From Amycolatopsis mongoliensis (lineage in GTDB: Bacteria > Actinomycetota > Actinomycetes > Mycobacteriales > Pseudonocardiaceae): 64,000 nucleotides of DNA. The number at the start of each line of letters is the position of its first letter. Position 1 is the first letter of the stretch. Positions 1 through 64,000 of the stretch are shown here, piece after piece. A program made the position numbers and the translations under genes. The notes beneath the pieces were generated by a model. It did no database searches. It worked only from the letters and a program-made list of their open reading frames with translations, and had not been told where the DNA came from. Location of the stretch: the NCBI RefSeq assembly GCF_030285665.1, contig NZ_CP127295.1, forward strand, positions 372,001-436,000. Direction: 5' to 3'.

Positions 1-133
1 CGGACGTGAAGATCGTCACGGCGGGCTGCCCGGACGCCCCGGCCGACGCCCTGTTCGTGCGTCCGGACGGCGTCGTCGTGTTCAGCGGGGACGATCCGGC
101 GGCGTTGCGGGAAGCAATGACGGCACCGGGGCG

Positions 134-137
<4 letters not shown>
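1..137 (+). CDS. C-terminal fragment of a probable FAD-dependent monooxygenase
   Basis: Open reading continues from the left edge (first full codon at 3) to TGA at 135-137. The visible tail contains [19 protein letters not shown] segment of the type LVRPDGxVxW is typical of the thioredoxin-like C-terminus of aromatic-ring hydroxylases (PheA/TfdB, Rox class), which is the basis for the call. Only about 44 residues are visible, with no FAD or substrate motif, so the function is an inference. The stop overlaps the TTG start of the next gene (TTGA), which suggests translational coupling. Confidence 0.5.
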
Positions 138-1138
<1,001 letters not shown>

Positions 1139-1285
1139 CGTGATCCGACGGTCGGCACGCGTGATCGAAGGGTCGACACGCGTGATTGGACGGACGACAC
1201 GGCGCGGCCTACCCTGCTGCGGCGTGTCGACCCTCTGATCACGCGTGTCGGCCTCCTGATCACGCGTGCCGACCCTCCGGACACA
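1139..1285. repeat. Mirrored array of 21-nt units (3 direct + 3 inverted)
   Basis: Three contiguous direct 21-nt units lie at 1139-1159, 1160-1180 and 1181-1201, with shared pattern CGTGAT...GTCGACACG. After a 21-nt spacer come three inverted units at 1223-1243, 1244-1264 and 1265-1285. The reverse complement of unit 2 matches inverted unit 1 at 19 of 21 positions. The whole can fold into a long stem starting directly after the oxidoreductase stop codon, so it may act as a terminator or RNA structure. The same unit length and mirrored layout recur at 59703-60139. Confidence 0.85.
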
Positions 1286-1604
1286 CGGGAATGGGCAGCT
1301 CCGCGCAGCCGAGGAACGAGTCCCGCATCCGGGACGGGATTTTCTTTTCCATCTTTGACAACAAGATCCGGTCCGTTTGTCAGCGCCGGACAAGAAATGC
1401 GCGGTTACCAGCCCGTGACCGCGTGATCCTGCTCAAGTTCTTGTCTCCCAGCAGGGCCGTGGTTAGCGTACCGACCAGTAGGAAACGGCACGGTGTCCCC
1501 CGAGACCGTGAATGGCCGACAATTGTTACCCCGTTCGGACCATTTCCCCTTGCTCATCTCGGGTGTATTCGACGTGCCGTCGGAACCGCTGGGAAGGCAC
1601 ACGA
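1286..1604. other. Intergenic leader of the mce operon
   Basis: No convincing gene was found on either strand. The stretch must hold the mce operon promoter but no clear -10/-35 pair stands out. An imperfect TetR-like half-palindrome, TACCGACCAGTAGG, is visible near 1467-1480 and might be an operator; this is weak. GGGAAGG at 1591-1597 is the ribosome binding site of the first mce gene. Confidence 0.4.
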
Positions 1605-2399
1605 ATGGCCGAACGGACGACGACGCCGTCGTTCCCCGGGGCCGCCGCGCTGCGGCAGACCGGACGGCTCTACGGGCTCGGCTTCGACGTCATCAGGCTG
1701 ACGTTCCGCCGCCCGTTCCAGGTGCGCGAGCTGATCCAGCAGTTCTGGTTCATCGCGAGCGTCTCGATCCTGCCGACGGCGCTGGTCTCCATCCCGTTCG
1801 GCGCGGTGATCGCGCTGCACATCGGGTCGCTGACCACGCAGATCGGCGCGCAGTCCTTCACCGGCGCGGCCAGCGTGCTCGCGATCATCCAGCAGGCCAG
1901 CCCGATCGTCACCGCGCTGCTCATCGCCGGCGCCGGCGGCAGCGCGATGTGCGCCGACCTCGGCTCGCGCACCATCCGCGAAGAGATCGACGCCATGGAG
2001 GTCCTCGGCGTCTCGCCGGTCCAGCGGCTGATCGTGCCGCGGGTGCTCGCCGCCATGGGTGTCTCGGTCTTCCTCAACGGCATGGTGAGCGTCGTCGGCG
2101 TGCTCGGCGGCTACTTCTTCAACGTGATCATGCAGCACGGGACGCCGGGTGCGTACCTGGCCAGCTTCTCGGCGCTGGCGCAACTGCCCGACCTGTGGAT
2201 CAGCGAGATCAAGGCGATCATCTTCGGCTTCGTCGCCGGGGTCGTCGCCGCCTACCGCGGGCTGAACCCCAAGGGCGGCCCGAAGGGCGTCGGCGACGCC
2301 GTCAACCAGTCCGTGGTCATCACGTTCCTGCTGCTGTTCGTGCTGAACCTCGTGCTCACGACCGTCTACCTGCAACTCGTGCCGCCCAAGGGGAGCTGA
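1605..2399 (+). CDS. yrbEA: YrbE/MlaE-family ABC permease (mce operon, first)
   Basis: Integral membrane permease of a Mce lipid/sterol importer, 264 residues. The family pairs with a second YrbE and an MceG/Mkl ATPase, which is usually encoded elsewhere and is absent here. Seen: about five hydrophobic segments and the conserved cytoplasmic coupling motif REEIDAMEVLGVSPVQRL near residues 125-142. ATG 1605 was chosen over upstream in-frame starts because GGGAAGG sits 7 nt before it and the product begins MAERTT, normal for the family. First gene of a run of ten tightly coupled genes. Confidence 0.93.
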   Translation: MAERTTTPSFPGAAALRQTGRLYGLGFDVIRLTFRRPFQVRELIQQFWFIASVSILPTALVSIPFGAVIALHIGSLTTQIGAQSFTGAASVLAIIQQASPIVTALLIAGAGGSAMCADLGSRTIREEIDAMEVLGVSPVQRLIVPRVLAAMGVSVFLNGMVSVVGVLGGYFFNVIMQHGTPGAYLASFSALAQLPDLWISEIKAIIFGFVAGVVAAYRGLNPKGGPKGVGDAVNQSVVITFLLLFVLNLVLTTVYLQLVPPKGS

Positions 2400-2402
2400 T
2401 CG

Positions 2403-3254
2403 GTGACGACCACGGAAGTCCCCAAGACCGCGCGCCTGCGCGAAGCCGTCGACCGCCGGTTCGGCTTCCTCGACACCCTCGGCGACCAGATCCTGTTCTT
2501 CCTCCGCGCGATCGCGTGGACGCCGCGGGCGCTGCACCGCTACCTGCGCGAGGTCGTCCGCCTGCTCGCCGAGGTCAGCTTCGGCAGCGGCGCGCTCGCC
2601 GTCATCGGCGGCACGATCGGCGTGATGATCGGGATGACCGTCGCCACCGGCACGGTCGTCGGCCTGCAGGGCTACTCCGCGCTCAACCAGGTCGGGACGT
2701 CGGCGTTCGCCGGGTTCGTCTCCGCCTACTTCAACACCCGCGAGATCGCGCCGCTGGTGAGCGGGCTCGCCCTGAGCGCGACCGTCGGCTGCGGCTTCAC
2801 CGCGCAGCTCGGCGCGATGCGGATCTCCGAGGAGATCGACGCCCTGGAGGTCATGGGCATCCCCAGCGTCCCGTACCTGGTGACGACGCGGGTGATCGCC
2901 GGCTTCCTCGCCGTCATCCCGCTCTACGCGATCGGGCTGCTGTCGAGCTACCTCGCCTCGCGGCAGGTCACCGTGTGGTTCTTCGGCCAGTCCGCGGGCA
3001 CCTACGACCACTACTTCCTGCTGTTCCTCCCGCCGGGCGACGTCCTGTGGTCGTTCGGGAAGGTGCTCGTCTTCAGCGTCGTCGTGGTCCTGGCCCACTG
3101 CTACTACGGCTTCCGCGCGAGCGGCGGGCCGGCCGGCGTCGGCGTGGCGGTCGGCCGCGCGGTGCGCACCGCGATCGTCGCGATCAGCGTGCTCGACTTC
3201 TTCCTGTCCCTGGCGATCTGGGGCGCGACGACCACCGTGCAGGTGGCCGGATGA
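2403..3254 (+). CDS. yrbEB: YrbE/MlaE-family ABC permease (mce operon, second)
   Basis: Second permease subunit, 283 residues, GTG start 3 nt after the preceding stop. Seen: a hydrophobic core and the family coupling motif SEEIDALEVMGIPSVPYL near residues 142-159, paralogous to the motif in the first permease. Its stop overlaps the start of the first mce gene (ATGA at 3251-3254). With its partner it should form the transmembrane channel through which substrate delivered by the Mce proteins enters the cell. Confidence 0.93.
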   Translation: MTTTEVPKTARLREAVDRRFGFLDTLGDQILFFLRAIAWTPRALHRYLREVVRLLAEVSFGSGALAVIGGTIGVMIGMTVATGTVVGLQGYSALNQVGTSAFAGFVSAYFNTREIAPLVSGLALSATVGCGFTAQLGAMRISEEIDALEVMGIPSVPYLVTTRVIAGFLAVIPLYAIGLLSSYLASRQVTVWFFGQSAGTYDHYFLLFLPPGDVLWSFGKVLVFSVVVVLAHCYYGFRASGGPAGVGVAVGRAVRTAIVAISVLDFFLSLAIWGATTTVQVAG

Positions 3255-4525
3255 GACGGGAGACCCGCCGCAAGGCCGGGATCCGCACCGCGGGCGTGCT
3301 GTTCCTGGTGGTGATGGGCGTGCTCGTGACGCTCTCGATCAAGGTGTACGACAAGGACTTCGTCAGCACGGTCCCGGTGACGCTCAAGGCGAGCCGCATC
3401 GGCAACCAGCTCTCCCCAGGTGGACAGGTCAAGGCCCGCGGCGTTCTCGTCGGGGAGATCCGCGACGTCCGGGCGACCCCGCAGGGCGCCGAGATAGCGC
3501 TTGCCCTGGAGCCGGGCAAAGTGGACATGCTGCCGCGCAACGTCTCCGCGCTGCTCGTGCCCAAGACGCTGTTCGGCGAGCGGTACGTGCAGCTGTCCAT
3601 TCCGGACGGCGCGCAGGCCCCGCACCTGAGCGCCGGTGACACGATCGAGCAGGACCATTCGGCGAACGCGGTCGAGTTGGAACGGGTCTTCGACAACCTG
3701 CTGCCGGTGCTCAAGGCCGTCCAGCCGCAGAAGCTCGCCACGACGCTGACCGCGGTGTCGACCGCGCTGCAGGGCCGCGGCGAGCAGCTCGGCAAAACGA
3801 TCGACACCGCGTCGGCGTACCTGAAGAACTTCAACCCGGAACTCCCGCAGCTGACCTCGGACCTCCGGAAACTCGCCACGGTCTCGAACCTCTACGGCGA
3901 CATCGCGCCCGACCTGCTCGACGCGCTCACCGCCTCCGCCGTCACGCTCGGCACGGTCAAGGAGAAGGAAGCCGACCTGGCCGGGGTGTACCAGCAGGTG
4001 ACGTCGTCGTCGCAGGAGGTCACCACCTTCCTGGCCAACAACCGCGACAACCTCATCTCGCTGGCCGCCGACAGCCGCGCGCCGCTGGAGATCGCGGCGA
4101 AGTACTCCCCCAGCTTCGCCTGCACGCTGGGCTCGCTCAACGCACTCAGAGGTGCCATGGACAAGGTGCTCGGCGCGGGCACGAAGGAACCGGGTATGCA
4201 CGCCGAAGTCGCGATCACCACCAACAGCGGCAAGTACGTCCCGGGCAAGGACGATCCGCGCTTCACCGGCGGCGGCGAGCCGCGGTGCTACCCCTCCGGC
4301 GTCGCCCCGACCATCGGTACCGCCGCGACGGCACCCGGCGCCGGCGGGCACCCGCTGCTCACCGGCGGCCAGGGCGACCTGGGCGTCGCGAACTCGCCGC
4401 AGGAGCAGCAACTGCTGGCCACGCTCGTCGCCCCGTCGATCGGCGTGCCGACGGCCCAGGTCCCGGGCTGGAGCAGCGTGCTCGTCGGGCCGCTCTACCG
4501 CGGCACGGAGGTGACGCTCAAGTGA
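3251..4525 (+). CDS. mceA: Mce family protein, MceA position
   Basis: First of six Mce substrate-binding proteins, 424 residues. Seen: a short basic N-terminus, one signal-anchor helix (residues ~12-30), then the MlaD/Mce beta domain containing GGQVKARGVLVGEIRDV, followed by a long helical region and a Gly/Pro-rich tail. The ATGA overlap with yrbEB fixes the start. Mce A-F subunits assemble into a tube that carries lipids or sterols from the cell envelope to the YrbE permease (known for the family); the substrate here is unknown. Confidence 0.92.
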   Translation: MRRETRRKAGIRTAGVLFLVVMGVLVTLSIKVYDKDFVSTVPVTLKASRIGNQLSPGGQVKARGVLVGEIRDVRATPQGAEIALALEPGKVDMLPRNVSALLVPKTLFGERYVQLSIPDGAQAPHLSAGDTIEQDHSANAVELERVFDNLLPVLKAVQPQKLATTLTAVSTALQGRGEQLGKTIDTASAYLKNFNPELPQLTSDLRKLATVSNLYGDIAPDLLDALTASAVTLGTVKEKEADLAGVYQQVTSSSQEVTTFLANNRDNLISLAADSRAPLEIAAKYSPSFACTLGSLNALRGAMDKVLGAGTKEPGMHAEVAITTNSGKYVPGKDDPRFTGGGEPRCYPSGVAPTIGTAATAPGAGGHPLLTGGQGDLGVANSPQEQQLLATLVAPSIGVPTAQVPGWSSVLVGPLYRGTEVTLK

Positions 4526-5526
4526 GGAACATCGCCTCCCCGCTCATCAAGAGCCTGATCTTCATCGCCGTGACCGCGCTCGCGACGGCACTGCTGGCCG
4601 TCTCCATCACGAACACCGGCGTCGGCGGCGGCCGGCGGTACACGGCGAAGTTCCTCGACGCCACCGCGCTCAACGTCGGCGACGACGTCCGGATCTCCGG
4701 CGTCCGGGTCGGCCAGGTCGAGTCCCTCGACATCAGCGACCACAACCGGGCGCTGATCGCGTTCTCCCTCGACCAGGGCCGCCGGCTGCCCGCCGACGTC
4801 CGCGCGGTCATCAAGTACCGCAACATGGTCGGCCAGCGCTACATCGCCCTCGAACGCGGCGCCACCGGCACCCGGGACCAGCTGCCCGAGGGCGGTGAGA
4901 TCCCGCTGGACCGCACGACGCCCGCGCTGGACCTCACCGACCTGTTCAACGGCTTCAAGCCGCTGTTCCAGGCGCTGTCGCCGAACGACGTCAACGAGCT
5001 CTCCGGCGAGATCGTCCAGGTGCTGCAGGGCGAGGGCGGCACCGTCGAGAGCCTGCTCACCCACACCGCTTCGCTGACCACCACCCTCGCCGGGCGCGAC
5101 AAGGTGATCGGCGAGGTGATCGGGAACCTCAACTCGGTGCTCAAGACCGTCAACGGCAAGGGGGACGCGCTGGCGAACCTCGTGTCGACCCTGCGGCAGC
5201 TGGTGTCCGGGCTGGCCGGCGACCGCGCCGCGATCGGCGACGCCATCAGCGGGATCGGCGCGCTCGCCGACTCCACGGCCGGGCTGTTCGAGCAGGCGCG
5301 GCCGCCGCTGAAGGAAAGCATCGCCGGGCTGAAGGACGTCGCCGGGACCCTGGTGCAGAACCAGTCCGATGTGGACAGTTTCCTGACCAACCTGCCGGTG
5401 AAGTTCAACGAGATCGGCCGCGTCGCTTCGTACGGCTCGTGGATGAACTTCTTCCTCTGCCGCGCGGTGCTGGAAACCACGCCCCCGCGCGGCGTGATCG
5501 TCCCGACGCCGAGGTGCGACTCATGA
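4522..5526 (+). CDS. mceB: Mce family protein, MceB position
   Basis: 334 residues; GTG start overlaps the mceA stop (GTGA). Seen: signal anchor LIFIAVTALATALLAVSI at the N-terminus, MCE domain with DDVRISGVRVGQVESLDI, and the YRNMVGQRYIALERG segment typical of MceB. A helical region follows and the C-terminus is short with two Cys. Probably cell-envelope anchored and part of the same hexameric transporter as its neighbours. Confidence 0.92.
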   Translation: MRNIASPLIKSLIFIAVTALATALLAVSITNTGVGGGRRYTAKFLDATALNVGDDVRISGVRVGQVESLDISDHNRALIAFSLDQGRRLPADVRAVIKYRNMVGQRYIALERGATGTRDQLPEGGEIPLDRTTPALDLTDLFNGFKPLFQALSPNDVNELSGEIVQVLQGEGGTVESLLTHTASLTTTLAGRDKVIGEVIGNLNSVLKTVNGKGDALANLVSTLRQLVSGLAGDRAAIGDAISGIGALADSTAGLFEQARPPLKESIAGLKDVAGTLVQNQSDVDSFLTNLPVKFNEIGRVASYGSWMNFFLCRAVLETTPPRGVIVPTPRCDS

Positions 5527-6515
5527 AGTCCTTCAAGGAGCGCAACCCGATCGTCATGGGCGTCGTCGGCAGCGTCGCGCTGGCCGCGCTGCTCACCGTC
5601 ACGCTCAACTACGACAACCTGCCGATCGTCGGGGGCGGCACCACCTACGAGGCCGAGTTCTCCGAGGCCGCCGGCCTGCAGCCGGACGACGAGGTCCGGA
5701 TCGCCGGCATCAAGGTCGGTGAGGTCCGCGACGTCACGCTGGCCGACGACCACGTCCTCGTCTCCTTCCGGGTCAAGAACGCCTGGATCGGTGACCGCAC
5801 GACCGCCGACATCAAGATCAAGACGTTGCTGGGCCGCAAGTTCCTCGCGCTGAACCCGACCGGCGACGGTGTCCAGAACCCGAACCAGGCGATTCCGCGC
5901 ACCCGGACCGTCACGCCCTACGACGTCACCGACGCCTTCAACGGACTGGCCGACACCGTCGGCGCCATCGACACGAAACAGCTCGCGGACAGCTTCACCA
6001 CGCTGTCCGACACGTTCCGGAACTCCCCCGAGCACGTCCGCACCGCGCTCGACGGGCTCAGCCGGCTCTCCAAGACGGTGTCCAGCCGGGACGGCCAGAT
6101 CGCCGAGCTGCTGGCCAACGCGCGGAAGCTCACCACGACCCTGGCGAACTCGAACGACGACTTCGAGAAGCTGATCGACGACGGGAACCTGTTGCTCACC
6201 GAGCTGAACCGCCGCCGGGACGCCATCCACGACCTGCTCACCGGGTCGGCCCGGCTGGCCGACCAGCTCCGCGGCCTCGTCGCAGACAACACGGCTCAGC
6301 TGAAGCCCGCGCTGGAATCGCTGAACCAGGTCACCGACCTGCTGAAGCGGCAGAACGACAACCTCACCAAGGGCCTGCAGCTGGCCGGGCCGTACTTCCG
6401 GGTGGTCACCAACGCAACCGGCAACGGCCGCTGGATCGACGCCTACCTCTGCGGGCTGCTGCCCGAGAACCACGACCCCTGCACCCCGCCGAAGAACCCG
6501 GGAGGGGCCAAGTGA
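5523..6515 (+). CDS. mceC: Mce family protein, MceC position
   Basis: 330 residues; ATG overlaps the mceB stop (ATGA). Seen: N-terminal anchor VMGVVGSVALAALLTV, MCE domain with DDEVRIAGIKVGEVRDVTL, and KIKTLLGRKFLALNP, the usual end of the MCE barrel. A helical domain runs to a Cys-containing C-terminus (CGLLPENHDPCTPP). The next gene starts at the overlapping GTGA. Confidence 0.92.
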   Translation: MKSFKERNPIVMGVVGSVALAALLTVTLNYDNLPIVGGGTTYEAEFSEAAGLQPDDEVRIAGIKVGEVRDVTLADDHVLVSFRVKNAWIGDRTTADIKIKTLLGRKFLALNPTGDGVQNPNQAIPRTRTVTPYDVTDAFNGLADTVGAIDTKQLADSFTTLSDTFRNSPEHVRTALDGLSRLSKTVSSRDGQIAELLANARKLTTTLANSNDDFEKLIDDGNLLLTELNRRRDAIHDLLTGSARLADQLRGLVADNTAQLKPALESLNQVTDLLKRQNDNLTKGLQLAGPYFRVVTNATGNGRWIDAYLCGLLPENHDPCTPPKNPGGAK

Positions 6516-7546
6516 CCGCGCTGACCACGACCCGCGCCGGCGTACTGGCGAGCCGGTTCGTCGCCGCCGCGATCCTGCTCGCCCTGCTCGTCACGGCGGC
6601 GCTGTGGTGGGTGTTCTCCGGCTCGGGGCAGCACCACGTCACGGCGTACTTCAGCCGCGCGGTCGGCGTCTACCCCGGCTCCGACGTCCGCGTCCTCGGC
6701 GTCCGGATCGGGCAGGTCGACGCCGTCACCCCGCGCGGCGAGCAGGTCCAGGTCGACCTGAGCGTCGACGGCTCGGTCGGGATCGCCGAGGACACGACGG
6801 TCCTGGTGATCGCGCCCAGCGTCGTCGCCGACCGCTACCTCCAGTTCGCCAAGCCGGCCCGCGGCGGGCCACGGCTGCCCGACGGCGCGAAGATCCCGAT
6901 CCAGCGCACCGCCACCCCCGTGGAGCTCGACCAGCTGTACGCCAGCCTCGACACGCTGTCGAAGGCCCTCGGCCCGAACGGCGCGAACTCCCAGGGCGCG
7001 CTGTCGGACCTGCTGAAGACCGGCGCGCAGAACCTGCAGGGCAACGGCCGCGTGTTCAACGACAGCGTGCGCAACTTCGCGCAGCTGGCGCGCACGCTGG
7101 CCGGGAACTCGGGTGACCTGTTCGGCACCGTCGACGAGCTCCAGCAGTTCACGACCATGCTCGCCACCAACGACGACCAGGTCGGCAACGTCAACCAGCA
7201 GCTCTCGCAGATCTCGAGCACGCTCGCCGCCAACAGCGGCGAACTGGCGCAGGCCCTCGACGGCCTCGGCCGTGCGCTCGGCGACGTCCAGGCGTTCATC
7301 CGGGACAACCGCGGCGCCCTCAAGGCCAATGTGGACAACCTGGTGACGACCACGCGGACGCTCGTCGAACAGCGCGAGTCGCTGGCCGGCACGCTCGACG
7401 CGGTGCCGCTGGCGGTGACGAACGTGCTCCAGTCCGTCGACCCGGACACCGGGCGGCTGCTCGGCCGCGGCAACCTCGACTACTACCTCCAGGGGCTGCC
7501 ACTGCCGGTCACCGGGGATGTCTACACCAACGGGAGTGGGCGATGA
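6512..7546 (+). CDS. mceD: Mce family protein, MceD position
   Basis: 344 residues; GTG overlaps the previous stop. Seen: an N-terminal hydrophobic anchor (residues ~12-32), MCE domain with GSDVRVLGVRIGQVDAVTP, then a long predicted helical region containing heptad-like stretches that would form the needle part of the Mce tube. Position and domain order match MceD of other actinobacteria. Confidence 0.92.
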   Translation: MTALTTTRAGVLASRFVAAAILLALLVTAALWWVFSGSGQHHVTAYFSRAVGVYPGSDVRVLGVRIGQVDAVTPRGEQVQVDLSVDGSVGIAEDTTVLVIAPSVVADRYLQFAKPARGGPRLPDGAKIPIQRTATPVELDQLYASLDTLSKALGPNGANSQGALSDLLKTGAQNLQGNGRVFNDSVRNFAQLARTLAGNSGDLFGTVDELQQFTTMLATNDDQVGNVNQQLSQISSTLAANSGELAQALDGLGRALGDVQAFIRDNRGALKANVDNLVTTTRTLVEQRESLAGTLDAVPLAVTNVLQSVDPDTGRLLGRGNLDYYLQGLPLPVTGDVYTNGSGR

Positions 7547-8622
7547 AGCGCGTCCTCACCGTCGTGGCCGTCGGGTGCCTGGCCCTCGCGGGCTGCTCGC
7601 CGGGCGAGTTCAAGGGCGTCTACGACCTGCCCCTGCCCGGCGGCGCGGACCTCGGCGACCACCCGTACTCGGTGACCGTGCAATTCGCCGACGTGCTGGA
7701 CCTCGTGCCCCAGGCCGCCGTGAAGGTCGCCGACGTCCCGGTCGGGCGGGTGCGGGAGGTCCGGCTGGGCACCGACGGCTGGACCGCCGAGACGGTGCTG
7801 GAGGTCAACGGCGACGTCGCGCTGCCCGCGAACGCGGTCGCGCGGCTGCGGCAGTCCAGCCTGCTGGGCGAGAAGTTCGTCGAGCTGGCCCCGCCGGACG
7901 GCGAGACGCCCGCCGCCGCGAACGGGCGGCTCGCGAACGGCGCCACGATCACCCTGGACCGCACCAACCGCAACCCCGAGTTCGAAGAGATCTTCGGCGC
8001 CCTTTCGCTGCTGCTCAACGGCGGCGGGATCGGTCAGCTGCAGACCATCAACCGCGAGCTCTCGAAGGCGATGGACGGCAACGAGGAGCAGATCCGCTCG
8101 TTCCTGTCCGGGGTCGACACCCTGGTGACCGACCTCGACGCCCACCGCTCGGACATCACCGAAGCGCTCGACGGTCTCAACCGGCTGTCGGCGACGCTCG
8201 CGAACCGGCACGAACAGGTCTCCGGCGCGCTCACCGACCTCACGCCCGGCCTGCAGTCGCTGTCGGACCAGCGCACGCAGCTCGTCTCCATGCTGCAGGC
8301 GCTGGACCGGCTCTCGACGGTGGCCACCGACGTCGTCGACCGCAGCCGCGACGACATGGTCGCCGACCTGCGCGCCCTCGCCCCGATCCTCGGCCAGCTC
8401 GCCAAGGCCGGGAACGACCTGCCGCAGTCGCTGCAGATGCTGCCGACGTTCCCGTTCCCCGACTCGGTGCTGCCGGCGGTGAAGGGTGACTACATCAACG
8501 CCTACGTGTCGATGATCCCGGCGCCCGGCGTGGCGCTGCCCCCGCCCGGCGAAGGCGTCCCACCGGGTCTGCCGCCGCTCCCGCTGCCCAGCAGCGAAGC
8601 CCGTGCCTCCGGAGGCCGCTGA
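7543..8622 (+). CDS. mceE: Mce lipoprotein, MceE position (LprK-like)
   Basis: 359 residues; ATG overlaps the previous stop. Seen: a lipoprotein signal with lipobox LALAGC, so Cys21 is the predicted lipidated residue. The MCE domain includes AAVKVADVPVGRVREVRL and LRQSSLLGEKFVELAPP, followed by helices and a Pro-rich tail. In actinobacterial mce operons the fifth Mce protein is the lipoprotein, so position and lipobox agree. Confidence 0.94.
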   Translation: MKRVLTVVAVGCLALAGCSPGEFKGVYDLPLPGGADLGDHPYSVTVQFADVLDLVPQAAVKVADVPVGRVREVRLGTDGWTAETVLEVNGDVALPANAVARLRQSSLLGEKFVELAPPDGETPAAANGRLANGATITLDRTNRNPEFEEIFGALSLLLNGGGIGQLQTINRELSKAMDGNEEQIRSFLSGVDTLVTDLDAHRSDITEALDGLNRLSATLANRHEQVSGALTDLTPGLQSLSDQRTQLVSMLQALDRLSTVATDVVDRSRDDMVADLRALAPILGQLAKAGNDLPQSLQMLPTFPFPDSVLPAVKGDYINAYVSMIPAPGVALPPPGEGVPPGLPPLPLPSSEARASGGR

Positions 8623-9830
8623 TGCTGACGCGCAGAGTGCGGATCCAGGTCGTTCTGTTCATCGTGATCGCCTTGGCCACCACGGCGTTCGTCGGCGCGA
8701 ACTACGCCGGGCTCGGGCGGCTGTTCGGGGCCGGCAGCTACACGGTCAAGCTGGAGCTCGCCGAAGGCGGCGGGCTGTTCACCAACGGCGAGGTGACCTA
8801 CCGCGGGGTCGCCGTCGGCCGGGTCGGCGAGCTGCGGCTCACCACCACCGGGACCGAGGCCGACCTGCTGATCGACGACGGCGCCCCGCCGATCCCGGCG
8901 GACTCGCGGGCCGTGGTGGCGAACCGGTCCGCGGTCGGCGAGCAGTACGTCGACCTGCAGCCGCGCACGGCCGACGCGCCGTACCTGAACGGGGGCTCGG
9001 TCATCCGGCGGGAGTCGACCACGCTGCCGCTGCCGGTGAACAGCCTGCTGACCGACCTGGACTCGTTCACCGCGTCGGTGCCGACCCAGGACCTGCGCAC
9101 GGTGGTGGACGAGCTCGACGACGCGTTGCACGGCTCGGGCCCGGACCTGCAGACGCTGATGGACTCGGCGACGACGTTCACGCAGCAGGCGAGCGCGCAC
9201 CTGCCGCAGACGTCGAAGCTGATCGGCGACGGCGCGACGGTGCTGCGCACCCAGGTGGACTCCTCGGCGGAGTGGCGGTCGTTCTCCGGCAACGCCAAGG
9301 TGTTCGCGCAGCAGCTGGCGAAGTCGGACGGCGACCTGCGGCGGCTGATCTCGACCGCGCCGCCCGCGGCGACCGAGCTGAGCAGCCTGCTCAAGGAGAA
9401 CGACCCCGGCCTGCCGATCCTGCTGGCCAACCTGCTGACGACGTCCCGGGTGTTCGCCACCCGCACGGCCGCGGAGCAGCAGCTGCTGGCCGACGCACCG
9501 CGCGCGGTGGCCGCCGTGGACTCGGCGCTGGACCGTCAGCACGACCGGCTGCGGATGGGGCTGGTGCTGAACTTCGACGACCCACCGCCGTGCCTGCAGG
9601 GCTACGAGAAGACGCCGCACCGGCCGAGCACGGACCTGACACCGTTGCCGTTCAACACCGACGCGGCCTGCACGCTGCCGTACGGGAACGAAAGCTCGGT
9701 GCGCGGCACGCAGAACGGACCGCATCCACCGGTGCCGGCCCCCGCCCTGCCGGGCGGGCTGACCGGGCCGCTGGGGATCGGCGAGCAGGCGACGTCGACG
9801 AGCCTCGAGGAGATGCTGTGGCTGCAGTGA
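8622..9830 (+). CDS. mceF: Mce family protein, MceF position
   Basis: 402 residues; ATG shares one base with the mceE stop (TGATG). Seen: signal anchor VVLFIVIALATTAFVGANY, MCE domain with NGEVTYRGVAVGRVGELRL, and VGEQYVDLQP, typical of MceF. The C-terminal third is helical and ends in a Pro-rich segment. Last of the six Mce subunits. Confidence 0.93.
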   Translation: MLTRRVRIQVVLFIVIALATTAFVGANYAGLGRLFGAGSYTVKLELAEGGGLFTNGEVTYRGVAVGRVGELRLTTTGTEADLLIDDGAPPIPADSRAVVANRSAVGEQYVDLQPRTADAPYLNGGSVIRRESTTLPLPVNSLLTDLDSFTASVPTQDLRTVVDELDDALHGSGPDLQTLMDSATTFTQQASAHLPQTSKLIGDGATVLRTQVDSSAEWRSFSGNAKVFAQQLAKSDGDLRRLISTAPPAATELSSLLKENDPGLPILLANLLTTSRVFATRTAAEQQLLADAPRAVAAVDSALDRQHDRLRMGLVLNFDDPPPCLQGYEKTPHRPSTDLTPLPFNTDAACTLPYGNESSVRGTQNGPHPPVPAPALPGGLTGPLGIGEQATSTSLEEMLWLQ

Positions 9831-10327
9831 AGCTGAAGCACGCTGCGATGGCACTCGCGGCGGCGGCGGCCGTGTTCGCCGGCTGGTCGGGTTACTCGTG
9901 GTACGCGGCCGCCCACGCGTCTTCGGTGACGTACGGGGTGGCCCGCGACGACGCGCTGACGAGCGGCCGCACCTTGGTGGCGGAGCTGAACACCCTGGAC
10001 TACCACGACGTGAACGGCGGTCTCGGCCGCTGGCTGTCGGCGTCGACGGGCCCGCTGCACGACCAGCTCGCCCGCACGGACGACACGACGAAGAAGACCC
10101 TGGCGGCGAACGCGACGGTGGCGACGGGCCGCGTCCTCGACGCGGCGCTGAGCGAACTGGACGAGCACGCGGGGACGGCGAAGATGCTGGCCTCGGTGGA
10201 GATCACGATGGCGAAGCAGGGAACGGCCCCGGCGGTCAAGCGCAACCGCTTCGCGGCGGCGCTGACCCGGACTCCGGACGGGTGGAAGCTCAGCGCCCTC
10301 GACCAGCTGCCGGTAGGTGCCCGATGA
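9818..10327 (+). CDS. Mce-associated membrane protein
   Basis: 169 residues, one N-terminal membrane helix (KHAAMALAAAAAVFAGWS) and an extracytoplasmic alpha/beta domain of the type found in Mce-associated (Mas) proteins, which have an NTF2/SnoaL-like fold and are thought to stabilise the transporter. GTG 9818 is chosen because GAGGAG lies 5 nt upstream; GTG 9827 would give a GTGA overlap instead. The gene overlaps mceF and is followed by a second Mas gene with an ATGA overlap. Confidence 0.82.
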   Translation: MAAVKLKHAAMALAAAAAVFAGWSGYSWYAAAHASSVTYGVARDDALTSGRTLVAELNTLDYHDVNGGLGRWLSASTGPLHDQLARTDDTTKKTLAANATVATGRVLDAALSELDEHAGTAKMLASVEITMAKQGTAPAVKRNRFAAALTRTPDGWKLSALDQLPVGAR

Positions 10328-11031
10328 ACCGGACGAAGACGGTGCGGCACGACGCCCCCGAGACGGTGGGTGAGACCGTGCCTGAAACAACCTCCATCGA
10401 GACCGAGCAGCACGAAACCGAAGCCGAACCTGCCGACATCTCCTCGGCTGATCCCGAAGCCGCGACCGACGAGCCCCAAGGCGATACCGACGCCGATGCG
10501 GTCCCCGAACCCGCTCGGCCCCGTCCCGCGTGGCTCCGGCTTCCCGCGCTGCTCCTCGCCGCCGCCGTCCTGCTCACCGGGGCCGGGGTCTGGTTCACCC
10601 TCGAAGCCCGCTCCGCCGCCGCGAACCCCGCCGCCGCCAACCTGGCCCTCACCGACGTCGGGGCGACCGCCGAGGTCACCTCCGCCGTCACCATCGCCAT
10701 GAACCAGATCTTCTCCTATTCCTACGACCGGACCGACGTCACCGAAAAGGCCGCCGCCGCGGTGTTGCGCGGGAACGCCAAGGATTCCTACGACAAGCTC
10801 TTCACCCAGGTGCGTGAGAAGGCCCCGGCACAGAAACTCGTCCTCACTTCGCGCGTTTCCGCGATCGCCGTGCAGGACCTGCGAAATGGTCACGCGACGT
10901 TACTCGTATTTCTCGACCAATCAGCTGTTCGCGTCGACAACAATGCGACCGACAGTGCTGCCGCGCAGCTTTCCGTGACCGCGGAACGCACCGGCGACGG
11001 CTGGGTCGTCACTGAGCTCGAACCGCGCTGA
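10324..11031 (+). CDS. Mce-associated membrane protein with acidic N-terminal tail
   Basis: 235 residues. Order seen: an acidic, disordered cytoplasmic tail rich in Glu/Thr (1-~60), a membrane helix LRLPALLLAAAVLLTGAGVW, then a domain with SYSYDRTDVTEKAAAAVLRG and QSAVRVDNN that is typical of Mas proteins. The ATG overlaps the stop of the preceding gene. It ends the tight ten-gene mce run; 67 nt and a hairpin separate it from the next gene. Confidence 0.85.
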   Translation: MNRTKTVRHDAPETVGETVPETTSIETEQHETEAEPADISSADPEAATDEPQGDTDADAVPEPARPRPAWLRLPALLLAAAVLLTGAGVWFTLEARSAAANPAAANLALTDVGATAEVTSAVTIAMNQIFSYSYDRTDVTEKAAAAVLRGNAKDSYDKLFTQVREKAPAQKLVLTSRVSAIAVQDLRNGHATLLVFLDQSAVRVDNNATDSAAAQLSVTAERTGDGWVVTELEPR

Positions 11032-11046
11032 CCGACGCGTACTGAC

Positions 11047-11070
11047 GGTTTCCGGGAGCACCCGGGAACC
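11047..11070 (+). terminator. Hairpin after the mce operon
   Basis: GGTTTCCGGG (11047-11056) pairs with CCCGGGAACC (11061-11070) with one G-U pair and a 4-nt loop. There is no T tract, so it may be a weak terminator or an attenuating hairpin that lowers transcription of the secreted-protein gene downstream. Confidence 0.5.
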
Positions 11071-11098
11071 GGGATGACAATCGCAAGGGAGAACAAGT

Positions 11099-11743
11099 AT
11101 GTCCGTTGCAACGCGAATCAAGAGACTCGCCGTGCTCGCTTCGGCGGCGACCGTGGCGCTGACCCTGGTCACCGCGACCCCGGCGTCGGCCGAGATCATC
11201 CCGTTCCCGGTCTCCTTCTCGGTGAACGGCAGCACGGTGGTGAAGAAGACCGGCAGCGCCATGTCGCTCGGCCCCGGCACCCTGGCCGGAAACCTGCTCG
11301 TCAACGACGAGACCGGCGAAGTCGGCCTGAACGCGGACCTGACCCTGCCGCCGTCACAGGCGAACATCTCCCTGGTTTCCGGCCTGTTCAAGATCAAGGC
11401 GACGGTGAAGGTGATCCCGCTCGGCCCGGCCACCGGCACCCTGGCCGACGCCACGCTGACCACGCACGCCAAGGCCAACATGGAGATCAGCAACATCTGG
11501 GTCGGCCTGCTCTCGCCGGTCATCCCGCTGCCCACCGTGCCGGGCGCCTGCAAGACGAAGACCCCGGTCGACCTGAACCTGGTGGCGAAGGACATCGACA
11601 TCTTCTCGCCGATCACGGTCACGGCCGACTACACGATCCCGGAGTTCACCAACTGCTGGGTCGCCGACATCGCCCTCGGAGCGCTGGTTTCGGGGCCGGG
11701 TAACACGATCACCCTCACCCTCACCCCCAACGCGGCGAGCTGA
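11099..11743 (+). CDS. Secreted protein of unknown function, mce-linked
   Basis: 214 residues with a clear Sec signal peptide cleaved after TPASA (about residue 30), then a beta-rich domain. ATG 11099 is preceded by AAGGGAGA. Its motifs CKTKTPVDLNL and FTNCW...LVSGPGNTITL resemble the C-terminal half of the protein at 13808-15226 (CVTKEPVSLEI and FRDCG...LLSGMSTGWGNQ), so the two share a module. Probable cell-wall or extracellular protein; its place after the mce genes suggests an envelope role. No enzyme motif is seen. Confidence 0.8.
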   Translation: MSVATRIKRLAVLASAATVALTLVTATPASAEIIPFPVSFSVNGSTVVKKTGSAMSLGPGTLAGNLLVNDETGEVGLNADLTLPPSQANISLVSGLFKIKATVKVIPLGPATGTLADATLTTHAKANMEISNIWVGLLSPVIPLPTVPGACKTKTPVDLNLVAKDIDIFSPITVTADYTIPEFTNCWVADIALGALVSGPGNTITLTLTPNAAS

Positions 11744-11748
11744 CGCGA

Positions 11749-11777
11749 CGGGTGGCGGGCGCACCGCCCGCCACCCG
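11749..11777. terminator. Bidirectional terminator between convergent genes
   Basis: A perfect 13-bp stem, CGGGTGGCGGGCG (11749-11761) pairing with 11765-11777 around a CAC loop, lies between the convergent 3' ends at 11743 (+) and 11783 (-). No T tract on either side, which is common in actinobacteria. Confidence 0.75.
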
Positions 11778-11782
11778 CCCGC

Positions 11783-12715
11783 TCAGCATGGCGCGCTGGG
11801 GTTTTCCTTCAGCGCGAAGCTGTCGTTCTCCCCCGCCGAGACAGCGAAGATCGGCCCGCACGGGAGCAGGTACGAGGCCGTCTCCTCGACCAGGTTCGAA
11901 CCCCAGGCGATGATGTCGCCATTGGTCTTGAAGGCCAGGTTGTGGTTGGCCCCGGCATCGATGCCCGCGACGTCCGACAAGGCCGCATCGGGGACGGTCA
12001 CCTGACCGTAGTTGTTGCGGCCCCACGCGTAGACGCGGCCGTCCTTCAAGGCCAGGCTGTGCTGGGCTCCGGCGGACACCGCGGTGACTCCCGACGACAG
12101 GCCCGCCGGCACGGTCGCCTGCCCGTAGAGGTTGTTCCCCCACGCCAGCACGCCGCCGTTCTTGATCACCAGGTTGTGGTCGGCGCCGGCGGCGATCGCG
12201 GTCACGCCGGACTGCGCGGCCGCCGGCACGTCGGTCCGGCTGCCCCAGCTCACCACCTGACCGTTCTGTTTGAGGGCCAGACTGTGCAAGTAGGACGTCG
12301 CGATCGCCGTGACGCCACTGGCCAGCGAGGCGGGCAGGTCGGTCTGGCCGTACCAGTCGTTGCCCCAGGCCAGGACCGTGCCGTTCTTGAGAGCGAGTTC
12401 GTGCCCCCAGCCCGACGCGATCTGGCTGACCCCGGACGACGCGGCGGCGGGCACCTCGTTGGCGCCCCAGTTGTTCGCGCCCCACGCGAGGACCGCCCCG
12501 CCCTTCAACGCGAGCACGGTCGTGGAGCCCGCCGACACGGCGGTGACCCCGGTCAGCGCCGCCGTCGGGGGAACGGTGATGGCGAAGTCCTGCTTCCCCC
12601 AGGCGATCACCCCGCCGGCGGTGGCCGCGGACGCCGGCGACGCACAGAGTGACAGGGCCATCGCCGCCGACACGGTGAATACAGCTCCCCGTCCACAACG
12701 AGAAGTAACCGGCAC
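11783..12715 (-). CDS. Secreted RCC1-repeat (beta-propeller) protein
   Basis: About 310 residues with a signal peptide (hydrophobic stretch ending CASPASA) and seven tandem RCC1-like blades of ~35-40 residues. Each blade repeats a V.AWG.N..GQ...P...GV.A...G..HSLALK.G pattern, for example GVLAWGNNLYGQATVP. The mature protein is essentially one beta-propeller. GTG 12715 is preferred because it gives a normal signal peptide and has GGAGAAATGAGG upstream; an ATG at 12817 would add 34 polar residues. Predicted extracellular, likely a protein- or glycan-binding propeller; the ligand is unknown. Confidence 0.85.
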   Translation of the reverse strand: MPVTSRCGRGAVFTVSAAMALSLCASPASAATAGGVIAWGKQDFAITVPPTAALTGVTAVSAGSTTVLALKGGAVLAWGANNWGANEVPAAASSGVSQIASGWGHELALKNGTVLAWGNDWYGQTDLPASLASGVTAIATSYLHSLALKQNGQVVSWGSRTDVPAAAQSGVTAIAAGADHNLVIKNGGVLAWGNNLYGQATVPAGLSSGVTAVSAGAQHSLALKDGRVYAWGRNNYGQVTVPDAALSDVAGIDAGANHNLAFKTNGDIIAWGSNLVEETASYLLPCGPIFAVSAGENDSFALKENPSAPC

Positions 12716-13088
12716 GGTAGCCTCATTTCTCCGGTTCTTATCCGGGATTGCTTCGGCAAGATCGTGAATGGTAGACCGTACCCGGCCGCCTTCGGAACCG
12801 CGGCCGTTCTTTGTCATAATCCGACAACGCCGCGGCGGTACCTATGGGTCCGCCGACAAGAAACCGGAGCGCCCCCGGTACCCCTTACCGCCGTCGACAC
12901 AAAGTCTTGTTCCGTACTGAACTGGCGAGTAGCCTTGACTACGGCAGATGGACCTCCACCTCGCACGTCGATGAAATCGCGTCCGCCGCTCGGGGCAACG
13001 AAGTCGGGCGGACTTGATGGGGGATCAACGACGGCGGGCAATCGATCAGCCAAAGCCGAGACTGAACTGAATCAAAGGAGATGACAGT
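12716..13088. promoter_or_regulatory. Divergent intergenic region
   Basis: It separates the RCC1 gene (-) from the next secreted-protein gene (+) and must hold both promoters. No gene-like ORF was found. AAAGGAGATGACAGT just before 13089 is a strong ribosome binding site. A loose -35/-10 pair (TTGTTC about 12909, TAGCCT about 12932) could serve the plus gene; this is weak. Confidence 0.4.
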
Positions 13089-13727
13089 ATGTCGCGACTC
13101 AGCAGGCTGTCCGCCGGTTTCGCCACCACCGCCACCGCCGTCGGCGCCATCGCGGTGCTGACCGCAGGCACCGCGGCCGCCGCCACGGTCACCTACACCG
13201 CCGGCGGCACCACGCCCCTGACCTACACCTGCACCTTCCCCGGCGTCACGCCGCAGCCGGTCCTCGTGACCTCGCACCTGGATGCGGACGACACCGTGGC
13301 GGCCGGGGGCACGCTCACCCCGGTCAACGTGGGCGGCTCCGCGACGATCAGCGCCGGTGTCCACGCGCTGCTCACCGCGGTCGGCTACGACGGCATCCAG
13401 GGCACCGCCACGGTGCCGGTGACGGCGGCGTCGGGCACTTTGTCGCAGCCGGCGGCCACCGGGCTCGACATCCCGCTGACGATCTACCCGGCCGGCGGCC
13501 CGATCACGGTGAACATCTCGCAGGTCGCGACGTCCAGCGTCCCGACCTACACCGCGCCGGCGGCGGCGGGCACCGACACGCTGTCGATGGGCAGCACCGT
13601 CACGGCGAACCTGCAGTTCCACAAGAAGGCGAACGACACCTGGACGCCGTGGACGATGAGCTGCACCCTGAAGGTCACCAACCCGGCGCAGAACACCGCG
13701 TTCAGCCCGAGCATCACCGTCTCCTGA
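13089..13727 (+). CDS. Secreted protein, DUF6801-like
   Basis: 212 residues with a signal peptide (cleavage about TAAAA, residue 32) and one beta-rich domain starting TYTCTFPGVTPQPVLVT and ending WTPWTMSCTLKVTNP. The conserved Cys pair and FPG motif match the secreted family I know as DUF6801 (assignment from memory). It is a close paralogue of the protein at 15245-15835 and shares its first module with 13808-15226. Strong ribosome binding site AAAGGAG upstream. Role unknown; probably an extracellular or wall-bound adhesin-like protein. Confidence 0.78.
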   Translation: MSRLSRLSAGFATTATAVGAIAVLTAGTAAAATVTYTAGGTTPLTYTCTFPGVTPQPVLVTSHLDADDTVAAGGTLTPVNVGGSATISAGVHALLTAVGYDGIQGTATVPVTAASGTLSQPAATGLDIPLTIYPAGGPITVNISQVATSSVPTYTAPAAAGTDTLSMGSTVTANLQFHKKANDTWTPWTMSCTLKVTNPAQNTAFSPSITVS

Positions 13728-13735
13728 CCGGGTTT

Positions 13736-13769
13736 CCCGGTGCGGGCCCCTCGCCGGGTCCGCACCGGG
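13736..13769 (+). terminator. Hairpin after DUF6801-like gene
   Basis: CCCGGTGCGGGCC (13736-13748) pairs with GGTCCGCACCGGG (13757-13769), with one G-U pair and an 8-nt loop, 9 nt after the stop codon. Possible terminator or transcript-end stabiliser within the cluster. Confidence 0.55.
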
Positions 13770-13807
13770 ATCTTCCGTCGCCGCTTCCGAACACACCAGG
13801 GAAACCG

Positions 13808-15226
13808 ATGCCCCGTCGAGTCCGGCCCCGCTCCGTCACGGTGTCCGCGCTGGCGGCCGCCGGCCTGCTGTCCGCGGCGAACGGCGCACTGACCGGGGTC
13901 GGTTCGGCCGCCCCCGCCCCCACGGCCCCGCCGGAGAAGACGGCGACGGCGTCGGTCTCGGTGACCTGTCCCTTCGCCGATCCGCTCGGCTCGCGGAAGC
14001 TCACCGTCGAAACGACGGCGACCCTGCCCACGCTGGCGAAGACCGGCACCTCGGCGACGATCGGCAAGTACTCCGCGCAGTTCAGCCTCCCCCGCGACGT
14101 CGCCCTGTCGCTCCTGCCCGCCGGCGCCACCGCCGGTTCGCTGCAGGGCGCCGTGCAGCTCGACCTCGCCGTGCACCAGGGCGAGCGCTCGGACCAGATC
14201 CCGGTCCCCCTCACCGTGGCACCGACGCCCCTGCCGGAAACCGGCAACGTCACCCTCACCGCCACCGGCACCGTGCCGGAGATCGCGATCAACACCATCG
14301 GCTCCGTCACCTTCGACGTCACCGCGCCGAAGCTCGCGCTGGCAGCCGCTCCCGCCGCCCCCGCGCCCGACGCGGCCGGCGCCCCCGTGGCGCCGCCGAT
14401 CGCGTGCGCCCTCGATCCCGATCAGCAAGCGACGTTGGGCACGATCCTCGTCCAGCCGCCGGCGACGCCGGGTGCCGAGCAAAAGGCCGCTCTCGGTGCG
14501 GCAGCCGCTCTGGACGACGAACCTCCGCCGAACGAATACACCGTGCCGCTCGGCCTCATCACCATCATGACGAGGTCGACCGTCGCGAGGCTGGGCGCGA
14601 CCGTCGTCGCCGACCCCGCCATCCTGCTCAACGCGTTCTTCACGGTGAACATCGACACCGGCGAGTCCCGGGTCTCCGGGTCGGCGGTGTTCAAGCCGGC
14701 CACGACCACGTTCCTCGGCTTCGGGTTCGTGCCGGTGACCGCGACCGTCGAGTTCCTGCCGGTCGACTACCGGAACAGCAAGATGATCGAAGTCGGCGGC
14801 GGGCTGTTCACCGACGACGAGGGCTACACGAACCTGCGTACCGAGCTGAAGGTGATGGGCAAGCTGAGCGGCGCGAAGATCAACGGCGTCCCGCTCGACG
14901 TCGGCTCCGACTGCGTGACGAAGGAGCCGGTGTCGCTCGAGATCACCGGTCGCTATGACCCCTTCACCACCGGCCACGTCCGGACCGATCCGGTGAAGGG
15001 CTTCTACCTGCCCCCCTTCCGCGACTGCGGCTCCGGCGGCCAGGACCTGACCCCGCTGCTCAGCGGCATGAGCACGGGCTGGGGCAACCAGGCCTTCATC
15101 GACACCTACAACCTGAACGGGTGTTCCGAGCCTGACCACACCCAGTGCCCGCCCGACACTCTCCCGCCCCCGCCGGGCTCGGAAGCTTCGGCAGCGAAGA
15201 AGGCGGTCACGAAGAACCCGAACTGA
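13808..15226 (+). CDS. Two-module secreted protein (DUF6801-like N-terminus)
   Basis: 472 residues. Order seen: signal peptide (1-~38), an N-terminal beta module starting SVTCPFADPLGSRKLTVET that matches the DUF6801-like paralogues, an Ala/Pro linker near 180-200, then a C-terminal module (~250-440) similar to the secreted protein at 11099-11743, ending in a low-complexity tail. ATG 13808 is chosen for the signal peptide and AGGGAAACCG upstream. It looks like a fusion of the two module types that occur singly in its neighbours. No catalytic motif. Confidence 0.78.
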   Translation: MPRRVRPRSVTVSALAAAGLLSAANGALTGVGSAAPAPTAPPEKTATASVSVTCPFADPLGSRKLTVETTATLPTLAKTGTSATIGKYSAQFSLPRDVALSLLPAGATAGSLQGAVQLDLAVHQGERSDQIPVPLTVAPTPLPETGNVTLTATGTVPEIAINTIGSVTFDVTAPKLALAAAPAAPAPDAAGAPVAPPIACALDPDQQATLGTILVQPPATPGAEQKAALGAAAALDDEPPPNEYTVPLGLITIMTRSTVARLGATVVADPAILLNAFFTVNIDTGESRVSGSAVFKPATTTFLGFGFVPVTATVEFLPVDYRNSKMIEVGGGLFTDDEGYTNLRTELKVMGKLSGAKINGVPLDVGSDCVTKEPVSLEITGRYDPFTTGHVRTDPVKGFYLPPFRDCGSGGQDLTPLLSGMSTGWGNQAFIDTYNLNGCSEPDHTQCPPDTLPPPPGSEASAAKKAVTKNPN

Positions 15227-15244
15227 GGCACGCCTGGAGGGCAC

Positions 15245-15835
15245 ATGAACATCCGCCGTTTCCTGACGACGGCCGCCGCGACGGTCCTCGTCCTCGCCGG
15301 AACCGCCGGGCCGGCGCGAGCGGACACGACGTTCAGCTCGCCTTCCTCCGCTGTGCCCTACAACTGCGCGTTCCCGGGCTTCACCCAGCAGGTGACCGCG
15401 ATGGCGGAGTTCACCGGCCCGGACACCGTCCCGGCCGGCAGTACCTTCTCGATCACCGGCATCTCCGGGAGGATCCTCTTCAGCGATACCGCGATCCGCT
15501 TGCTGGCGGCCCTCGGCTACGACGGCGTCCGCGGCAGCGGGATGATCCAGGTGACCGCGTCGAACGCCACCCCGGGCTTGAGCGTCGGCGGCATCGTCCC
15601 GGAGCAGATCTGGCCCTCGCTCACCGGATGGATCGATTTCGCCGGCGGCTCCGAATCGTTCGTGGCGGGCGACCCCGGCCTAGTCGAGTTCAGTATGGGC
15701 ACCCCGTTCTCCTTGGCGCTGCAGTTCCACAGGCGCCCCAACGGCACCTGGATGCCGTGGACGATGAGCTGCAACGTCAAGGTGACCAGCCCGGCGCAGA
15801 ACCCCGCTTTCAGCCCCGCCCTTCCCGTGTCCTAG
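15245..15835 (+). CDS. Secreted protein, DUF6801-like (paralogue)
   Basis: 196 residues with signal peptide (cleavage about GPARA, residue 27) and a single domain beginning VPYNCAFPGFTQQVTAM and ending WMPWTMSCNVKVTSPAQNP, clearly paralogous to the product of 13089-13727. GGAGGGCAC precedes ATG 15245. Its stop codon overlaps the stop of the convergent regulator gene by 4 nt, leaving no room for a terminator between them. Confidence 0.78.
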   Translation: MNIRRFLTTAAATVLVLAGTAGPARADTTFSSPSSAVPYNCAFPGFTQQVTAMAEFTGPDTVPAGSTFSITGISGRILFSDTAIRLLAALGYDGVRGSGMIQVTASNATPGLSVGGIVPEQIWPSLTGWIDFAGGSESFVAGDPGLVEFSMGTPFSLALQFHRRPNGTWMPWTMSCNVKVTSPAQNPAFSPALPVS

Positions 15836-17112
15836 TTGGACGTCCACTGTGGACGCGCTGTCCCCGTGCGCGGGGACGGCAGCAGCTCGCTCACCGGGTA
15901 CCGCAACGGCAACGGTGCCGCGCCCGCGCGCAACGCCAGCTCCATCTCGAAGCGCGCCGCCGGGTTGCGCAGGCTCTCGCCGAACGTCGCCTGCAACTGC
16001 CGCATGCGGTAGCGGACCGTCTGGGGATGGACGCTCAGGCGCTCCGCGATCTCCACCACGTTGCCCTGGCTGTCGAGCCACGCCCGCAGCGTCTCCAGCA
16101 GCCGCTCCTGCTGCTTGCCCGTCATGTCGGCCAGCGGCGCGAACAGGCGGTGCCGCAACGTGCCGACCAGGCCCGTGTCGGAGTTGACCAGCAGCGTCGC
16201 CAGGTGCTCCTCCGCGCGCAGCACCGGGCGCGGCACCAGCACCCCGCGCTCGGCCAGCTGCAGCGCGTTCCGGGCCCAGCGCAGGGAGTCCGCCACCGAC
16301 GCGAGCGGGACGCACGGACCGATCGAGAGCCGGCAGTCCGGCAGGGCCACCTGCAGCGTCGCCAGCCGGGCGCCGCCGAGCTCGCCGGGGACCACCAGCT
16401 TCGGGTCGGGGGTGTCGAGCTCGGCGAGGATGTCCGCGTCCAGCCCGGCGTGCCGGCGGGCCGGGGCGACACCGTCGGCCGGGCAGACCGCCACCGGCGT
16501 CGCGTCGGTGGGCACCGGCCAGCCGATCAGCTGGGCCAGCTCGGCGATCGCCTTGGGGGACGCGGGCGGCGTCTCGAGGATGAGGCGCAACAGCTTGCGG
16601 CGCCAGGTGTCGAGCGCGCCCGCCGTGCGCGCCTTCGCCTCCAGGTAACCGTCGAGCGCGACGGAGGCGAGCTCGTCCATGAACGCCAGCATCGCGTCGG
16701 CCAGCTGGGACATCACCGCCGACGAGAGCCCGCTTCGCCGCCCCACGCGCATGATCCGCCGCCACGACACGCGCGCGCCGACCCGGTACGCCGACTGCAG
16801 CGTGTCGAGGCTGCGGCCTTCGCGCATTTCGTTCTGCCCCAAGCGGTGGTGCACCTCGTGGGACTGCTCCTTGGACACCGTCGGGTCGGCGATCTGCGCG
16901 ACGAACAACGTGATCGCGTACTCGACGCCGGCGCGGATCGACTTGCCGTAGGGGCCGTCGAGCGGGCGGGCGTAAGCCGGGATGGTCGCGCGGATCTCGT
17001 CGACGATCTCCGCGGCAAGGCTGGCCAGCTCGGGACGCAGGATGTCGGCGAGCTTGCGAGGTAGTGCGGCGGGTGGCGGCGCAGCGTGATCGAATCCGCG
17101 CTCCACCGACAT
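15832..17112 (-). CDS. PucR/CdaR-type transcriptional regulator
   Basis: 426 residues. Seen: an N-terminal helical sensor region (~15-170, RsbR/PucR-like), a GGDEF-like middle domain, and a C-terminal PucR helix-turn-helix containing VVEIAERLSVHPQTVRYRM near residues 350-370. ATG 17112 is preceded by GAAGGAGCTGCG, giving MSVERGFD; the open frame continues upstream to 17184 but has no better site. Convergent with the secreted-protein cluster and 4 kb from the mce operon, so it may regulate that cluster; this is inference. Confidence 0.85.
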   Translation of the reverse strand: MSVERGFDHAAPPPAALPRKLADILRPELASLAAEIVDEIRATIPAYARPLDGPYGKSIRAGVEYAITLFVAQIADPTVSKEQSHEVHHRLGQNEMREGRSLDTLQSAYRVGARVSWRRIMRVGRRSGLSSAVMSQLADAMLAFMDELASVALDGYLEAKARTAGALDTWRRKLLRLILETPPASPKAIAELAQLIGWPVPTDATPVAVCPADGVAPARRHAGLDADILAELDTPDPKLVVPGELGGARLATLQVALPDCRLSIGPCVPLASVADSLRWARNALQLAERGVLVPRPVLRAEEHLATLLVNSDTGLVGTLRHRLFAPLADMTGKQQERLLETLRAWLDSQGNVVEIAERLSVHPQTVRYRMRQLQATFGESLRNPAARFEMELALRAGAAPLPLRYPVSELLPSPRTGTARPQWTSN

Positions 17113-17530
17113 CGCAGCTCCTTCGCTCCGCCCCGGGACCCCGGCCAGCGCACCCCGCCTGATGCGGGGTGACACCGGACACATCGAAAAAGTAGTCCGG
17201 AACGTGTCACACCTTCGAAGGGAAACCGATTTCTTGTCATCTTCGTGACAAGTTCACAAGGCTCGGCTGCGGAACGCTGACAACCACCCCGCCGACTGCT
17301 CACGATTGTACGTACGAACGGCCGAACTCCCCAAGAGCCGGAGCGAGGCGATGCGCCGCGCCCAGCTGCGCGCCGCCGACCCCACCCGCGTCGCGATCCT
17401 GCGGCTGGCGTGTGGCTTTCCCGAGTGCCGCTCGTCGTGGTGTTCGCGCTGGCCGTGGTGGTCACGCGGCTGCGGATGCGCCCGATGCGGCCCGCGATCG
17501 AGGCCCACCGGGTCGCGGCGCACCGAGCCT
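17113..17530. other. Intergenic region without a convincing gene
   Basis: Upstream DNA of the PucR gene (left) and of the membrane protein/GntR operon (right). An open frame at 17410-17616 encodes one hydrophobic segment (VPLVVVFALAVVVTRL) but lacks a ribosome binding site and would run through the operator and the next start. It might be the remnant of a small membrane protein. Nothing else was recognised. Confidence 0.4.
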
Positions 17531-17556
17531 GCTTGTATCGTGTGATTGATACAAGC
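17531..17556. promoter_or_regulatory. GntR (YtrA-type) operator, perfect inverted repeat
   Basis: GCTTGTATC (17531-17539) and GATACAAGC (17548-17556) form a perfect 9-bp inverted repeat with an 8-nt spacer, ending just before the GAGGAGG ribosome binding site of the membrane protein gene. The operon's second gene encodes a small GntR regulator, so autorepression through this site is the simplest reading. Confidence 0.78.
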
Positions 17557-17570
17557 GAGGAGGTCCGGAC

Positions 17571-18266
17571 ATGCCGTGGGACAACGTGCTGGCGGTCGCG
17601 CTCTTCACCGGGCTGATCGGCCTGGCGATCCTGATCGTGCTGTGGCCCGGCGAGAAGCACGGAAAGCGCTTGCTCGAACGCTGGGGCGTGCCGGACCCGG
17701 ACGCGGCCGAGGTGGCGCTCGCCGTCCGGTACCTCAAGCGGCGCCGGCTCTGGTACCCGTGGCTGTTCCTGGCCATCCCGCCGGTCCTCGAGGGCACCGG
17801 CGCCGGCACGATCGTCGCGACGCTGCTGCTCGGCGGCCTGATCGCCGAGCTGTTCGCCCAGCGGCCCGCGCGCGGCCCGCGCCGGGAGGCCGCCCTGGTG
17901 CCGCGGACGCTGCGCGACGTCGTGCCGGTCTGGGCGCTGGTGCTCAGCGGGCTGGCTTCGGCGGGCGCGATCGTGCACCTCGCGGTGACCCGGCAGTGGA
18001 CGTTGCTGGCCGTGGCGGCGGGCACCACGCTGCTCTGCTGGGTGATCACCGCGCTCGCGGTGCGCCGCCCGGCGGTCGGGGAACCGCGTGCCGACCTGGC
18101 GCTGCGCCGCCGCAGCGGGCGCGTCGCGATCGGGCTGGGCATCGGCACCTGCGCCGCGCTCGGCTGGCCGGCGGGCAACCTCGGCTCGCTCGTGGTCGTG
18201 GTGGTCGGGCTGGCCGCGTTCCTCGCCGTGACGGCCCCGGTGAAACGGCTGCCGGCGGCCGCGTGA
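17571..18266 (+). CDS. Multi-pass membrane protein of unknown function
   Basis: 231 residues with about six hydrophobic segments (for example NVLAVALFTGLIGLAILIVL at the N-terminus and LGSLVVVVVGLAAFLAV near the C-terminus) and a basic loop after residue 50 (YLKRRRLWYPW). GAGGAGG precedes ATG 17571. Coupled by GTGA overlap to the GntR gene, a layout common for GntR/YtrA pairs controlling envelope or transporter-like proteins. No transporter signature was recognised. Confidence 0.75.
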   Translation: MPWDNVLAVALFTGLIGLAILIVLWPGEKHGKRLLERWGVPDPDAAEVALAVRYLKRRRLWYPWLFLAIPPVLEGTGAGTIVATLLLGGLIAELFAQRPARGPRREAALVPRTLRDVVPVWALVLSGLASAGAIVHLAVTRQWTLLAVAAGTTLLCWVITALAVRRPAVGEPRADLALRRRSGRVAIGLGIGTCAALGWPAGNLGSLVVVVVGLAAFLAVTAPVKRLPAAA

Positions 18267-18622
18267 AGATCGTCGTCGACACGGAGAACGGGCTCGCGCC
18301 GTGGCGGCAGGTGCACGACCAGGTGATCCACGCGATCACGACGGGGGCGCTGCCGGAGGGGGCGAAGCTGCCGCCGATCCGCCAGCTGGCCCGGGACCTG
18401 GGACTGGCGTCCGGAACGGTGGCCCGCGCGTACCGCGAGCTGGAGGTGGCGGGCTGGGTGGCGACGGCCCGCGCGCGCGGCACGGTGGTGACGATCCCGG
18501 CCGGCAGCCCGGCCCCCGCGGAGCTCCTCCTCGCCGCGGCCACCGCCTACCTGACCCAGGCCCGTGACCTCGGCGCCGACCTGGACACCGCCCTGAACGC
18601 AGTCCGCGCGGCCTGGTCGTGA
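18263..18622 (+). CDS. GntR-family regulator, YtrA subfamily
   Basis: 119 residues, essentially a winged helix-turn-helix. Seen: PWRQVHDQVIHAITTGALP followed by LPPIRQLARDLGLASGTVAR, the GntR recognition helix, and a short C-terminal helical tail instead of a large ligand domain, as in YtrA proteins. GTG 18263 overlaps the upstream stop. The stop codon (18620-18622) lies inside the arm of the terminator hairpin. Likely represses its own operon at 17531-17556. Confidence 0.87.
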   Translation: MKIVVDTENGLAPWRQVHDQVIHAITTGALPEGAKLPPIRQLARDLGLASGTVARAYRELEVAGWVATARARGTVVTIPAGSPAPAELLLAAATAYLTQARDLGADLDTALNAVRAAWS

Positions 18623-18660
18623 GTGGTTAGGGCGGTTAGAACCGCCCTAACCACTCACGA
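18617..18660. terminator. 21-bp perfect hairpin between convergent genes
   Basis: 18617-18637 pairs without mismatch with 18640-18660 (21 bp, 2-nt loop), beginning TCGTGAGTGGTTAGGG. The arms contain the stop codons of both convergent neighbours: TGA of the GntR gene and, on the other strand, TAG of the arginase-family gene. Related hairpins occur at 32636 and 42315. Confidence 0.85.
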
Positions 18661-19438
18661 GGAGGCGACCCACCGCTTCCAGGACCGGCGTCAGCACCTC
18701 GACCTCGCGTGCGGTGCCCACGCACTCGGTGATCCCCGCGCCCACGACCTCGTACCCGGCCAGGGCGTCCAGCTCGGACACCAGCCGTTCGATCGTCCAG
18801 CCGCCCGGCTCCGGGTGGTTGAGGCCCGCGAACTCCGCCGGGTCCAGCACGTCCAGGTCCACGTGGACGTACAGCTTCTCCACGCCCGCCAGGGCATCCA
18901 TCGACGTGACCGCCAAGCCCCGCGAAACCGCCGACCGCTCTTCCGGGTCGAACACGCGCGTCCCGGCGAGAGCCACGTTCCCGGGAGTCAGCGCCGGGGC
19001 GGCCGCGAACTCCGGGTCGCCCTCGCCGAACAGCGACCGCAGCACCATCCCGTGGAACGCCCCCGACGGGGACGACTCGGCCGTGTTCAGGTCGGCGTGC
19101 GCGTCGAACCACGCGACGCCCAGGCCCGGGCCGTACCGGAACCGCGCGACGCCGATCGGCACCAGCTCGACCCCGCAGTCGCCGCCGATCGTCAGGACCG
19201 GGCCACCCGGGGCCTCCAGCGCCGCCAGCTGCGCCGCGCGGTTCGGGCCCGTCAGCTCGGCCCGCGACGCGATTCCCCGGTCCATTTCGGACACCGTCCG
19301 CGTCTGCCGGACGTGGTGCACGGGCCGGCCGAGCACGTGCCCGGCCAGCTCCGCGAGCGCCAGGCAGCCGTCCGGCAGCTCCGCCGCCCGCGGCCCCACC
19401 GCGCCCTGGCGCTGCGGGACCGCGTTGACCAGCGTCAC
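18647..19438 (-). CDS. Arginase/agmatinase/formiminoglutamase-family protein
   Basis: 263 residues, slightly short for the ureohydrolase family. Seen: WFDAHADLNT (metal-binding DAHAD), SGAFHGM and VHVDLDVLDP (third metal motif). The first motif reads GGDCGVEL where classical members have GGDHS, so the His ligand is replaced by Cys; activity or metal use may differ. GTG start overlaps the pyc stop (GTGA), so it is translationally coupled to pyruvate carboxylase. Substrate uncertain. Confidence 0.82.
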   Translation of the reverse strand: MTLVNAVPQRQGAVGPRAAELPDGCLALAELAGHVLGRPVHHVRQTRTVSEMDRGIASRAELTGPNRAAQLAALEAPGGPVLTIGGDCGVELVPIGVARFRYGPGLGVAWFDAHADLNTAESSPSGAFHGMVLRSLFGEGDPEFAAAPALTPGNVALAGTRVFDPEERSAVSRGLAVTSMDALAGVEKLYVHVDLDVLDPAEFAGLNHPEPGGWTIERLVSELDALAGYEVVGAGITECVGTAREVEVLTPVLEAVGRLLVSG

Positions 19439-22400
19439 TCCAGCACCAGCAGCAGGTCACCGCCCTCGACCTGCTGGACGGAGTTGATCGCCAGCCGGCC
19501 GACCTTGCCGCCCGCGGACGCGGTGATCGACGCTTCCATCTTCATGGCCTCGATCGTCGCGACCGTCGCTCCGGACTCGACCGTGTCGCCTTCGGAGACC
19601 TGCAGCGTCACCACGCCGGCGAACGGCGCCGCGACCTGCTTCGGGTTGCCCTTCTCCGCCTTCTCGGTCGCCGGGATGTCCGACGCGATCGACCGGTCGC
19701 GGATCTGGATCGGCCGCAGCTGGCCGTTGAGCGTCGACATCACCGTGCGCACGCCGCGCTCGTCGGCCTCGCCGATCGCCTCCAGCTCGATGAGCAGCCG
19801 CACGCCCGGTTCGAGGTCGACCGCGTACTCCTCCCCCGGCCGCAGCCCGTAGAAGAAGTCCTTGCTGGGCAGCACGGACGTGTCGCCGTAGGCCTCGCGG
19901 TGCGCCTCGAACTCCTTGGTGGGCGCCGGGAACAGCAGCCGGTTGAGCGTCCGGCGCGGCTCCGAAGCCAGTGCCGAGCGGTCCTCTTCGGACAGTTCGG
20001 CGACCGGCTTCGCCGCCGCGCGGCCCTCGAGGGCCTTGGTGCGGAACGGCTCCGGCCAGCCGCCCGGCGGGTCGCCGAGCTCGCCGCGCAGGAAGCCGAT
20101 CACCGAGTCGGGGATGTCGAACTTGTTCGGCTCCGCCTCGAAGTCCGCCGGGGCCACGCCCGCGCCGACCAGGTGCAGCGCGAGGTCGCCGACGACCTTG
20201 GACGACGGCGTCACCTTCACCAGGTGGCCGAGGATCTTGTCGGCGGCGGCGTACATCGCCTCGATGTCCTCGAACCGGTCGCCCAGGCCCAGCGCGATGG
20301 CCTGCGTGCGCAGGTTCGACAGCTGCCCGCCCGGGATCTCGTGGTGGTAGACGCGCCCGGTCGGCGACGCCAGCCCGGCCTCGAACGGCGCGTAGATCTT
20401 GCGCACGCTCTCCCAGTACGGCTCCAGCTCGCCGATCGCGTCCAGGTCCAGCCCCGTCGTGCGGTCGGAGTGGTCGGTGGCCGCCACGATCGACGACAGC
20501 GACGGCTGCGACGTCGTGCCCGCCATCGACGACACCGCGCCGTCGACGGCGTCCGCGCCCGCGTTGATCGCCGCGAGGTAGGTGGCCAGCTGGCCGCCCG
20601 CGGTGTCGTGGGTGTGGATGTGCACCGGCAGGTCGAACTCCTTGCGCAGCGCGGTGACCAGCTTGGTCGCCGCGGGCGCGCGCAGCAGCCCGGCCATGTC
20701 CTTGATCGCCAGGACGTGCGCCCCGGCGCCGACGATCTGCTCGGCCAGCTTGAGGTAGTAGTCGAGCGTGTAGAGCTTCTCCCCCGGGTCCGACAGGTCC
20801 GAGGTGTAGCAGAGCGCCACCTCGGCGACGGCGGAGCCGGTCTCGCGCACGGCTTCGATGGCCGGGCGCATCTGCTCGACGTCGTTGAGCGCGTCGAAGA
20901 TCCGGAAGATGTCGATGCCGGTCTTCGTGGCCTCTTCGACGAAGGCGGTCGTCACCTCGGTCGGGTAAGGCGTGTAGCCGACGGTGTTGCGCCCGCGCAG
21001 CAGCATCTGGAGGCAGATGTTCGGCACGGCCTCGCGCAGCGCGGCCAGCCGCTCCCACGGGTCCTCGGCGAGGAACCGCAGCGCGACGTCGTAGGTCGCA
21101 CCGCCCCAGCACTCCAGCGACAGCAGCTGCGGCAGGGTGTTCGCGACGATCGGCGCCACCGCGAGGAGGTCCTTCGTGCGGACGCGGGTGGCGAGCAGCG
21201 ACTGGTGCGCGTCGCGGAACGTCGTGTCCGTGACGCCGATGTGCGGCGACTTCCGCAGCCATTCCGCGAACCCGCCCGGGCCCAGCTCGACGAGCTTCTG
21301 CTTCGAGCCCGGCGCCGGCTGCGCGTCCTTCGGCAGCTTCGGCAGCTTCAGCGTGGCGTCCGGGGTCTTCGGGCGCTCGCCGTGCGGCTTGTTGACCGTC
21401 TGGTCGGCGAGGTAGGTCAGCAGCCGCGTGCCGCGGTCGGCGGACTGCCGCGCGGTGAGCAGCTGCGGGCGCTCCTCGATGAACGACGTCGTGACGCGCC
21501 CGGCGCGGAAGTCCTCGTCGTCGAGAACCGCCTGCAGGAACGGGATGTTCGTGGCGACGCCGCGGATCCGGAACTCGGCGACGGCGCGCCGCGCGCGGCC
21601 GACGGCGGTCTTGAAGTCGCGGCCGCGGCAGGTGAGCTTCACCAGCAGCGAGTCGAAGTGCGCGCTGATCTCGGTGCCGGAGAAGGCGGTACCGCCGTCG
21701 AGCCGGATGCCCGAGCCGCCCGGCGAGCGGTAGGCGGAGATCATCCCGGTGTCCGGGCGGAAGCCGTTGGCCGGGTCCTCGGTGGTGATGCGGCACTGCA
21801 GCGCGGCGCCGCGCAGGTAGATCTTGTCCTGCGCCAGGCCGAGGTCGTCGAGGGTCTCGCCGGCGGCGATCCGCAGCTGCGACTGCACGAGATCGACGTC
21901 GGTGACCTCTTCGGTGACCGTGTGCTCGACCTGGATGCGCGGGTTCATCTCGATGAAGACGTGGTTGCCCTGCTTGTCGAGCAGGAACTCGACGGTGCCG
22001 GCGTTGCGGTAGCCGATCTGGCGGGCGAACTTGACCGCGTCCGCGCAGATGCGGTCGCGCAGCTCGGGGTCGAGGTTCGGCGCCGGGGCGAGCTCGACGA
22101 CCTTCTGGTGGCGCCGCTGCACCGAGCAGTCGCGCTCGTAGAGGTGGATGACGTTGCCCGCGCCGTCGGCGAGGATCTGCACCTCGATGTGCCGCGGCTC
22201 GACGACGGCCTTCTCGAGGAAGACGGTCGGGTCACCGAAGGCGGACTCGGCCTCGCGCGCGGCGGCCTCGATGGACTCGCGCAGCTGGGCGGGGTCCTCG
22301 ACGCGGCGCATCCCGCGTCCGCCACCGCCGGCGACGGCCTTCACGAAGACGGGGAAGCCCAGGTCCTCGGCGGCCGCGACCAGCGCGTCGACGTCACTGG

Positions 22401-22812
22401 AGGGCTCGGACGACCCGAGGACGGGTACGCCGGCCTCCCGCGCGGCCTTGACCGCGCGCGCCTTGTTCCCGGTGAGCTCGAGGATGTCGGCGCTCGGCCC
22501 GACGAAGGTGATACCCGCTTCTTCGCACGCGCGCGCGAGATCGGGGTTCTCGGAGAGGAAGCCGTAACCGGGGTAGACGGCATCGGCCCCCGCCTTCTTC
22601 GCGGCGGCGACGATCTCGTCGACCGAGAGGTAGGCACGCACGGGATGACCGGGCTCGCCGATCTCGTACGCCTCGTCGGCCTTCAGCCGGTGCAGCGAGT
22701 TGCGGTCCTCGTGCGGAAACACGGCGACGGTACCCGCGCCCAGTTCGTAGCCGGCGCGGAACGCTCGGATCGCGATCTCCCCGCGGTTGGCCACCAGCAC
22801 CTTGCGGAACAT
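19435..22812 (-). CDS. pyc: Pyruvate carboxylase
   Basis: Biotin-dependent anaplerotic enzyme converting pyruvate, bicarbonate and ATP to oxaloacetate; 1125 residues, full length. Order: biotin carboxylase (starts MFRKVLVANRGEIAIRAF, ATP-grasp region with FVKAVAGGGGRGMR), carboxyltransferase (~530-800, with GVTDTTFRDAHQSLLATR), conserved linker domain, and C-terminal biotinyl domain with EAMKMEAS (biotinylated Lys). ATG 22812 is chosen because GGGAAGGACC precedes it and the product begins at the canonical motif. The corresponding M. tuberculosis gene is Rv2967c (memory). Confidence 0.97.
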   Translation of the reverse strand: MFRKVLVANRGEIAIRAFRAGYELGAGTVAVFPHEDRNSLHRLKADEAYEIGEPGHPVRAYLSVDEIVAAAKKAGADAVYPGYGFLSENPDLARACEEAGITFVGPSADILELTGNKARAVKAAREAGVPVLGSSEPSSDVDALVAAAEDLGFPVFVKAVAGGGGRGMRRVEDPAQLRESIEAAAREAESAFGDPTVFLEKAVVEPRHIEVQILADGAGNVIHLYERDCSVQRRHQKVVELAPAPNLDPELRDRICADAVKFARQIGYRNAGTVEFLLDKQGNHVFIEMNPRIQVEHTVTEEVTDVDLVQSQLRIAAGETLDDLGLAQDKIYLRGAALQCRITTEDPANGFRPDTGMISAYRSPGGSGIRLDGGTAFSGTEISAHFDSLLVKLTCRGRDFKTAVGRARRAVAEFRIRGVATNIPFLQAVLDDEDFRAGRVTTSFIEERPQLLTARQSADRGTRLLTYLADQTVNKPHGERPKTPDATLKLPKLPKDAQPAPGSKQKLVELGPGGFAEWLRKSPHIGVTDTTFRDAHQSLLATRVRTKDLLAVAPIVANTLPQLLSLECWGGATYDVALRFLAEDPWERLAALREAVPNICLQMLLRGRNTVGYTPYPTEVTTAFVEEATKTGIDIFRIFDALNDVEQMRPAIEAVRETGSAVAEVALCYTSDLSDPGEKLYTLDYYLKLAEQIVGAGAHVLAIKDMAGLLRAPAATKLVTALRKEFDLPVHIHTHDTAGGQLATYLAAINAGADAVDGAVSSMAGTTSQPSLSSIVAATDHSDRTTGLDLDAIGELEPYWESVRKIYAPFEAGLASPTGRVYHHEIPGGQLSNLRTQAIALGLGDRFEDIEAMYAAADKILGHLVKVTPSSKVVGDLALHLVGAGVAPADFEAEPNKFDIPDSVIGFLRGELGDPPGGWPEPFRTKALEGRAAAKPVAELSEEDRSALASEPRRTLNRLLFPAPTKEFEAHREAYGDTSVLPSKDFFYGLRPGEEYAVDLEPGVRLLIELEAIGEADERGVRTVMSTLNGQLRPIQIRDRSIASDIPATEKAEKGNPKQVAAPFAGVVTLQVSEGDTVESGATVATIEAMKMEASITASAGGKVGRLAINSVQQVEGGDLLLVLE

Positions 22813-22983
22813 GCCCGGTCCTTCCCATTTGGATCGGTAAGTCAACGCACGTTACCCGGTTCTTCCCGCTCTGCGGGAGTTCAGTACCAGGTGATGGACA
22901 TCATGCGGACCAGACGGTTCACCGGTCAGCCTTGGTGGCACCCCTCGACGACCCCTCGACGCGGAGGATCAGCCACCGGCAAC

Positions 22984-23103
22984 GCAGCCCCCGCCCTCCT
23001 CGGGGGGCGTGCCCTTGTCCAGCGTAACGGGCCCCCCGGACGAAAAGCCGGGAAAGCGGCTGCTGCGGCCCGCTTGTCCACATACGGGCCGCGCTGTGGG
23101 CAA
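22984..23103 (+). repeat. Interspersed element, copy A (paired DnaA-box-like nonamers)
   Basis: About 120 nt. It starts GCAGCCCCCGCCCTCC, has AGCGTAACGG at 23021-23030, TTGTCCACA at 23074-23082 and TGTGGGCAA at 23095-23103 (one mismatch to TGTGGACAA), with the two nonamers facing each other 12 nt apart. Same layout in copies B, C and D. It lies upstream of pyc (-) and downstream of the subtilase gene (-). The remaining 22813-22983 holds the pyc promoter region and a small CCCGC/GCGGG hairpin. Confidence 0.85.
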
Positions 23104-23118
23104 CCCAGCTGCGGCCGT

Positions 23119-24021
23119 TCAGGATCCCGGTGACGCGTAAAGCAGCCGGTTGGCCGTGCCGTCCGGAACGCCCTGCAACGCGTTCGGGGTCGCCGCCTGA
23201 ACAAGCGCTTGGTCCACCTGGCCGGGCGAGGCTTCCGGGTGCTGGGCGCGGTACAGCGCCGCCACTCCCGCCGCGAACGCCGCCGCCATCGACGTGCCCG
23301 ACTCGGGGCCCCCTCCGGTGCCGCCCGCGATCGGGCCCGGGACCTCCACCCCCGGCGCGTACAGGTCGACGTCCTGGCCGAAGTTCGACGCCTTGTCCGG
23401 GTGGTCCTGGACGTCCGTGGCGCCGACCGTCAGCGCCTCCGGCACCCGGCCCGGGGAGAACCCGCTCGCGTCCGCCGTCTCGCTGCCCGCCGGGACCGCG
23501 ACCGGGACCACCGCCGCCAGGCGCTTCACCGCCGCGTCGAGCTGGTCGTTCGGGACGCCGCCGATGCCGAGGACGGCGACCGCCGGCTGCTGGGCGTTCT
23601 GCGCGACCCAGTCGAGGCCCGCGATGATCTGGTCGGTGGCGCCGCCGCCGTCCTTGTCGAGCACCCGCACCGGCACGATCTGCGCGCCCTTCGCGACGCC
23701 GTAGTCCTTGCCCGCGGCGATCCCGGCGAGGCGCGTGCCGTGGCCGTTGGTGTCGGACGTGTCGGAGCCGCCGGCCAGGAAGTCCCGCCCGGGCGCGACC
23801 CGGCCCTCGAAGTCGGGGTGCTTCGCGTCGACGCCGCTGTCGATCACGTAGATCGTGACGCCCGAGGCGTCGTTCGCGTAGCGGTAGGCGTGGTCGAGCC
23901 CGGTGCGCTGGTCGATCCGGTCCAGCCCCCAGCCCGGCGGATCCGGCTGCACCCCGCCGGCGGCGACCGCCGGGGTCTGACCTGCCAGCACGACCGCCAC
24001 TGCCGCGAGAAGCATCCTCAT
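23119..24021 (-). CDS. Secreted S8 (subtilisin-like) serine peptidase, possibly altered
   Basis: 300 residues with a signal peptide (MRMLLAAVAVVLAGQTPAVA) and a bare catalytic domain, no prodomain or C-terminal anchor. Triad seen: Asp61 in VIDSGVD, His94 in NGHGTRLAG, Ser244 in ESGTSMAAAF. The oxyanion-hole Asn of the usual AAGN motif is Ser here (VPAGSET, residue 180), so activity may be low or lost. ATG 24021 gives a good signal peptide; TTG 24057 is an upstream alternative. It follows the caspase-like gene by 37 nt on the same strand, so the two are probably co-transcribed. Confidence 0.85.
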   Translation of the reverse strand: MRMLLAAVAVVLAGQTPAVAAGGVQPDPPGWGLDRIDQRTGLDHAYRYANDASGVTIYVIDSGVDAKHPDFEGRVAPGRDFLAGGSDTSDTNGHGTRLAGIAAGKDYGVAKGAQIVPVRVLDKDGGGATDQIIAGLDWVAQNAQQPAVAVLGIGGVPNDQLDAAVKRLAAVVPVAVPAGSETADASGFSPGRVPEALTVGATDVQDHPDKASNFGQDVDLYAPGVEVPGPIAGGTGGGPESGTSMAAAFAAGVAALYRAQHPEASPGQVDQALVQAATPNALQGVPDGTANRLLYASPGS

Positions 24022-24058
24022 GATCGTCGTGGTACCCCGGCGGTGCCCGGGCGACAAC

Positions 24059-26230
24059 TCAGGACTGTCGCCCGTTCGGCTGATTCCGGCGGACGGCCAG
24101 AACCACGGTGTCGATCGCCAGCAGCAAGACGCCCGACGCGGCGATCGTCAGTCCCGCCACGGTCACGGAGGAATGATCCAGCGCCGCGGCGGCCGTCGGC
24201 GCGAGGACACCCAGCAGCCCGGCGGTCCCCATGCCCAGCACGGCACAGCCCACGGGGCGCGGGCGAAGCACCATGGCGACGACGGGCACGGCCACGGCCA
24301 GCAAGGCGCCGAGCACGAAGTAGGCCGCCGCGCGGCCGGCGTCGCCGGAGTCGTAGGCGCCCAGCTCGCCGAGCTGGAGGAGCCAGCCGACGGCGATCGT
24401 CACGCCCAGGACGATCGCCACCCAGGCCGGCCGGTCGCGCACCCTGCCGATGCCCAGCGCGTGGCTCCGGCGCAGCGCCGCCGGCGCGCACGCCCCCGCG
24501 ACCACCCACGCGAGGTGCGCCAGCAGCTCGAAGGTGAAGCCGGCGTTCAGCTCGGTGCCCGAGCCGTCGGACAGGGTGACCGCCTCACCGAGGAAGCGCA
24601 GCAACCCGAACAGGGCGGCCAGACCGACGCCGAGCAGCAGGGCCGGTCCGGTCCGCGACCTGGTCCGCGGCGCCAGCGTCAGGATCCCGGCGAGCAGCGC
24701 GCAGGCCGCCACGATCCCCGCGTAGAACTCCATACCGGGCCGGTACTCGGCCAGCTTGTATTCGCCGTAGCGGTAGTACAGGCCCAGGCCGATCACCGCG
24801 AAGACCGCGCCGGCGATCGCGGTCACCCCGGCGAACCCGCCGACCGGATCCACCGCACCCGCCCGCGCCCCGGCCGTCGATGCCGGCTGGGGCGTGGATT
24901 TCCCGAGTTCGGGCTCGGGTTCGGCCACAGCCACCGGTTCCGGATCTGTCACCACAGGCTCGGCTTCGGGTTCCGCGGCGACCACGGGCTCGGGCGCCGG
25001 CTCCGGGACCGCCTCGATCTCCACCGCCACCACGACATCGCCGGTCGGCCCGGTCACCACGACCTTCCCCTGGCGCGTTCCCGACTCCCCCGCCGTGACC
25101 GACAGCTCCGCCCCACCGGAAACCTCGGTCACCCGGATCCACGCGTGCGAGGCCTCGAACCGCACCTCCCGCGCCACCGGCGGCCCCGACACCCGCAGCG
25201 AAGCCGAAGCCACCTCGCCGGAGTCTGCCGACAACCGCACCGAAGACGTGTCCACCCGCACCACCGCCACGCCCAGCGCGTCCGACGCCGCCGCCGCGAC
25301 GTGCTGGATGTCCGTGGCCGCCATGACTTTCAGCGCTTCGAACGCCCCCATCGCCACCGGGAGGTTGTCGCTCGAAAGCCGGCGCCGCAGCTCGGCCACC
25401 GCGCCCAGCCGCGTGAACTGGTTCTCCGCCGCGATCGCGCCCGCCAGGTCCGGCGGGATCGGGGACGGCTTGATCCGGCGACGCCTGCTCTTCGCCAGGT
25501 ACAGCTCGCCCTGCATCTCGATGTCGCGGCTCGGGGTCTGCTTCGGGTTGCGCTCGCGGACGCGGTCGAACAGGTACTCGTACAGCTCGCCGAGCGCGAT
25601 CCAGCCGTCCTCGTCGCGGTCCGCCTCACCCGTGCGCAGCCCCTCCACCAGCGCCGACGTGAACACCGACGGCTGCGCGGGCTCCCCCTCGGCCAGCCGC
25701 GCGCCCTCGAAGGCGTACTCGATCGAGTTCGACGCCGTGATGACCGCGCGGCCGCGGCCGCCGCGGAAGCTGTCCAGGACGTTCGCGTCGCCCGACGCCC
25801 GCACCGCCACGCCCTGCCCGAACGCGCCGCCGTAACAGCAGTCCAGCAGCAGGACGACGCTGCGCGAGCGGCTCTGCCGGAGGCACTGCTGCACGAACTG
25901 CGCGGGCACCGCGGTCGACCGCAGCCGGTCGGGCCGGGTGTTGCGCGCGGCGAAGTACAGCCCGCCCGAGTCGTCCTTCAAGCCGTGGCAGGAAAAGTGC
26001 ATCAGGAGGACGTCGTCGGAACGGCCCTCGGCGCAGAGGTCCTCGATCTCCGCCTGCACGACGTGCGCGGTCTCGTTGCGGACCACCTGGACCTCGAAGT
26101 CGCTGATCGCCCGGTCGGACAGCACCTCCGCGAGGGCGTCCGCGTCCGCCGCGGGCGAGCCCAGCCGCTGCAGCCCCGCGTTGTCGTACTCGCCGTTGGC
26201 GACGATCAGCGCCCGCCTCCGCCCGGCCAT
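24059..26230 (-). CDS. Caspase-family (C14) peptidase with C-terminal membrane domain
   Basis: 723 residues. Order: caspase-like domain (1-~230) with His82 in HFSCHG and Cys132 in LDCCYGG as the dyad, a helical region (~250-330), a beta-sandwich-like segment (~335-420), a Glu/Pro-rich linker (~425-480), and about eight hydrophobic segments to the C-terminus. The catalytic domain should face the cytoplasm. Caspase-like proteases in bacteria act in regulated proteolysis and in several abortive-infection systems (known); no partner sensor is visible here apart from the adjacent S8 peptidase. Confidence 0.88.
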   Translation of the reverse strand: MAGRRRALIVANGEYDNAGLQRLGSPAADADALAEVLSDRAISDFEVQVVRNETAHVVQAEIEDLCAEGRSDDVLLMHFSCHGLKDDSGGLYFAARNTRPDRLRSTAVPAQFVQQCLRQSRSRSVVLLLDCCYGGAFGQGVAVRASGDANVLDSFRGGRGRAVITASNSIEYAFEGARLAEGEPAQPSVFTSALVEGLRTGEADRDEDGWIALGELYEYLFDRVRERNPKQTPSRDIEMQGELYLAKSRRRRIKPSPIPPDLAGAIAAENQFTRLGAVAELRRRLSSDNLPVAMGAFEALKVMAATDIQHVAAAASDALGVAVVRVDTSSVRLSADSGEVASASLRVSGPPVAREVRFEASHAWIRVTEVSGGAELSVTAGESGTRQGKVVVTGPTGDVVVAVEIEAVPEPAPEPVVAAEPEAEPVVTDPEPVAVAEPEPELGKSTPQPASTAGARAGAVDPVGGFAGVTAIAGAVFAVIGLGLYYRYGEYKLAEYRPGMEFYAGIVAACALLAGILTLAPRTRSRTGPALLLGVGLAALFGLLRFLGEAVTLSDGSGTELNAGFTFELLAHLAWVVAGACAPAALRRSHALGIGRVRDRPAWVAIVLGVTIAVGWLLQLGELGAYDSGDAGRAAAYFVLGALLAVAVPVVAMVLRPRPVGCAVLGMGTAGLLGVLAPTAAAALDHSSVTVAGLTIAASGVLLLAIDTVVLAVRRNQPNGRQS

Positions 26231-26284
26231 ACCGGTAGGAGACGCCCACCGGGAGCGTTACGGCAAGCAGCCGAACGGGCACAC

Positions 26285-27424
26285 CTAACCGGCCGCCGCC
26301 TGGAAAATCGTTTCCTGCCCTTCGAGGCAGACGACGGCGTCGAACGCGGCCGCCACGTCGACCGCCGGTGACATGTGCGCGTGCCGGATGCTCGACGCCG
26401 CCGGGTGCGCGACCACGCAGGGCGCTCGAGATGCCAGTGCCGCCTCGACGCTGCCTTCCGCGGGCGCCTCCAGGGCCTGCTCGAACATCCGGAACCCCAA
26501 CCGGGCTTCCGGGTCGGGGGCCAGGCCGGTGGTCGTCCCCGCGACGGCGGTGAGCGCGAGCGCGAAGTACTTCTCCCCCAGCTCCGCGGCCAGGTGCGTG
26601 CCCGCGGACGGCGCCGTCATCCCGGGCATCGGCGAGAACGGCACGCGCTGGAGGTGCCCGTTGTGGAGCATCAGGACGATCTTTTCGCCCGGGTGCAGCC
26701 GGCGCAGCAGCCGCACGGTGGCCGCCATGTACGCGTCCCGCGACGAACTCTGCGGCTCGGGCGCGCGGCCCGCCATCAGCGCGGCCAGCTCCCGCAGGTA
26801 CAGGTCGATCCGCAGCGCGCCCTCGGCGTGGTGCGCGGCCACGTCGCCGTAGCCGAGCGCCGCCACGTGTCCGTTGAGGACGGTCAGCGCCGCCGTCGCC
26901 GCATCGCGCGCTTCAGGAATCATTTCCTGGTACCGCCCGGGCGCGACCGCACTGCTCACCGACGCGTACGGCTCGCACGCCGCCACCGCCGTGTCCACAA
27001 GGGACACGTTGGCCGGGTCCACGCGCAAGACGTGCTCGCGGAGGGCCTGCAGCGCGGGCACCGGCGACCCCGCCGAACTCGGCACGTCCAGACCGGCGAA
27101 CCGGACACCGCGACCGCGCAGCCAGGTCAGCATCGAGTGCACCTCGGCCGAATCGCCGAGGCCGAAGGTGAAGCCGTCCCGCGCGATGTCGGCGACGTCA
27201 CCCGGGCCGCCCTGAAGCCACGTGTCGACCAGGTGCCCTTCGGGAAACCCGCCTTCGAAGCCCAGGACCGTGAACCCGCGTTCGGAGACGAGGTGCCGGA
27301 GGAGACGGTCGCGCAGCGCGCCGAACTCACGGATGTGATGGTTGTTCTCGCCGATCGCGACGACCTCGGCGTCGCCGATCAGGGCGGCGATGGACGTGAC
27401 GTCGATGGACCCTGGCTCTGGCAT
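26285..27424 (-). CDS. Erythromycin esterase-family protein
   Basis: 379 residues, cytoplasmic. Seen: VVAIGENNHHIREF near residue 25 (the GExxH active-site motif of EreA/EreB-type enzymes), FEGGFPEG, and VLMLHNGHLQRVPF containing the conserved HNxH. Family members hydrolyse macrolide lactones or act on related esters; the substrate here is not known. ATG 27424 was chosen because it starts the conserved domain and lies 31 nt from the divergent TetR start; the longer open frame has no support. Probably controlled by that TetR regulator. Confidence 0.83.
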   Translation of the reverse strand: MPEPGSIDVTSIAALIGDAEVVAIGENNHHIREFGALRDRLLRHLVSERGFTVLGFEGGFPEGHLVDTWLQGGPGDVADIARDGFTFGLGDSAEVHSMLTWLRGRGVRFAGLDVPSSAGSPVPALQALREHVLRVDPANVSLVDTAVAACEPYASVSSAVAPGRYQEMIPEARDAATAALTVLNGHVAALGYGDVAAHHAEGALRIDLYLRELAALMAGRAPEPQSSSRDAYMAATVRLLRRLHPGEKIVLMLHNGHLQRVPFSPMPGMTAPSAGTHLAAELGEKYFALALTAVAGTTTGLAPDPEARLGFRMFEQALEAPAEGSVEAALASRAPCVVAHPAASSIRHAHMSPAVDVAAAFDAVVCLEGQETIFQAAAG

Positions 27425-27455
27425 ACTGGGCACACTAACGCAACAGGAGTAGCAG

Positions 27456-28091
27456 TTGGCAACCGAGATTTCCGGCACACGGCGGCCGGGCGGGCGCACC
27501 GAGCGGACGCGCCTCGCCGCCCTGAACGCCACCCTCGAGCTGCTCGGCGAACGCGGGTACGCGGAGCTGACCGTCGAGGCGGTCGCCGAACGCTCCGGCG
27601 TGCACAAGACGACGCTGTACCGCCGGTGGGAGTCCGCCGAAGGCCTGGTCGCGGCGGCCCTGCTGATGGGGACCGAGCAGGAGTGGACGGCCCCGGACAC
27701 CGGCTCGCTCGAAGGCGACCTGCGCGGGATCAACCTGGAGCTGGTGCACTACTTCACCTCGCCGGGCGAGCGCGAGCTCCCGACGGCGTCGATCTCCGCG
27801 GCCTTCCTGTCGGACCGCGCGGCGGACGCGCTGCGCGAGTTCTACGTCGACCGCCACGCGCGCTCGGCGGCGGTCGTCGACCGGGCCGTCGAACGCGGCG
27901 AGGTCCCGCCCGGCACCGACGCCGTCGAAGTCGTGCGCGTGGCGTGCGGGCCGGTCTTCTACCGCCTGTTCGTCTCCCGCGAGGGCGTGACGCCGGAAGA
28001 CGCCGATCTCGCCGCGAAAGCCGCCGCGGCCGCCGCGAAAGCGGGCGTGTTCACGGCAGGGAGCGCCGGTACCGCCGTTCCTCCAGCGTGA
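27456..28091 (+). CDS. TetR-family transcriptional regulator
   Basis: 211 residues. Seen: N-terminal helix-turn-helix with ATLELLGERGYAELTVEA and SGVHKTTLYRRW (recognition helix), then a helical ligand-binding domain. TTG 27456 is supported by AGGAG about 8 nt upstream. Divergent from the erythromycin-esterase-like gene with only 31 nt between the starts, the usual layout for a local repressor. Its 3' end overlaps the convergent acetyltransferase gene by 41 nt. Confidence 0.88.
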   Translation: MATEISGTRRPGGRTERTRLAALNATLELLGERGYAELTVEAVAERSGVHKTTLYRRWESAEGLVAAALLMGTEQEWTAPDTGSLEGDLRGINLELVHYFTSPGERELPTASISAAFLSDRAADALREFYVDRHARSAAVVDRAVERGEVPPGTDAVEVVRVACGPVFYRLFVSREGVTPEDADLAAKAAAAAAKAGVFTAGSAGTAVPPA

Positions 28092-28518
28092 CCCGGCCCT
28101 CGTCGATCGTCTCGGTCTGGGTGGCGCCGTCGTCGACCCAGCCCTGCCGGACGTAGAAGGCCTTCGCGCGCTCGTTCGTCGACAGCACCCACAGGACGAC
28201 ACTGTCCCCGGAAAGCTCTTCGACGACCCGGTCGTGCAACGCCCGGCCGAGGCCCCGCCCCCAGTACTCCGGCAGCAGGTACAGCGCGTAGAGCCGGCCG
28301 TCCCCGTACGCGGCGAACCCCACGATGACGCCGTCTTCCTCGGCGACCAGCACCGGGCCGCCGTCGCCGATGCGCCGGGCCCACGACGCCGCGCGCGGCT
28401 CCGCCGAGAGCCGGGCGAGGAAGTCGGCCGGGATCAGCCCCGCGTACGCGGCCTGCCACGAAGCCACGTGGACCTCGCCGATCGCCGCGGCGTCGGCGAC
28501 CGTGGCCGGGCGGATCAA
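28051..28518 (-). CDS. GNAT-family N-acetyltransferase
   Basis: 155 residues covering one GNAT domain: IRPATVADAAAIGEVHVASW at the start and the acetyl-CoA motif LPEYWGRGLGRAL near residue 85. TTG 28518 overlaps the recG stop (TTGA), so it is translationally coupled to recG. The substrate is not predictable. Confidence 0.85.
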   Translation of the reverse strand: MIRPATVADAAAIGEVHVASWQAAYAGLIPADFLARLSAEPRAASWARRIGDGGPVLVAEEDGVIVGFAAYGDGRLYALYLLPEYWGRGLGRALHDRVVEELSGDSVVLWVLSTNERAKAFYVRQGWVDDGATQTETIDEGRVTLEERRYRRSLP

Positions 28519-30668
28519 CTCTTCTCCAGGTATTCCGCGCGCTCGACGTCGACGACGTCGGCGACCATCTGTGCCAGCCCGCGGTACTTCTTCAGGTCCG
28601 GGTCCTGCTCGACGATCTCCTGCGCGCTCGCCCGCGACGCGGCGATCACGTCCTCGTCGCGCAGCAGCGACAGCAGCTTCAGCCCGGACCGCTTCCCGGA
28701 CTGCGCGGCGCCGAGGATGTCGCCTTCGCGGCGCAGCTCGAGGTCGAGGCGTGACAGCTCGAAGCCGTCGGTCGTCGACTCGACCGCCGCCAGCCGTTCG
28801 CGCGTCGCCGTGCCGTCGAGGGCCTCGGTGACCAGCAGGCAGACCCCCGGCACGCTGCCCCGGCCGACGCGGCCGCGCAGCTGGTGCAGCTGGCTGACGC
28901 CGAACCGGTCGGCGTCCATGATCACCATCGCGGTCGCGTTCGGGACGTTCACGCCGACCTCGATCACCGTCGTGGCCACGAGGACGTCGAGCTGCGCCGC
29001 GGAGAACGCGCGCATCACGGCGTCCTTCTCGTCGGGCGGCATCCGGCCGTGCAGCACGCCGATCTTCAGCCCCTGCAACGCGCCGTGCTCCAGGTCGGGC
29101 GCAACGTCGAGGACCGCGAGCGGCGGCCGCTTGTCGCTCTTGTCCGACGGCGGCTCGTCGCCGATCCGCGGGCACACGACGTACCCCTGGTGCCCCTTGC
29201 CGACCTCTTCGCGGACCCGCTGCCAGATCCGGTCGAACCAGGCGGGTTTTTCGGCGACCGGCACGACCGTGGTGCTGATCGGCGACCGCCCGACCGGCAT
29301 CTCGCGCAGCGCGGAGACCTCCAGGTCGCCGTACACGGTCATCGCGACCGTGCGCGGGATCGGCGTCGCGGTCATGACCAGCACGTGCGGGCTGGTGTCC
29401 CCGGCGCCGCGGGTGCGCAGCGCGTCCCGCTGCTCGACGCCGAACCGGTGCTGCTCGTCGACGACCGCGAGGCCGAGGTCGGCGAACTCGACGTGGTCCT
29501 GGATCAGCGCGTGCGTGCCGACGACGATGCCCGCCTCGCCGCTGACGATCTCCAGCAGCGCCTTCTTGCGCTCCTTCGCACCCATCGACCCGGTCAGCAG
29601 CGTCACGCGGGTGGCGTTCTCGGCGGCACCCAGCTCGCCCGCCTGGCCGAGGTCGCCGAGCATCTCCCGCAGCGACCGCGCGTGCTGGGCGGCGAGGACC
29701 TCGGTCGGCGCCAGCATCGCGGTCTGCCGGCCGTTGTCGACGACCTGCAGCATCGCCCGCAGCGCGACGATCGTCTTGCCGGAGCCGACCTCGCCCTGCA
29801 GCAGCCGGTTCATCGGGTGCTCGGAGGCGAGGTCCGCGGCGATCTCGTCGCCGATCCCCCGCTGGCCCGCGGTCAGGTCGAAGGGCAGCCGCTTGTCGAA
29901 GGCGTCCATCAGGCCCCCGCTGACGTGCGGGTTCGCCTTCGCCGGCCGCGAGATGGCCGAGTGGCGCCGCTGCGCGAAGATCAGCTGGACGGCCATGGCC
30001 TCGTCCCACTTGAGCCGCTTCTTCGAAGCTTCCAGGTGTGCCCAGTTGGCCGGGCGGTGGATGCCGTGCAGCGCGGTGTCCAGGTCGGACAGGCGGTGCA
30101 GCCGCCGCAGCTCCGCCGGCATCGGGTCCTCGTCGACCTCGAGGACGTCGAGGACCTGGCGCACGCACTTGGCGATCGACCACGTCGGCATGCCCTGCGC
30201 CGCCGGGTAGACCGGGATGATCGCGGCGAGGAAGTCGTCCATCGCCTCGGCCTCGCGGTCGGCCTCGAACAGCTCGTACTCGGGGTTGGTCAGCTGCAGG
30301 GTGTCGCGGAAGGCGGACACCTTGCCGGCGAACAGGCCGGTCTTGCCGGGGACCAGGTCCTTCTCGCGCCAGGCCTGGTTGAAGAAGGCGCAGGTGAGCC
30401 GGCGCTTCCCGTCGGTGATCACCATGTCGAGGATGGTCCCGTTGCGGGACTTCATCCGCCGCTTGCTCACCTTTTCCACGCGCGCCAGCACGGTGGCGTG
30501 CTCGCCGAGCTCGAGGCCCGCGATGTCGGTGAGCTCGCCGCGCTCGGCGTAGCGGCGCGGGTAGTGGCGCAGCAGGTCGCTGACCGTCTCGATGTCCAAC
30601 GCCGTGGCGAGCGCCTTCGCCGTCTTGGCGCCCAGCAGCAGTGGCAGCTTGTCGCGCAGTCCGGCCAT
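28515..30668 (-). CDS. recG: ATP-dependent DNA helicase RecG
   Basis: 717 residues, cytoplasmic; it remodels stalled forks and branched DNA. Order: N-terminal wedge/OB region (~1-220, with ELTDIAGLELGEHATVLARV), helicase with Walker A LLQGEVGSGKTIVAL (~305-320), DEQHRFGVEQR (motif II), MTATPIPRT, and the C-terminal domain with QLRGRVGRG. ATG 30668 is 3 nt after the stop of the DAK2 gene, with a coupled acetyltransferase behind. Orthologous position to Rv2973c of M. tuberculosis (memory). Confidence 0.96.
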   Translation of the reverse strand: MAGLRDKLPLLLGAKTAKALATALDIETVSDLLRHYPRRYAERGELTDIAGLELGEHATVLARVEKVSKRRMKSRNGTILDMVITDGKRRLTCAFFNQAWREKDLVPGKTGLFAGKVSAFRDTLQLTNPEYELFEADREAEAMDDFLAAIIPVYPAAQGMPTWSIAKCVRQVLDVLEVDEDPMPAELRRLHRLSDLDTALHGIHRPANWAHLEASKKRLKWDEAMAVQLIFAQRRHSAISRPAKANPHVSGGLMDAFDKRLPFDLTAGQRGIGDEIAADLASEHPMNRLLQGEVGSGKTIVALRAMLQVVDNGRQTAMLAPTEVLAAQHARSLREMLGDLGQAGELGAAENATRVTLLTGSMGAKERKKALLEIVSGEAGIVVGTHALIQDHVEFADLGLAVVDEQHRFGVEQRDALRTRGAGDTSPHVLVMTATPIPRTVAMTVYGDLEVSALREMPVGRSPISTTVVPVAEKPAWFDRIWQRVREEVGKGHQGYVVCPRIGDEPPSDKSDKRPPLAVLDVAPDLEHGALQGLKIGVLHGRMPPDEKDAVMRAFSAAQLDVLVATTVIEVGVNVPNATAMVIMDADRFGVSQLHQLRGRVGRGSVPGVCLLVTEALDGTATRERLAAVESTTDGFELSRLDLELRREGDILGAAQSGKRSGLKLLSLLRDEDVIAASRASAQEIVEQDPDLKKYRGLAQMVADVVDVERAEYLEKS

Positions 30669-30671
30669 CGG

Positions 30672-32249
30672 CTATTCGACTCCCATCAGCAGCACGGCTT
30701 CCGCCTGGCCGCCGGCGTAGCTGGTCAGCTCCACCTCCGGGTGCTCCACCCGGAGCTGTTCCGCGAGCTCCTCGGCGACCCCGGGCGGCGCGGCGTCCCC
30801 GCTCAGCACCGTCACCAGCTCCCCGCCGAGCGCCAGCATCCGGTTCAGCACCTTCATCGCGGCCGCGACCAGGTTCGTCTCCGACGCCGGTGCCGGCTCG
30901 ATCAGCACCACCTCGTCGTCGACCAGGCCGACCACGTCGCCGGACTGGGCCCGGCCCACCCAGGTTAGCGATTCCTCCCGCGCGATCCGCAGTTCGCCAC
31001 GCCTGGTCGCGGCGGCCGCTTCGGCCATCGCGACGACGTCGTCGTTGGTGCGGCGGGCGGCGTCGTGCACCGCGAGGGCGGCCAGGATCTGCACCGGCGA
31101 GACGCACGGGATGACCACGACGTCCCGGTCGGCGGCCATCGCGTGCCCGGCCGCGACGTCGACCGCGGCGGTGAGCGCGACGCTGCCCGGCAGCACCGTG
31201 ACGTGCCGCCCGGCGGCTTCGTTGAGCAGGCTGATCACGTCCTCGACGCTGGGGGTTTCGCCCTCGGGCACGGCCAGCACCGGGATGCTCTCGGCGCGCA
31301 GCAGCTCGGCCAGCTCGCCGCCGTGCACGACGGCGACGACCGTGCGGTCGAGCCCGCCACCGGGCTCGATCGGCGTCGGCGTGAGCAGCGGCTCGACGCG
31401 GATCCGGCGCGGGCGGCCCAGCGCGAGCCCGGCCTCGATGGCGGCGCCGATGTCGGCGCAGTGGACGTGCACGGCGTGGCTGCCCGAGCCGTCGCCGGCC
31501 ACGGTGACGCTGTCGCCGAGGCCGCTCAGCTCCTTGCGCAGCGTCGGCAGGCCCTGCTCGTCGACGCCGTCGAGCAGGTACATGACCTCCCAGGCGTAGG
31601 CCTCGGCCTGCGGGACCGCGTGGCTCTCCAGGGCGTGCTCCTGCTGGAGCGGGGCGCCGGTGAGCACGCCGACCAGGGCGTCGAGCACGGCGACGAGCCC
31701 GCGGGCACCCGCGTCGACGACGCCGGCCCTGGCCAGCGCGGGCAGCTGCAGGGGCGTCTTCTCGAGGGCGTGCGCGGCTTCCTTCGCGGCCTCCTGGGCG
31801 ACCTCGGTCAGGGCCCGGCTGTCGCCGCGCACGGCGAGGGCGACGGCGTGCAGGACGGTGAGGATGGTCCCGGCGACCGGCCGGCTCACGGCGCCGGTGG
31901 CGACCTCGTCGGCGTGGTCCAGCGCCCTGGCCAGCCACTCGCCGTCCAGTTCGCCTTCGGCCCGGTCGGCGAGCCCGCGCACGACCTGGGAAAGGATCAC
32001 GCCGGAGTTGCCCTTGGCCGAAGCGACGGCGCCGCGCGCGAGGATCTTCAGCGCCTCGGCGGCGTTTTCCGGCTCGGCGGCCTCGAGTTCCCGGGCCGCG
32101 CCGGTCATCGTGAAGAGCATGTTGGAGCCGGTGTCGGAGTCCGCGACGGGGTAGACGTTGATCTCGTCGATGGCCGGCCGCAGGCTCGCGAGACTGTGCA
32201 CGCAGCCCGTCGCCCAGGCCGACACAGCCGCCGTGTCCAGCACCCGCAC
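30672..32249 (-). CDS. DAK2-domain protein (YloV/FakA-like)
   Basis: 525 residues. Order: N-terminal DAK2 domain with NVYPVADSDTGSNM (ATP/Mg site, near residue 33) and AKGNSGVILSQ, a middle domain, and a C-terminal DegV-interacting (FakA-type) domain. In Firmicutes FakA phosphorylates DegV-bound fatty acids; the actinobacterial role is less clear. GTG 32249 is preferred since AGGAGG lies 7 nt upstream; the open frame extends to 32312. Directly upstream of recG as in mycobacteria (Rv2974c, memory). Confidence 0.88.
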   Translation of the reverse strand: MRVLDTAAVSAWATGCVHSLASLRPAIDEINVYPVADSDTGSNMLFTMTGAARELEAAEPENAAEALKILARGAVASAKGNSGVILSQVVRGLADRAEGELDGEWLARALDHADEVATGAVSRPVAGTILTVLHAVALAVRGDSRALTEVAQEAAKEAAHALEKTPLQLPALARAGVVDAGARGLVAVLDALVGVLTGAPLQQEHALESHAVPQAEAYAWEVMYLLDGVDEQGLPTLRKELSGLGDSVTVAGDGSGSHAVHVHCADIGAAIEAGLALGRPRRIRVEPLLTPTPIEPGGGLDRTVVAVVHGGELAELLRAESIPVLAVPEGETPSVEDVISLLNEAAGRHVTVLPGSVALTAAVDVAAGHAMAADRDVVVIPCVSPVQILAALAVHDAARRTNDDVVAMAEAAAATRRGELRIAREESLTWVGRAQSGDVVGLVDDEVVLIEPAPASETNLVAAAMKVLNRMLALGGELVTVLSGDAAPPGVAEELAEQLRVEHPEVELTSYAGGQAEAVLLMGVE

Positions 32250-32382
32250 CCCGTAACCTCCTGACCGGTCCGAGGCAGCGTATCGACCCGGTGCGTCAGG
32301 CCGGGAAGCCACTGGTTACTATGGTCGAGTTGCCCAGTGCATCTGGGCTCATTTCTATGACCCAGATCCAAAGGAGTTCGAC

Positions 32383-32574
32383 GTGGCTGCCGTGTGCGAC
32401 GTCTGTGGCAAGGGACCCGGCTTCGGCAAGTCGGTCTCGCACTCCCACCGCCGTACCAACCGCCGGTGGAACCCGAATATCCAGACCGTCCACGCCAAGG
32501 TGGGTGTGTCCCAGCGCAAGCGCCTGAACGTGTGCACCTCGTGCATCAAGGCGGGCAAGGTCGTTCGCGGCTGA
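32383..32574 (+). CDS. rpmB: 50S ribosomal protein L28
   Basis: 63 residues, full length for L28. Seen: [18 protein letters not shown] and [13 protein letters not shown]; the two CxxC pairs make this the zinc-binding form, so it is the housekeeping type rather than the zinc-independent paralogue that Zur controls. AAAGGAG precedes GTG 32383. Divergent from the DAK2/recG operon, with a clear terminator behind it. Confidence 0.97.
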
Positions 32575-32589
32575 GGCGAGAAGTTTGGG

Positions 32590-32622
32590 ATGGCGGGTGT
32601 TCTCCGGAACACCCGCCATTTT
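32590..32622 (+). terminator. Rho-independent terminator of rpmB
   Basis: ATGGCGGGTGTTC (32590-32602) pairs perfectly with 32607-32619 (13 bp, 4-nt loop), followed by a T run. Starts 15 nt after the rpmB stop. Confidence 0.9.
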
Positions 32623-32635
32623 CATGCCCGCACCC

Positions 32636-32683
32636 GGTCGTGAGTGTTTAGGGCGGTTCTAACCGCCCTAAACACTCACGACC
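32636..32683. terminator. 23-bp perfect hairpin (TCGTGAGTG family)
   Basis: 32636-32658 pairs without mismatch with 32661-32683 (23 bp, loop CT), beginning GGTCGTGAGTGTTTAGGG. It lies between the rpmB terminator and the 3' end of the convergent hydrolase gene (stop at 32686-32688). Very similar in sequence to the hairpin at 18617-18660. Confidence 0.85.
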
Positions 32684-32685
32684 AC

Positions 32686-33456
32686 TTACTTGAGGAAGCC
32701 GGTCAGCAGGTCCTTGAGGGTCTCCGGGAACTGGAGGACTCCGTGGTCCTGGCCCGCCAGGGTCTCGTGGCGGGCGCCCGGGATCGCCGCGGCCGCCGCG
32801 CGGGCGCCCGCCTGGAGCGCGTCGTCGCTCGCGCCGCCGCCGATCACCAGCGTCGGGATCGAGATCTTCGCCAGGTGGTCCTCGCGCACCCGGGCGCCCG
32901 GGCCGCAGATCGTCAGGTCGTACGGGAGCGTGTGCGCCAGCGCCGTGAACCAGCCCCACACCGGGGCCTGCTTCATGCCCTCGACCATCTCCGCCGGCGT
33001 GCCCGCGACCTGCAGGAACGTCGCAACCGCGCCATCGCGGTCGCCCGCCGCGAGCTGCGCACGCACCTCGTCCAGGACGTCCGCCCGCGGGTGGTCGTCG
33101 GTCGCGTACGGCGGCTCGTACGCCACGACCTTCTCGATCGGCAGCCCGGCGGCGGCCGCTTCCAAGGCCAGCACCGCCCCCGACGAGTGCCCGAACACCG
33201 ACGCGGACCCGCCCACGTGCGCGATCAGCGCCGCGATGTCCTCGATCTCCCGCTCGACCGCGTAAGGACCCGCGTCACCGCTGTCCCCGCGGCCGCGGCG
33301 GTCGTACGCGATCGTCGTGAAGTCCTCGGCAAGCACCTCCGCCAGGCCCGCAACGGTCGTCCGGTCGTTGAACGCGCCGCCCACCAGGATCACCGGCGCA
33401 CCGGCGCCGCGCTGCTCGAAGAAGATCGACGTGCCGTCGGCCGAGGTGACGTTCAT
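32686..33456 (-). CDS. Alpha/beta hydrolase
   Basis: 256 residues, single alpha/beta-hydrolase fold. Seen: oxyanion strand VILVGGAFNDRTT, YDRRGRGDSG, nucleophile elbow FGHSSGAVLAL with the Ser, and late His in GQDHGVLQ. ATG 33456 is chosen since TTGGAGG precedes it; the in-frame TTG at 33468 is part of that site. Substrate unknown; an accessory gene inside the conserved recG-ung block. Confidence 0.85.
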   Translation of the reverse strand: MNVTSADGTSIFFEQRGAGAPVILVGGAFNDRTTVAGLAEVLAEDFTTIAYDRRGRGDSGDAGPYAVEREIEDIAALIAHVGGSASVFGHSSGAVLALEAAAAGLPIEKVVAYEPPYATDDHPRADVLDEVRAQLAAGDRDGAVATFLQVAGTPAEMVEGMKQAPVWGWFTALAHTLPYDLTICGPGARVREDHLAKISIPTLVIGGGASDDALQAGARAAAAAIPGARHETLAGQDHGVLQFPETLKDLLTGFLK

Positions 33457-33519
33457 GGTTTCCTCCAAGGTTCCGTTTCCCCCTGGTCGGAGCCGTCACG
33501 CCGATCCGGACACCGGCCG

Positions 33520-34197
33520 TCAGGGAAGTTTCCAGTCGACCGGCGCCGCGCCCTGCTTCTCCAGGAGCTGGTTGGCCCGGCTGAACGGCCGCGACCCGAA
33601 GAAGCCGTTGTGCGCCGAGAGCGGGCTCGGGTGCGCCGACTCGATGCACGGGACGTCGCCCAGCATCGGGCGCAGGTTCCGCGCGTTGCGGCCCCACAGG
33701 ATCGCCACCATCGGCTCCGACCGGGCCGCGAGGGCCTTGATCGCCTGCTCGGTGACTTCTTCCCAGCCCTTGCCCTGGTGCGAGTTGGACTTGCCGGGCT
33801 GCACCGTCAGCGCCCTGTTGAGCAGCAGCACGCCCTGGTCGGCCCACGGCGTCAGGTCACCGTTGGACGGCAGCGGGTAGCCGAGGTCGTCGGCGTACTC
33901 CTTGTAGATGTTGACCAGGCTCTTCGGGATCGGCCGGACGTCCGGCGCCACCGAGAAGCTCAGGCCCACCGCGTGCCCGGGCGTCGGGTACGGGTCCTGG
34001 CCGACGATCAGCACCCGCACGTCGTGGAACGGCTGCTTGAACGCCCTCAGCACGTGCTCGCCCGCCGGCAAGTACGTCCGGCCCGCGGCGATCTCCGCGC
34101 GGAGGAACTCCCCCATCGCGGCGACCTGCGGCGCCACCGGTTCGAGGGCCTCGGCCCAGCCTGCCTCGACGATGTCCTGCAGCGGTCGTGCGGTCAC
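33520..34197 (-). CDS. ung: Uracil-DNA glycosylase
   Basis: 225 residues, family-1 UDG that removes uracil from DNA. Seen: [20 protein letters not shown] (water-activating loop with the catalytic Asp), LLLNRALTV, and [11 protein letters not shown] (the leucine/His loop). GTG 34197 gives [11 protein letters not shown], the usual N-terminus; TTG 34206 is an alternative. Same relative position as Rv2976c in M. tuberculosis (memory). Confidence 0.96.
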
Positions 34198-34227
34198 GGC
34201 GCGCAAGCCTACCGGGCGTGGCCGACG

Positions 34228-34758
34228 TCACCCGAGCGGGTCGAGCCGCCTCAGCTCGGTCCGGAAGCGGCGACCGCGTTCCACGTAGGAATCCACCACC
34301 ATCGCGATGTTCTCCGCGCTGAACGACTTGTTTTCCCGCGTCTTCGCGGGCACGCCGAGCGCGATCTCGCCGGACTTCACGTGTGAGCCGTACGACAGCA
34401 CCGCGCCCGCGCCGACCATGCCGCCGTCCTCGATCACCGAGCCGTTCAGCACCACCGAGCCGGACGCGATCAGGCAGCCGGTGCCGATCGTCGCGCCCTC
34501 GACGTGCACCGCGTGCCCGATCGCAGACGACGGCCCGAGGACCGTCGGGTGCCGGGTGGTGCAGTGCAGGACGCAGCCGTCCTGGACGTTCGACCGCTCG
34601 CCGATTTCGATGTACCCGTGGTCGCCACGCAGCACCGTCTGCGGCCAGACCGACGCGAAAGCCCCGATCCGGACGTCGCCGATCACCGTCGCGTCCGGGT
34701 GGACGTAGGCGTCGGGGTGGATCGTCGGCTCGAGCGAACCGAGTGCGTAGATCGGCAT
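34228..34758 (-). CDS. Gamma-class carbonic anhydrase-family hexapeptide protein
   Basis: 176 residues forming a left-handed beta-helix. Repeats such as VIGDVRIGAFASVWPQTVLR and IGHAVHVEGATIGTGCLIA are typical of the YrdA/CaiE gamma-CA group, with His residues in LHCTTRH and GHAVHVEG as candidate zinc ligands. ATG 34758 is preceded by GGAGG. Actual carbonic anhydrase activity is not assured in this group. Divergent from the GH27 gene by 32 nt. Confidence 0.85.
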   Translation of the reverse strand: MPIYALGSLEPTIHPDAYVHPDATVIGDVRIGAFASVWPQTVLRGDHGYIEIGERSNVQDGCVLHCTTRHPTVLGPSSAIGHAVHVEGATIGTGCLIASGSVVLNGSVIEDGGMVGAGAVLSYGSHVKSGEIALGVPAKTRENKSFSAENIAMVVDSYVERGRRFRTELRRLDPLG

Positions 34759-34790
34759 GCCGCCTCCGGGTGACTGCGGTTTCACGTGTC

Positions 34791-36005
34791 GTGCGATTGG
34801 ATCACGGCATCGCCGCGGACAGGAAAGCCAGTACCGGGAGCACCGCCCTCGTGCTCCTCCTCGTCGTGCTGACCTGGGTGCTCAGCCTCCCCACCGCGTC
34901 CCCGGCGCTCGCGAACGGCCTGGCCGGAACCCCGCCGATGGGCTGGAACAGCTGGAACCAGGTCCGCTGCTACGACCTCACCGAGGACGTCGTCGAGAAA
35001 GCCGCCGACGCGCTCGCCGACGACGGCCTGCGCGACGCCGGCTACCGCTACGTCGTCGTCGACGACTGCTGGCAGGCCCCGAAGCGCGCCGCCGACGGCT
35101 CGCTGCAGGCCGATCCCGCGCGCTTCCCGCACGGCATCGCCGACCTCGCCGACTACGTCCACTCCCGCGGCCTGCTGTTCGGCATCTACGCCGTGCCCGG
35201 CAGCCGGACCTGCGCGATGGCGAACGACGCCTACCCGGCGTCCGGCATCGGCTCGCTGGGCCACGAACGCCAGGACGCCGAGACGTTCGACCGCTGGGGT
35301 GTCGACTACCTCAAGTACGACTGGTGCAACGCCGACACCGTCGACGGCCTCGACCGGAAGGCGGCGTTCGAGAAGATGCGCGACGAGCTCGCCGCGCTGC
35401 CCCGCCCGATCGTCTACGCGATCTCCGAATACGGCGTCTCCAGCCCGTGGACCTGGGCGCGGCCGGTGGCGAACCTGTGGCGGACCACCTACGACCTCAC
35501 CGCGACCTGGGACTCGGTGCTCGCGACGATCGACCAGCAGGCCACCGTCGCGACCCACAGCGGCGGCCCGGGCGGCTGGAACGACCCGGACATGCTGCAG
35601 GTGGGCAACGGCACCCTGACCGCGGACGAGGCCCGCGCGCACTTCAGCGTCTGGGCCGTGCTGAACGCGCCGCTGTTCGCCGGCACCGACCCGGCGAAGC
35701 TGAGCGAAGACGACCTCGCGACGCTGGGCAACCCCGAAGCGATCGCCGTCGACCAGGACTTCGCGGGTGGCCAGGGCCGGCAGCTCTCGGCCGGGCCGGG
35801 CTACCAGGTGTGGGGCAAACCGTTGTCCGGCGGCGGGTTCGCGGTGGTGCTGCTGAACACCGGCACCACCACCGCGACGGTGTCCGCGGCGATCCCGGGC
35901 GACTGGACCGTCCGGGACCTGTGGGCACATCGTGACGTCGGCACCGCGGTGGCCGCGTCCTTGCGCCCGCACGCGGCGGCCCTGCTGAAGCTCACACCCC
36001 GCTGA
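34791..36005 (+). CDS. Secreted glycoside hydrolase family 27 (alpha-galactosidase-like)
   Basis: 404 residues. Signal peptide (hydrophobic core STALVLLLVVLTWVLSL, cleavage near SPALA), then a GH27 (beta/alpha)8 barrel starting PPMGWNSWN, with VVVDDCWQ, nucleophile Asp in DYLKYDWCN, and WRTTYDLTATWDS holding the likely acid/base Asp, followed by a C-terminal beta domain. GTG 34791 gives the complete signal peptide; TTG 34797 is possible. GH27 includes alpha-galactosidases and alpha-N-acetylgalactosaminidases. Overlaps the convergent acetyltransferase gene by 14 nt. Confidence 0.88.
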   Translation: MRLDHGIAADRKASTGSTALVLLLVVLTWVLSLPTASPALANGLAGTPPMGWNSWNQVRCYDLTEDVVEKAADALADDGLRDAGYRYVVVDDCWQAPKRAADGSLQADPARFPHGIADLADYVHSRGLLFGIYAVPGSRTCAMANDAYPASGIGSLGHERQDAETFDRWGVDYLKYDWCNADTVDGLDRKAAFEKMRDELAALPRPIVYAISEYGVSSPWTWARPVANLWRTTYDLTATWDSVLATIDQQATVATHSGGPGGWNDPDMLQVGNGTLTADEARAHFSVWAVLNAPLFAGTDPAKLSEDDLATLGNPEAIAVDQDFAGGQGRQLSAGPGYQVWGKPLSGGGFAVVLLNTGTTTATVSAAIPGDWTVRDLWAHRDVGTAVAASLRPHAAALLKLTPR

Positions 36006-36471
36006 GGTCCTTGCCGTAGCACCGGCTCGATTCCTCGTTCTTGTAGACGCCGAACTTCGGGATCTCGACGTAACCCGACGACGTGTAGAGCGCGATCGCC
36101 TCCGGCTGCTTCGTGCCGGTTTCCAGCACCGCGCGCTTGCGCCCGGACAGCGCCGCCGTGCGTTCCAGCTCGAAGAGGATCATCCGCGCGAAGCCACGGC
36201 CGCGCGCGGAATCGGCGACGTACATCCGCTTGAACTCGGCGTCGCCGTCCTGGAAGTCCGGCGCGGGGCCGTCGTGCGCCCGCCACGCTCCACAGGCGAC
36301 CGGTTCGTCGCCCTGGTAGCCGACGAGGAACAGGCCCCGGGGCGGGTCGAACTGCTCGGGGTTCATCGGGGTGGCGTCTGCGTCACCGTAGCGCTCGACG
36401 TACACCTGCTGCACCGCGTCCATGAGCTTGGCCGCGTCGGGATGGTCGAAGGGGACCGGAACGATTCTCAC
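35992..36471 (-). CDS. GNAT-family N-acetyltransferase
   Basis: About 159 residues with a single GNAT domain. Seen: MYVADSARGRGFARMILFEL (acetyl-CoA P-loop type motif) and a C-terminal YTSSGYVEIPKFG. GTG 36471 starts the domain (VRIVPVPFDH); the frame stays open to 36522. Convergent with the GH27 gene. Substrate unknown. Confidence 0.82.
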   Translation of the reverse strand: MRIVPVPFDHPDAAKLMDAVQQVYVERYGDADATPMNPEQFDPPRGLFLVGYQGDEPVACGAWRAHDGPAPDFQDGDAEFKRMYVADSARGRGFARMILFELERTAALSGRKRAVLETGTKQPEAIALYTSSGYVEIPKFGVYKNEESSRCYGKDLSGV

Positions 36472-36587
36472 GTCCGCCGACTTTACTAATCCGGCCAAAA
36501 GCAGGCCGACCCCGAGCGGCACGTAACCGGAGCAACGAAGTCATTCGGCCGTGACTGTGGTCGGATCAGTAATCATCGGCACAAGTA

Positions 36588-37544
36588 TCAGCGCCAGTGG
36601 GTCCAGCCCGTTTCCCGGGTGAAAGGCTTGCCGTCCACGGTGATCCCGGAGTCCGCCATCGTGACGACGCCGATCGTGCGCCAGCCGTCGGGGAGCTCGG
36701 TGAACGGCGGGAACGTGGCCGCCAGCGCGTGGTCCTCGCCGCCGGTGAGGACCCAGTCCAGCGGGTCGGCGCCCAGCGCGGCGCCGACCTCGGTGAGCCG
36801 CGCGGGGACGTCGAGGTCGGCGGTCCGGACGTCGATGCCGACGCCGGAGGCCTCCCCGATGTGGGCCAGGTCGGCCAGCAGGCCGTCGGAGACGTCGATC
36901 ATCGCCGTGGCCCCGGCGAGCGCGGCGCGCGGACCGGCGTCGTACGGCGGTTCCGGGCAGCGCTGCGCGTTGACGACGCCGACCGGGGACCGGAACCCGC
37001 GGCCGAGCACGGCCAGGCCGGCGGCGGCCCAGCCGAGCTTCCCGCACACCGCGACGAGGTCGCCGGGCCGGGCGCCCGAGCGCGTCACGGGCTCGCGGTC
37101 GCCGAGGTCACCGAGCGCGGTGACGCTGATCACGAGCTGGTCGGCGCGGACCATGTCACCGCCGGAGACACCGATGCCGGCGCGCTCGGCCTCGGCCCAC
37201 ATGCCGTCGACGAGCGCGGTGACGAGCTCGTGCGGGGTGTCGGGCGGGCAGGCGAGGCCGACCAGGACGGTGGTCGGGGTGGCGCCCATGGCGGCGATGT
37301 CGGCCAGGTTGACCGCGACGGCCTTGCGCCCGACGTACTCGGGCGGCGACCAGTCGAGCCGGAAGTGGACACCCTGGACGAGCACGTCGGTGCTGGCGAC
37401 CACGCGGCCGTCGGGGGCCGCGACGACGGCCGCGTCGTCGCCCGGGCCGAGCAGCGTGCCCGGGGGCTGGCGCCGTCCTTCGGTGACGGCGCGGATGAGC
37501 GCGAACTCCCCGGTCTCGGCGACCGTTCCGTCGTTCGGTGACAC
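36588..37544 (-). CDS. thiL: Thiamine-monophosphate kinase
   Basis: 318 residues; phosphorylates thiamine monophosphate to thiamine diphosphate with ATP, the last step of the pathway. Seen: GEFALIRAV, LLGPGDDAAVV (Mg/ATP site), AVNLADIAAMGA and IDVSDGLLADLAHI, all standard for ThiL. GTG 37544 gives MSPNDGTVAETGEF, a normal N-terminus. Same order relative to ddl as in M. tuberculosis (Rv2977c, memory). Confidence 0.95.
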   Translation of the reverse strand: MSPNDGTVAETGEFALIRAVTEGRRQPPGTLLGPGDDAAVVAAPDGRVVASTDVLVQGVHFRLDWSPPEYVGRKAVAVNLADIAAMGATPTTVLVGLACPPDTPHELVTALVDGMWAEAERAGIGVSGGDMVRADQLVISVTALGDLGDREPVTRSGARPGDLVAVCGKLGWAAAGLAVLGRGFRSPVGVVNAQRCPEPPYDAGPRAALAGATAMIDVSDGLLADLAHIGEASGVGIDVRTADLDVPARLTEVGAALGADPLDWVLTGGEDHALAATFPPFTELPDGWRTIGVVTMADSGITVDGKPFTRETGWTHWR

Positions 37545-37669
37545 CGGTCACCTCTGCTTTCTCTACCGGGACAAAGATCGATCACCGATAGTCGGATGCC
37601 CTATGTTTTTCCCTGAGCTGGCGATACGTTCCTACCTTGAGCTGACCGATCCCGACGAAAGGGCGCGCC

Positions 37670-37903
37670 GTGGTCCACGCATACATCCTCATCCAGACCG
37701 AGGTCGGCAAGGCGGCCGCGGTGGCTGCCGAGATCTCCAGCATCCCGGGTGTCACCAGTTCGGAGGATGTCACCGGACCGTACGACGTCATCGTCCGCGC
37801 GGCCGCCGACAGCGTCGACCAGCTGGGCCAGCTCGTGGTCGCCAAGGTGCAGAACGTGGAAGGCATCACGCGAACGCTGACCTGCCCGGTCGTGCATCTC
37901 TGA
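37670..37903 (+). CDS. Stand-alone Lrp/AsnC ligand-binding (RAM) domain protein
   Basis: 77 residues, consisting only of the RAM/ACT-like effector domain: AYILIQTEVGKAAAVAAEI, GPYDVIVRAAADSVDQLGQL, and TLTCPVVHL at the end. It lacks the helix-turn-helix of full Lrp proteins, so it may modulate a full-length partner or bind amino acids alone. GTG 37670. Divergent from thiL and followed by the DUF3515 gene on the same strand. Confidence 0.88.
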   Translation: MVHAYILIQTEVGKAAAVAAEISSIPGVTSSEDVTGPYDVIVRAAADSVDQLGQLVVAKVQNVEGITRTLTCPVVHL

Positions 37904-37922
37904 GCAGTGGTGTAGTGGTCGG

Positions 37923-38462
37923 GTGCCTGACTCCGACACCGGTGCTCCGCCCAGGGTGGTGCTCGTCACCGCGGCCGCGCTCGCCGTGGCCCTGGCGGTC
38001 GCCGTCGCCGTCTTCGCGCTGACCCAGCGTTCCCAGGACTCCGCCGGGTCCGGGCCGCTGCCGCTGGTCCCCGTGCCCGCGCCCGCCGCGGGGTCACCGG
38101 GCTGCACGACGCTGCTGGGCGCGGTGCCGGCCGAGCTGACGTCGAACGGGACGACCTTGAAGGTGCGCACCCTGGCCGACCCGGCGCCACCGGCCACGGT
38201 GGCCTGGGGCGATCAGGACCCGCTGGTGCTGCGCTGCGGGCTGGACCGGCCCCCGGAGCTCACGCCGACCGCGGCGCTGCGCCTGGTGAACAAGGTGCAG
38301 TGGCTGCAGGTGCCGGGCGACGGATCGTCGACGTGGTACGTGGTGGACCGCGAGGTCTACGCGGCGCTCACGGTGCCGGACAGCGCCGGGACGGGGCCGC
38401 TGCAGCAGATCTCGGACACGGTCGCGGCGAAGCTGCCGGCCAAGCCGCTGCGGTTCTCCTAG
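37923..38462 (+). CDS. DUF3515 membrane-anchored protein
   Basis: 179 residues with one N-terminal membrane helix ([20 protein letters not shown]) and an extracytoplasmic domain containing [33 protein letters not shown] and IPxSAGxxPLQ-like [15 protein letters not shown], matching DUF3515 (Rv2980-like, memory). The conserved place next to ddl suggests a link with the cell envelope, but the function is unknown. Its stop overlaps the convergent ddl stop by 4 nt. Confidence 0.87.
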
Positions 38463-39553
38463 CGCAGGCCGGTGCCGCGCGCGATGGCCGTCTCGATGAG
38501 GGTGGTCAGCAGCGTCGCGTAGTCCACGCCGGTGACCTCCCACATCTTCGGGTAGGCGGACTTCGTCGTGAAGCCGGGCATGGTGTTGACCTCGTTGATG
38601 GTCAGCTCGCCGTCTTCGCCCACGAAGAAGTCGACGCGGGCGAGGCCCTGGCAGTCGAGCGCCTGGAAGGCCTGCACCGCCATCGCGCGGAGCTTCTCGG
38701 TGAGCGCGTCGTCGAGCTTGGCCGGGATGTCCAGCTCCGCGTCGTCGCCGAGGTACTTGGTTTCGAAGTCGTACCAAGCGTTTTCGTCCTCGGACAGGAC
38801 GCGGATCCCGGCCGGCAGCGACGCTTCGACGCGGCCGTCCGGGAACTCGAGGACACCGCACTCGACCTCACGGCCGACGACGGCGGCTTCCACGAGGACC
38901 TTGGGGTCGGTCGCGCGGGCGAGCTCGATGGCGGCGTCCAGGCCGGCCCACTCCGTCACGCGGCTGATGCCGACGGACGAGCCGGCGCGGGAGGGCTTGA
39001 CGAAGACGGGCAGGCCGAGCCTGGTCTTGTCACCGTCGTCCAAAGTGGACTGGTTCCGCTTCAGCGCGGCGAAGGTCCCGACCGGAAGTCCTTCGGCGGC
39101 CAGGAGTTTCTTCGCGGTTTCCTTGTCCATGGCGGCGGCACTGGCGAGCACGCCGGGGCCGACGTACGGGATCCCGGCGAGCTCGAGGAGGCCCTGGATG
39201 GTGCCGTCTTCGCCGAAGGCGCCGTGCAGCACCGGGAAGACGACGTCCACCTGCGACAGCAGCTCGTTCTCCCGGCCGGGTTCGACGGCCACGAGGCCCT
39301 GGCTGGAGGGATCGCCGGCGAGAACGAGCCCCTTGCCGTCGTCGACGGACGGCAGTTCGCGGCCGCGGATGGCGAGCTGGGCGGAGTCGCCGGTGCCGAG
39401 CACCCAGCGGCCTTCCCGGGTGATGCCGACCGGCACGGCTTCGTACCGCTCCGGGTCGAGGTTGCCCAGGACGCTGCCCGCGGACAGGCACGAGATGGTG
39501 TGCTCGCTGCTGCGCCCGCCGAACACGACCGCCACCCGGATCTTCTCGCTCAT
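38459..39553 (-). CDS. ddl: D-alanine--D-alanine ligase
   Basis: 364 residues; ATP-grasp ligase that makes the D-Ala-D-Ala dipeptide for peptidoglycan. Seen: [20 protein letters not shown] at the start, [36 protein letters not shown], and [11 protein letters not shown] near the C-terminus (metal site). ATG 39553 begins MSEKIRVAV. The residues are those of normal D-Ala ligases; no sign of a VanA-type lactate ligase. In mycobacteria gpsA is adjacent; here ~10.7 kb lie between. Confidence 0.96.
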
Positions 39554-39717
39554 GGTGAGCCACCGTACCCGGTGACCTCGGCGAACAGCCGAGCCCCGTG
39601 CGCCGGGCGGACCCCCGCGGGCGCCGAGCGCAACCTGTGCGGCCCCCGTCACGTCCGGTACATCGAGGCACTGCTGGGCCCGGCCACCGAGGTCACGCCA
39701 CCACCCCGCGGCCGGCC

Positions 39718-39837
39718 AGGGCCCGCCCTCCCCTCGGGGCCCCCGCCGGATCCAGCGTATCGGCGACGCCCGACGCAAAGTCGGGAAAACCCCCGCGCGC
39801 TACCTCGTTGTCCACATCACGGCCGGGCTGTGGACAA
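39718..39837 (+). repeat. Interspersed element, copy B (paired DnaA-box-like nonamers)
   Basis: About 120 nt beginning AGGGCCCGCCCTCCCC. AGCGTATCGG is at 39754-39763, TTGTCCACA at 39808-39816 and TGTGGACAA at 39829-39837; both nonamers are perfect, face each other and are 12 nt apart. It lies upstream of ddl in plus orientation. Confidence 0.88.
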
Positions 39838-39896
39838 GCGAGTCCGGCCTCGGCGCAGAAAGAGGATCAGCACCACCTCGCCCCAGAGACCCCCAC

Positions 39897-40104
39897 GCCC
39901 CAGCGACCCCCCGGCGCCCCAGCGACCCCCGGCGCCCCAGCGACCCAGCGGCCCAGCGACCCAATGTGGCGTTCGGTGCGTCCAGCGCACCGAACGCCAC
40001 ATTGGGTGCGTCCAGCGCAACCAACGCCACATTGGGATTCTCGCAGCGGTCCTGGCGGCCGGAGCCCGGTCGGGCGCGCCCGGCGCAACCAATGGCACCT
40101 CGGG
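39897..40104. repeat. Tandem GC-rich repeat followed by CCAATGTGGCG hairpin cluster
   Basis: 39897-39960 is a tandem repeat of a ~17-nt unit (GCCCCAGCGACCCCCGG). It is followed by a perfect 21-bp hairpin: 39960-39980 pairs with 39986-40006, beginning CCCAATGTGGCGTTCGG. A second right arm lies at 40016-40036, and a degenerate third at about 40083-40104 that carries a similar flank (GCAGCGGTCC and following). The whole gap 39554-40229 has no gene. Confidence 0.85.
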
Positions 40105-40229
40105 TTTTCCCGGCAGCGGTCCCGGCGGCCCGCGCCGGCCCGGCTCGGCTCGGCTCGGAAACCAGCGCCAACCCCAGTCAGCAACGACTCAATTCAAGGC
40201 GCTCGAAACCGGCGCGCTCGCAACCGGTC

Positions 40230-41600
40230 TCAGCGCAGCAGCGACACCAGCGTCGGCAACGCCGCCACCAGCGCCTCCCGCGCACAGCCCGCGTACCCGA
40301 TCGCCACCCCGTGCGCCGACGGCTCCCCCGCGAAATGCCGGGCCAGCCCGTCCAACCGAATCCCCCGCCGCTCGGCGGAAGCGATCACCGAAACCTCCAC
40401 CGAAGCCGACGAGAACGGCACCACCAGGTGCGCTCCCGCGTCGTCGCCGCGGACCGGTATCCCGGCCGCCGCCAGCGCTCCCGCCAGCAAAGTCCGTCTC
40501 TCGGCCATCTCCCGGCGCAGTTTTCGCAGGTGACGTCCCAGGTCCCCGTTCCGCGCGAACTCGTACAGCACCCGCTGCCCGGCGGGCGACGGCCGCGTGC
40601 CGGTCAGGTCGCGGTACGCCAGCACCGCCGACGTGATCGCCTCCGGGGCCACCATCCAGCCCGCCCCCAGCGTCGGCGTGAGGATCTTCGACGTCGTCCC
40701 CAGGTGCGCCACGACGTCCGGGGCCAGGGAAGCCAGCATCGGCAGCGGCGCGACGTCGAAGCGCAGCTCGCCGTCGTAGTCGTCCTCGATGACCAGCATC
40801 GACGAAGCGCGCGCCCGCTCCACCAGCGCGACGCGCCGAGCCGCGCTCAGCCGGCTGCCCATCGGGTACTGGTGCGCCGGCGAGCAGTACACCGCCCGCG
40901 CGCCGGGCGGGATCGCGTCCGGCCGCAGTCCTTCGTCGTCCACCGGCACGCCCACGACCCGCATCCCGGCGCGGAGGAACGCCTGCACCGCGCGCTGGTA
41001 CCCGGGCTCCTCGACGGCGACGACGTCCCCGCGCTCGAGCACCGCCGCGGCCAGCTCGACGACGGCCGCCGTCGTCCCGCCGGTGGCCAGCACCGAACCC
41101 GCGGCGAGACCGCGGTGGCGCAGCAGGTGCTCCGACACCGCCGCGCGGTACTCCGGCAGCCCGGCGCGGTGCGCACGGATCAGCGGGTCCGGATCCGCCG
41201 CCGCGCGCCAGGCGCGACGCCACGCCGCGCGGTCCAGGCCGTCCGCCCACGGCGTGCCGGGCCCCAGGTCGAGCAGCGACGGCACCTCCGTCTCGGGCGC
41301 CGGAACCGCGGGCGCCGGGACCTCCGAAGCCGAAACCGAAGGCGGCGTCGTCACGTACGTGCCGGAGCCGTGGCGCCCGGCGATCCAGCCCTCGGCGTGC
41401 AGCTGCTCGTACGCCGCCGACGTCACCGTGCGGCTGACGCCGAGGCGGCCGGCCAGGGCCCGCGTCGACGGCAGCCGGTCGCCGCCGCGCAGGTGACCGC
41501 TCGCGGCGGCTTCCCGCAGCGCGTCGGCGAGCTGGACGGCCAGCGGCGTCACCGCCGAACGGTCGAGGCTGACCGGGAGCGCGGTGTCGGCGTGGGTCAC
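40230..41600 (-). CDS. MocR/PdxR-type regulator (GntR HTH + aminotransferase domain)
   Basis: 456 residues. Order: GntR winged helix (~10-75) with LPSTRALAGRLGVSRTVTSA, a Pro/Ala linker, then a fold-type I aminotransferase-like domain (~105-456) with SPAHQYPMG, IEDDYDGELR and the PLP-Lys in GTTSKILTPTL. MocR proteins bind PLP and often control vitamin B6 genes. GTG 41600 is preceded by GAGGAGG. Divergent from a PNPOx-family gene, with MocR-like operator repeats in the 80-nt gap. Confidence 0.9.
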   Translation of the reverse strand: MTHADTALPVSLDRSAVTPLAVQLADALREAAASGHLRGGDRLPSTRALAGRLGVSRTVTSAAYEQLHAEGWIAGRHGSGTYVTTPPSVSASEVPAPAVPAPETEVPSLLDLGPGTPWADGLDRAAWRRAWRAAADPDPLIRAHRAGLPEYRAAVSEHLLRHRGLAAGSVLATGGTTAAVVELAAAVLERGDVVAVEEPGYQRAVQAFLRAGMRVVGVPVDDEGLRPDAIPPGARAVYCSPAHQYPMGSRLSAARRVALVERARASSMLVIEDDYDGELRFDVAPLPMLASLAPDVVAHLGTTSKILTPTLGAGWMVAPEAITSAVLAYRDLTGTRPSPAGQRVLYEFARNGDLGRHLRKLRREMAERRTLLAGALAAAGIPVRGDDAGAHLVVPFSSASVEVSVIASAERRGIRLDGLARHFAGEPSAHGVAIGYAGCAREALVAALPTLVSLLR

Positions 41601-41612
41601 GGGACCTCCTCG

Positions 41613-41659
41613 AGTGGACTTCCCAAGTGTACGAGAAGTGGCCATTTTCCGATGCCACT
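41613..41659. promoter_or_regulatory. Putative MocR/PdxR operator
   Basis: Two direct repeats, AGTGGACTT (41613-41621) and AAGTGGCCATT (41636-41646), and an inverted GCCACT (41654-41659), lie between the divergent starts. PdxR/MocR sites in other Gram-positives are direct repeats of an AAAGTGGWCTA type (from the literature, memory), so this is likely the binding region controlling both genes. Confidence 0.6.
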
Positions 41660-41680
41660 GTGCTGAGAGACGCTGATCGC

Positions 41681-42328
41681 ATGCTCTCCTCCACGCCCCG
41701 CACCACGCTCGGCCGCATGAAGCACCGGGCCGTGACCGACCGCTCGGTGCTGTACGCCGTCCTGGACGAGGGCCTGATCTGCCACCTCGGCATCGTCCGC
41801 GACGGCGCGCCCCTGGTCCTGCCGACCGGCTACGGCCGCGACGGCGACACGCTCTACCTGCACGGCTCCACCGGCGCGTCGAGCCTGCGCACGGCTTCGC
41901 AGGACCTCGACGTCTGCGTCACGGTGACGCTCCTGGACGGCATCGTCTACTCGCGGTCGGTCAACAACCACTCGATGAACTACCGCAGCGCGGTCATCCT
42001 CGGCAAAGCGGCGACGGTCACCGACCGCGAGGCGAAGATGCACGGCCTGAAGGTGCTGACGGACCACCTCGCCCCGGGCTCGTGGGAGCACGCGCGCGAG
42101 GTCAACGCGAAGGAGTTCGCGGCGGTGAGCGTGCTCGCGCTCGACCTCGCCGAGGCGTCGGTGAAGATGCGCGCCGAGGGGCCGGACGACGAGCCGGAGG
42201 ACCTCGACGCGGACAACGCCTGGGCGGGCGTGCTCCCGATCCGGACGGTCTTCGGCGCGCCCGAGCCGTCGACGGACCTCTCCCCCGGCTGGCAGGTCCC
42301 GGCGCACGTCAGCGGTCGTGAGTGGTAA
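41681..42328 (+). CDS. Pyridoxamine 5'-phosphate oxidase-family protein
   Basis: 215 residues with a split-barrel flavin/F420-binding fold. Seen: MLSSTPRTTLGRMKHRAVTD, then VLDEGLICHLGIVRDGAPLV, LYLHGSTGASSLRT and NYRSAVILGKA, typical of the PNPOx-related group often found next to MocR genes. ATG 41681 is chosen as the domain start; the open frame begins at 41627. Its TAA lies within the following hairpin. Cofactor and substrate are not certain. Confidence 0.87.
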   Translation: MLSSTPRTTLGRMKHRAVTDRSVLYAVLDEGLICHLGIVRDGAPLVLPTGYGRDGDTLYLHGSTGASSLRTASQDLDVCVTVTLLDGIVYSRSVNNHSMNYRSAVILGKAATVTDREAKMHGLKVLTDHLAPGSWEHAREVNAKEFAAVSVLALDLAEASVKMRAEGPDDEPEDLDADNAWAGVLPIRTVFGAPEPSTDLSPGWQVPAHVSGREW

Positions 42329-42360
42329 TCAGGGTTCTAACCCGAATTACCACTCACGAC
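42315..42360. terminator. 22-bp hairpin between convergent genes (TCGTGAGTG family)
   Basis: 42315-42336 pairs with 42339-42360 at 20 of 22 positions with a 2-nt loop. Starts GTCGTGAGTGGTAATC. It contains the TAA of the PNPOx-family gene and, on the minus strand, the TGA of the histidine kinase gene. Confidence 0.82.
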
Positions 42361-43775
42361 GGGGCCAGCGGGAGCCGGACCGTGAACACCGTGCGGCCCG
42401 GCTCCGAGGACACCGAGACCGTGCCGCCGTGCGCCGTCACGAGGGACTGGACCACCGACAGCCCGAGCCCGGTGCCGCCGTTGCCGCGGGTGCGCGAGTC
42501 GTCGACGCGGAAGAACCGGTCGAAGATCCGCTCCTGATCGGCGGGCGCGATCCCGGGGCCGGCGTCGGTCACCCGCACGACGGCTTCGGAACCCGCCACC
42601 GCCACCGAGACGTGCACCGCGGTCCCGGCCGGGGTGTGCACGGCGGCGTTGGCCAGCAGGTTGTCGAGCACCTGCCGCAGCCGCACCGGATCGGCGTCCA
42701 CCGGCGCCGCCACCAGCGAAGAAGTCAGCGGATGGTCCGGACGGCCGGCGGCGAAGGCGTCCGCCGCGTCGCCGGCCAGCTCCGCCAGGTCGACGCGCTC
42801 CGGCCGCAACGGCGTCTCGGCCGCCCGCGCGTCGAGCCGGGCCAGCAGGAGGAGATCGTCGACCAGCACGCTCATCCGGGCCGTCTCCTCGCGGATCTTC
42901 GCCAGGTGCGCTTCCCGCTCCGCCGGCTCGTTCGCCGCCGCGTAGCGGAAAAGGTCGGCGTAGCCCCGGATCGACGTCAGCGGCGTCCGCAGCTCGTGCG
43001 AAGCGTCCGCGACGAACCGGCGCAGCCGCTCGTTCGCCTCGGTCTTCGCCGCCAGTGACGTGTCGATGTGGGCCAGCATCACGTTGAACGCCGTCCGCAG
43101 CTCTTCGACTTCGGCGCCGCCGCCGGTACCCGCCGCGCGGACCGGCAGGGCGGGGTTCGCGGCGAGGTCGTGGGACGCGATGTCGTGCGCGGTGCCGGCC
43201 ATGTCGGCCAGCGGACGCAGGCCGCGGCTCAGCACCAGCCGCCCCACGACCACCAGCACGGCCAGCGCGAACGCGAACGCGCCGACCTCGACCCAGATCA
43301 GCTGCTGGACCGTCCCGTCGAGATCCTTCTGCGGTGCGGCCGACAGCAGCACCGAACCGTTGTCGACCGGGCAGGCGCGCACCCGGTAGGGGCCGTCGTA
43401 GAGGGTGATGGTGCGCGTGACGTCGCCGTCCGCCGCGTCGGCCGCGATCTTCGCGAGCTGGCGGGCGTCTCCCGGCAGCTCGCCGCCCGGCTCGGGCGTC
43501 GCGACGCCGTCGCGCACCTTGTACAAAGCCGAGTACCACGAGTACACCGACTGCGGTGAGCCGTGCGTCTCGCGCAGCAGCGGCAGCTGCGTGTTCTGGC
43601 TCTTGGACAGCTGCTCGTCGAGCCGCCGGTCGAGGTAGCCGTGCATGATCCCGACCATCGTGACGCCGACGGCCGCGAAGACGACCAGCGCGAGCGCGCC
43701 GAGGCCGAGCGTGATCCGGGTGCCCAGCCGCGTCCGCCGCCAGGCCCCGTACCACTTGCGGAAGAAGCGCTTCAC
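42354..43775 (-). CDS. Sensor histidine kinase
   Basis: 473 residues. Order: membrane helix (~21-42), extracytoplasmic sensor region (~45-160), second membrane helix (~165-187), HAMP, dimerisation domain with the phosphorylated His in DASHELRTPLTSIRGYADL, and ATPase domain with LLANAAVHTP (N box), DAGPGIAPAD and GTGLGLSVV. ATG 43775 overlaps the response regulator stop (ATGA). Partner of the upstream OmpR-type regulator. Confidence 0.94.
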   Translation of the reverse strand: MKRFFRKWYGAWRRTRLGTRITLGLGALALVVFAAVGVTMVGIMHGYLDRRLDEQLSKSQNTQLPLLRETHGSPQSVYSWYSALYKVRDGVATPEPGGELPGDARQLAKIAADAADGDVTRTITLYDGPYRVRACPVDNGSVLLSAAPQKDLDGTVQQLIWVEVGAFAFALAVLVVVGRLVLSRGLRPLADMAGTAHDIASHDLAANPALPVRAAGTGGGAEVEELRTAFNVMLAHIDTSLAAKTEANERLRRFVADASHELRTPLTSIRGYADLFRYAAANEPAEREAHLAKIREETARMSVLVDDLLLLARLDARAAETPLRPERVDLAELAGDAADAFAAGRPDHPLTSSLVAAPVDADPVRLRQVLDNLLANAAVHTPAGTAVHVSVAVAGSEAVVRVTDAGPGIAPADQERIFDRFFRVDDSRTRGNGGTGLGLSVVQSLVTAHGGTVSVSSEPGRTVFTVRLPLAPS

Positions 43776-44488
43776 CGGTTGACCTGGCGCACGACGTACC
43801 CGACGCCGCGCACGGTGTGGATCAGCGGTTCGCCGTCGCCGGCGTCGACCTTGCGCCGCAGGTGCGAGATGACGAGTTCGACCACATTGGACCGGCCGCC
43901 GAAGTCGTACTCCCAGACGTGGTCGAGGATCTGCGCCTTCGTCAGCACCGACGGCGACCGGCGCATGAGGTAGCGCAGCAGCTCGTACTCGGTCGGGGTC
44001 AGCTCGGCGGGCCGGTCGCCGCGGCGGACCTCGCGGGTGTCCTCGTCCAGCGTCAGGTCGCCGACGCGGAGCACGGCGCCGCGCGCCTCCGTCGGGTGCG
44101 TGACGCCGGTGCTGCGCCGCAGCACCGCCCGCAACCGCGCCATCAGCTCCTCCACCGAAAACGGTTTCACGAGGTAGTCGTCACCCCCGCGGGTGAGCCC
44201 GGCGATCCGGTCGGCCGTCGCGTCCTTGGCCGTGAGGAACACCACGGGCACCGTGCTGCCGTTCTCCCGGAGGCGGTCGAGCACGGTGAAACCGTCCAGG
44301 TCGGGCAGCATCAGGTCGAGCACGACGATGTCCGGCCCGAACGCCGCGGCCTCGGCCAGCGCGGCCTTGCCGGACCCGGCCGTGACCGCCTGCCAGCCCT
44401 CGTACCGGGCGACGGTGGCGACGAGGTCGGCGATGTGCGGCTCGTCGTCGACGACGAGCAGGCGCACGGGTTCGGAGGGCTGCACCAC
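43772..44488 (-). CDS. OmpR-family response regulator
   Basis: 238 residues. Receiver domain (1-~125) with VRLLVVDDEPHIADLV, phospho-acceptor Asp in VVLDLMLPDLDG, LTAKD and KPFSVEEL; then a winged-helix DNA-binding domain with LTPTEYELLRYLM and HTVRGVGYVVR. GTG 44488 or 44485 are both possible; GGAGAAG precedes them. Divergent from the reductase/FMN-binding/ApbE operon by about 135 nt, so that operon is a likely target. Confidence 0.93.
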   Translation of the reverse strand: MVQPSEPVRLLVVDDEPHIADLVATVARYEGWQAVTAGSGKAALAEAAAFGPDIVVLDLMLPDLDGFTVLDRLRENGSTVPVVFLTAKDATADRIAGLTRGGDDYLVKPFSVEELMARLRAVLRRSTGVTHPTEARGAVLRVGDLTLDEDTREVRRGDRPAELTPTEYELLRYLMRRSPSVLTKAQILDHVWEYDFGGRSNVVELVISHLRRKVDAGDGEPLIHTVRGVGYVVRQVNR

Positions 44489-44623
44489 CCCATCTTCTCC
44501 CCGCGCGCGGGCGCCCGGCGACCGGTGGCGCGGGCCGACAGGAATCCGACAGCCATTACCCAGACTCACCACAGGCTGCGTGGCGAGGCTGAGCTTCGTG
44601 AACCGAACCCGAGGGGAATCCGT

Positions 44624-45979
44624 GTGACCAGCATGACGCAGACCGCCGAGGCCACGCGCCCGGCGATCCGCCCCCGGATCGCCGCGAAATCCGGCCTCTT
44701 CACCTTCCTGGGCGCCAACGTGGCCGCCGTCACGCTGCTGTTCGCCGAAGCCGGCCTGTCCCAGAACGTGCTGATCAGCATCGGCAGGCTCGCGGGGATG
44801 TACGGGGCGCTGGCGATGGCCTGCCAGCTGCTGCTCGTGGCCCGGCTGCCCTGGCTGGACCGGCGGATCGGGATGGACCGCCTCACGACGTGGCACCGGT
44901 GGACCGGCTTCACGATCCTGTGGACCCTGCTGGCGCACCTGGTGTTCATCGCGTTCGGGTACGCGGAGGTTTCGAGCAAGGGCGTCGTCGACGAACTGGT
45001 CGAAATGGCCAACACGCTCGAAGGGATCCTGCGGGCGCTGGTCGCGTTCGCCGTCATCCTCATCGTGGGCGCGGCCTCGGCGAAGTTCGCGCGCAAGCGG
45101 CTGGCGTACGAGACGTGGCACTTCATCCACCTCTACACCTACGCCGCGGTCGTGCTGGCGTTCACCCACCAGATCGCCCTCGGCACGTCGTTCGCCAGTG
45201 CGCCGACGGCCAAGGCGTACTGGTGGACGCTCTGGCTGGGCGCCGGCGCCGCCGTGCTCGCCGGGCGCGTCGTGCTCCCGCTGTGGCGGAACCTGCGCCA
45301 CCAGCTGCGTGTCACCGCCGTGGTTTCCGAGGCCCCGGACGTGGTTTCGGTGTACATGACGGGCAAGAACCTCGACAAGATGCCGGCGCGGGCGGGCCAG
45401 TTCTTCCTGTGGCGGTTCCTCACGAAGGACCGCTGGTACCAGGCCAACCCGTTCTCGCTGTCCGCCGCCCCCGACGGCCGCACGCTGCGCCTGACCGCGA
45501 AGGCGCTCGGCGACGCCAGCGCGTCGCTGCGCAGCCTGCGGATCGGGACGCGGGTGTTCGCCGAAGGCCCGTACGGCGCGTTCACGACGATCCACCAGCA
45601 GCGGCCCAACGCGCTGCTCGTGGCGGGCGGGGTCGGCATCACGCCGATCCGCGCGCTGCTGGAGGACATCGACGGCCACGTCGTCGTCCTCTACCGGGTG
45701 CGCACGCAGGCCGACGCGGTGCTGCTGCCCGAGCTCAACGGGCTCGCGAAGGCCCGCGGCGCCGTCGTCAGCGTCCTCACCGGACCGGACCAGGCCGTCG
45801 GCCCCCGCGGCACGATGCTCGGCCCGGCGAACCTGCACATGATGGTGCCGGACGTGCACGAGCGGGACGTCTTCGTCTGCGGCCCGCCGGGGATGACGTC
45901 GGCCGTGCTGCGCAGCCTGCGCGAGCTGCGCGTGCCGAAGGCCCAGGTCCACGCCGAACGCTTCAGCCTCGCGGCCTAG
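44624..45979 (+). CDS. Membrane ferric reductase-like flavoprotein
   Basis: 451 residues. N-terminal half: about six hydrophobic segments with paired His (TTWHRWTGF, LLAHLVF, TWHFIHLYTY, FTHQIAL), the di-haem b pattern of ferric reductase-like domains. C-terminal half: FAD-binding ANPFSLSAAPDG and NAD-binding LLVAGGVGITPIRALLED with VFVCGPPGM. It should pass electrons from cytoplasmic NAD(P)H across the membrane. GTG 44624 has GAGGGG 7 nt upstream. First gene of a three-gene operon. Confidence 0.92.
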   Translation: MTSMTQTAEATRPAIRPRIAAKSGLFTFLGANVAAVTLLFAEAGLSQNVLISIGRLAGMYGALAMACQLLLVARLPWLDRRIGMDRLTTWHRWTGFTILWTLLAHLVFIAFGYAEVSSKGVVDELVEMANTLEGILRALVAFAVILIVGAASAKFARKRLAYETWHFIHLYTYAAVVLAFTHQIALGTSFASAPTAKAYWWTLWLGAGAAVLAGRVVLPLWRNLRHQLRVTAVVSEAPDVVSVYMTGKNLDKMPARAGQFFLWRFLTKDRWYQANPFSLSAAPDGRTLRLTAKALGDASASLRSLRIGTRVFAEGPYGAFTTIHQQRPNALLVAGGVGITPIRALLEDIDGHVVVLYRVRTQADAVLLPELNGLAKARGAVVSVLTGPDQAVGPRGTMLGPANLHMMVPDVHERDVFVCGPPGMTSAVLRSLRELRVPKAQVHAERFSLAA

Positions 45980-45991
45980 GGAGATGCTGCT

Positions 45992-46459
45992 GTGAAAAGG
46001 ACCATCTTCGTCGTCGCGCTGTCGGTCGCGGGGTTCATCGCGGTCTGGCGGTTCGAGCCGGGGCCGGTGCACAACACCGCCGTCGCGCAGGCGCCGCCGA
46101 GCGTCGCCGCTCCGTCCACCGCACCCGCTCCGCCCGCCTCGACGTCCCCGTCTTCCACTCCGTCCGCTCCGTCTACTTCGGACAGTGCGAACGCGACAGT
46201 CACGACCCAGGGCACCCCGGAGTCGAGCAACTACGGAACGGTCCAGGTCCAGGTCACCTTCACCGGCACCCGGATGGTCGCGGTGACGCTGCTGCAGGCC
46301 CCGGACGACGGGCGCGCCCTCACCGCGTTGCCGCGCCTGCAGGAAGAGGCGATGAAGGCGCAGAGCGCCGACATCGACACGATCACCGGGGCGACCGAGA
46401 CGAGCGAGTCGTACAAGACGTCGCTGCAGGCGGCCATCGACGCCCGGGGCAGCAGATGA
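45992..46459 (+). CDS. Exported FMN-binding domain protein
   Basis: 155 residues: N-terminal membrane helix/signal, a Pro/Ser/Thr-rich linker (~35-70), and an FMN-binding domain ending in DTITGATETSESY. The TGAT motif is the site where ApbE attaches FMN covalently to Thr (known for RnfG/NqrC-like domains). It lies between the membrane reductase and the apbE gene, with ATGA overlap to the latter, so it is the expected extracytoplasmic electron acceptor. Confidence 0.92.
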   Translation: MKRTIFVVALSVAGFIAVWRFEPGPVHNTAVAQAPPSVAAPSTAPAPPASTSPSSTPSAPSTSDSANATVTTQGTPESSNYGTVQVQVTFTGTRMVAVTLLQAPDDGRALTALPRLQEEAMKAQSADIDTITGATETSESYKTSLQAAIDARGSR

Positions 46460-47196
46460 CCACGCGCGTGGAGCAGGTGATGGGCCTGCCGATCTCCCTC
46501 GACCTGCGCGACGAAGGTGACTTCGCCGAGATCGTCGACGAGGTCTTCGCCTGGTTCCGCGACGTCGACGCGAAGTTCAGCCCGTTCAAGGAGGACAGCG
46601 AAGTCAGCCGGTACGACCGCGGCGAGCTGACCGCGGACGGGCTGAGCGACGACCTCCTGGAGGTCCTGGAGCTCTGCGCGTACTACGAACAGCTTTCCGG
46701 CGGCGCGTTCCGCGCGCGGCTGCCCGGCCGCGGCCTCGACCCGTGCGCGGTCGTCAAGGGCTGGGCGGTGCAGCGCGCCGCCGACATGCTCAGGGCCGAG
46801 GGTGCGACGACGTTCTGCCTCAACGCCGGCGGCGACGTCGTCACCGCCGGCGAGCCGGAACCGGGACGGCCGTGGCGGGTCGGCGTCCGCCACCCCGAGC
46901 AGCCCCTCGCCGTGTGCGCGGTGCTGGAGTCGCGCAACGGCGCCATCGCGACGTCGGCGGCCTACGAGCGCGGCTCGCACATCCTCGACGGCCGTTCGGG
47001 GGCACCGGCGACCGGGCTGATGAGCGTCACCGTCGTGGCCGGCGACCTGGTCACCGCGGACGCGCTGGCCACCGCGGCGTTCGCGATGGGCGCGGAGGGC
47101 ATCACGTGGGCGGCCGACCGGCCGGACTGCGAGATCCTCATCGTCGACGACAGCCGTCGCGTGCACCGGACGGCGGGCCTGGCGCTGGCCTCCTGA
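46456..47196 (+). CDS. apbE: FAD:protein FMN transferase (ApbE)
   Basis: 246 residues, short for ApbE and without a recognisable lipoprotein signal. Seen: FSPFKEDSEVSRYDRGE near residue 40, LNAGGDVVTAGEP, and SVTVVAGDLVTADALATAAF with the Mg-binding Asp/Thr. Transfers FMN from FAD to the Thr of the preceding FMN-binding protein. ATG overlaps the upstream stop. The lack of an export signal leaves open whether flavinylation happens inside the cell. Confidence 0.91.
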   Translation: MTTRVEQVMGLPISLDLRDEGDFAEIVDEVFAWFRDVDAKFSPFKEDSEVSRYDRGELTADGLSDDLLEVLELCAYYEQLSGGAFRARLPGRGLDPCAVVKGWAVQRAADMLRAEGATTFCLNAGGDVVTAGEPEPGRPWRVGVRHPEQPLAVCAVLESRNGAIATSAAYERGSHILDGRSGAPATGLMSVTVVAGDLVTADALATAAFAMGAEGITWAADRPDCEILIVDDSRRVHRTAGLALAS

Positions 47197-47269
47197 AAAG
47201 CTGTAAATCGGTTCGCCCCCGCTCGGTGTCTCGGCCAGACTCGGGACCACCCGTCTGCCGAGGAGAACC

Positions 47270-47650
47270 ATGCCGTCATCCGTCCTGCACGTGTCCGTCG
47301 ACTGCGCCGACCCGTACGCGCTCTGCCAGTTCTGGAGCCAGGTCACCGGGAAGCCCATCCCCGAGGAGGACCAGCCCGGGGACGACGAGTGCGGCATCGA
47401 GCTCGAAGGCGGGATCGACCTGCTGTTCCTTCGCGTTCCGGAACCGAAGACCGTGAAGAACCGCCTGCACGTCTGCCTGCAGCCGGACGACCCGCGCGAC
47501 GAGGAGGTCGAGCGGATCCTGGGCCTGGGCGCGACGCTCGTCAACGACCTCCGCAACCCGGACGGCACCGGCTGGGCCGTGCTCGCCGACCCGGAGGGCA
47601 ACGAGTTCTGCGTCCTGCGCAGCGCGGCCGAGCGGGCAGCGACGTCGTGA
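47270..47650 (+). CDS. VOC (glyoxalase/dioxygenase-fold) family protein
   Basis: 126 residues, one VOC module pair: VLHVSVDCADPYALCQFW at the start, KNRLHVCLQPDDP in the middle and VLADPEGNEFCVL at the end (metal-ligand Glu position). Coupled by GTGA overlap to the methyltransferase gene. Reaction unknown. Confidence 0.87.
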   Translation: MPSSVLHVSVDCADPYALCQFWSQVTGKPIPEEDQPGDDECGIELEGGIDLLFLRVPEPKTVKNRLHVCLQPDDPRDEEVERILGLGATLVNDLRNPDGTGWAVLADPEGNEFCVLRSAAERAATS

Positions 47651-48471
47651 CGGACTCGTTCGCCGTCAACAAGGCCAACTGGGACGAACGCGCGGTGCTG
47701 CACGCGGCCTCGCCGGACTACAACTTCGCCGACTTCGTCGCGGATCCCGCATACCTGAGCGGCGTGGTGCGGTTCGACCGGCCGCGCCTGGGCGACATCG
47801 CCGGGCTGCGCGGCGTCCACCTGCAGTGCCACATCGGCACGGACACCGTTTCGCTGTCCCGGCTGGGCGCTTCCATGACGGGCCTGGACTTCTCGGGCGC
47901 GGCGCTGGCGGAGGCGCGACGGCTCGCGTCCGCGGCGGGCGCTTCGATCGATTTCCACGAGGCGAACGTGTACGACGCCGTCGAGGTGCTGGGCGCCGGG
48001 CGGTTCGACCTGGTCTACACCGGGATCGGCGCGTTGTGCTGGCTGCCGTCGGTCGCGCGCTGGGCCGCGGTGGTCGCGGGTCTGCTGCGGCCGGGCGGGC
48101 GGCTGTTCATCCGCGAGGGCCACCCGATGCTGTGGGCGCTCGACGAGACCGCGGCGCCGGCCTGGCCGCGCTACCCGTACTTCGAGCACGCCGAGCCGTT
48201 GGTGTTCGACGAGCCCGAGACGTACGTCAGCGTCGACCGGAAGCTGGAGAACAGTGTCAGCCACTCGTGGAACCACTCCCTCGGCGAGATCATCACCGCG
48301 CTGCTGGACAACGGCCTGACGCTGACCGGGTTCACCGAGCACGACAGCGTCCCGTGGAACGCGATCCCCGGGCAGATGGACCACGACGAGGCCGCGGACG
48401 AATGGCGGATGAAGGACGACCCGCGGCGGGTCGCGGCGAGCTACACGCTCCAGGCGGTCAAGGGCGGCTGA
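47647..48471 (+). CDS. Class I SAM-dependent methyltransferase
   Basis: 274 residues. Seen: LQCHIGTDTVSLSRLGASMTGLDFSG split over motif I (HIGTDTVSL) and motif II (TGLDFSG), then FDLVYTGIGALCWL and LLRPGGRLFIREGHP. The N-terminus (NKANWDERAVLHAAS) is typical of a small actinobacterial methyltransferase group. GTG 47647 overlaps the VOC stop. Substrate unknown. Confidence 0.88.
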   Translation: MTDSFAVNKANWDERAVLHAASPDYNFADFVADPAYLSGVVRFDRPRLGDIAGLRGVHLQCHIGTDTVSLSRLGASMTGLDFSGAALAEARRLASAAGASIDFHEANVYDAVEVLGAGRFDLVYTGIGALCWLPSVARWAAVVAGLLRPGGRLFIREGHPMLWALDETAAPAWPRYPYFEHAEPLVFDEPETYVSVDRKLENSVSHSWNHSLGEIITALLDNGLTLTGFTEHDSVPWNAIPGQMDHDEAADEWRMKDDPRRVAASYTLQAVKGG

Positions 48472-48484
48472 ATAGGGTGACGGC

Positions 48485-49468
48485 ATGGCACGTCCCCTGA
48501 TCGCGGTCGCCACGCTGGGCGGCACCATCTCGATGGCCCCCGCCGAAGGCGAAGGCGGCGCCGTCCCCCGGCTCGGCGCTGCGGAACTGATCGGCGGGAT
48601 CGGCGACCTGCCGATGGACGTGCTCGCCGAGACCCTGGCCGGGATCGGCAGCGCGTCGATGGACTTCGCGACGCTGCTGCGGTGCCGCGAGTGGGGGCTG
48701 CGGCAGGACGCCGACGGGTTCGTCGTCGTGCAGGGCACGGACACCCTGGAGGAGACGGCGTACTTCCTGGAGCTGTGCTGGCCGTCGGAGATCCCGGTGG
48801 TGGTCACCGGGGCGATGCGCAACGCCGGCCTGCTCAGCCCGGACGGGCCGGCGAACCTGCGCGCCGCGCTGACGGTGGCGGCCGATCCGCGCAGCCGCGG
48901 GCGGGGCGTGCTGGTGACGCTGAACGACGACGTCCACGCGGCGCGCTGGGTGCGCAAAGCGCATTCGAGCCACCTGGAGGCGTTTTCCTCGGCGCCCGCG
49001 GGCCCGCTCGGCATGGTCGTCGAGCAGGCGGTGCACTACTTCCACCCGTCACCGCCGCGGCCGCCTTCCCTGGCCGGTCGTGACTTCGCCGGGCTGGTCC
49101 CGGTGGTCGAAGCCGGCCTGGACGACTCGGGCGCGGTGCTCTCGTACGCGGCTTCGCAGCCCGGGGTGCGCGGAATCGTGCTCGCGGCGACGGGCGCGGG
49201 CCACGTTTCGTCGGGCACGGCCGACGTGGTGGCGCGGCTGGTGACCTCGCTGCCGGTGGTCGTCGCCTCCCGGACGGGAGCGGGTCCGACGCTGCGGTCG
49301 ACGTACGGCTTCCACGGCTCGGAGTCGAGCCTGATCGCGATGGGCGCGACGATGGCCGGCTGGCTGGACGCGCGCAAGTCCCGGATCCTGCTGCACACCC
49401 TGCTGGCGGGCGGCGCGGACCGGGAAGCGATCGAGCGCGAGTTCCGCCTGCGCGGCGACCTGGACTAG
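48485..49468 (+). CDS. Asparaginase-family protein
   Basis: 327 residues, bacterial type I/II asparaginase fold. Seen: first nucleophile motif ATLGGTISMAP and second motif VVQGTDTLEETAYFLEL, each holding an active-site Thr. No signal peptide, so cytoplasmic. Hydrolyses Asn (or Gln) to Asp and ammonia. It starts 13 nt after the methyltransferase and is followed by a hairpin cluster. Confidence 0.9.
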   Translation: MARPLIAVATLGGTISMAPAEGEGGAVPRLGAAELIGGIGDLPMDVLAETLAGIGSASMDFATLLRCREWGLRQDADGFVVVQGTDTLEETAYFLELCWPSEIPVVVTGAMRNAGLLSPDGPANLRAALTVAADPRSRGRGVLVTLNDDVHAARWVRKAHSSHLEAFSSAPAGPLGMVVEQAVHYFHPSPPRPPSLAGRDFAGLVPVVEAGLDDSGAVLSYAASQPGVRGIVLAATGAGHVSSGTADVVARLVTSLPVVVASRTGAGPTLRSTYGFHGSESSLIAMGATMAGWLDARKSRILLHTLLAGGADREAIEREFRLRGDLD

Positions 49469-49480
49469 GCAGGATTCCCA

Positions 49481-49562
49481 GCGCCCCAATGTGGCGTTCG
49501 GTGCGTCAGACGCACCCAATGTGGCGTTCGGTGCGTCTGACGCAACCAACGCCACATTGGGG
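49481..49562. repeat. CCAATGTGGCG hairpin cluster (two left arms, one right arm)
   Basis: Left arms at about 49485-49505 and 49515-49535 share CCCAATGTGGCGTTCGG; one right arm at 49541-49562 pairs with them. Same family as 39960-40036 but with the arm order left-left-right instead of left-right-right. It lies 3' of the asparaginase gene and before the convergent cysteine dioxygenase gene, so it can act as terminator. Confidence 0.85.
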
Positions 49563-49593
49563 CGCTCGGGTCGCGGGCCGCCGGACGCGCAGG

Positions 49594-50073
49594 TCAGTCG
49601 AGGACCGGGCCGCCCAGCGGGTCGAGGTGGTAGGAGCGCATCGCGCGCTCCGCGTCGCGGTAGACGTGGACCGAGATCGCCGGGTCCGGGCCGTCGTTGC
49701 GCACCTCGTGCACGTACCCCGGGCCGAACACGCGCGACTGCCCCGCCGAGAGCGCGTGCAGCTCGGTCACCGCGCGGCCGCCCGGCGCGCGGCGGGCCAC
49801 CGCCTCCGTCAGGTGGCCGCTGACCAGCGTGAACGCCCCGCTGGCGAACGCGTGGTCGTGCAGGTCGGTGCGCTGGCCGGGCAGCCAGCTCATCAGCCAC
49901 ACCTCCTGGTGCTCGCCCTTCTCGACGAGCGTCGCGAAACGCTCGTCGGGGTCGTAGCGCAGCAGGTGCTTCCAGCGGTCGCGGTCGGCGGCGACCTCCA
50001 GCGCGACGCGCACCGGGTGGCGCAGCGCGGGGTTCTCGGGACGCAGCAGGGTGTTGTCCGGAACGGCGAACAT
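49594..50073 (-). CDS. Cysteine dioxygenase-family protein
   Basis: 159 residues, single cupin domain. Seen: TDLHDHAFASGAFTLVSGHL (HxH metal motif) and GYVHEVRNDG with the third His. Cysteine dioxygenase oxidises Cys to cysteine sulfinate with iron and oxygen; related thiol dioxygenases act on other thiols. ATG 50073 is preceded by GAGG; a GTG at 50085 is an alternative. The Cys-rich leader ORF 50 nt further upstream supports a role in sulfur metabolism and regulation by cysteine. Confidence 0.87.
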   Translation of the reverse strand: MFAVPDNTLLRPENPALRHPVRVALEVAADRDRWKHLLRYDPDERFATLVEKGEHQEVWLMSWLPGQRTDLHDHAFASGAFTLVSGHLTEAVARRAPGGRAVTELHALSAGQSRVFGPGYVHEVRNDGPDPAISVHVYRDAERAMRSYHLDPLGGPVLD

Positions 50074-50122
50074 GAGGGTCCTCACGGAAGAGAAGGGGTG
50101 TCGAACTGGGCCGGGGCGGGGT

Positions 50123-50149
50123 TCACCGACAACAGCGACACGCGCACAT
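50123..50149 (-). CDS. Cysteine-rich leader peptide (uORF) of the dioxygenase gene
   Basis: An 8-codon ORF encoding MCACRCCR, with four Cys in eight residues, ending 49 nt before the dioxygenase start on the same strand. Poly-Cys leader ORFs in mycobacteria attenuate sulfur genes in response to cysteine (known from the literature, memory). No clear ribosome binding site precedes its ATG, so it may be leaderless. Confidence 0.72.
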   Translation of the reverse strand: MCACRCCR

Positions 50150-50273
50150 GACGGCGCCGAGGCCGTGGCGGCCCCGCAGCTCGGTCATCTCGTGCGCGAA
50201 CATGACGACCAGAGTTCCGTACCGCCCCGGCCCGGTCAAGCCGCTCCCAGCATCCGGGCGGTAGGTCACACCC

Positions 50274-51290
50274 TCAGGACCACTCGTGCTTCTGCGAGCG
50301 GCCCAGCAGCTCCGCGCCCGCCTGCCGCGGGTCGACGCCCTCGTGGCACACGCGGTGCATCGCGTCGGTGATCGGCATGTCGACACCGAGGCTCCTCGCC
50401 AGCGCCCGGATCGACGAGCACGACATGACGCCCTCGGCAACCTGCCCGCCGGCCGCCGCCTGTGCCTGCTCGAGGGTCTCGCCGCGACCGAGGCGCTCGC
50501 CGAACGTCCGGTTGCGCGAAAGCGGCGACGAGCACGTCGCGACCAGGTCGCCGACCCCGGCGAGCCCGGCGAACGTCAGCGGGTCGGCGCCCAGTTTCGC
50601 GCCGAGGCGGGCCATCTCGGCCAGGCCGCGCGTGATGAGCGTCGCCATCGTGTTGGTGCCGAGCCCGAGGCCCGCGGCCATCCCGGTGCTGAGCGCGATG
50701 ACGTTCTTGCACGCGCCGCCGAGCTCGCAGCCGACGACGTCGGTGTTCGTGTACGGGCGGAAGTAGGAGTTGGCGCAGGCGCGCTGGATCGCGACGGCGC
50801 GTTCGTGGTCGGCGCAGGCCAGCACCGATGCGGACGGCTGCCCGGCGGCGATCTCCTTGGCCAGGTTCGGCCCGGTGACGACGACGACCTCGCCGGGGTC
50901 GATCCCGACGATCTCGCCGATCACCTCGCTCATCCGCTTGAGCGTGCCGAGCTCGACGCCCTTGGCGAGGCTGACGAGGATCGCGTCGGGCGGCAGCAGG
51001 TCGCGCCACGACGTCAGGTTCGCGCGCAGGCTCTGGCTGGGCACCGCGAGCACGACGGCCTGGGCGCCCTCGAGGGCCTTGGCCGGATCGCTGGTGGCGG
51101 TGATGTTCTCCGGCAGGCCGACGCCGGGCAGGTAGGCGCTGTTGACGTGCCGCTCGCGGATGTCCTCGGCGACCTGCTCGCGGCGCGCCCACATCGTGAC
51201 GTCGCGGCCGGCGTCGCCGAGCACCTTCGCGAAGGCGGTGCCCCACGAGCCGGCCCCGAGCACGGTAACCCGCTGGACGTCGGCGCGCAT
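50274..51290 (-). CDS. gpsA: NAD(P)-dependent glycerol-3-phosphate dehydrogenase
   Basis: 338 residues; reduces dihydroxyacetone phosphate to sn-glycerol-3-phosphate for phospholipids. Seen: [17 protein letters not shown] (nucleotide-binding GxGxxG), [10 protein letters not shown], and [18 protein letters not shown] with the catalytic Lys. Its ATG shares one base with the stop of the plsC-like gene (TGATG), so the two lipid-synthesis genes are coupled. Confidence 0.96.
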
Positions 51291-51994
51291 CAGGTGGGGT
51301 CCCCCGGCTTCGCCGACGGCGGTTCCTCGTGGCGGATCTCGCCGAGCAGGCGGGTGACCTCGTCCATCATGACCTTGGTGACCTCCCGCAGCTTCGACGC
51401 GCTGCGCGCGCTGCCTTCGCGGTAGATCGAGAGGTCGAGCGGGTCGCCGACGGAGTGGGTGATCGTCTTGCGCGGGAACGGCGTGAACTTCTTGCCGTAG
51501 CCGTCGAAGATCAGGCTGGTGCCCCAGCGCGCGATCGGGATCACGGGGACGTCGTTCTGCAGCGCGAGCCGGGCGGCGCCGGTGAAGGACTCCTTGGGCC
51601 AGCCGGCCGGGTCCTTGGTGATGGTGCCTTCGGGGTAGATCACGACGATCTTGCCCTCCTGCAGCGCCTGGTGCGCGGCCTTGAGGCTGTCCCCGGCGGC
51701 GGCCGAGCCGCGCGAAACCGGGATCTGCCCGGACCCGACGAAGATCTTCCCGAAGACCGGGGTCCGGGTGAGGCTCTCCTTGCCGAGGAAGCGTGGCACG
51801 CGCTTCGCCCGGTGCACGAACACGGCGTCGACCACGGGATCGAGGTGCGAGACGTGGTTCAGGACGAGCAGGGCGGGCCCTTCCCGCGGAATCTTCTCGT
51901 CCCCGACGTAGACCCGCCGCGCGATCGCGGTGAGCGGGTAGAACACGGCGGCGGCCAACCCCACCCAGAAGCCGCCCTTCTCACGCCGGGCCAC
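51290..51994 (-). CDS. 1-acyl-sn-glycerol-3-phosphate acyltransferase (PlsC-like)
   Basis: 234 residues. Seen: acyltransferase motif [12 protein letters not shown] (HxxxxD), [12 protein letters not shown], and [12 protein letters not shown]. Uses glycerol-3-phosphate-derived lysophosphatidate, so it follows GpsA in the same pathway. GTG 51994 is chosen because GGAGGAGGAG lies directly upstream; the in-frame GTG at 52009 is inside that site. Confidence 0.9.
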
Positions 51995-52139
51995 GATCTC
52001 CTCCTCCACCTGTCACGTCCGCCCCAGATCCTGCCGCGCCGGGGTAAGGGCAGTCCAGGGAGGGTGCCTTCGGCGAGGGTGAGGCGGTGATCCGGGCCGC
52101 GCGGGCACCTCGCCCGGGCACCTCGCCCGGGCGGCGACC

Positions 52140-52258
52140 GCAGCCCACCCTCCCTGGGGGCCACCCCGTCTCGAGCGTATCGGCGCCGCCCGACGACGAC
52201 CCGCCCCGAAAGCGCCCTCACCCTCGACTTGTCCACAACGCCCGTCGCCTGTGGACAA
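52140..52258 (+). repeat. Interspersed element, copy C (paired DnaA-box-like nonamers)
   Basis: About 119 nt beginning GCAGCCCACCCTCCCTGG. AGCGTATCGG at 52174-52183, TTGTCCACA at 52229-52237 and TGTGGACAA at 52250-52258, both perfect and 12 nt apart. It lies in the 314-nt divergent gap between the plsC-like gene (-) and cofC (+), which holds no other recognisable feature. Confidence 0.88.
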
Positions 52259-52308
52259 CTCGTGCCTCCCGCCGACACCCACCCGCCGTTTCGGGTAAAG
52301 ATGGACGG

Positions 52309-52941
52309 GTGGACGTGGACCTGGTCGTGCCGATGAAACACCCCCGCGACGGCAAGTCGCGGCTGCGTGGTGCCGTCGAGGCCGAGCACCACCCCGGCCT
52401 CGTCCTCGCCCTCGCCGCCGACACGCTCGCCGCCGTGACCTCGAGTGCGCACGTCCGGCGCGTGCTGCTGGTCGCCGCCGATCCCGATGCCGTCGCCGAG
52501 CTGGGTGAGCTCGGGGTCGAGATCGTCGCCGAACCCGCCGAGAGGACCCTCAACGCCGCCTTCCGCCACGGTGAATCCCTGCTCCGGGCCGACGACCCCC
52601 GAGCCGTCGTCGGCGCCCTCCAAGCCGATCTCCCGGCCCTGCGCGCCGGCGACCTGGCCGACGCCCTCGCCGAAGCGGCGGGAGCCCGGGCCTTCGTCGC
52701 CGACCGCCAAGGCACCGGCACCACCCTCCTGCTGTCCGCGCCCGGCGCCGCCCTCGACCCGCACTTCGGCCTGGGCTCGGCGCGAAAACACGCCGCCTCC
52801 GGGGCGGTCGCGCTCCAGCGGCAGCTCCTCAGCCTGCGCAGCGATGTCGACACCCCGGACGACCTCGCCCACGTGCGCGGCCTGGGTGTCGGGAAACACA
52901 CCGCCGCCCGCCTCGGCGAACCCTGCGCGGCGCCCCGCTGA
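52309..52941 (+). CDS. cofC: 2-phospho-L-lactate / phosphoenolpyruvate guanylyltransferase
   Basis: 210 residues; nucleotidyltransferase of coenzyme F420 synthesis (CofC/FbiD). Seen: VVPMKHPRDGKSRL at the start (nucleotide-binding, with the conserved K.GKSRL), VVGALQADLPALR, and GTGTTLLLSAPG. GTG 52309 starts the domain. Same position relative to gpsA and ppk as Rv2983 of M. tuberculosis (memory). F420 could serve luciferase-like or PNPOx-like enzymes in this genome. Confidence 0.92.
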   Translation: MDVDLVVPMKHPRDGKSRLRGAVEAEHHPGLVLALAADTLAAVTSSAHVRRVLLVAADPDAVAELGELGVEIVAEPAERTLNAAFRHGESLLRADDPRAVVGALQADLPALRAGDLADALAEAAGARAFVADRQGTGTTLLLSAPGAALDPHFGLGSARKHAASGAVALQRQLLSLRSDVDTPDDLAHVRGLGVGKHTAARLGEPCAAPR

Positions 52942-52996
52942 GCTGTTCACCTGACCTTCACCGCGGCCTGCGCAATTCAGCGTGGCTTAGTGAAGA

Positions 52997-55378
52997 ATGG
53001 AGCCCGTGAGCACAGAAGACGGCGGCACGCCCGCACCGCGGAGGCGACGGAACCCGGCGAACGGATCTTCGGAGACGGGGAAGAAGTCCACTCCCCGGGC
53101 GAGCACCACGGCCAAGAAGGTCCCGTCGAAGTCCACCGCGCGCGACACCGCCGCCCGTGCCACCGCCGGCAAGGCGAGAACCCGCAAGACCACCGCGGCG
53201 GCGGCCACCCCGGCGTCGACCCGGCGCCGCAGCTCCGCGCACGGCAACCCGCGCGGCGCCGAAGAGTTCCGGGCGGTCCCGTCGGCACCGCCTGCCGTCA
53301 CCGCCGCCCCGACCGCCACCGAGACGCTGCCGGACGACCGGTACTTCAACCGGGAGCTCTCCTGGCAGGACTTCAACGCCCGCGTGCTGGCGCTGGCCGA
53401 GGACGAGTCGCAGCCGCTGCTCGAACGCACGAAGTTCCTCGCGATCTTCGCGTCCAATCTGGACGAGTTCTACATGGTCCGCGTCGCCGGCCTGAAGCGC
53501 CGCGACGAGACCGGCCTCCTGGTGCGCAGCGCGGACGGGCTCACCCCGCGCGAACAGCTCGACTACATCGCCAAGCGCAACCAGGACCTGGTCGAGCGGC
53601 AGACCGGTGCGTTCGAGAAGCACCTGCGCCCGCAGCTGGCCGAGCACGACATCCTGATCGTCGGCTGGGCCGACCTGTCCGGCGCCGACCAGCTCCGGCT
53701 GTCCAGCTACTTCTCCGAGCAGATCTTCCCGGTGCTGACGCCCCTGGCCGTCGACCCGGCGCACCCGTTCCCGTACATCTCGGGCCTTTCGCTGAACCTC
53801 GCGGTCACGGTGCGCGACCCGGAGGGCGGCACCGAGCGCTTCGCCCGGGTGAAGGTGCCGAGCAACGTGCAGCGCCTCATGCGCGTCGAGACCGAGCGCA
53901 CCAGCCGCACGGCGACGTTCCTGCCCCTGGAAGAACTCATCTCCGCGCACCTCGGTGAGCTGTTCACCGGCATGGACGTCACCGAGCACCACGTCTTCCG
54001 CGTCACCCGCAACGCCGACTTCGAGGTCGACGAGGACCGCGACGAAGACCTCCTGCAGGCCCTCGAACGCGAGCTGGCGCAGCGCCGGTTCGGCCCGCCG
54101 GTGCGCCTCGAGGTCGCGCAGGACATGAGCGAGCACATGCTCGAGCTGCTGCTGCGCGAGCTGGACGTCGACCCGGCCGACGTCGTCGAGGTGCCCGGCC
54201 TGCTCGACCTGACCTGCCTGCACCAGCTGTCCGGAGTGGACCGCAAGGAGCTGAAGGACCGGCCGTTCGTGCCGGCGACGCACCCGGCGTTCGGCGAGCG
54301 CGAGACGCCGAAGAGCGTCTTCGCGACGCTGCGCGAGGGCGACGTGCTCGTGCACCACCCGTACGACTCGTTCTCCACGAGCGTGCAGCGGTTCATCGAG
54401 CAGGCGGCGGCCGATTCGAAGGTCCTCGCGATCAAGCAGACGCTGTACCGGACGTCGGGCGACTCCCCGATCGTCGACGCGCTGATCGACGCCGCGGAGG
54501 CGGGCAAGCAGGTCGTCGCGCTGGTCGAGATCAAGGCACGGTTCGACGAGCAGGCGAACATCACCTGGGCGCGGACGCTGGAGCGCGCCGGCGTCCACGT
54601 CGTGTACGGGCTGGTCGGGCTGAAGACGCACTGCAAGGTGTCGATGATCGTGCGCCAGGAGGGCTCGACCATCCGCCGCTACTGCCACATCGGCACCGGC
54701 AACTACAACCCGAAGACCGCGCGGCTCTACGAGGACATCGGCCTGTTCACCGCCGACCCGAGCATCGGCGCGGACGTCACCGACCTGTTCAACGTGCTCA
54801 CCGGGTACTCGCGGCAGGACACCTACCGGACGATCCTGACGTCGCCGCACGGCATCCGCCGGGGCATCGTGCGCGCGATCGGCGAGGAGATCGAGCTGGC
54901 GCGGGCCGGGCAGGACGCCGGCATCCGGATCAAGTGCAACTCGCTGGTCGACGAGCAGGTCATCGACGCGCTCTACCACGCGTCGCAGGCCGGGGTGCCG
55001 GTCGAGATCGTGGTGCGCGGGATCTGCACGCTCAAGCCCGGCGTCGAAGGGCTTTCCGAGAACATCCACGTCCGGTCGATCCTCGGCCGGTTCCTGGAGC
55101 ACTCGCGGATCTTCAACTTCCGTGCCGGCGGCACGCACTGGATCGGCAGCGCGGACATGATGCACCGGAACCTGGACCGGCGGATCGAGGCGCTGGTGCG
55201 GGTCAAGGACCCGAAGCTGACCGCGCAGCTCGACGACATCTTCGATTCGGCGCTGGACCCGGCGACGCGGTGCTGGGTGCTGACCGCGAGCGGCGAGTGG
55301 TCGCCGTTCCCGGCGGACGGCTCGCGGGTGCGCGACCACCAGCTGGAGCTGGCGAAGCTGCACGGGGCCGCCGGATGA
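52997..55378 (+). CDS. ppk: Polyphosphate kinase 1 with basic N-terminal extension
   Basis: 793 residues; makes polyphosphate from ATP. Residues ~110-793 are the normal PPK1: [37 protein letters not shown], and two HKD/PLD-like domains with [12 protein letters not shown] and [15 protein letters not shown]. The first ~105 residues are an added Lys/Ala/Thr/Arg-rich low-complexity tail ([20 protein letters not shown]), like the HU tail in this window. ATG 52997 or GTG 53006. Coupled to mutT1 by ATGA. Confidence 0.95.
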
Positions 55379-56328
55379 CCCAGGAGGTACGGGCGGCCGG
55401 CGCGGTGCTGTGGCGCGGCTGCGGCAAGGCGACCGAAGTCGCCCTGGTGCACCGCCCGCGGTACGACGACTGGTCGTTGCCCAAGGGGAAGCTCGACCCC
55501 GGCGAGACGACCGCCGAAGCCGCCGTACGGGAAGTGAAGGAAGAAACCGGGTTCGACGCGGTCCTGGGCCGGTACCTGGCCCGGACGGCGTACCCGGTGC
55601 CCACGCGCAACGGCTCCGGGACGGTCCCGAAGACGGTCGACTACTTCAGCGCCGAAGCCGTGTCCGGAGTGTTCGCCGCGAACGACGAGGTCGACGAGCT
55701 GCGCTGGCTCGACCCGACGGCCGCGGAGAAGCTGCTGACCCGGCCGGAGGACGTGCGGGTGCTGCGCGCTTTCTGCGAGGTGCCGGCAGGCCTGACGACG
55801 CTGGTGCTGGTGCGGCACGCGAAGGCGGGCAAGCGGGACGAGTGGACCGGCGACGACGACCTCCGGCCGCTGTCGGACGCGGGTCTGCGGCAGGCGTCGG
55901 CGTTGCGGCGGGTGCTGGCGCTGTACGGGCCGGACCGGGTGCTGTCGGCGCCGCGGCTGCGGTGCGTGCAGACGGTGCAAAGGGTCGCCGACGACCTCGG
56001 GATCGAGGTGCGGCACGAGCCGCTGCTGTCGGAAGAGGGGTACTGGCCGGACCCGGTGCTGGGCGTCGCGCGGCTGCTGGCGATCGCGGGCGACGGCGGG
56101 ACACCGGTGGTGTGCAGCCAGGGCGGGGTGATCCCGGACCTGGTCAGCGCACTGGCCGACCGCGACGGCGTGGACCTTCCGGCCGCCCGCGGCGGCGTGG
56201 TCCCGAGCAAGAAGGGGTCGTTCTGGGTTCTGTCGTTCCGCGCGCCGACGACCGAGGACGGCCCGGTGCTCCTGGCGGCCGACTACCACCCGAGCGCCCT
56301 GCCGACGCCCTCCCCGACCCGCTCCTGA
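55375..56328 (+). CDS. mutT1: MutT1-type Nudix hydrolase with C-terminal phosphatase domain
   Basis: 317 residues. N-terminal Nudix domain (~1-140) with [20 protein letters not shown] and the Nudix box ending [10 protein letters not shown]-terminal histidine phosphatase domain with [15 protein letters not shown]. This is the two-domain MutT1 of mycobacteria (Rv2985, memory), which cleans 8-oxo-GTP/dGTP and diadenosine polyphosphates. ATG overlaps the ppk stop. Confidence 0.93.
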
Positions 56329-56333
56329 GCCGG

Positions 56334-56454
56334 CTATCCCCACGCCGGCCGTGATGTGGACAAGCGGCCTCGGCCGGGCCTTTTCCGGGCTGTTTCGTCG
56401 GAGGCCCCCGATACGCTGGACAAGGGCACGCCCCCCAGGGAGGGCGGGGGCTGC
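56334..56454 (-). repeat. Interspersed element, copy D (inverted orientation)
   Basis: Reverse-oriented copy just after the mutT1 stop. On the plus strand: a degenerate nonamer CTATCCCCA at 56334-56342, TGTGGACAA at 56355-56363 (12-nt gap), CCGATACGCT at 56408-56417, and GGGAGGGCGGGGGCTGC to 56454. The spacing between landmarks equals that of copies A-C. Confidence 0.85.
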
Positions 56455-56738
56455 TCTGGGCCGGCTGCTCCGCCGGCGCGGTGCGTGGTCCTGAGCGGCG
56501 TGGCAAACCTTGGGCCGCTTCCACCAGCGCAAAACGGGTCGCCCGCTGCGCCCGTACTTCCCCAAGGGCACCGACCGACCACCTCGACGCGGTCGCGGTC
56601 GAACTCGACGACCGACCCCGAATGCCCCTCGACCGGGACACCCTCAGCCGAACGCATGACACAGCTGCTCACCACAAGACAGCGCCGTGACAGTCGATCT
56701 TGGTGTACTGGGTCCGGGTCCCGCTGGGCTGCGCCGGG
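56455..56738. other. Intergenic stretch without a convincing gene
   Basis: Between element D and the 3' end of the SARP-type regulator. Open frames on both strands exist (for example 56481-56690 + and 56334-56675 -), but none has a start site, codon pattern or protein motif that supports a gene. It might hold a decayed gene fragment. Confidence 0.35.
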
Positions 56739-59525
56739 CTAGGGGTACGGCGCATCCCGGGACGGGGGTCCGTCTGTCGGCACCGTCGCCAGCAGAGCCC
56801 GGATCTCCGGGATTCGCGGGTCGCCGAGGCGCTGGCAGACGGTCAGCGCCTCGGCCCAATGCTCCCGCGCCTCCCCGCTCCGCCCGGTGCGGAGCTTGAG
56901 GCGGCCGAGGGTGATCCGGACGTCGATGGTGCCGTAGTCGGCGTTCAGCTCCTTCAGCTCGGCGAGAGCTTCCAGGCCCGCCTTCTCCGCTTCGTCCTGC
57001 CGCCCGGCTCCTTCGAGCGCTTCGGCGACGTTTCCCAGCGCCAGCGCCGCGTGGTACCGGTCGCCCAGGTCGGCGAAGGCCTGGTGCGCGGCCTGCGCGG
57101 CCTCGGCGGCGTTGTCGTAGTTGCGGAGGCCGATGCGGCTGGCGCTGACGTTGAGGAGGGCGTGCGGCACGAACGTCCGCTGGCCGTGGTCGCGGGCGAG
57201 ACGAACCGCCTGGAGGGCGTAGCGCTCGGCTTCGGCGTACTCGGCCCGGACGTAGTACGCGCCGGCGAGGTTGGAGAGGATCGCCACCGCCAGCGCGGTG
57301 CCGTCGCCTGCCTCGGACGCCGCGCGCGCCTCCTCCAGGGCTTCGAGCGCCTTGTCGGGCTGGAGGGTGCGCAGGTAGGCGGAGCCGAGATTGTTGGCGC
57401 TGTACTGCAGGCCGGTGTTGTCGCCCGCCTCGCGGGTCGCGGTGACGGCCGTGCGGGCGGTCGTGATCCAGTCGTCGCGGTCGTGGCGTTCGGCGAAGAA
57501 CCCGCGCAGCAGCCACGCGAGCTTCCAGGCGTGGGCGGTGAAGCCGTTCTCGGCGGCGACGCCGACGAGCGCGGTGAGGGCCGTGCGTTCGGTCGTGTAC
57601 CAGGCGATCGTCTGTTCGTGCTGGGTGAACCGGATGGCGGGCACCGGCGCGGGGCCGAGCGTGATGTCGTCGGTGAGCAGGTCGGGACGGACGAGCTTGG
57701 TCCCTTCGGCGACGCTCGCGAGGTACCAGTCGAGGAGCCGGCGCCGCGCGCCCGCGCGTTCGGCCGCCGTCGTCTCGGTTTCGACGAGCTCGGCCGCGTA
57801 GACGCGCAGGAGGTCGTGGAACTGGTAGCGGTCGGTGCTGGGCTGGTTGAGCAGGTGCGTGGCGGCGAGCTGGTCGGCGAGCTCGCGGGCCTCCCGCAGG
57901 TTCGCCCCGGCCAGCGCGGCGGCCGAGGACAGGCTGAAGCCGTGGCCGGGGTGCAGGCCGAGCAGCCGGAAGAAGCGCGCGGCGGCCGGGCGCAACGCCT
58001 TGTACGACCACGAGAACGCGGCCCGCAGGTCGGTGCCGGCGTCCTGCGGGTCGCGCAGGGTGTCGAGCCGCAGCCGCTGGTCGCGCAGCTCTTCGACGAT
58101 CCCCGCGAGCGAAACGCCGGAAAACCGCGACGCGCGTTCCCCGGCCAGCGCCAGTGCCAGCGGAAGACGGCCGCAGAGCTGGACGAGCTCGGCGACGGCA
58201 TCGGGTTCGGCGGCCAAGCGCTGCGGTCCGACGCTGCCGGCGAGCAGCGCGGTGGCGTCCTGGTCGTCGAAGGAACGCAGGGCGATCCGGCGGGCACCGT
58301 CGCGCGCGACGATGCCGCGCAGCTGGTTGCGGCTGGTCACGACGACGAGGTTGCCGGGGCCGGGCAGGAGCGGGCGGACCTGGTCGGCGTCGCGCGCGTT
58401 GTCGAGCAGCATGAGCGTGCGGCTGCCGGCCAGCCGGCTGCGCAGGAGCGCCGAGCGTTCCTCCACTGTGGAAGGCAGGGTCTCGGGCGGCTCGCCGAGG
58501 GCGCGGAGGAAGCCGGCCAGGGCGGCCTCCGGGGTGACGGGCGTGTCCGCGGAGTGTCCGCGCAGGTCGAGGAACAGCTGGCCGCCGGGGAAGCGGTCGC
58601 GGACGCGGTGCGACCAGTGCACGGCCAACGATGTCTTCCCGACCCCGGCCGTCCCTTCGATGACGACGATGCCGGACGCGCCGCCGGGCGGGAGGCGGTC
58701 GAGTTCGGCGAGTTCCGGGCCGCGCCCGGTGAAGCCGGCGACGTCGAAGGGCAGCTGCCGCGGCACGGTGTGGCCGGCGGGTTCGGTGTCGGCGGCGAGC
58801 AGTTCGGCGTGCAGGCGGCGCAGGTCCTCCCCCGGCTCGACGCCCAGCTCGTCGGCGAGCAACGCGCGAAGCCCGGCGTACCGGGCCAGCGCTTCGGCGC
58901 GGCGGCCGGACCGGGCCAGGACCCGCACCAGCCGTTCCCACAACGATTCCCGCAGCGGGTGCTGGGCGACGAGGTCGGTGAGCTCGGCGACGAGCCGGGC
59001 GTCGGGGACGAGCCCGGCGTCGAGGTCGATGCGCTGCTCCACGGCGAAGAGGTACCGCTCGGTCAGCAGCGGGCCCCATTCCGCGGCCAGCGCGGGGGAA
59101 CCGACGCCTTCGAGGGGTGCGCCACCCCAGGCGGCGAGCGCGGCGGTGAGCAGTCCGCGGCGGCGCGCGGGTTCCGTCGTGGCGGCGGCCTGGTCGAGGG
59201 TGCGGAGGAAGCGCAGCGCGTCCACCCGGGACGGGTCGACGACCAGCCGGTACCCGTCCGGTTCGGTGACGACGGTTTCTTCGCCGCACAGGCGGCGCAG
59301 GCGCATGACGTAGGTCTGGAGGCTGCCGCGGATGTGCGCGGGCGGATCTTCGCCCCAGACACCGCGCGCGAGAGCATCGATCGACACCAGGCGACCCGCG
59401 GACAAGGCCAGTGTCGCGAGCAGCGCGCGCTGCCGGGAACTGGTCAGCACGACCGGCGAACCGCCGACGAGCACCTGGAACGGGCCGAGTAGCCGGATGT
59501 CGATGGTGGTCGCCCCCAGGTTCAC
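56739..59525 (-). CDS. AfsR/SARP-type regulator (BTAD + NB-ARC + TPR)
   Basis: 928 residues. Order: N-terminal OmpR-like winged helix (IRLLGPFQVLVGGSPVVL onward), bacterial transcriptional activation domain (~95-240), NB-ARC/STAND ATPase with Walker A IEGTAGVGKTSLAVHW and TLMLLDNARDADQVRPLL, then a C-terminal TPR region with repeats such as ALGNVAEALEGAGRQDEAEK. Such regulators often activate antibiotic clusters, but no biosynthetic genes are in view. GTG 59525 starts the conserved domain; the frame remains open far upstream through the repeat array. Confidence 0.9.
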   Translation of the reverse strand: MNLGATTIDIRLLGPFQVLVGGSPVVLTSSRQRALLATLALSAGRLVSIDALARGVWGEDPPAHIRGSLQTYVMRLRRLCGEETVVTEPDGYRLVVDPSRVDALRFLRTLDQAAATTEPARRRGLLTAALAAWGGAPLEGVGSPALAAEWGPLLTERYLFAVEQRIDLDAGLVPDARLVAELTDLVAQHPLRESLWERLVRVLARSGRRAEALARYAGLRALLADELGVEPGEDLRRLHAELLAADTEPAGHTVPRQLPFDVAGFTGRGPELAELDRLPPGGASGIVVIEGTAGVGKTSLAVHWSHRVRDRFPGGQLFLDLRGHSADTPVTPEAALAGFLRALGEPPETLPSTVEERSALLRSRLAGSRTLMLLDNARDADQVRPLLPGPGNLVVVTSRNQLRGIVARDGARRIALRSFDDQDATALLAGSVGPQRLAAEPDAVAELVQLCGRLPLALALAGERASRFSGVSLAGIVEELRDQRLRLDTLRDPQDAGTDLRAAFSWSYKALRPAAARFFRLLGLHPGHGFSLSSAAALAGANLREARELADQLAATHLLNQPSTDRYQFHDLLRVYAAELVETETTAAERAGARRRLLDWYLASVAEGTKLVRPDLLTDDITLGPAPVPAIRFTQHEQTIAWYTTERTALTALVGVAAENGFTAHAWKLAWLLRGFFAERHDRDDWITTARTAVTATREAGDNTGLQYSANNLGSAYLRTLQPDKALEALEEARAASEAGDGTALAVAILSNLAGAYYVRAEYAEAERYALQAVRLARDHGQRTFVPHALLNVSASRIGLRNYDNAAEAAQAAHQAFADLGDRYHAALALGNVAEALEGAGRQDEAEKAGLEALAELKELNADYGTIDVRITLGRLKLRTGRSGEAREHWAEALTVCQRLGDPRIPEIRALLATVPTDGPPSRDAPYP

Positions 59526-59702
59526 GCGCCGCGGGGCACCGCCGGACGCGGACCCCGAGGAGGGCAGCGTGGCATCACTCGGCCGGGCGCTCAAGCAACT
59601 TTGCGAAATTGGGCGGAACCGGTCCCGGGCCGCCGGGTGCTCCGAGCGGGTGGTGCACGGATCCCGTTCGGACGGCGGATCTTGGCAGTGGGTAACGCGG
59701 GC

Positions 59703-60139
59703 GCACCCGAACCGGCGGCTCACGTTTCCGTGCGGTCGGTGCAGGCGTACGGCGGGCCGGTTGGCGTGCTTGGAAGATCGGTTCGCCTGTCTCACGGGTC
59801 GGTTGACGTACCTGGAGAGTCGGCTCGCGTACCTGGCCGGTCGGTTCGGGTACCTGGCAAGCCGGCTTGCGTACCTGGCCGATCGGCTCGCGTATCTCGC
59901 GGTCAGTTCGCGAACCGGTCCCCGAGCAGGCGAATCGGCCCTCCGGGCACGCCAACCGCTTCTTGAGCACGCGACCCCGGGTTCCCTGGCGCGCGAGCCG
60001 ACTCCGAAGTACAAGAGCCGCCCCTCCGGCACACGAGCCGACTTCCGAAGTTCGCGAGTCGACCCTCCGGGTTCGCGACCCGGCTCCCTGGATACGTGAG
60101 CCGACTCCCCGAATACGCGAGCCGTGGCCGAGGGCGTGG
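59703..60139. repeat. Large mirrored array of ~21-nt units (10 direct + ~11 inverted)
   Basis: Ten direct 21-nt units fill 59703-59912 (clearest: 59808, 59829, 59850, 59871, each starting GTACCTGG and ending GGCTCGC or similar). From 59912 to 60139 about eleven inverted units of 20-22 nt follow (clearest 60035, 60056, 60077, 60098, each starting GAGCCGACTCC or similar). The two halves are imperfect reverse complements with the axis at about 59912. Part of an ~800-nt gap (59526-60325) without genes, upstream of the SARP regulator. Confidence 0.85.
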
Positions 60140-60207
60140 CCGACTCTCCCTGCGCCGCGATTCCCGACCGTCCGGGACGATCACTTCCCCCATCGGCCCA
60201 GGAAACG

Positions 60208-60242
60208 CGGTAGGGCCCCGCGCGGCACGCGGGGCCCTACCG
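60208..60242 (-). terminator. Probable hup terminator
   Basis: CGGTAGGGCCCCGCG (60208-60222) pairs perfectly with 60228-60242 (15 bp, 5-nt loop). On the minus strand a short TTT follows the stem. It lies about 85 nt downstream of the hup stop codon. Confidence 0.7.
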
Positions 60243-60325
60243 GAAAATCCACTCGCTCAGCAGGGGTAACCCCCTGGGGGACCCCCGATTTCACGTTACC
60301 GCAGGGGTCCGACAGTTTCGGGCGG

Positions 60326-61042
60326 TCAGCTCTTCTTCGCCGCCGAAGTGCGCTTGGCTGGTGCCTTCGCCGCCGTGGTCTTCCGGGCTGTCGTGGCCTT
60401 CGCGGCCGTCGTGGCCTTCGCCGCCGTCGTCTTCCGGGCCGTCGTGGCCTTCGCCGCCGTCGTCGGCTTCGCGGCTGTCGACTTGGCCGCCGTCGACCTG
60501 GCCGCGGTCGACCTGGTGGTAGTGGTCTTCGCCGCCGTCGTCTTCGGGGCCGCCTTGGCCCGCGTCGTGGTCGTCTTCGGGGCCGCCTTGGCCGCCGTCG
60601 CGCGCGTCGTCGTCGCCGGCTTCGCCGCCGTCGCGCGGGTCCGGGTGGCCGTCGCGCGTGCGGTGGCCGGCTTGGCCGCGGCCGCGCGGGGCGTCGTGGC
60701 CCGCGTCGTCGTGGCCGCGCGGGCGCCGGTGGCGCGCTTGACGGGCGTGGCCTTGGCCAGCTTCTTCGCGCCGGAAATGACGTCCTTGAAGGTGGTCCCG
60801 GCGCGGAACGCGGGCACATTCGTCTTCTTGACGCGGACAGCCTCACCGGTACGCGGGTTCCGGGCCGTCCGCGCCGCGCGAGCGCGCTTCTCGAACACCC
60901 CGAAGCCGGTGATGTTGACCTTTTCGCCCTTGTTGACCGTCCGGATGATGATGTCGACCAGACCGTCGACCGCCTCGGAAGCGGCCTTCTTGTCGCCCAG
61001 GCGCTCCGTCAGCGCCTCGATCAGCTGGGCCTTGTTGGCCAT
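60326..61042 (-). CDS. hup: HU-family DNA-binding protein with Lys/Ala-rich tail (HupB type)
   Basis: 238 residues. Residues 1-~95 are a normal HU fold ([56 protein letters not shown]). The remaining ~140 residues are a Lys/Ala/Thr/Arg-rich tail with repeated KATTA and KTTAAK units, as in mycobacterial HupB and Streptomyces HupS. Nucleoid compaction is the known role. Near 60360-60460 the tail DNA is a tandem duplication with a ~51-nt period. GGAGGACTGGA precedes the ATG. Confidence 0.95.
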
Positions 61043-61101
61043 TCCAGTCCTCCAAGAAGGAAGTACTCGTCCACGGCCACGTCGGGCCGACTAGCGACAC
61101 G

Positions 61102-61129
61102 GTATTACCAAGGCAGCACAAATTCCAAA
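61102..61129 (-). promoter_or_regulatory. Predicted hup promoter
   Basis: Reading the minus strand, TTTGGA (61124-61129) and TAATAC (61102-61107) are separated by 16 nt, a good housekeeping-type -35/-10 pair, placed about 60 nt upstream of the hup start codon. Confidence 0.6.
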
Positions 61130-61283
61130 CGGCACGCGGAATCTTTCCCTTGTCCCGGGGCGGGTTCCGCCTCGCGAAGCGGCCCTCGAAAGGGGCCGCC
61201 GGAGGGCCGTTCGGTGTCGTGTCGGAGCCGGTCAGGCGGGGCGGGACTCCTTGCCGCGCAAGCGATCCCGCCCCGGGGCCGGG

Positions 61284-61886
61284 TCAGCCGGCGACGACCG
61301 GCGTCGTCGTCGGCTTCCAGGACGGACGGGCCGCCTCGAAGGCGTCGATCTCACCGGCATGGCGCAACGTCAGCGCGATGTCGTCGAGACCTTCGAGCAG
61401 CCGCCAGCGGACGTAGTCGTCGATCTGGAAGGGCGCGGTGAAGTCCTTGGCCCGCACGGTCTTGGTCTCGAGGTCGACCGTGACCTCGGTGCCGGGCTCG
61501 TTCTCGAGCAGCTTCCAGAGCAGCTCGACGTCGTGCTGCTCGCACTGCGCGGCGACCAGGCCGCCCTTGCCGGAGTTGCCGCGGAAGATGTCGGCGAACC
61601 GGGCGGAGATGACGACCCGGAAGCCGTAGTCCATCAGCGCCCAGACGGCGTGCTCGCGGGAGGACCCGGTGCCGAAGTCCGGCCCCGCGACCAGCACGCT
61701 GCCGTTCTTGAACGGCTCGGTGTTGAGGATGAAGTCCTGGTCACCGCGCCAGGCGGCGAACAGGCCGTCCTCGAAGCCGGTCCGGGTCACCCGCTTGAGG
61801 TAGACCGCCGGGATGATCTGGTCGGTGTCCACGTTGGACCGGCGCAGCGGGACGCCGATGCCGGTGTGCTGGGTGAACGGTTCCAT
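61284..61886 (-). CDS. leuD: 3-isopropylmalate dehydratase small subunit
   Basis: 200 residues; with LeuC isomerises 2- to 3-isopropylmalate in leucine synthesis. Seen: [16 protein letters not shown] and [17 protein letters not shown] (aconitase swivel domain), [19 protein letters not shown] 61886 lies 22 nt after the leuC stop. The hup gene follows in the same direction with its own promoter. Confidence 0.97.
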
Positions 61887-61908
61887 GGCAGTAGCTCCTC
61901 GGGTGGGG

Positions 61909-63342
<1,434 letters not shown>

Positions 63343-63452
63343 CTCCGGCTCCTTCCACGGTTCGACGTCGGAACTCGGGCGCGCACCGCGGGGGCCAATG
63401 CGAGCCGCGAAGGAGGGGCGCAGCTCGAGTTCAGGGTTTTCCCAGATGCTGG

Positions 63453-63473
63453 ACTTCCCAAAGTGCGGGACGC
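63453..63473. promoter_or_regulatory. Possible IclR (LtbR/NdgR-like) operator
   Basis: The divergent leuC/IclR gap holds CTTCCCAAAGTGCGGGA, an imperfect TCCC/GGGA inverted repeat next to the IclR start. IclR regulators of the LtbR/NdgR group control leuCD in other actinobacteria (known); the exact site is inferred only from position and partial symmetry. Confidence 0.4.
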
Positions 63474-63485
63474 TAGTATCGGGTC

Positions 63486-64000
63486 GTGGGACAGCATAGC
63501 GGTATCGGAGTACTGGACAAAGCAGTGGCCGTTCTGCAGGCGGTCGCGGACGACCCCTGCGGCCTCGCGGAACTGTGCACGCGGACGGGCCTGCCCCGGG
63601 CCACCGCGCACCGCCTCGCGGTCGGCCTCGAGGTGCACCGGCTGCTGCGCCGGGGTCCGGACGGCCGCTGGCGTCCCGGTACGGCGCTGGCCGAACTGGC
63701 CGGCGGTTCGACGGATCCGCTGCTCGACGCGGCGGGCGTGGTGCTGCCGAAGCTGCGGGACGTCACCGGGGAAAGCGTGCAGCTCTACCGCCGCGACGGC
63801 GTGCAGCGCGTGTGCGTCGCGACGGCGGAGCCGCCGAGCGGGCTGCGCGACACGGTCCCGGTGGGCTCGCGGCTGCCGATGACGGCGGGCTCGGGCGCGA
63901 AGGTGCTGGCTGCGTGGGCGGATCCGCACACGCAGCGCACGATCCTGGCGGACGCGGTCTTCGGCGAGCGGACGTTGCTGGAGGTGCGCCGCCGCGGCTG
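63486..64000 (+). CDS. IclR-family transcriptional regulator (5' part)
   Basis: First 171 codons, cut by the window edge. Seen: [19 protein letters not shown], helix-turn-helix with [19 protein letters not shown], then the start of the effector domain ([19 protein letters not shown]). GTG 63486 is the only in-frame start near the domain. Divergent from leuC, the conserved place of the leucine-operon regulator (LtbR in Corynebacterium, NdgR in Streptomyces, Rv2989 in M. tuberculosis; memory). Confidence 0.93.

What the first reader, a model, noticed from the sequence alone, without database searches (positions are those of the whole stretch)
22984..56454. Interspersed ~120-nt element with a facing pair of DnaA-box-like nonamers, four copies
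Copies at 22984-23103, 39718-39837, 52140-52258 and (inverted) 56334-56454 share a GC-rich head (GCCCGCCCTCCCTGGGG type), an AGCGTATCGG block, and 53-55 nt later TTGTCCACA, a constant 12-nt gap and TGTGGACAA. TTGTCCACA is the actinobacterial DnaA-box consensus. Fixed spacing with variable flanks implies selection on the nonamer pair. The element could titrate DnaA, act as a chromosome-organising site, or be a small non-autonomous mobile element. All four lie only in gaps at gene starts or ends.
Basis: partly seen in the sequence, partly recalled or inferred. Interest (0 to 1): 0.75.

Follow-up and report, generated by a model that had tools for sequence, protein, structure and literature searches.

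The report
Repeated DnaA-box promoters for G-rich RNA
Scattered short DNA elements each carry two likely binding sites for the protein that starts chromosome copying, placed at fixed distances from a bacterial promoter that points into a G-rich stretch, which suggests that the copying machinery switches on a set of small transcripts.

Summary
The four copies are real and belong to a genome-wide family: 24 strong copies and 1 weak one in this 10.81 Mb, probably Amycolatopsis, genome, with matches in 67 of 80 genomes of the genus (own included) and in 27 genomes of 14 other genera of the family. On the other strand it is two DnaA-type nonamers, a -10 hexamer TANNNT, then a conserved G-rich segment. 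Copies were found with a model that stops 21 nt upstream of the -10. All 54 copies examined still have a nonamer pair ending 36-37 or 47-49 nt before the -10, one helical turn apart. In other genera the nonamers lie near 38 and 58 nt but point the same way, which suits DnaA better than a dimer on a palindrome. The same nonamer matrix is about 60-fold enriched at this genome's own origin region. Amycolatopsis copies also carry a PafBC-like -26 motif. Best reading: DnaA-phased promoters of a short G-rich RNA, on the origin side of the chromosome. Common descent of the spacing is not fully excluded; DnaA binding, transcription and the RNA's use are untested.

The parts
23074..23103 (-). c1: facing pair of DnaA-type nonamers, gap 12 (1 mismatch)
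   Evidence: L143
23035..23042 (-). c1: PafBC-like -26 motif CGTCCGGG
   Evidence: L143
23021..23026 (-). c1: -10 hexamer TACGCT, 47 nt from the pair
22983..23020 (-). c1: G-rich leader; R1 match 22983-23047
39808..39837 (-). c2: facing pair, exact, gap 12
39768..39775 (-). c2: -26 motif CGTCGGGC
   Evidence: L149
39754..39759 (-). c2: -10 hexamer TACGCT, 48 nt from the pair
39715..39753 (-). c2: G-rich leader; R1 match 39715-39780
52229..52258 (-). c3: facing pair, exact, gap 12; kept in 24 of 27 genomes at this site (own included)
52188..52195 (-). c3: -26 motif CGTCGGGC
   Evidence: L156
52174..52179 (-). c3: -10 hexamer TACGCT, 49 nt from the pair
52137..52173 (-). c3: G-rich leader; R1 match 52137-52200
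56334..56363 (+). c4: facing pair, gap 12, 3 mismatches in the outer box
   Evidence: L136
56396..56403 (+). c4: -26 motif CGTCGGAG
56412..56417 (+). c4: -10 hexamer TACGCT, 48 nt from the pair
56418..56455 (+). c4: G-rich leader; R1 match 56391-56455

Best explanation
Each copy is a small transcription unit. DnaA sits on two nonamers about 21 bp apart, two helical turns, so on one face of the DNA. From there it acts on sigma-A RNA polymerase at a promoter that has a -10 hexamer TANNNT and no obvious -35. In Amycolatopsis a PafBC-like -26 motif (T/C-GTCGG) takes the place of the -35, so there the unit should also answer to DNA damage. Transcription starts a few nt after the -10 and runs into a conserved G-rich segment (about GGGGnCGCCCCCCnGGGAnGGGyGGGGGCTG), giving a short G-rich RNA or leader. 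About 25 such units on the origin side of the chromosome would turn DnaA level and replication stress into local transcription; they also add strong DnaA sites. Shown: the parts, their phasing, conservation and distribution. Inferred: DnaA binding, activation rather than repression, PafBC dependence, existence and use of the RNA.
For: Model R1 covers -26 motif, -10 and leader only, yet 54 of 54 copies examined (25 own, 29 from other genomes of the genus) have a best upstream match to the facing pair with at most 4 mismatches of 18, gap 12 in 50 and 11 in 4, ending 36-37 nt (10 copies) or 47-49 nt (44) before the -10; in 1080 random 140-nt stretches the best match had 5 mismatches in 3 and 6 or more in the rest. 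In 44 copies from 15 genomes of other genera, boxes with at most 1 mismatch lie in direct orientation at 36-40 nt (38 occurrences) and 53-59 nt (24); control density 19 in 199,147 positions. Orthologues at c1-c4: 30 promoters scored, all at 47-49 nt (the script looked at 30-55 nt). Box matrix: 15 hits of 8 bits or more in 841 nt of the own origin region against 24 in 80,040 nt. In the -10 the outer T, A and T stay while the middle three change, also among c2 orthologues. RecA-NDp-type sites are real in this genome: 104 with at most 1 mismatch against 5 backwards, in front of genes with UvrB, DNA polymerase III alpha, gyrase B and beta-clamp domains.
Against: No binding or expression data. Linkers between boxes and promoter are more alike than random stretches (mean aligned score 1.9 against -3.2; identity 0.38-0.43 against 0.31-0.34 upstream of the pair), so part of the fixed spacing may be common descent. 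At c3 14 of 27 genomes keep the pair without a recognised promoter, so the pair has some use of its own. E. coli DnaA prefers boxes 2-3 bp apart (PMC11317965, passages), not 12. In 54 copies two (L150, L155) are direct pairs and in two (L165, L173) the outer box is poor. Leader: no covariation and no Rfam match (only a sub-threshold hit away from the element). 39 RecA-NDp promoters examined mostly lack the pair (best 5-9 mismatches, as in the control).
Confidence: 0.6

Rival explanations
1. DnaA titration or reload sites (datA- or DnaA-dense-region-like): the pairs bind DnaA near the origin, and promoter and leader are incidental.
For: Pair kept without promoter in 14 of 27 genomes at c3; 88 listed copies in 7 genomes all within 0.64 of the way from dnaA to the antipode; boxes dense near the origin help titration in E. 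coli (PMC12371093, abstract).
Against: Does not explain a conserved -10, leader and one-turn phasing. The origin bias has no core-genome control.
Confidence: 0.15
2. A REP- or MITE-like repeat that spreads and decays; its parts are fixed by common descent, not by use.
For: Copies polymorphic at c1 (absent in 14 of 20 genomes), c2 (6 of 18) and c4 (23 of 27); 0-41 copies per genome; linkers weakly alike; in 11 of 25 own copies a co-directional gene ends 66-91 nt before the -10, beside the outer box.
Against: Boxes, -10 and leader stay while linkers drift; two orientations of boxes occupy the same positions in different genera; the c3 left box has 0 of 216 departures; no terminal repeats or target duplications seen.
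Confidence: 0.16
3. The pair is the operator of another regulator, not DnaA.
For: A 30-bp palindrome is typical of dimeric regulators; no binding data.
Against: Direct boxes at the same positions in other genera; matrix enriched at the own origin region; TTGTCCACA is the high-affinity DnaA box of M. tuberculosis and S. coelicolor (PMC4285127, passages).
Confidence: 0.06
4. The pair is a hairpin terminator behind gene ends.
For: 6 of 67 distinct sites have at least 6 contiguous complementary bases outside the boxes; several pairs directly follow stop codons.
Against: Over all 67 sites outer complementarity exceeds the shuffled expectation only at the 2nd and 3rd position; c3 lies between divergent genes; box letters are fixed rather than co-varying.
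Confidence: 0.03

Closest known systems
DnaA-regulated promoters (PMC8203912, passages; uvrB with LexA: PMC6015884, abstract)
   Same: DnaA boxes beside a sigma-70-type promoter; link to repair genes
   Different: Single genes there; here a multicopy near-uniform unit with boxes at fixed helical positions and a G-rich leader
RecA-NDp / PafBC promoters (PMC8223512, PMC11804915, PMC6789036, PMC2897130: passages)
   Same: -26 motif and TANNNT at the same spacing; type abundant in this genome
   Different: Typical members drive repair genes and lack the box pair; most copies here have a weaker -26 motif; other genera lack it as a group
datA, DARS and DnaA-dense regions of E. coli (PMC12371093, abstract and outline)
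   Same: Chromosomal DnaA-box sites with origin bias
   Different: Dispersed short units with a promoter and leader; no IHF or Fis sites looked for
E. coli double DnaA boxes (PMC11317965, passages)
   Same: Pairs of boxes with strict spacing
   Different: 2-3 bp there; 12 bp facing or 10-12 bp direct here
REP/MITE-type intergenic repeats (recalled)
   Same: Short, intergenic, multicopy, polymorphic by site
   Different: No defined ends found; inner modules conserved like a working promoter

Membership tests
Actinobacterial DnaA box | Match to TTGTCCACA and to the boxes of the own origin | tested here: met
   Matrix hits 15 in 841 nt at the origin region against 24 in 80,040 nt; table value in PMC4285127
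Actinobacterial DnaA box | Bound by DnaA | not testable with these tools
   needs gel shift or ChIP-seq
DnaA-regulated promoter | DnaA box at a position able to contact RNA polymerase | tested here: met
   36-37 or 47-49 nt before the -10 in 54 of 54; direct boxes near 38 and 58 in other genera
DnaA-regulated promoter | Transcription changes with DnaA | not testable with these tools
   needs reporter or RNA-seq under DnaA depletion
RecA-NDp / PafBC promoter | TTGTCRGTG-N8-TANNNT (letters recalled) | tested here: inconclusive
   Right spacing in most Amycolatopsis copies, but only 2 of 25 own copies (L031, L010 loci) are among the listed sites with at most 1 mismatch; GTCGG columns 0.82-0.98 in 60 genus copies, not conserved in 44 others
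RecA-NDp / PafBC promoter | Induction by DNA damage through PafBC | not testable with these tools
   needs RNA-seq in a pafBC deletion
datA / DARS | Box cluster that lowers or raises DnaA-ATP | not testable with these tools
   only box pairs seen; function needs biochemistry
MITE | Terminal inverted repeats and target-site duplication | tested here: inconclusive
   none seen at c1 (aligned with 3 empty sites) or c4 (by eye), but junctions are blurred by deletions
Known structured RNA (Rfam 15) | Match over gathering score | tested here: not met
   0 matches in the window; in 5 loci only one sub-threshold hit elsewhere in L359
Structured RNA | Covarying base pairs in the leader | tested here: not met
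   0 of 4 consensus pairs with change on both sides in 79 sequences; closing pair complementary in 13 of 95 against 15.6 shuffled

The most novel reading that the evidence does not exclude
The units are DnaA- and damage-licensed R-loop or G-quadruplex sites. At least four runs of three or more G lie in the first 42 nt after the -10 in 50 of 60 genus copies and 39 of 44 others, against 3 of 312 control stretches. RNA made there could stay on the DNA beside bound DnaA and recharge DnaA or start auxiliary replication after damage, much as mitochondrial CSB II or inducible stable DNA replication do (comparison recalled).
Probability: 0.1. Interest if true: 0.93.

Novelty: new variant of a known kind. 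Interest (0 to 1): 0.73.

Why it matters
DnaA is known to regulate single genes. Dozens of similar promoters with DnaA boxes on a one-turn ladder, kept across genera, with a PafBC-like motif added in one genus, would be a transcription network of the replication initiator built from a repeated element. Nature offers many spacing and orientation variants for testing how DnaA touches RNA polymerase, and there may be an unknown RNA. Even as titration sites or as a repeat, it is a clear case of selection on spaced DnaA-box pairs.

Tried and rejected
Promoter of the next gene: neighbours are unrelated, and in 16 of 25 own copies the next gene reads against the promoter, 1 unresolved. At c1 and c2 the neighbour's own start region stays alike when the unit is absent (by eye). 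I recalled DUF222/HNH genes as owners of such promoters; none of the neighbouring proteins printed looked like one (by eye, no family search on them).

Hairpin or terminator: weak. Structured leader: no covariation; the structure inside R1 is therefore not meaningful and R1 served as a sequence profile. Strand bias relative to replication: 14 of 24 co-directional, none claimed. Recent copying between c1 and c4: they are alike, but five other own pairs score as high or higher, and the c1 flank keeps traces of a longer region seen in G043, G064 and G056, so loss elsewhere is as likely (by eye).

Named relatives: the ppk region of 80 named or MAG loci places the window beside Amycolatopsis, but none of the 80 holds a facing pair with at most 2 mismatches. 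R1 on 32 of these 80 gave two weak hits only (E 0.003 and 0.057). So the elements have not been seen here in a named genome.

Literature: ten searches listed no paper that describes such elements; for most papers only the listing was seen, and the library is open-access only. The RecA-NDp letters are recalled; none of the passages seen prints them.

Caveats. Loci outside this genome are best-scoring or hand-picked listed matches (29 + 6 in the genus, 44 in 15 genomes of 9 other genera), not all. One search uses all 24 strong copies for G000 but only listed ones (6-13) for the six other genomes, and for G014 pair sites rather than R1 matches. The 80-kb background is 40 own loci around RecA-NDp sites. 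The gap called the origin region lies downstream of dnaA; its other neighbour was not checked to be dnaN. One search allowed gaps of 12 or 13 and a -10 at 30-55 nt only; one c1 orthologue (G064) is scored 'pair only' although a -10-like site is visible. One search took 6 of 12 c2 orthologues because of a distance limit. The matrix left out L150 and L155. L358, from another genus, does carry a GTCGG motif. Gene calls are from my own simple caller.
Full report
Observation. The four copies exist with small departures: c2 and c3 have exact facing pairs, c1 has 1 mismatch, c4 has 3; AGCGTATCGG is exact in 3 of 4. In the 10,811,244-bp single-contig genome the facing pair with a 12-nt gap occurs at 31 places with up to 3 mismatches, against 2 for the pattern read backwards. 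Exact facing pairs with gaps of 0-30 nt number 8: six with gap 12, two with gap 13. The organism is probably an Amycolatopsis: the closest named ppk loci are of that genus; the genome itself is unnamed.

What it is. Twelve nt upstream of TANNNT ends a T/C-GTC followed by GG-like letters, as in the RecA-NDp/PafBC promoter type (letters recalled). That type is frequent here: 104 sites with at most 1 mismatch against 5 backwards. Of the genes behind such sites, I tested five proteins with Pfam: UvrB, DNA polymerase III alpha, gyrase B and beta-clamp domains, and a KaiC/RadA-like ATPase. Model R1 was built on -26 motif, -10 and head only (66 positions, 22 copies). It finds 24 strong and 1 weak copy in this genome, matches in 67 of 80 genomes of the genus with 0-41 each, and in 27 genomes of 14 other genera of the family.

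Phasing. R1 begins about 21 nt upstream of the -10 and so does not include the boxes. Of 54 copies examined (25 own, 29 from other genomes of the genus) all have a best upstream match to the facing pair with at most 4 mismatches of 18; gap 12 in 50 and 11 in 4; distance from pair to -10 of 36-37 in 10 copies and 47-49 in 44. In 1080 random 140-nt stretches the best match had 5 mismatches in 3 and 6 or more in the rest. By inspection two of the 54 (L150, L155) are direct pairs and two (L165, L173) have a poor outer box. Linkers drift (identity 0.38-0.43 against 0.31-0.34 upstream of the pair) but are more alike than random stretches (aligned score 1.9 against -3.2), so descent explains part of the spacing. 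At c1-c4, 30 promoters scored in orthologues all stay at 47-49 nt although one-base length changes occur.

Other genera. In 44 copies from 15 genomes of 9 other genera the boxes are direct repeats: boxes with at most 1 mismatch end 36-40 nt before the -10 in 38 occurrences and 53-59 nt in 24; the opposite orientation occurs once. Control density is 19 in 199,147 positions (sequences). As a group they lack the -26 motif, with L358 as an exception. The two direct-type copies of this genome also lack it. So boxes occupy rungs near 37, 47.5, 58 and 68.5 nt, one helical turn apart, and their orientation is free. A protein that binds single nonamers, such as DnaA, fits this better than a dimer on a palindrome.

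DnaA. A matrix from the element boxes hits the gap downstream of dnaA 15 times in 841 nt at 8 bits or more, against 24 times in 80,040 nt of other own loci. An exact TTGTCCACA lies about 110 nt upstream of the called dnaA start. TTGTCCACA is listed as the high-affinity box of M. tuberculosis and S. coelicolor (PMC4285127, passages).

Taxon spread of the pair. With at most 1 mismatch the pair occurs 3-31 times in each of 17 genomes of the genus in a family sample of 249; 45 of the other 232 genomes have it, mostly 1-3 times, one 13 times; the backward control is 0 in every listed row.

History. c3: 24 of 27 genomes with a readable site (own included) keep the pair, 10 with and 14 without a recognised promoter; G075 and the two more distant G010 and G068 lack it. 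Over 24 orthologues the left box departs in 0 of 216 cells, the right box in 8 of 216, the spacer in 50 of 288, the flanks in 140 and 178 of 480. c1 is absent in 14 of 20, c2 in 6 of 18 and c4 in 23 of 27 genomes, often with a clean short gap. Several loci show tandem GGGCTGTG-type arrays behind the leader (by eye).

Distribution. dnaA lies at 2.375-2.376 Mb. In 7 genomes 88 copies lie within 0.64 of the way from dnaA to the antipode; 4 of 25 perfect RecA-NDp sites of this genome lie beyond two thirds. Lists are partial outside G000, and the core genome is also expected on the origin side (recalled), so this is not proof of function. There is no strand bias (14 of 24 co-directional). In 11 of 25 own copies a co-directional gene ends 66-91 nt before the -10, beside the outer box.

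A protein gene with the same layout. A YgjP-like metallopeptidase gene (PF01863) has a perfect RecA-NDp site with an exact facing pair whose end lies 31 nt before the -26 motif, i.e. 47 nt before the -10, here (L003) and in G029 (L296). In another genus one pair lies between two divergent RecA-NDp-like sites (L224). Most of 39 RecA-NDp promoters examined lack a pair; two (L323, L349) have single boxes at 48 and 37 nt.

Interpretation. Fixed boxes, fixed phase, drifting linker, variable -10 centre and conserved leader are most simply explained by a DnaA-phased promoter of a short G-rich RNA or leader, tied to DNA damage in Amycolatopsis through a PafBC-like -26 motif (PafBC is activated by ssDNA and its PafB part reads the -26 motif: PMC11804915, passages). 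Titration and repeat-element readings each explain part and may hold at the same time. DnaA acts on repair genes together with LexA in E. coli (PMC6015884, abstract) and as activator or repressor elsewhere (PMC8203912, passages). Box pairs 2-3 bp apart in E. coli (PMC11317965, passages) are a real difference. A search for DnaA with PafBC listed 7 papers, none with that subject in its title or abstract start (listing only).

Limits. No binding, expression or structure data; no covariation in the leader; loci from other genomes are selected matches; no core-genome control; no named genome with the element seen.

Noticed in passing
L311, L312, L322, L323, L336, L349, L350, L222, L223 (own genome): RecA-NDp-type promoters followed by a shorter leader of the kind TANNNTGGAnnnCGGGGGC, mostly without a co-directional gene close behind; L323 and L349 carry one DnaA-type box at 48 and 37 nt, L222 a back-to-back palindrome. 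Possibly a sister family.
   Followed up: partly
L195, L196, L205, L208 (c3 orthologues), G006 at c2, L034 (own genome): Tandem arrays of a GGGCTGTG-like unit directly behind the G-rich leader.
   Followed up: no
G088 (genus g10): A 6.0 Mb genome outside the genus with 13 facing pairs (at most 1 mismatch), the only other genome of the family sample with more than 3.
   Followed up: no
window 18612-18660, 32633-32681, 42311-42359: Interspersed palindromes of the type TCGTGAGTG...CACTCACGA, three copies.
   Followed up: no
window 39952-40043, 49477-49568: Interspersed repeats CCCAATGTGGCGTTCGGTGCGTC, each with inverted parts; the same kind lies beside many copies in related genomes.
   Followed up: no
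c1 site in G043, G064 and G056: A small open reading frame between the unit and pyc; only its end seems left in this genome (by eye).
   Followed up: no
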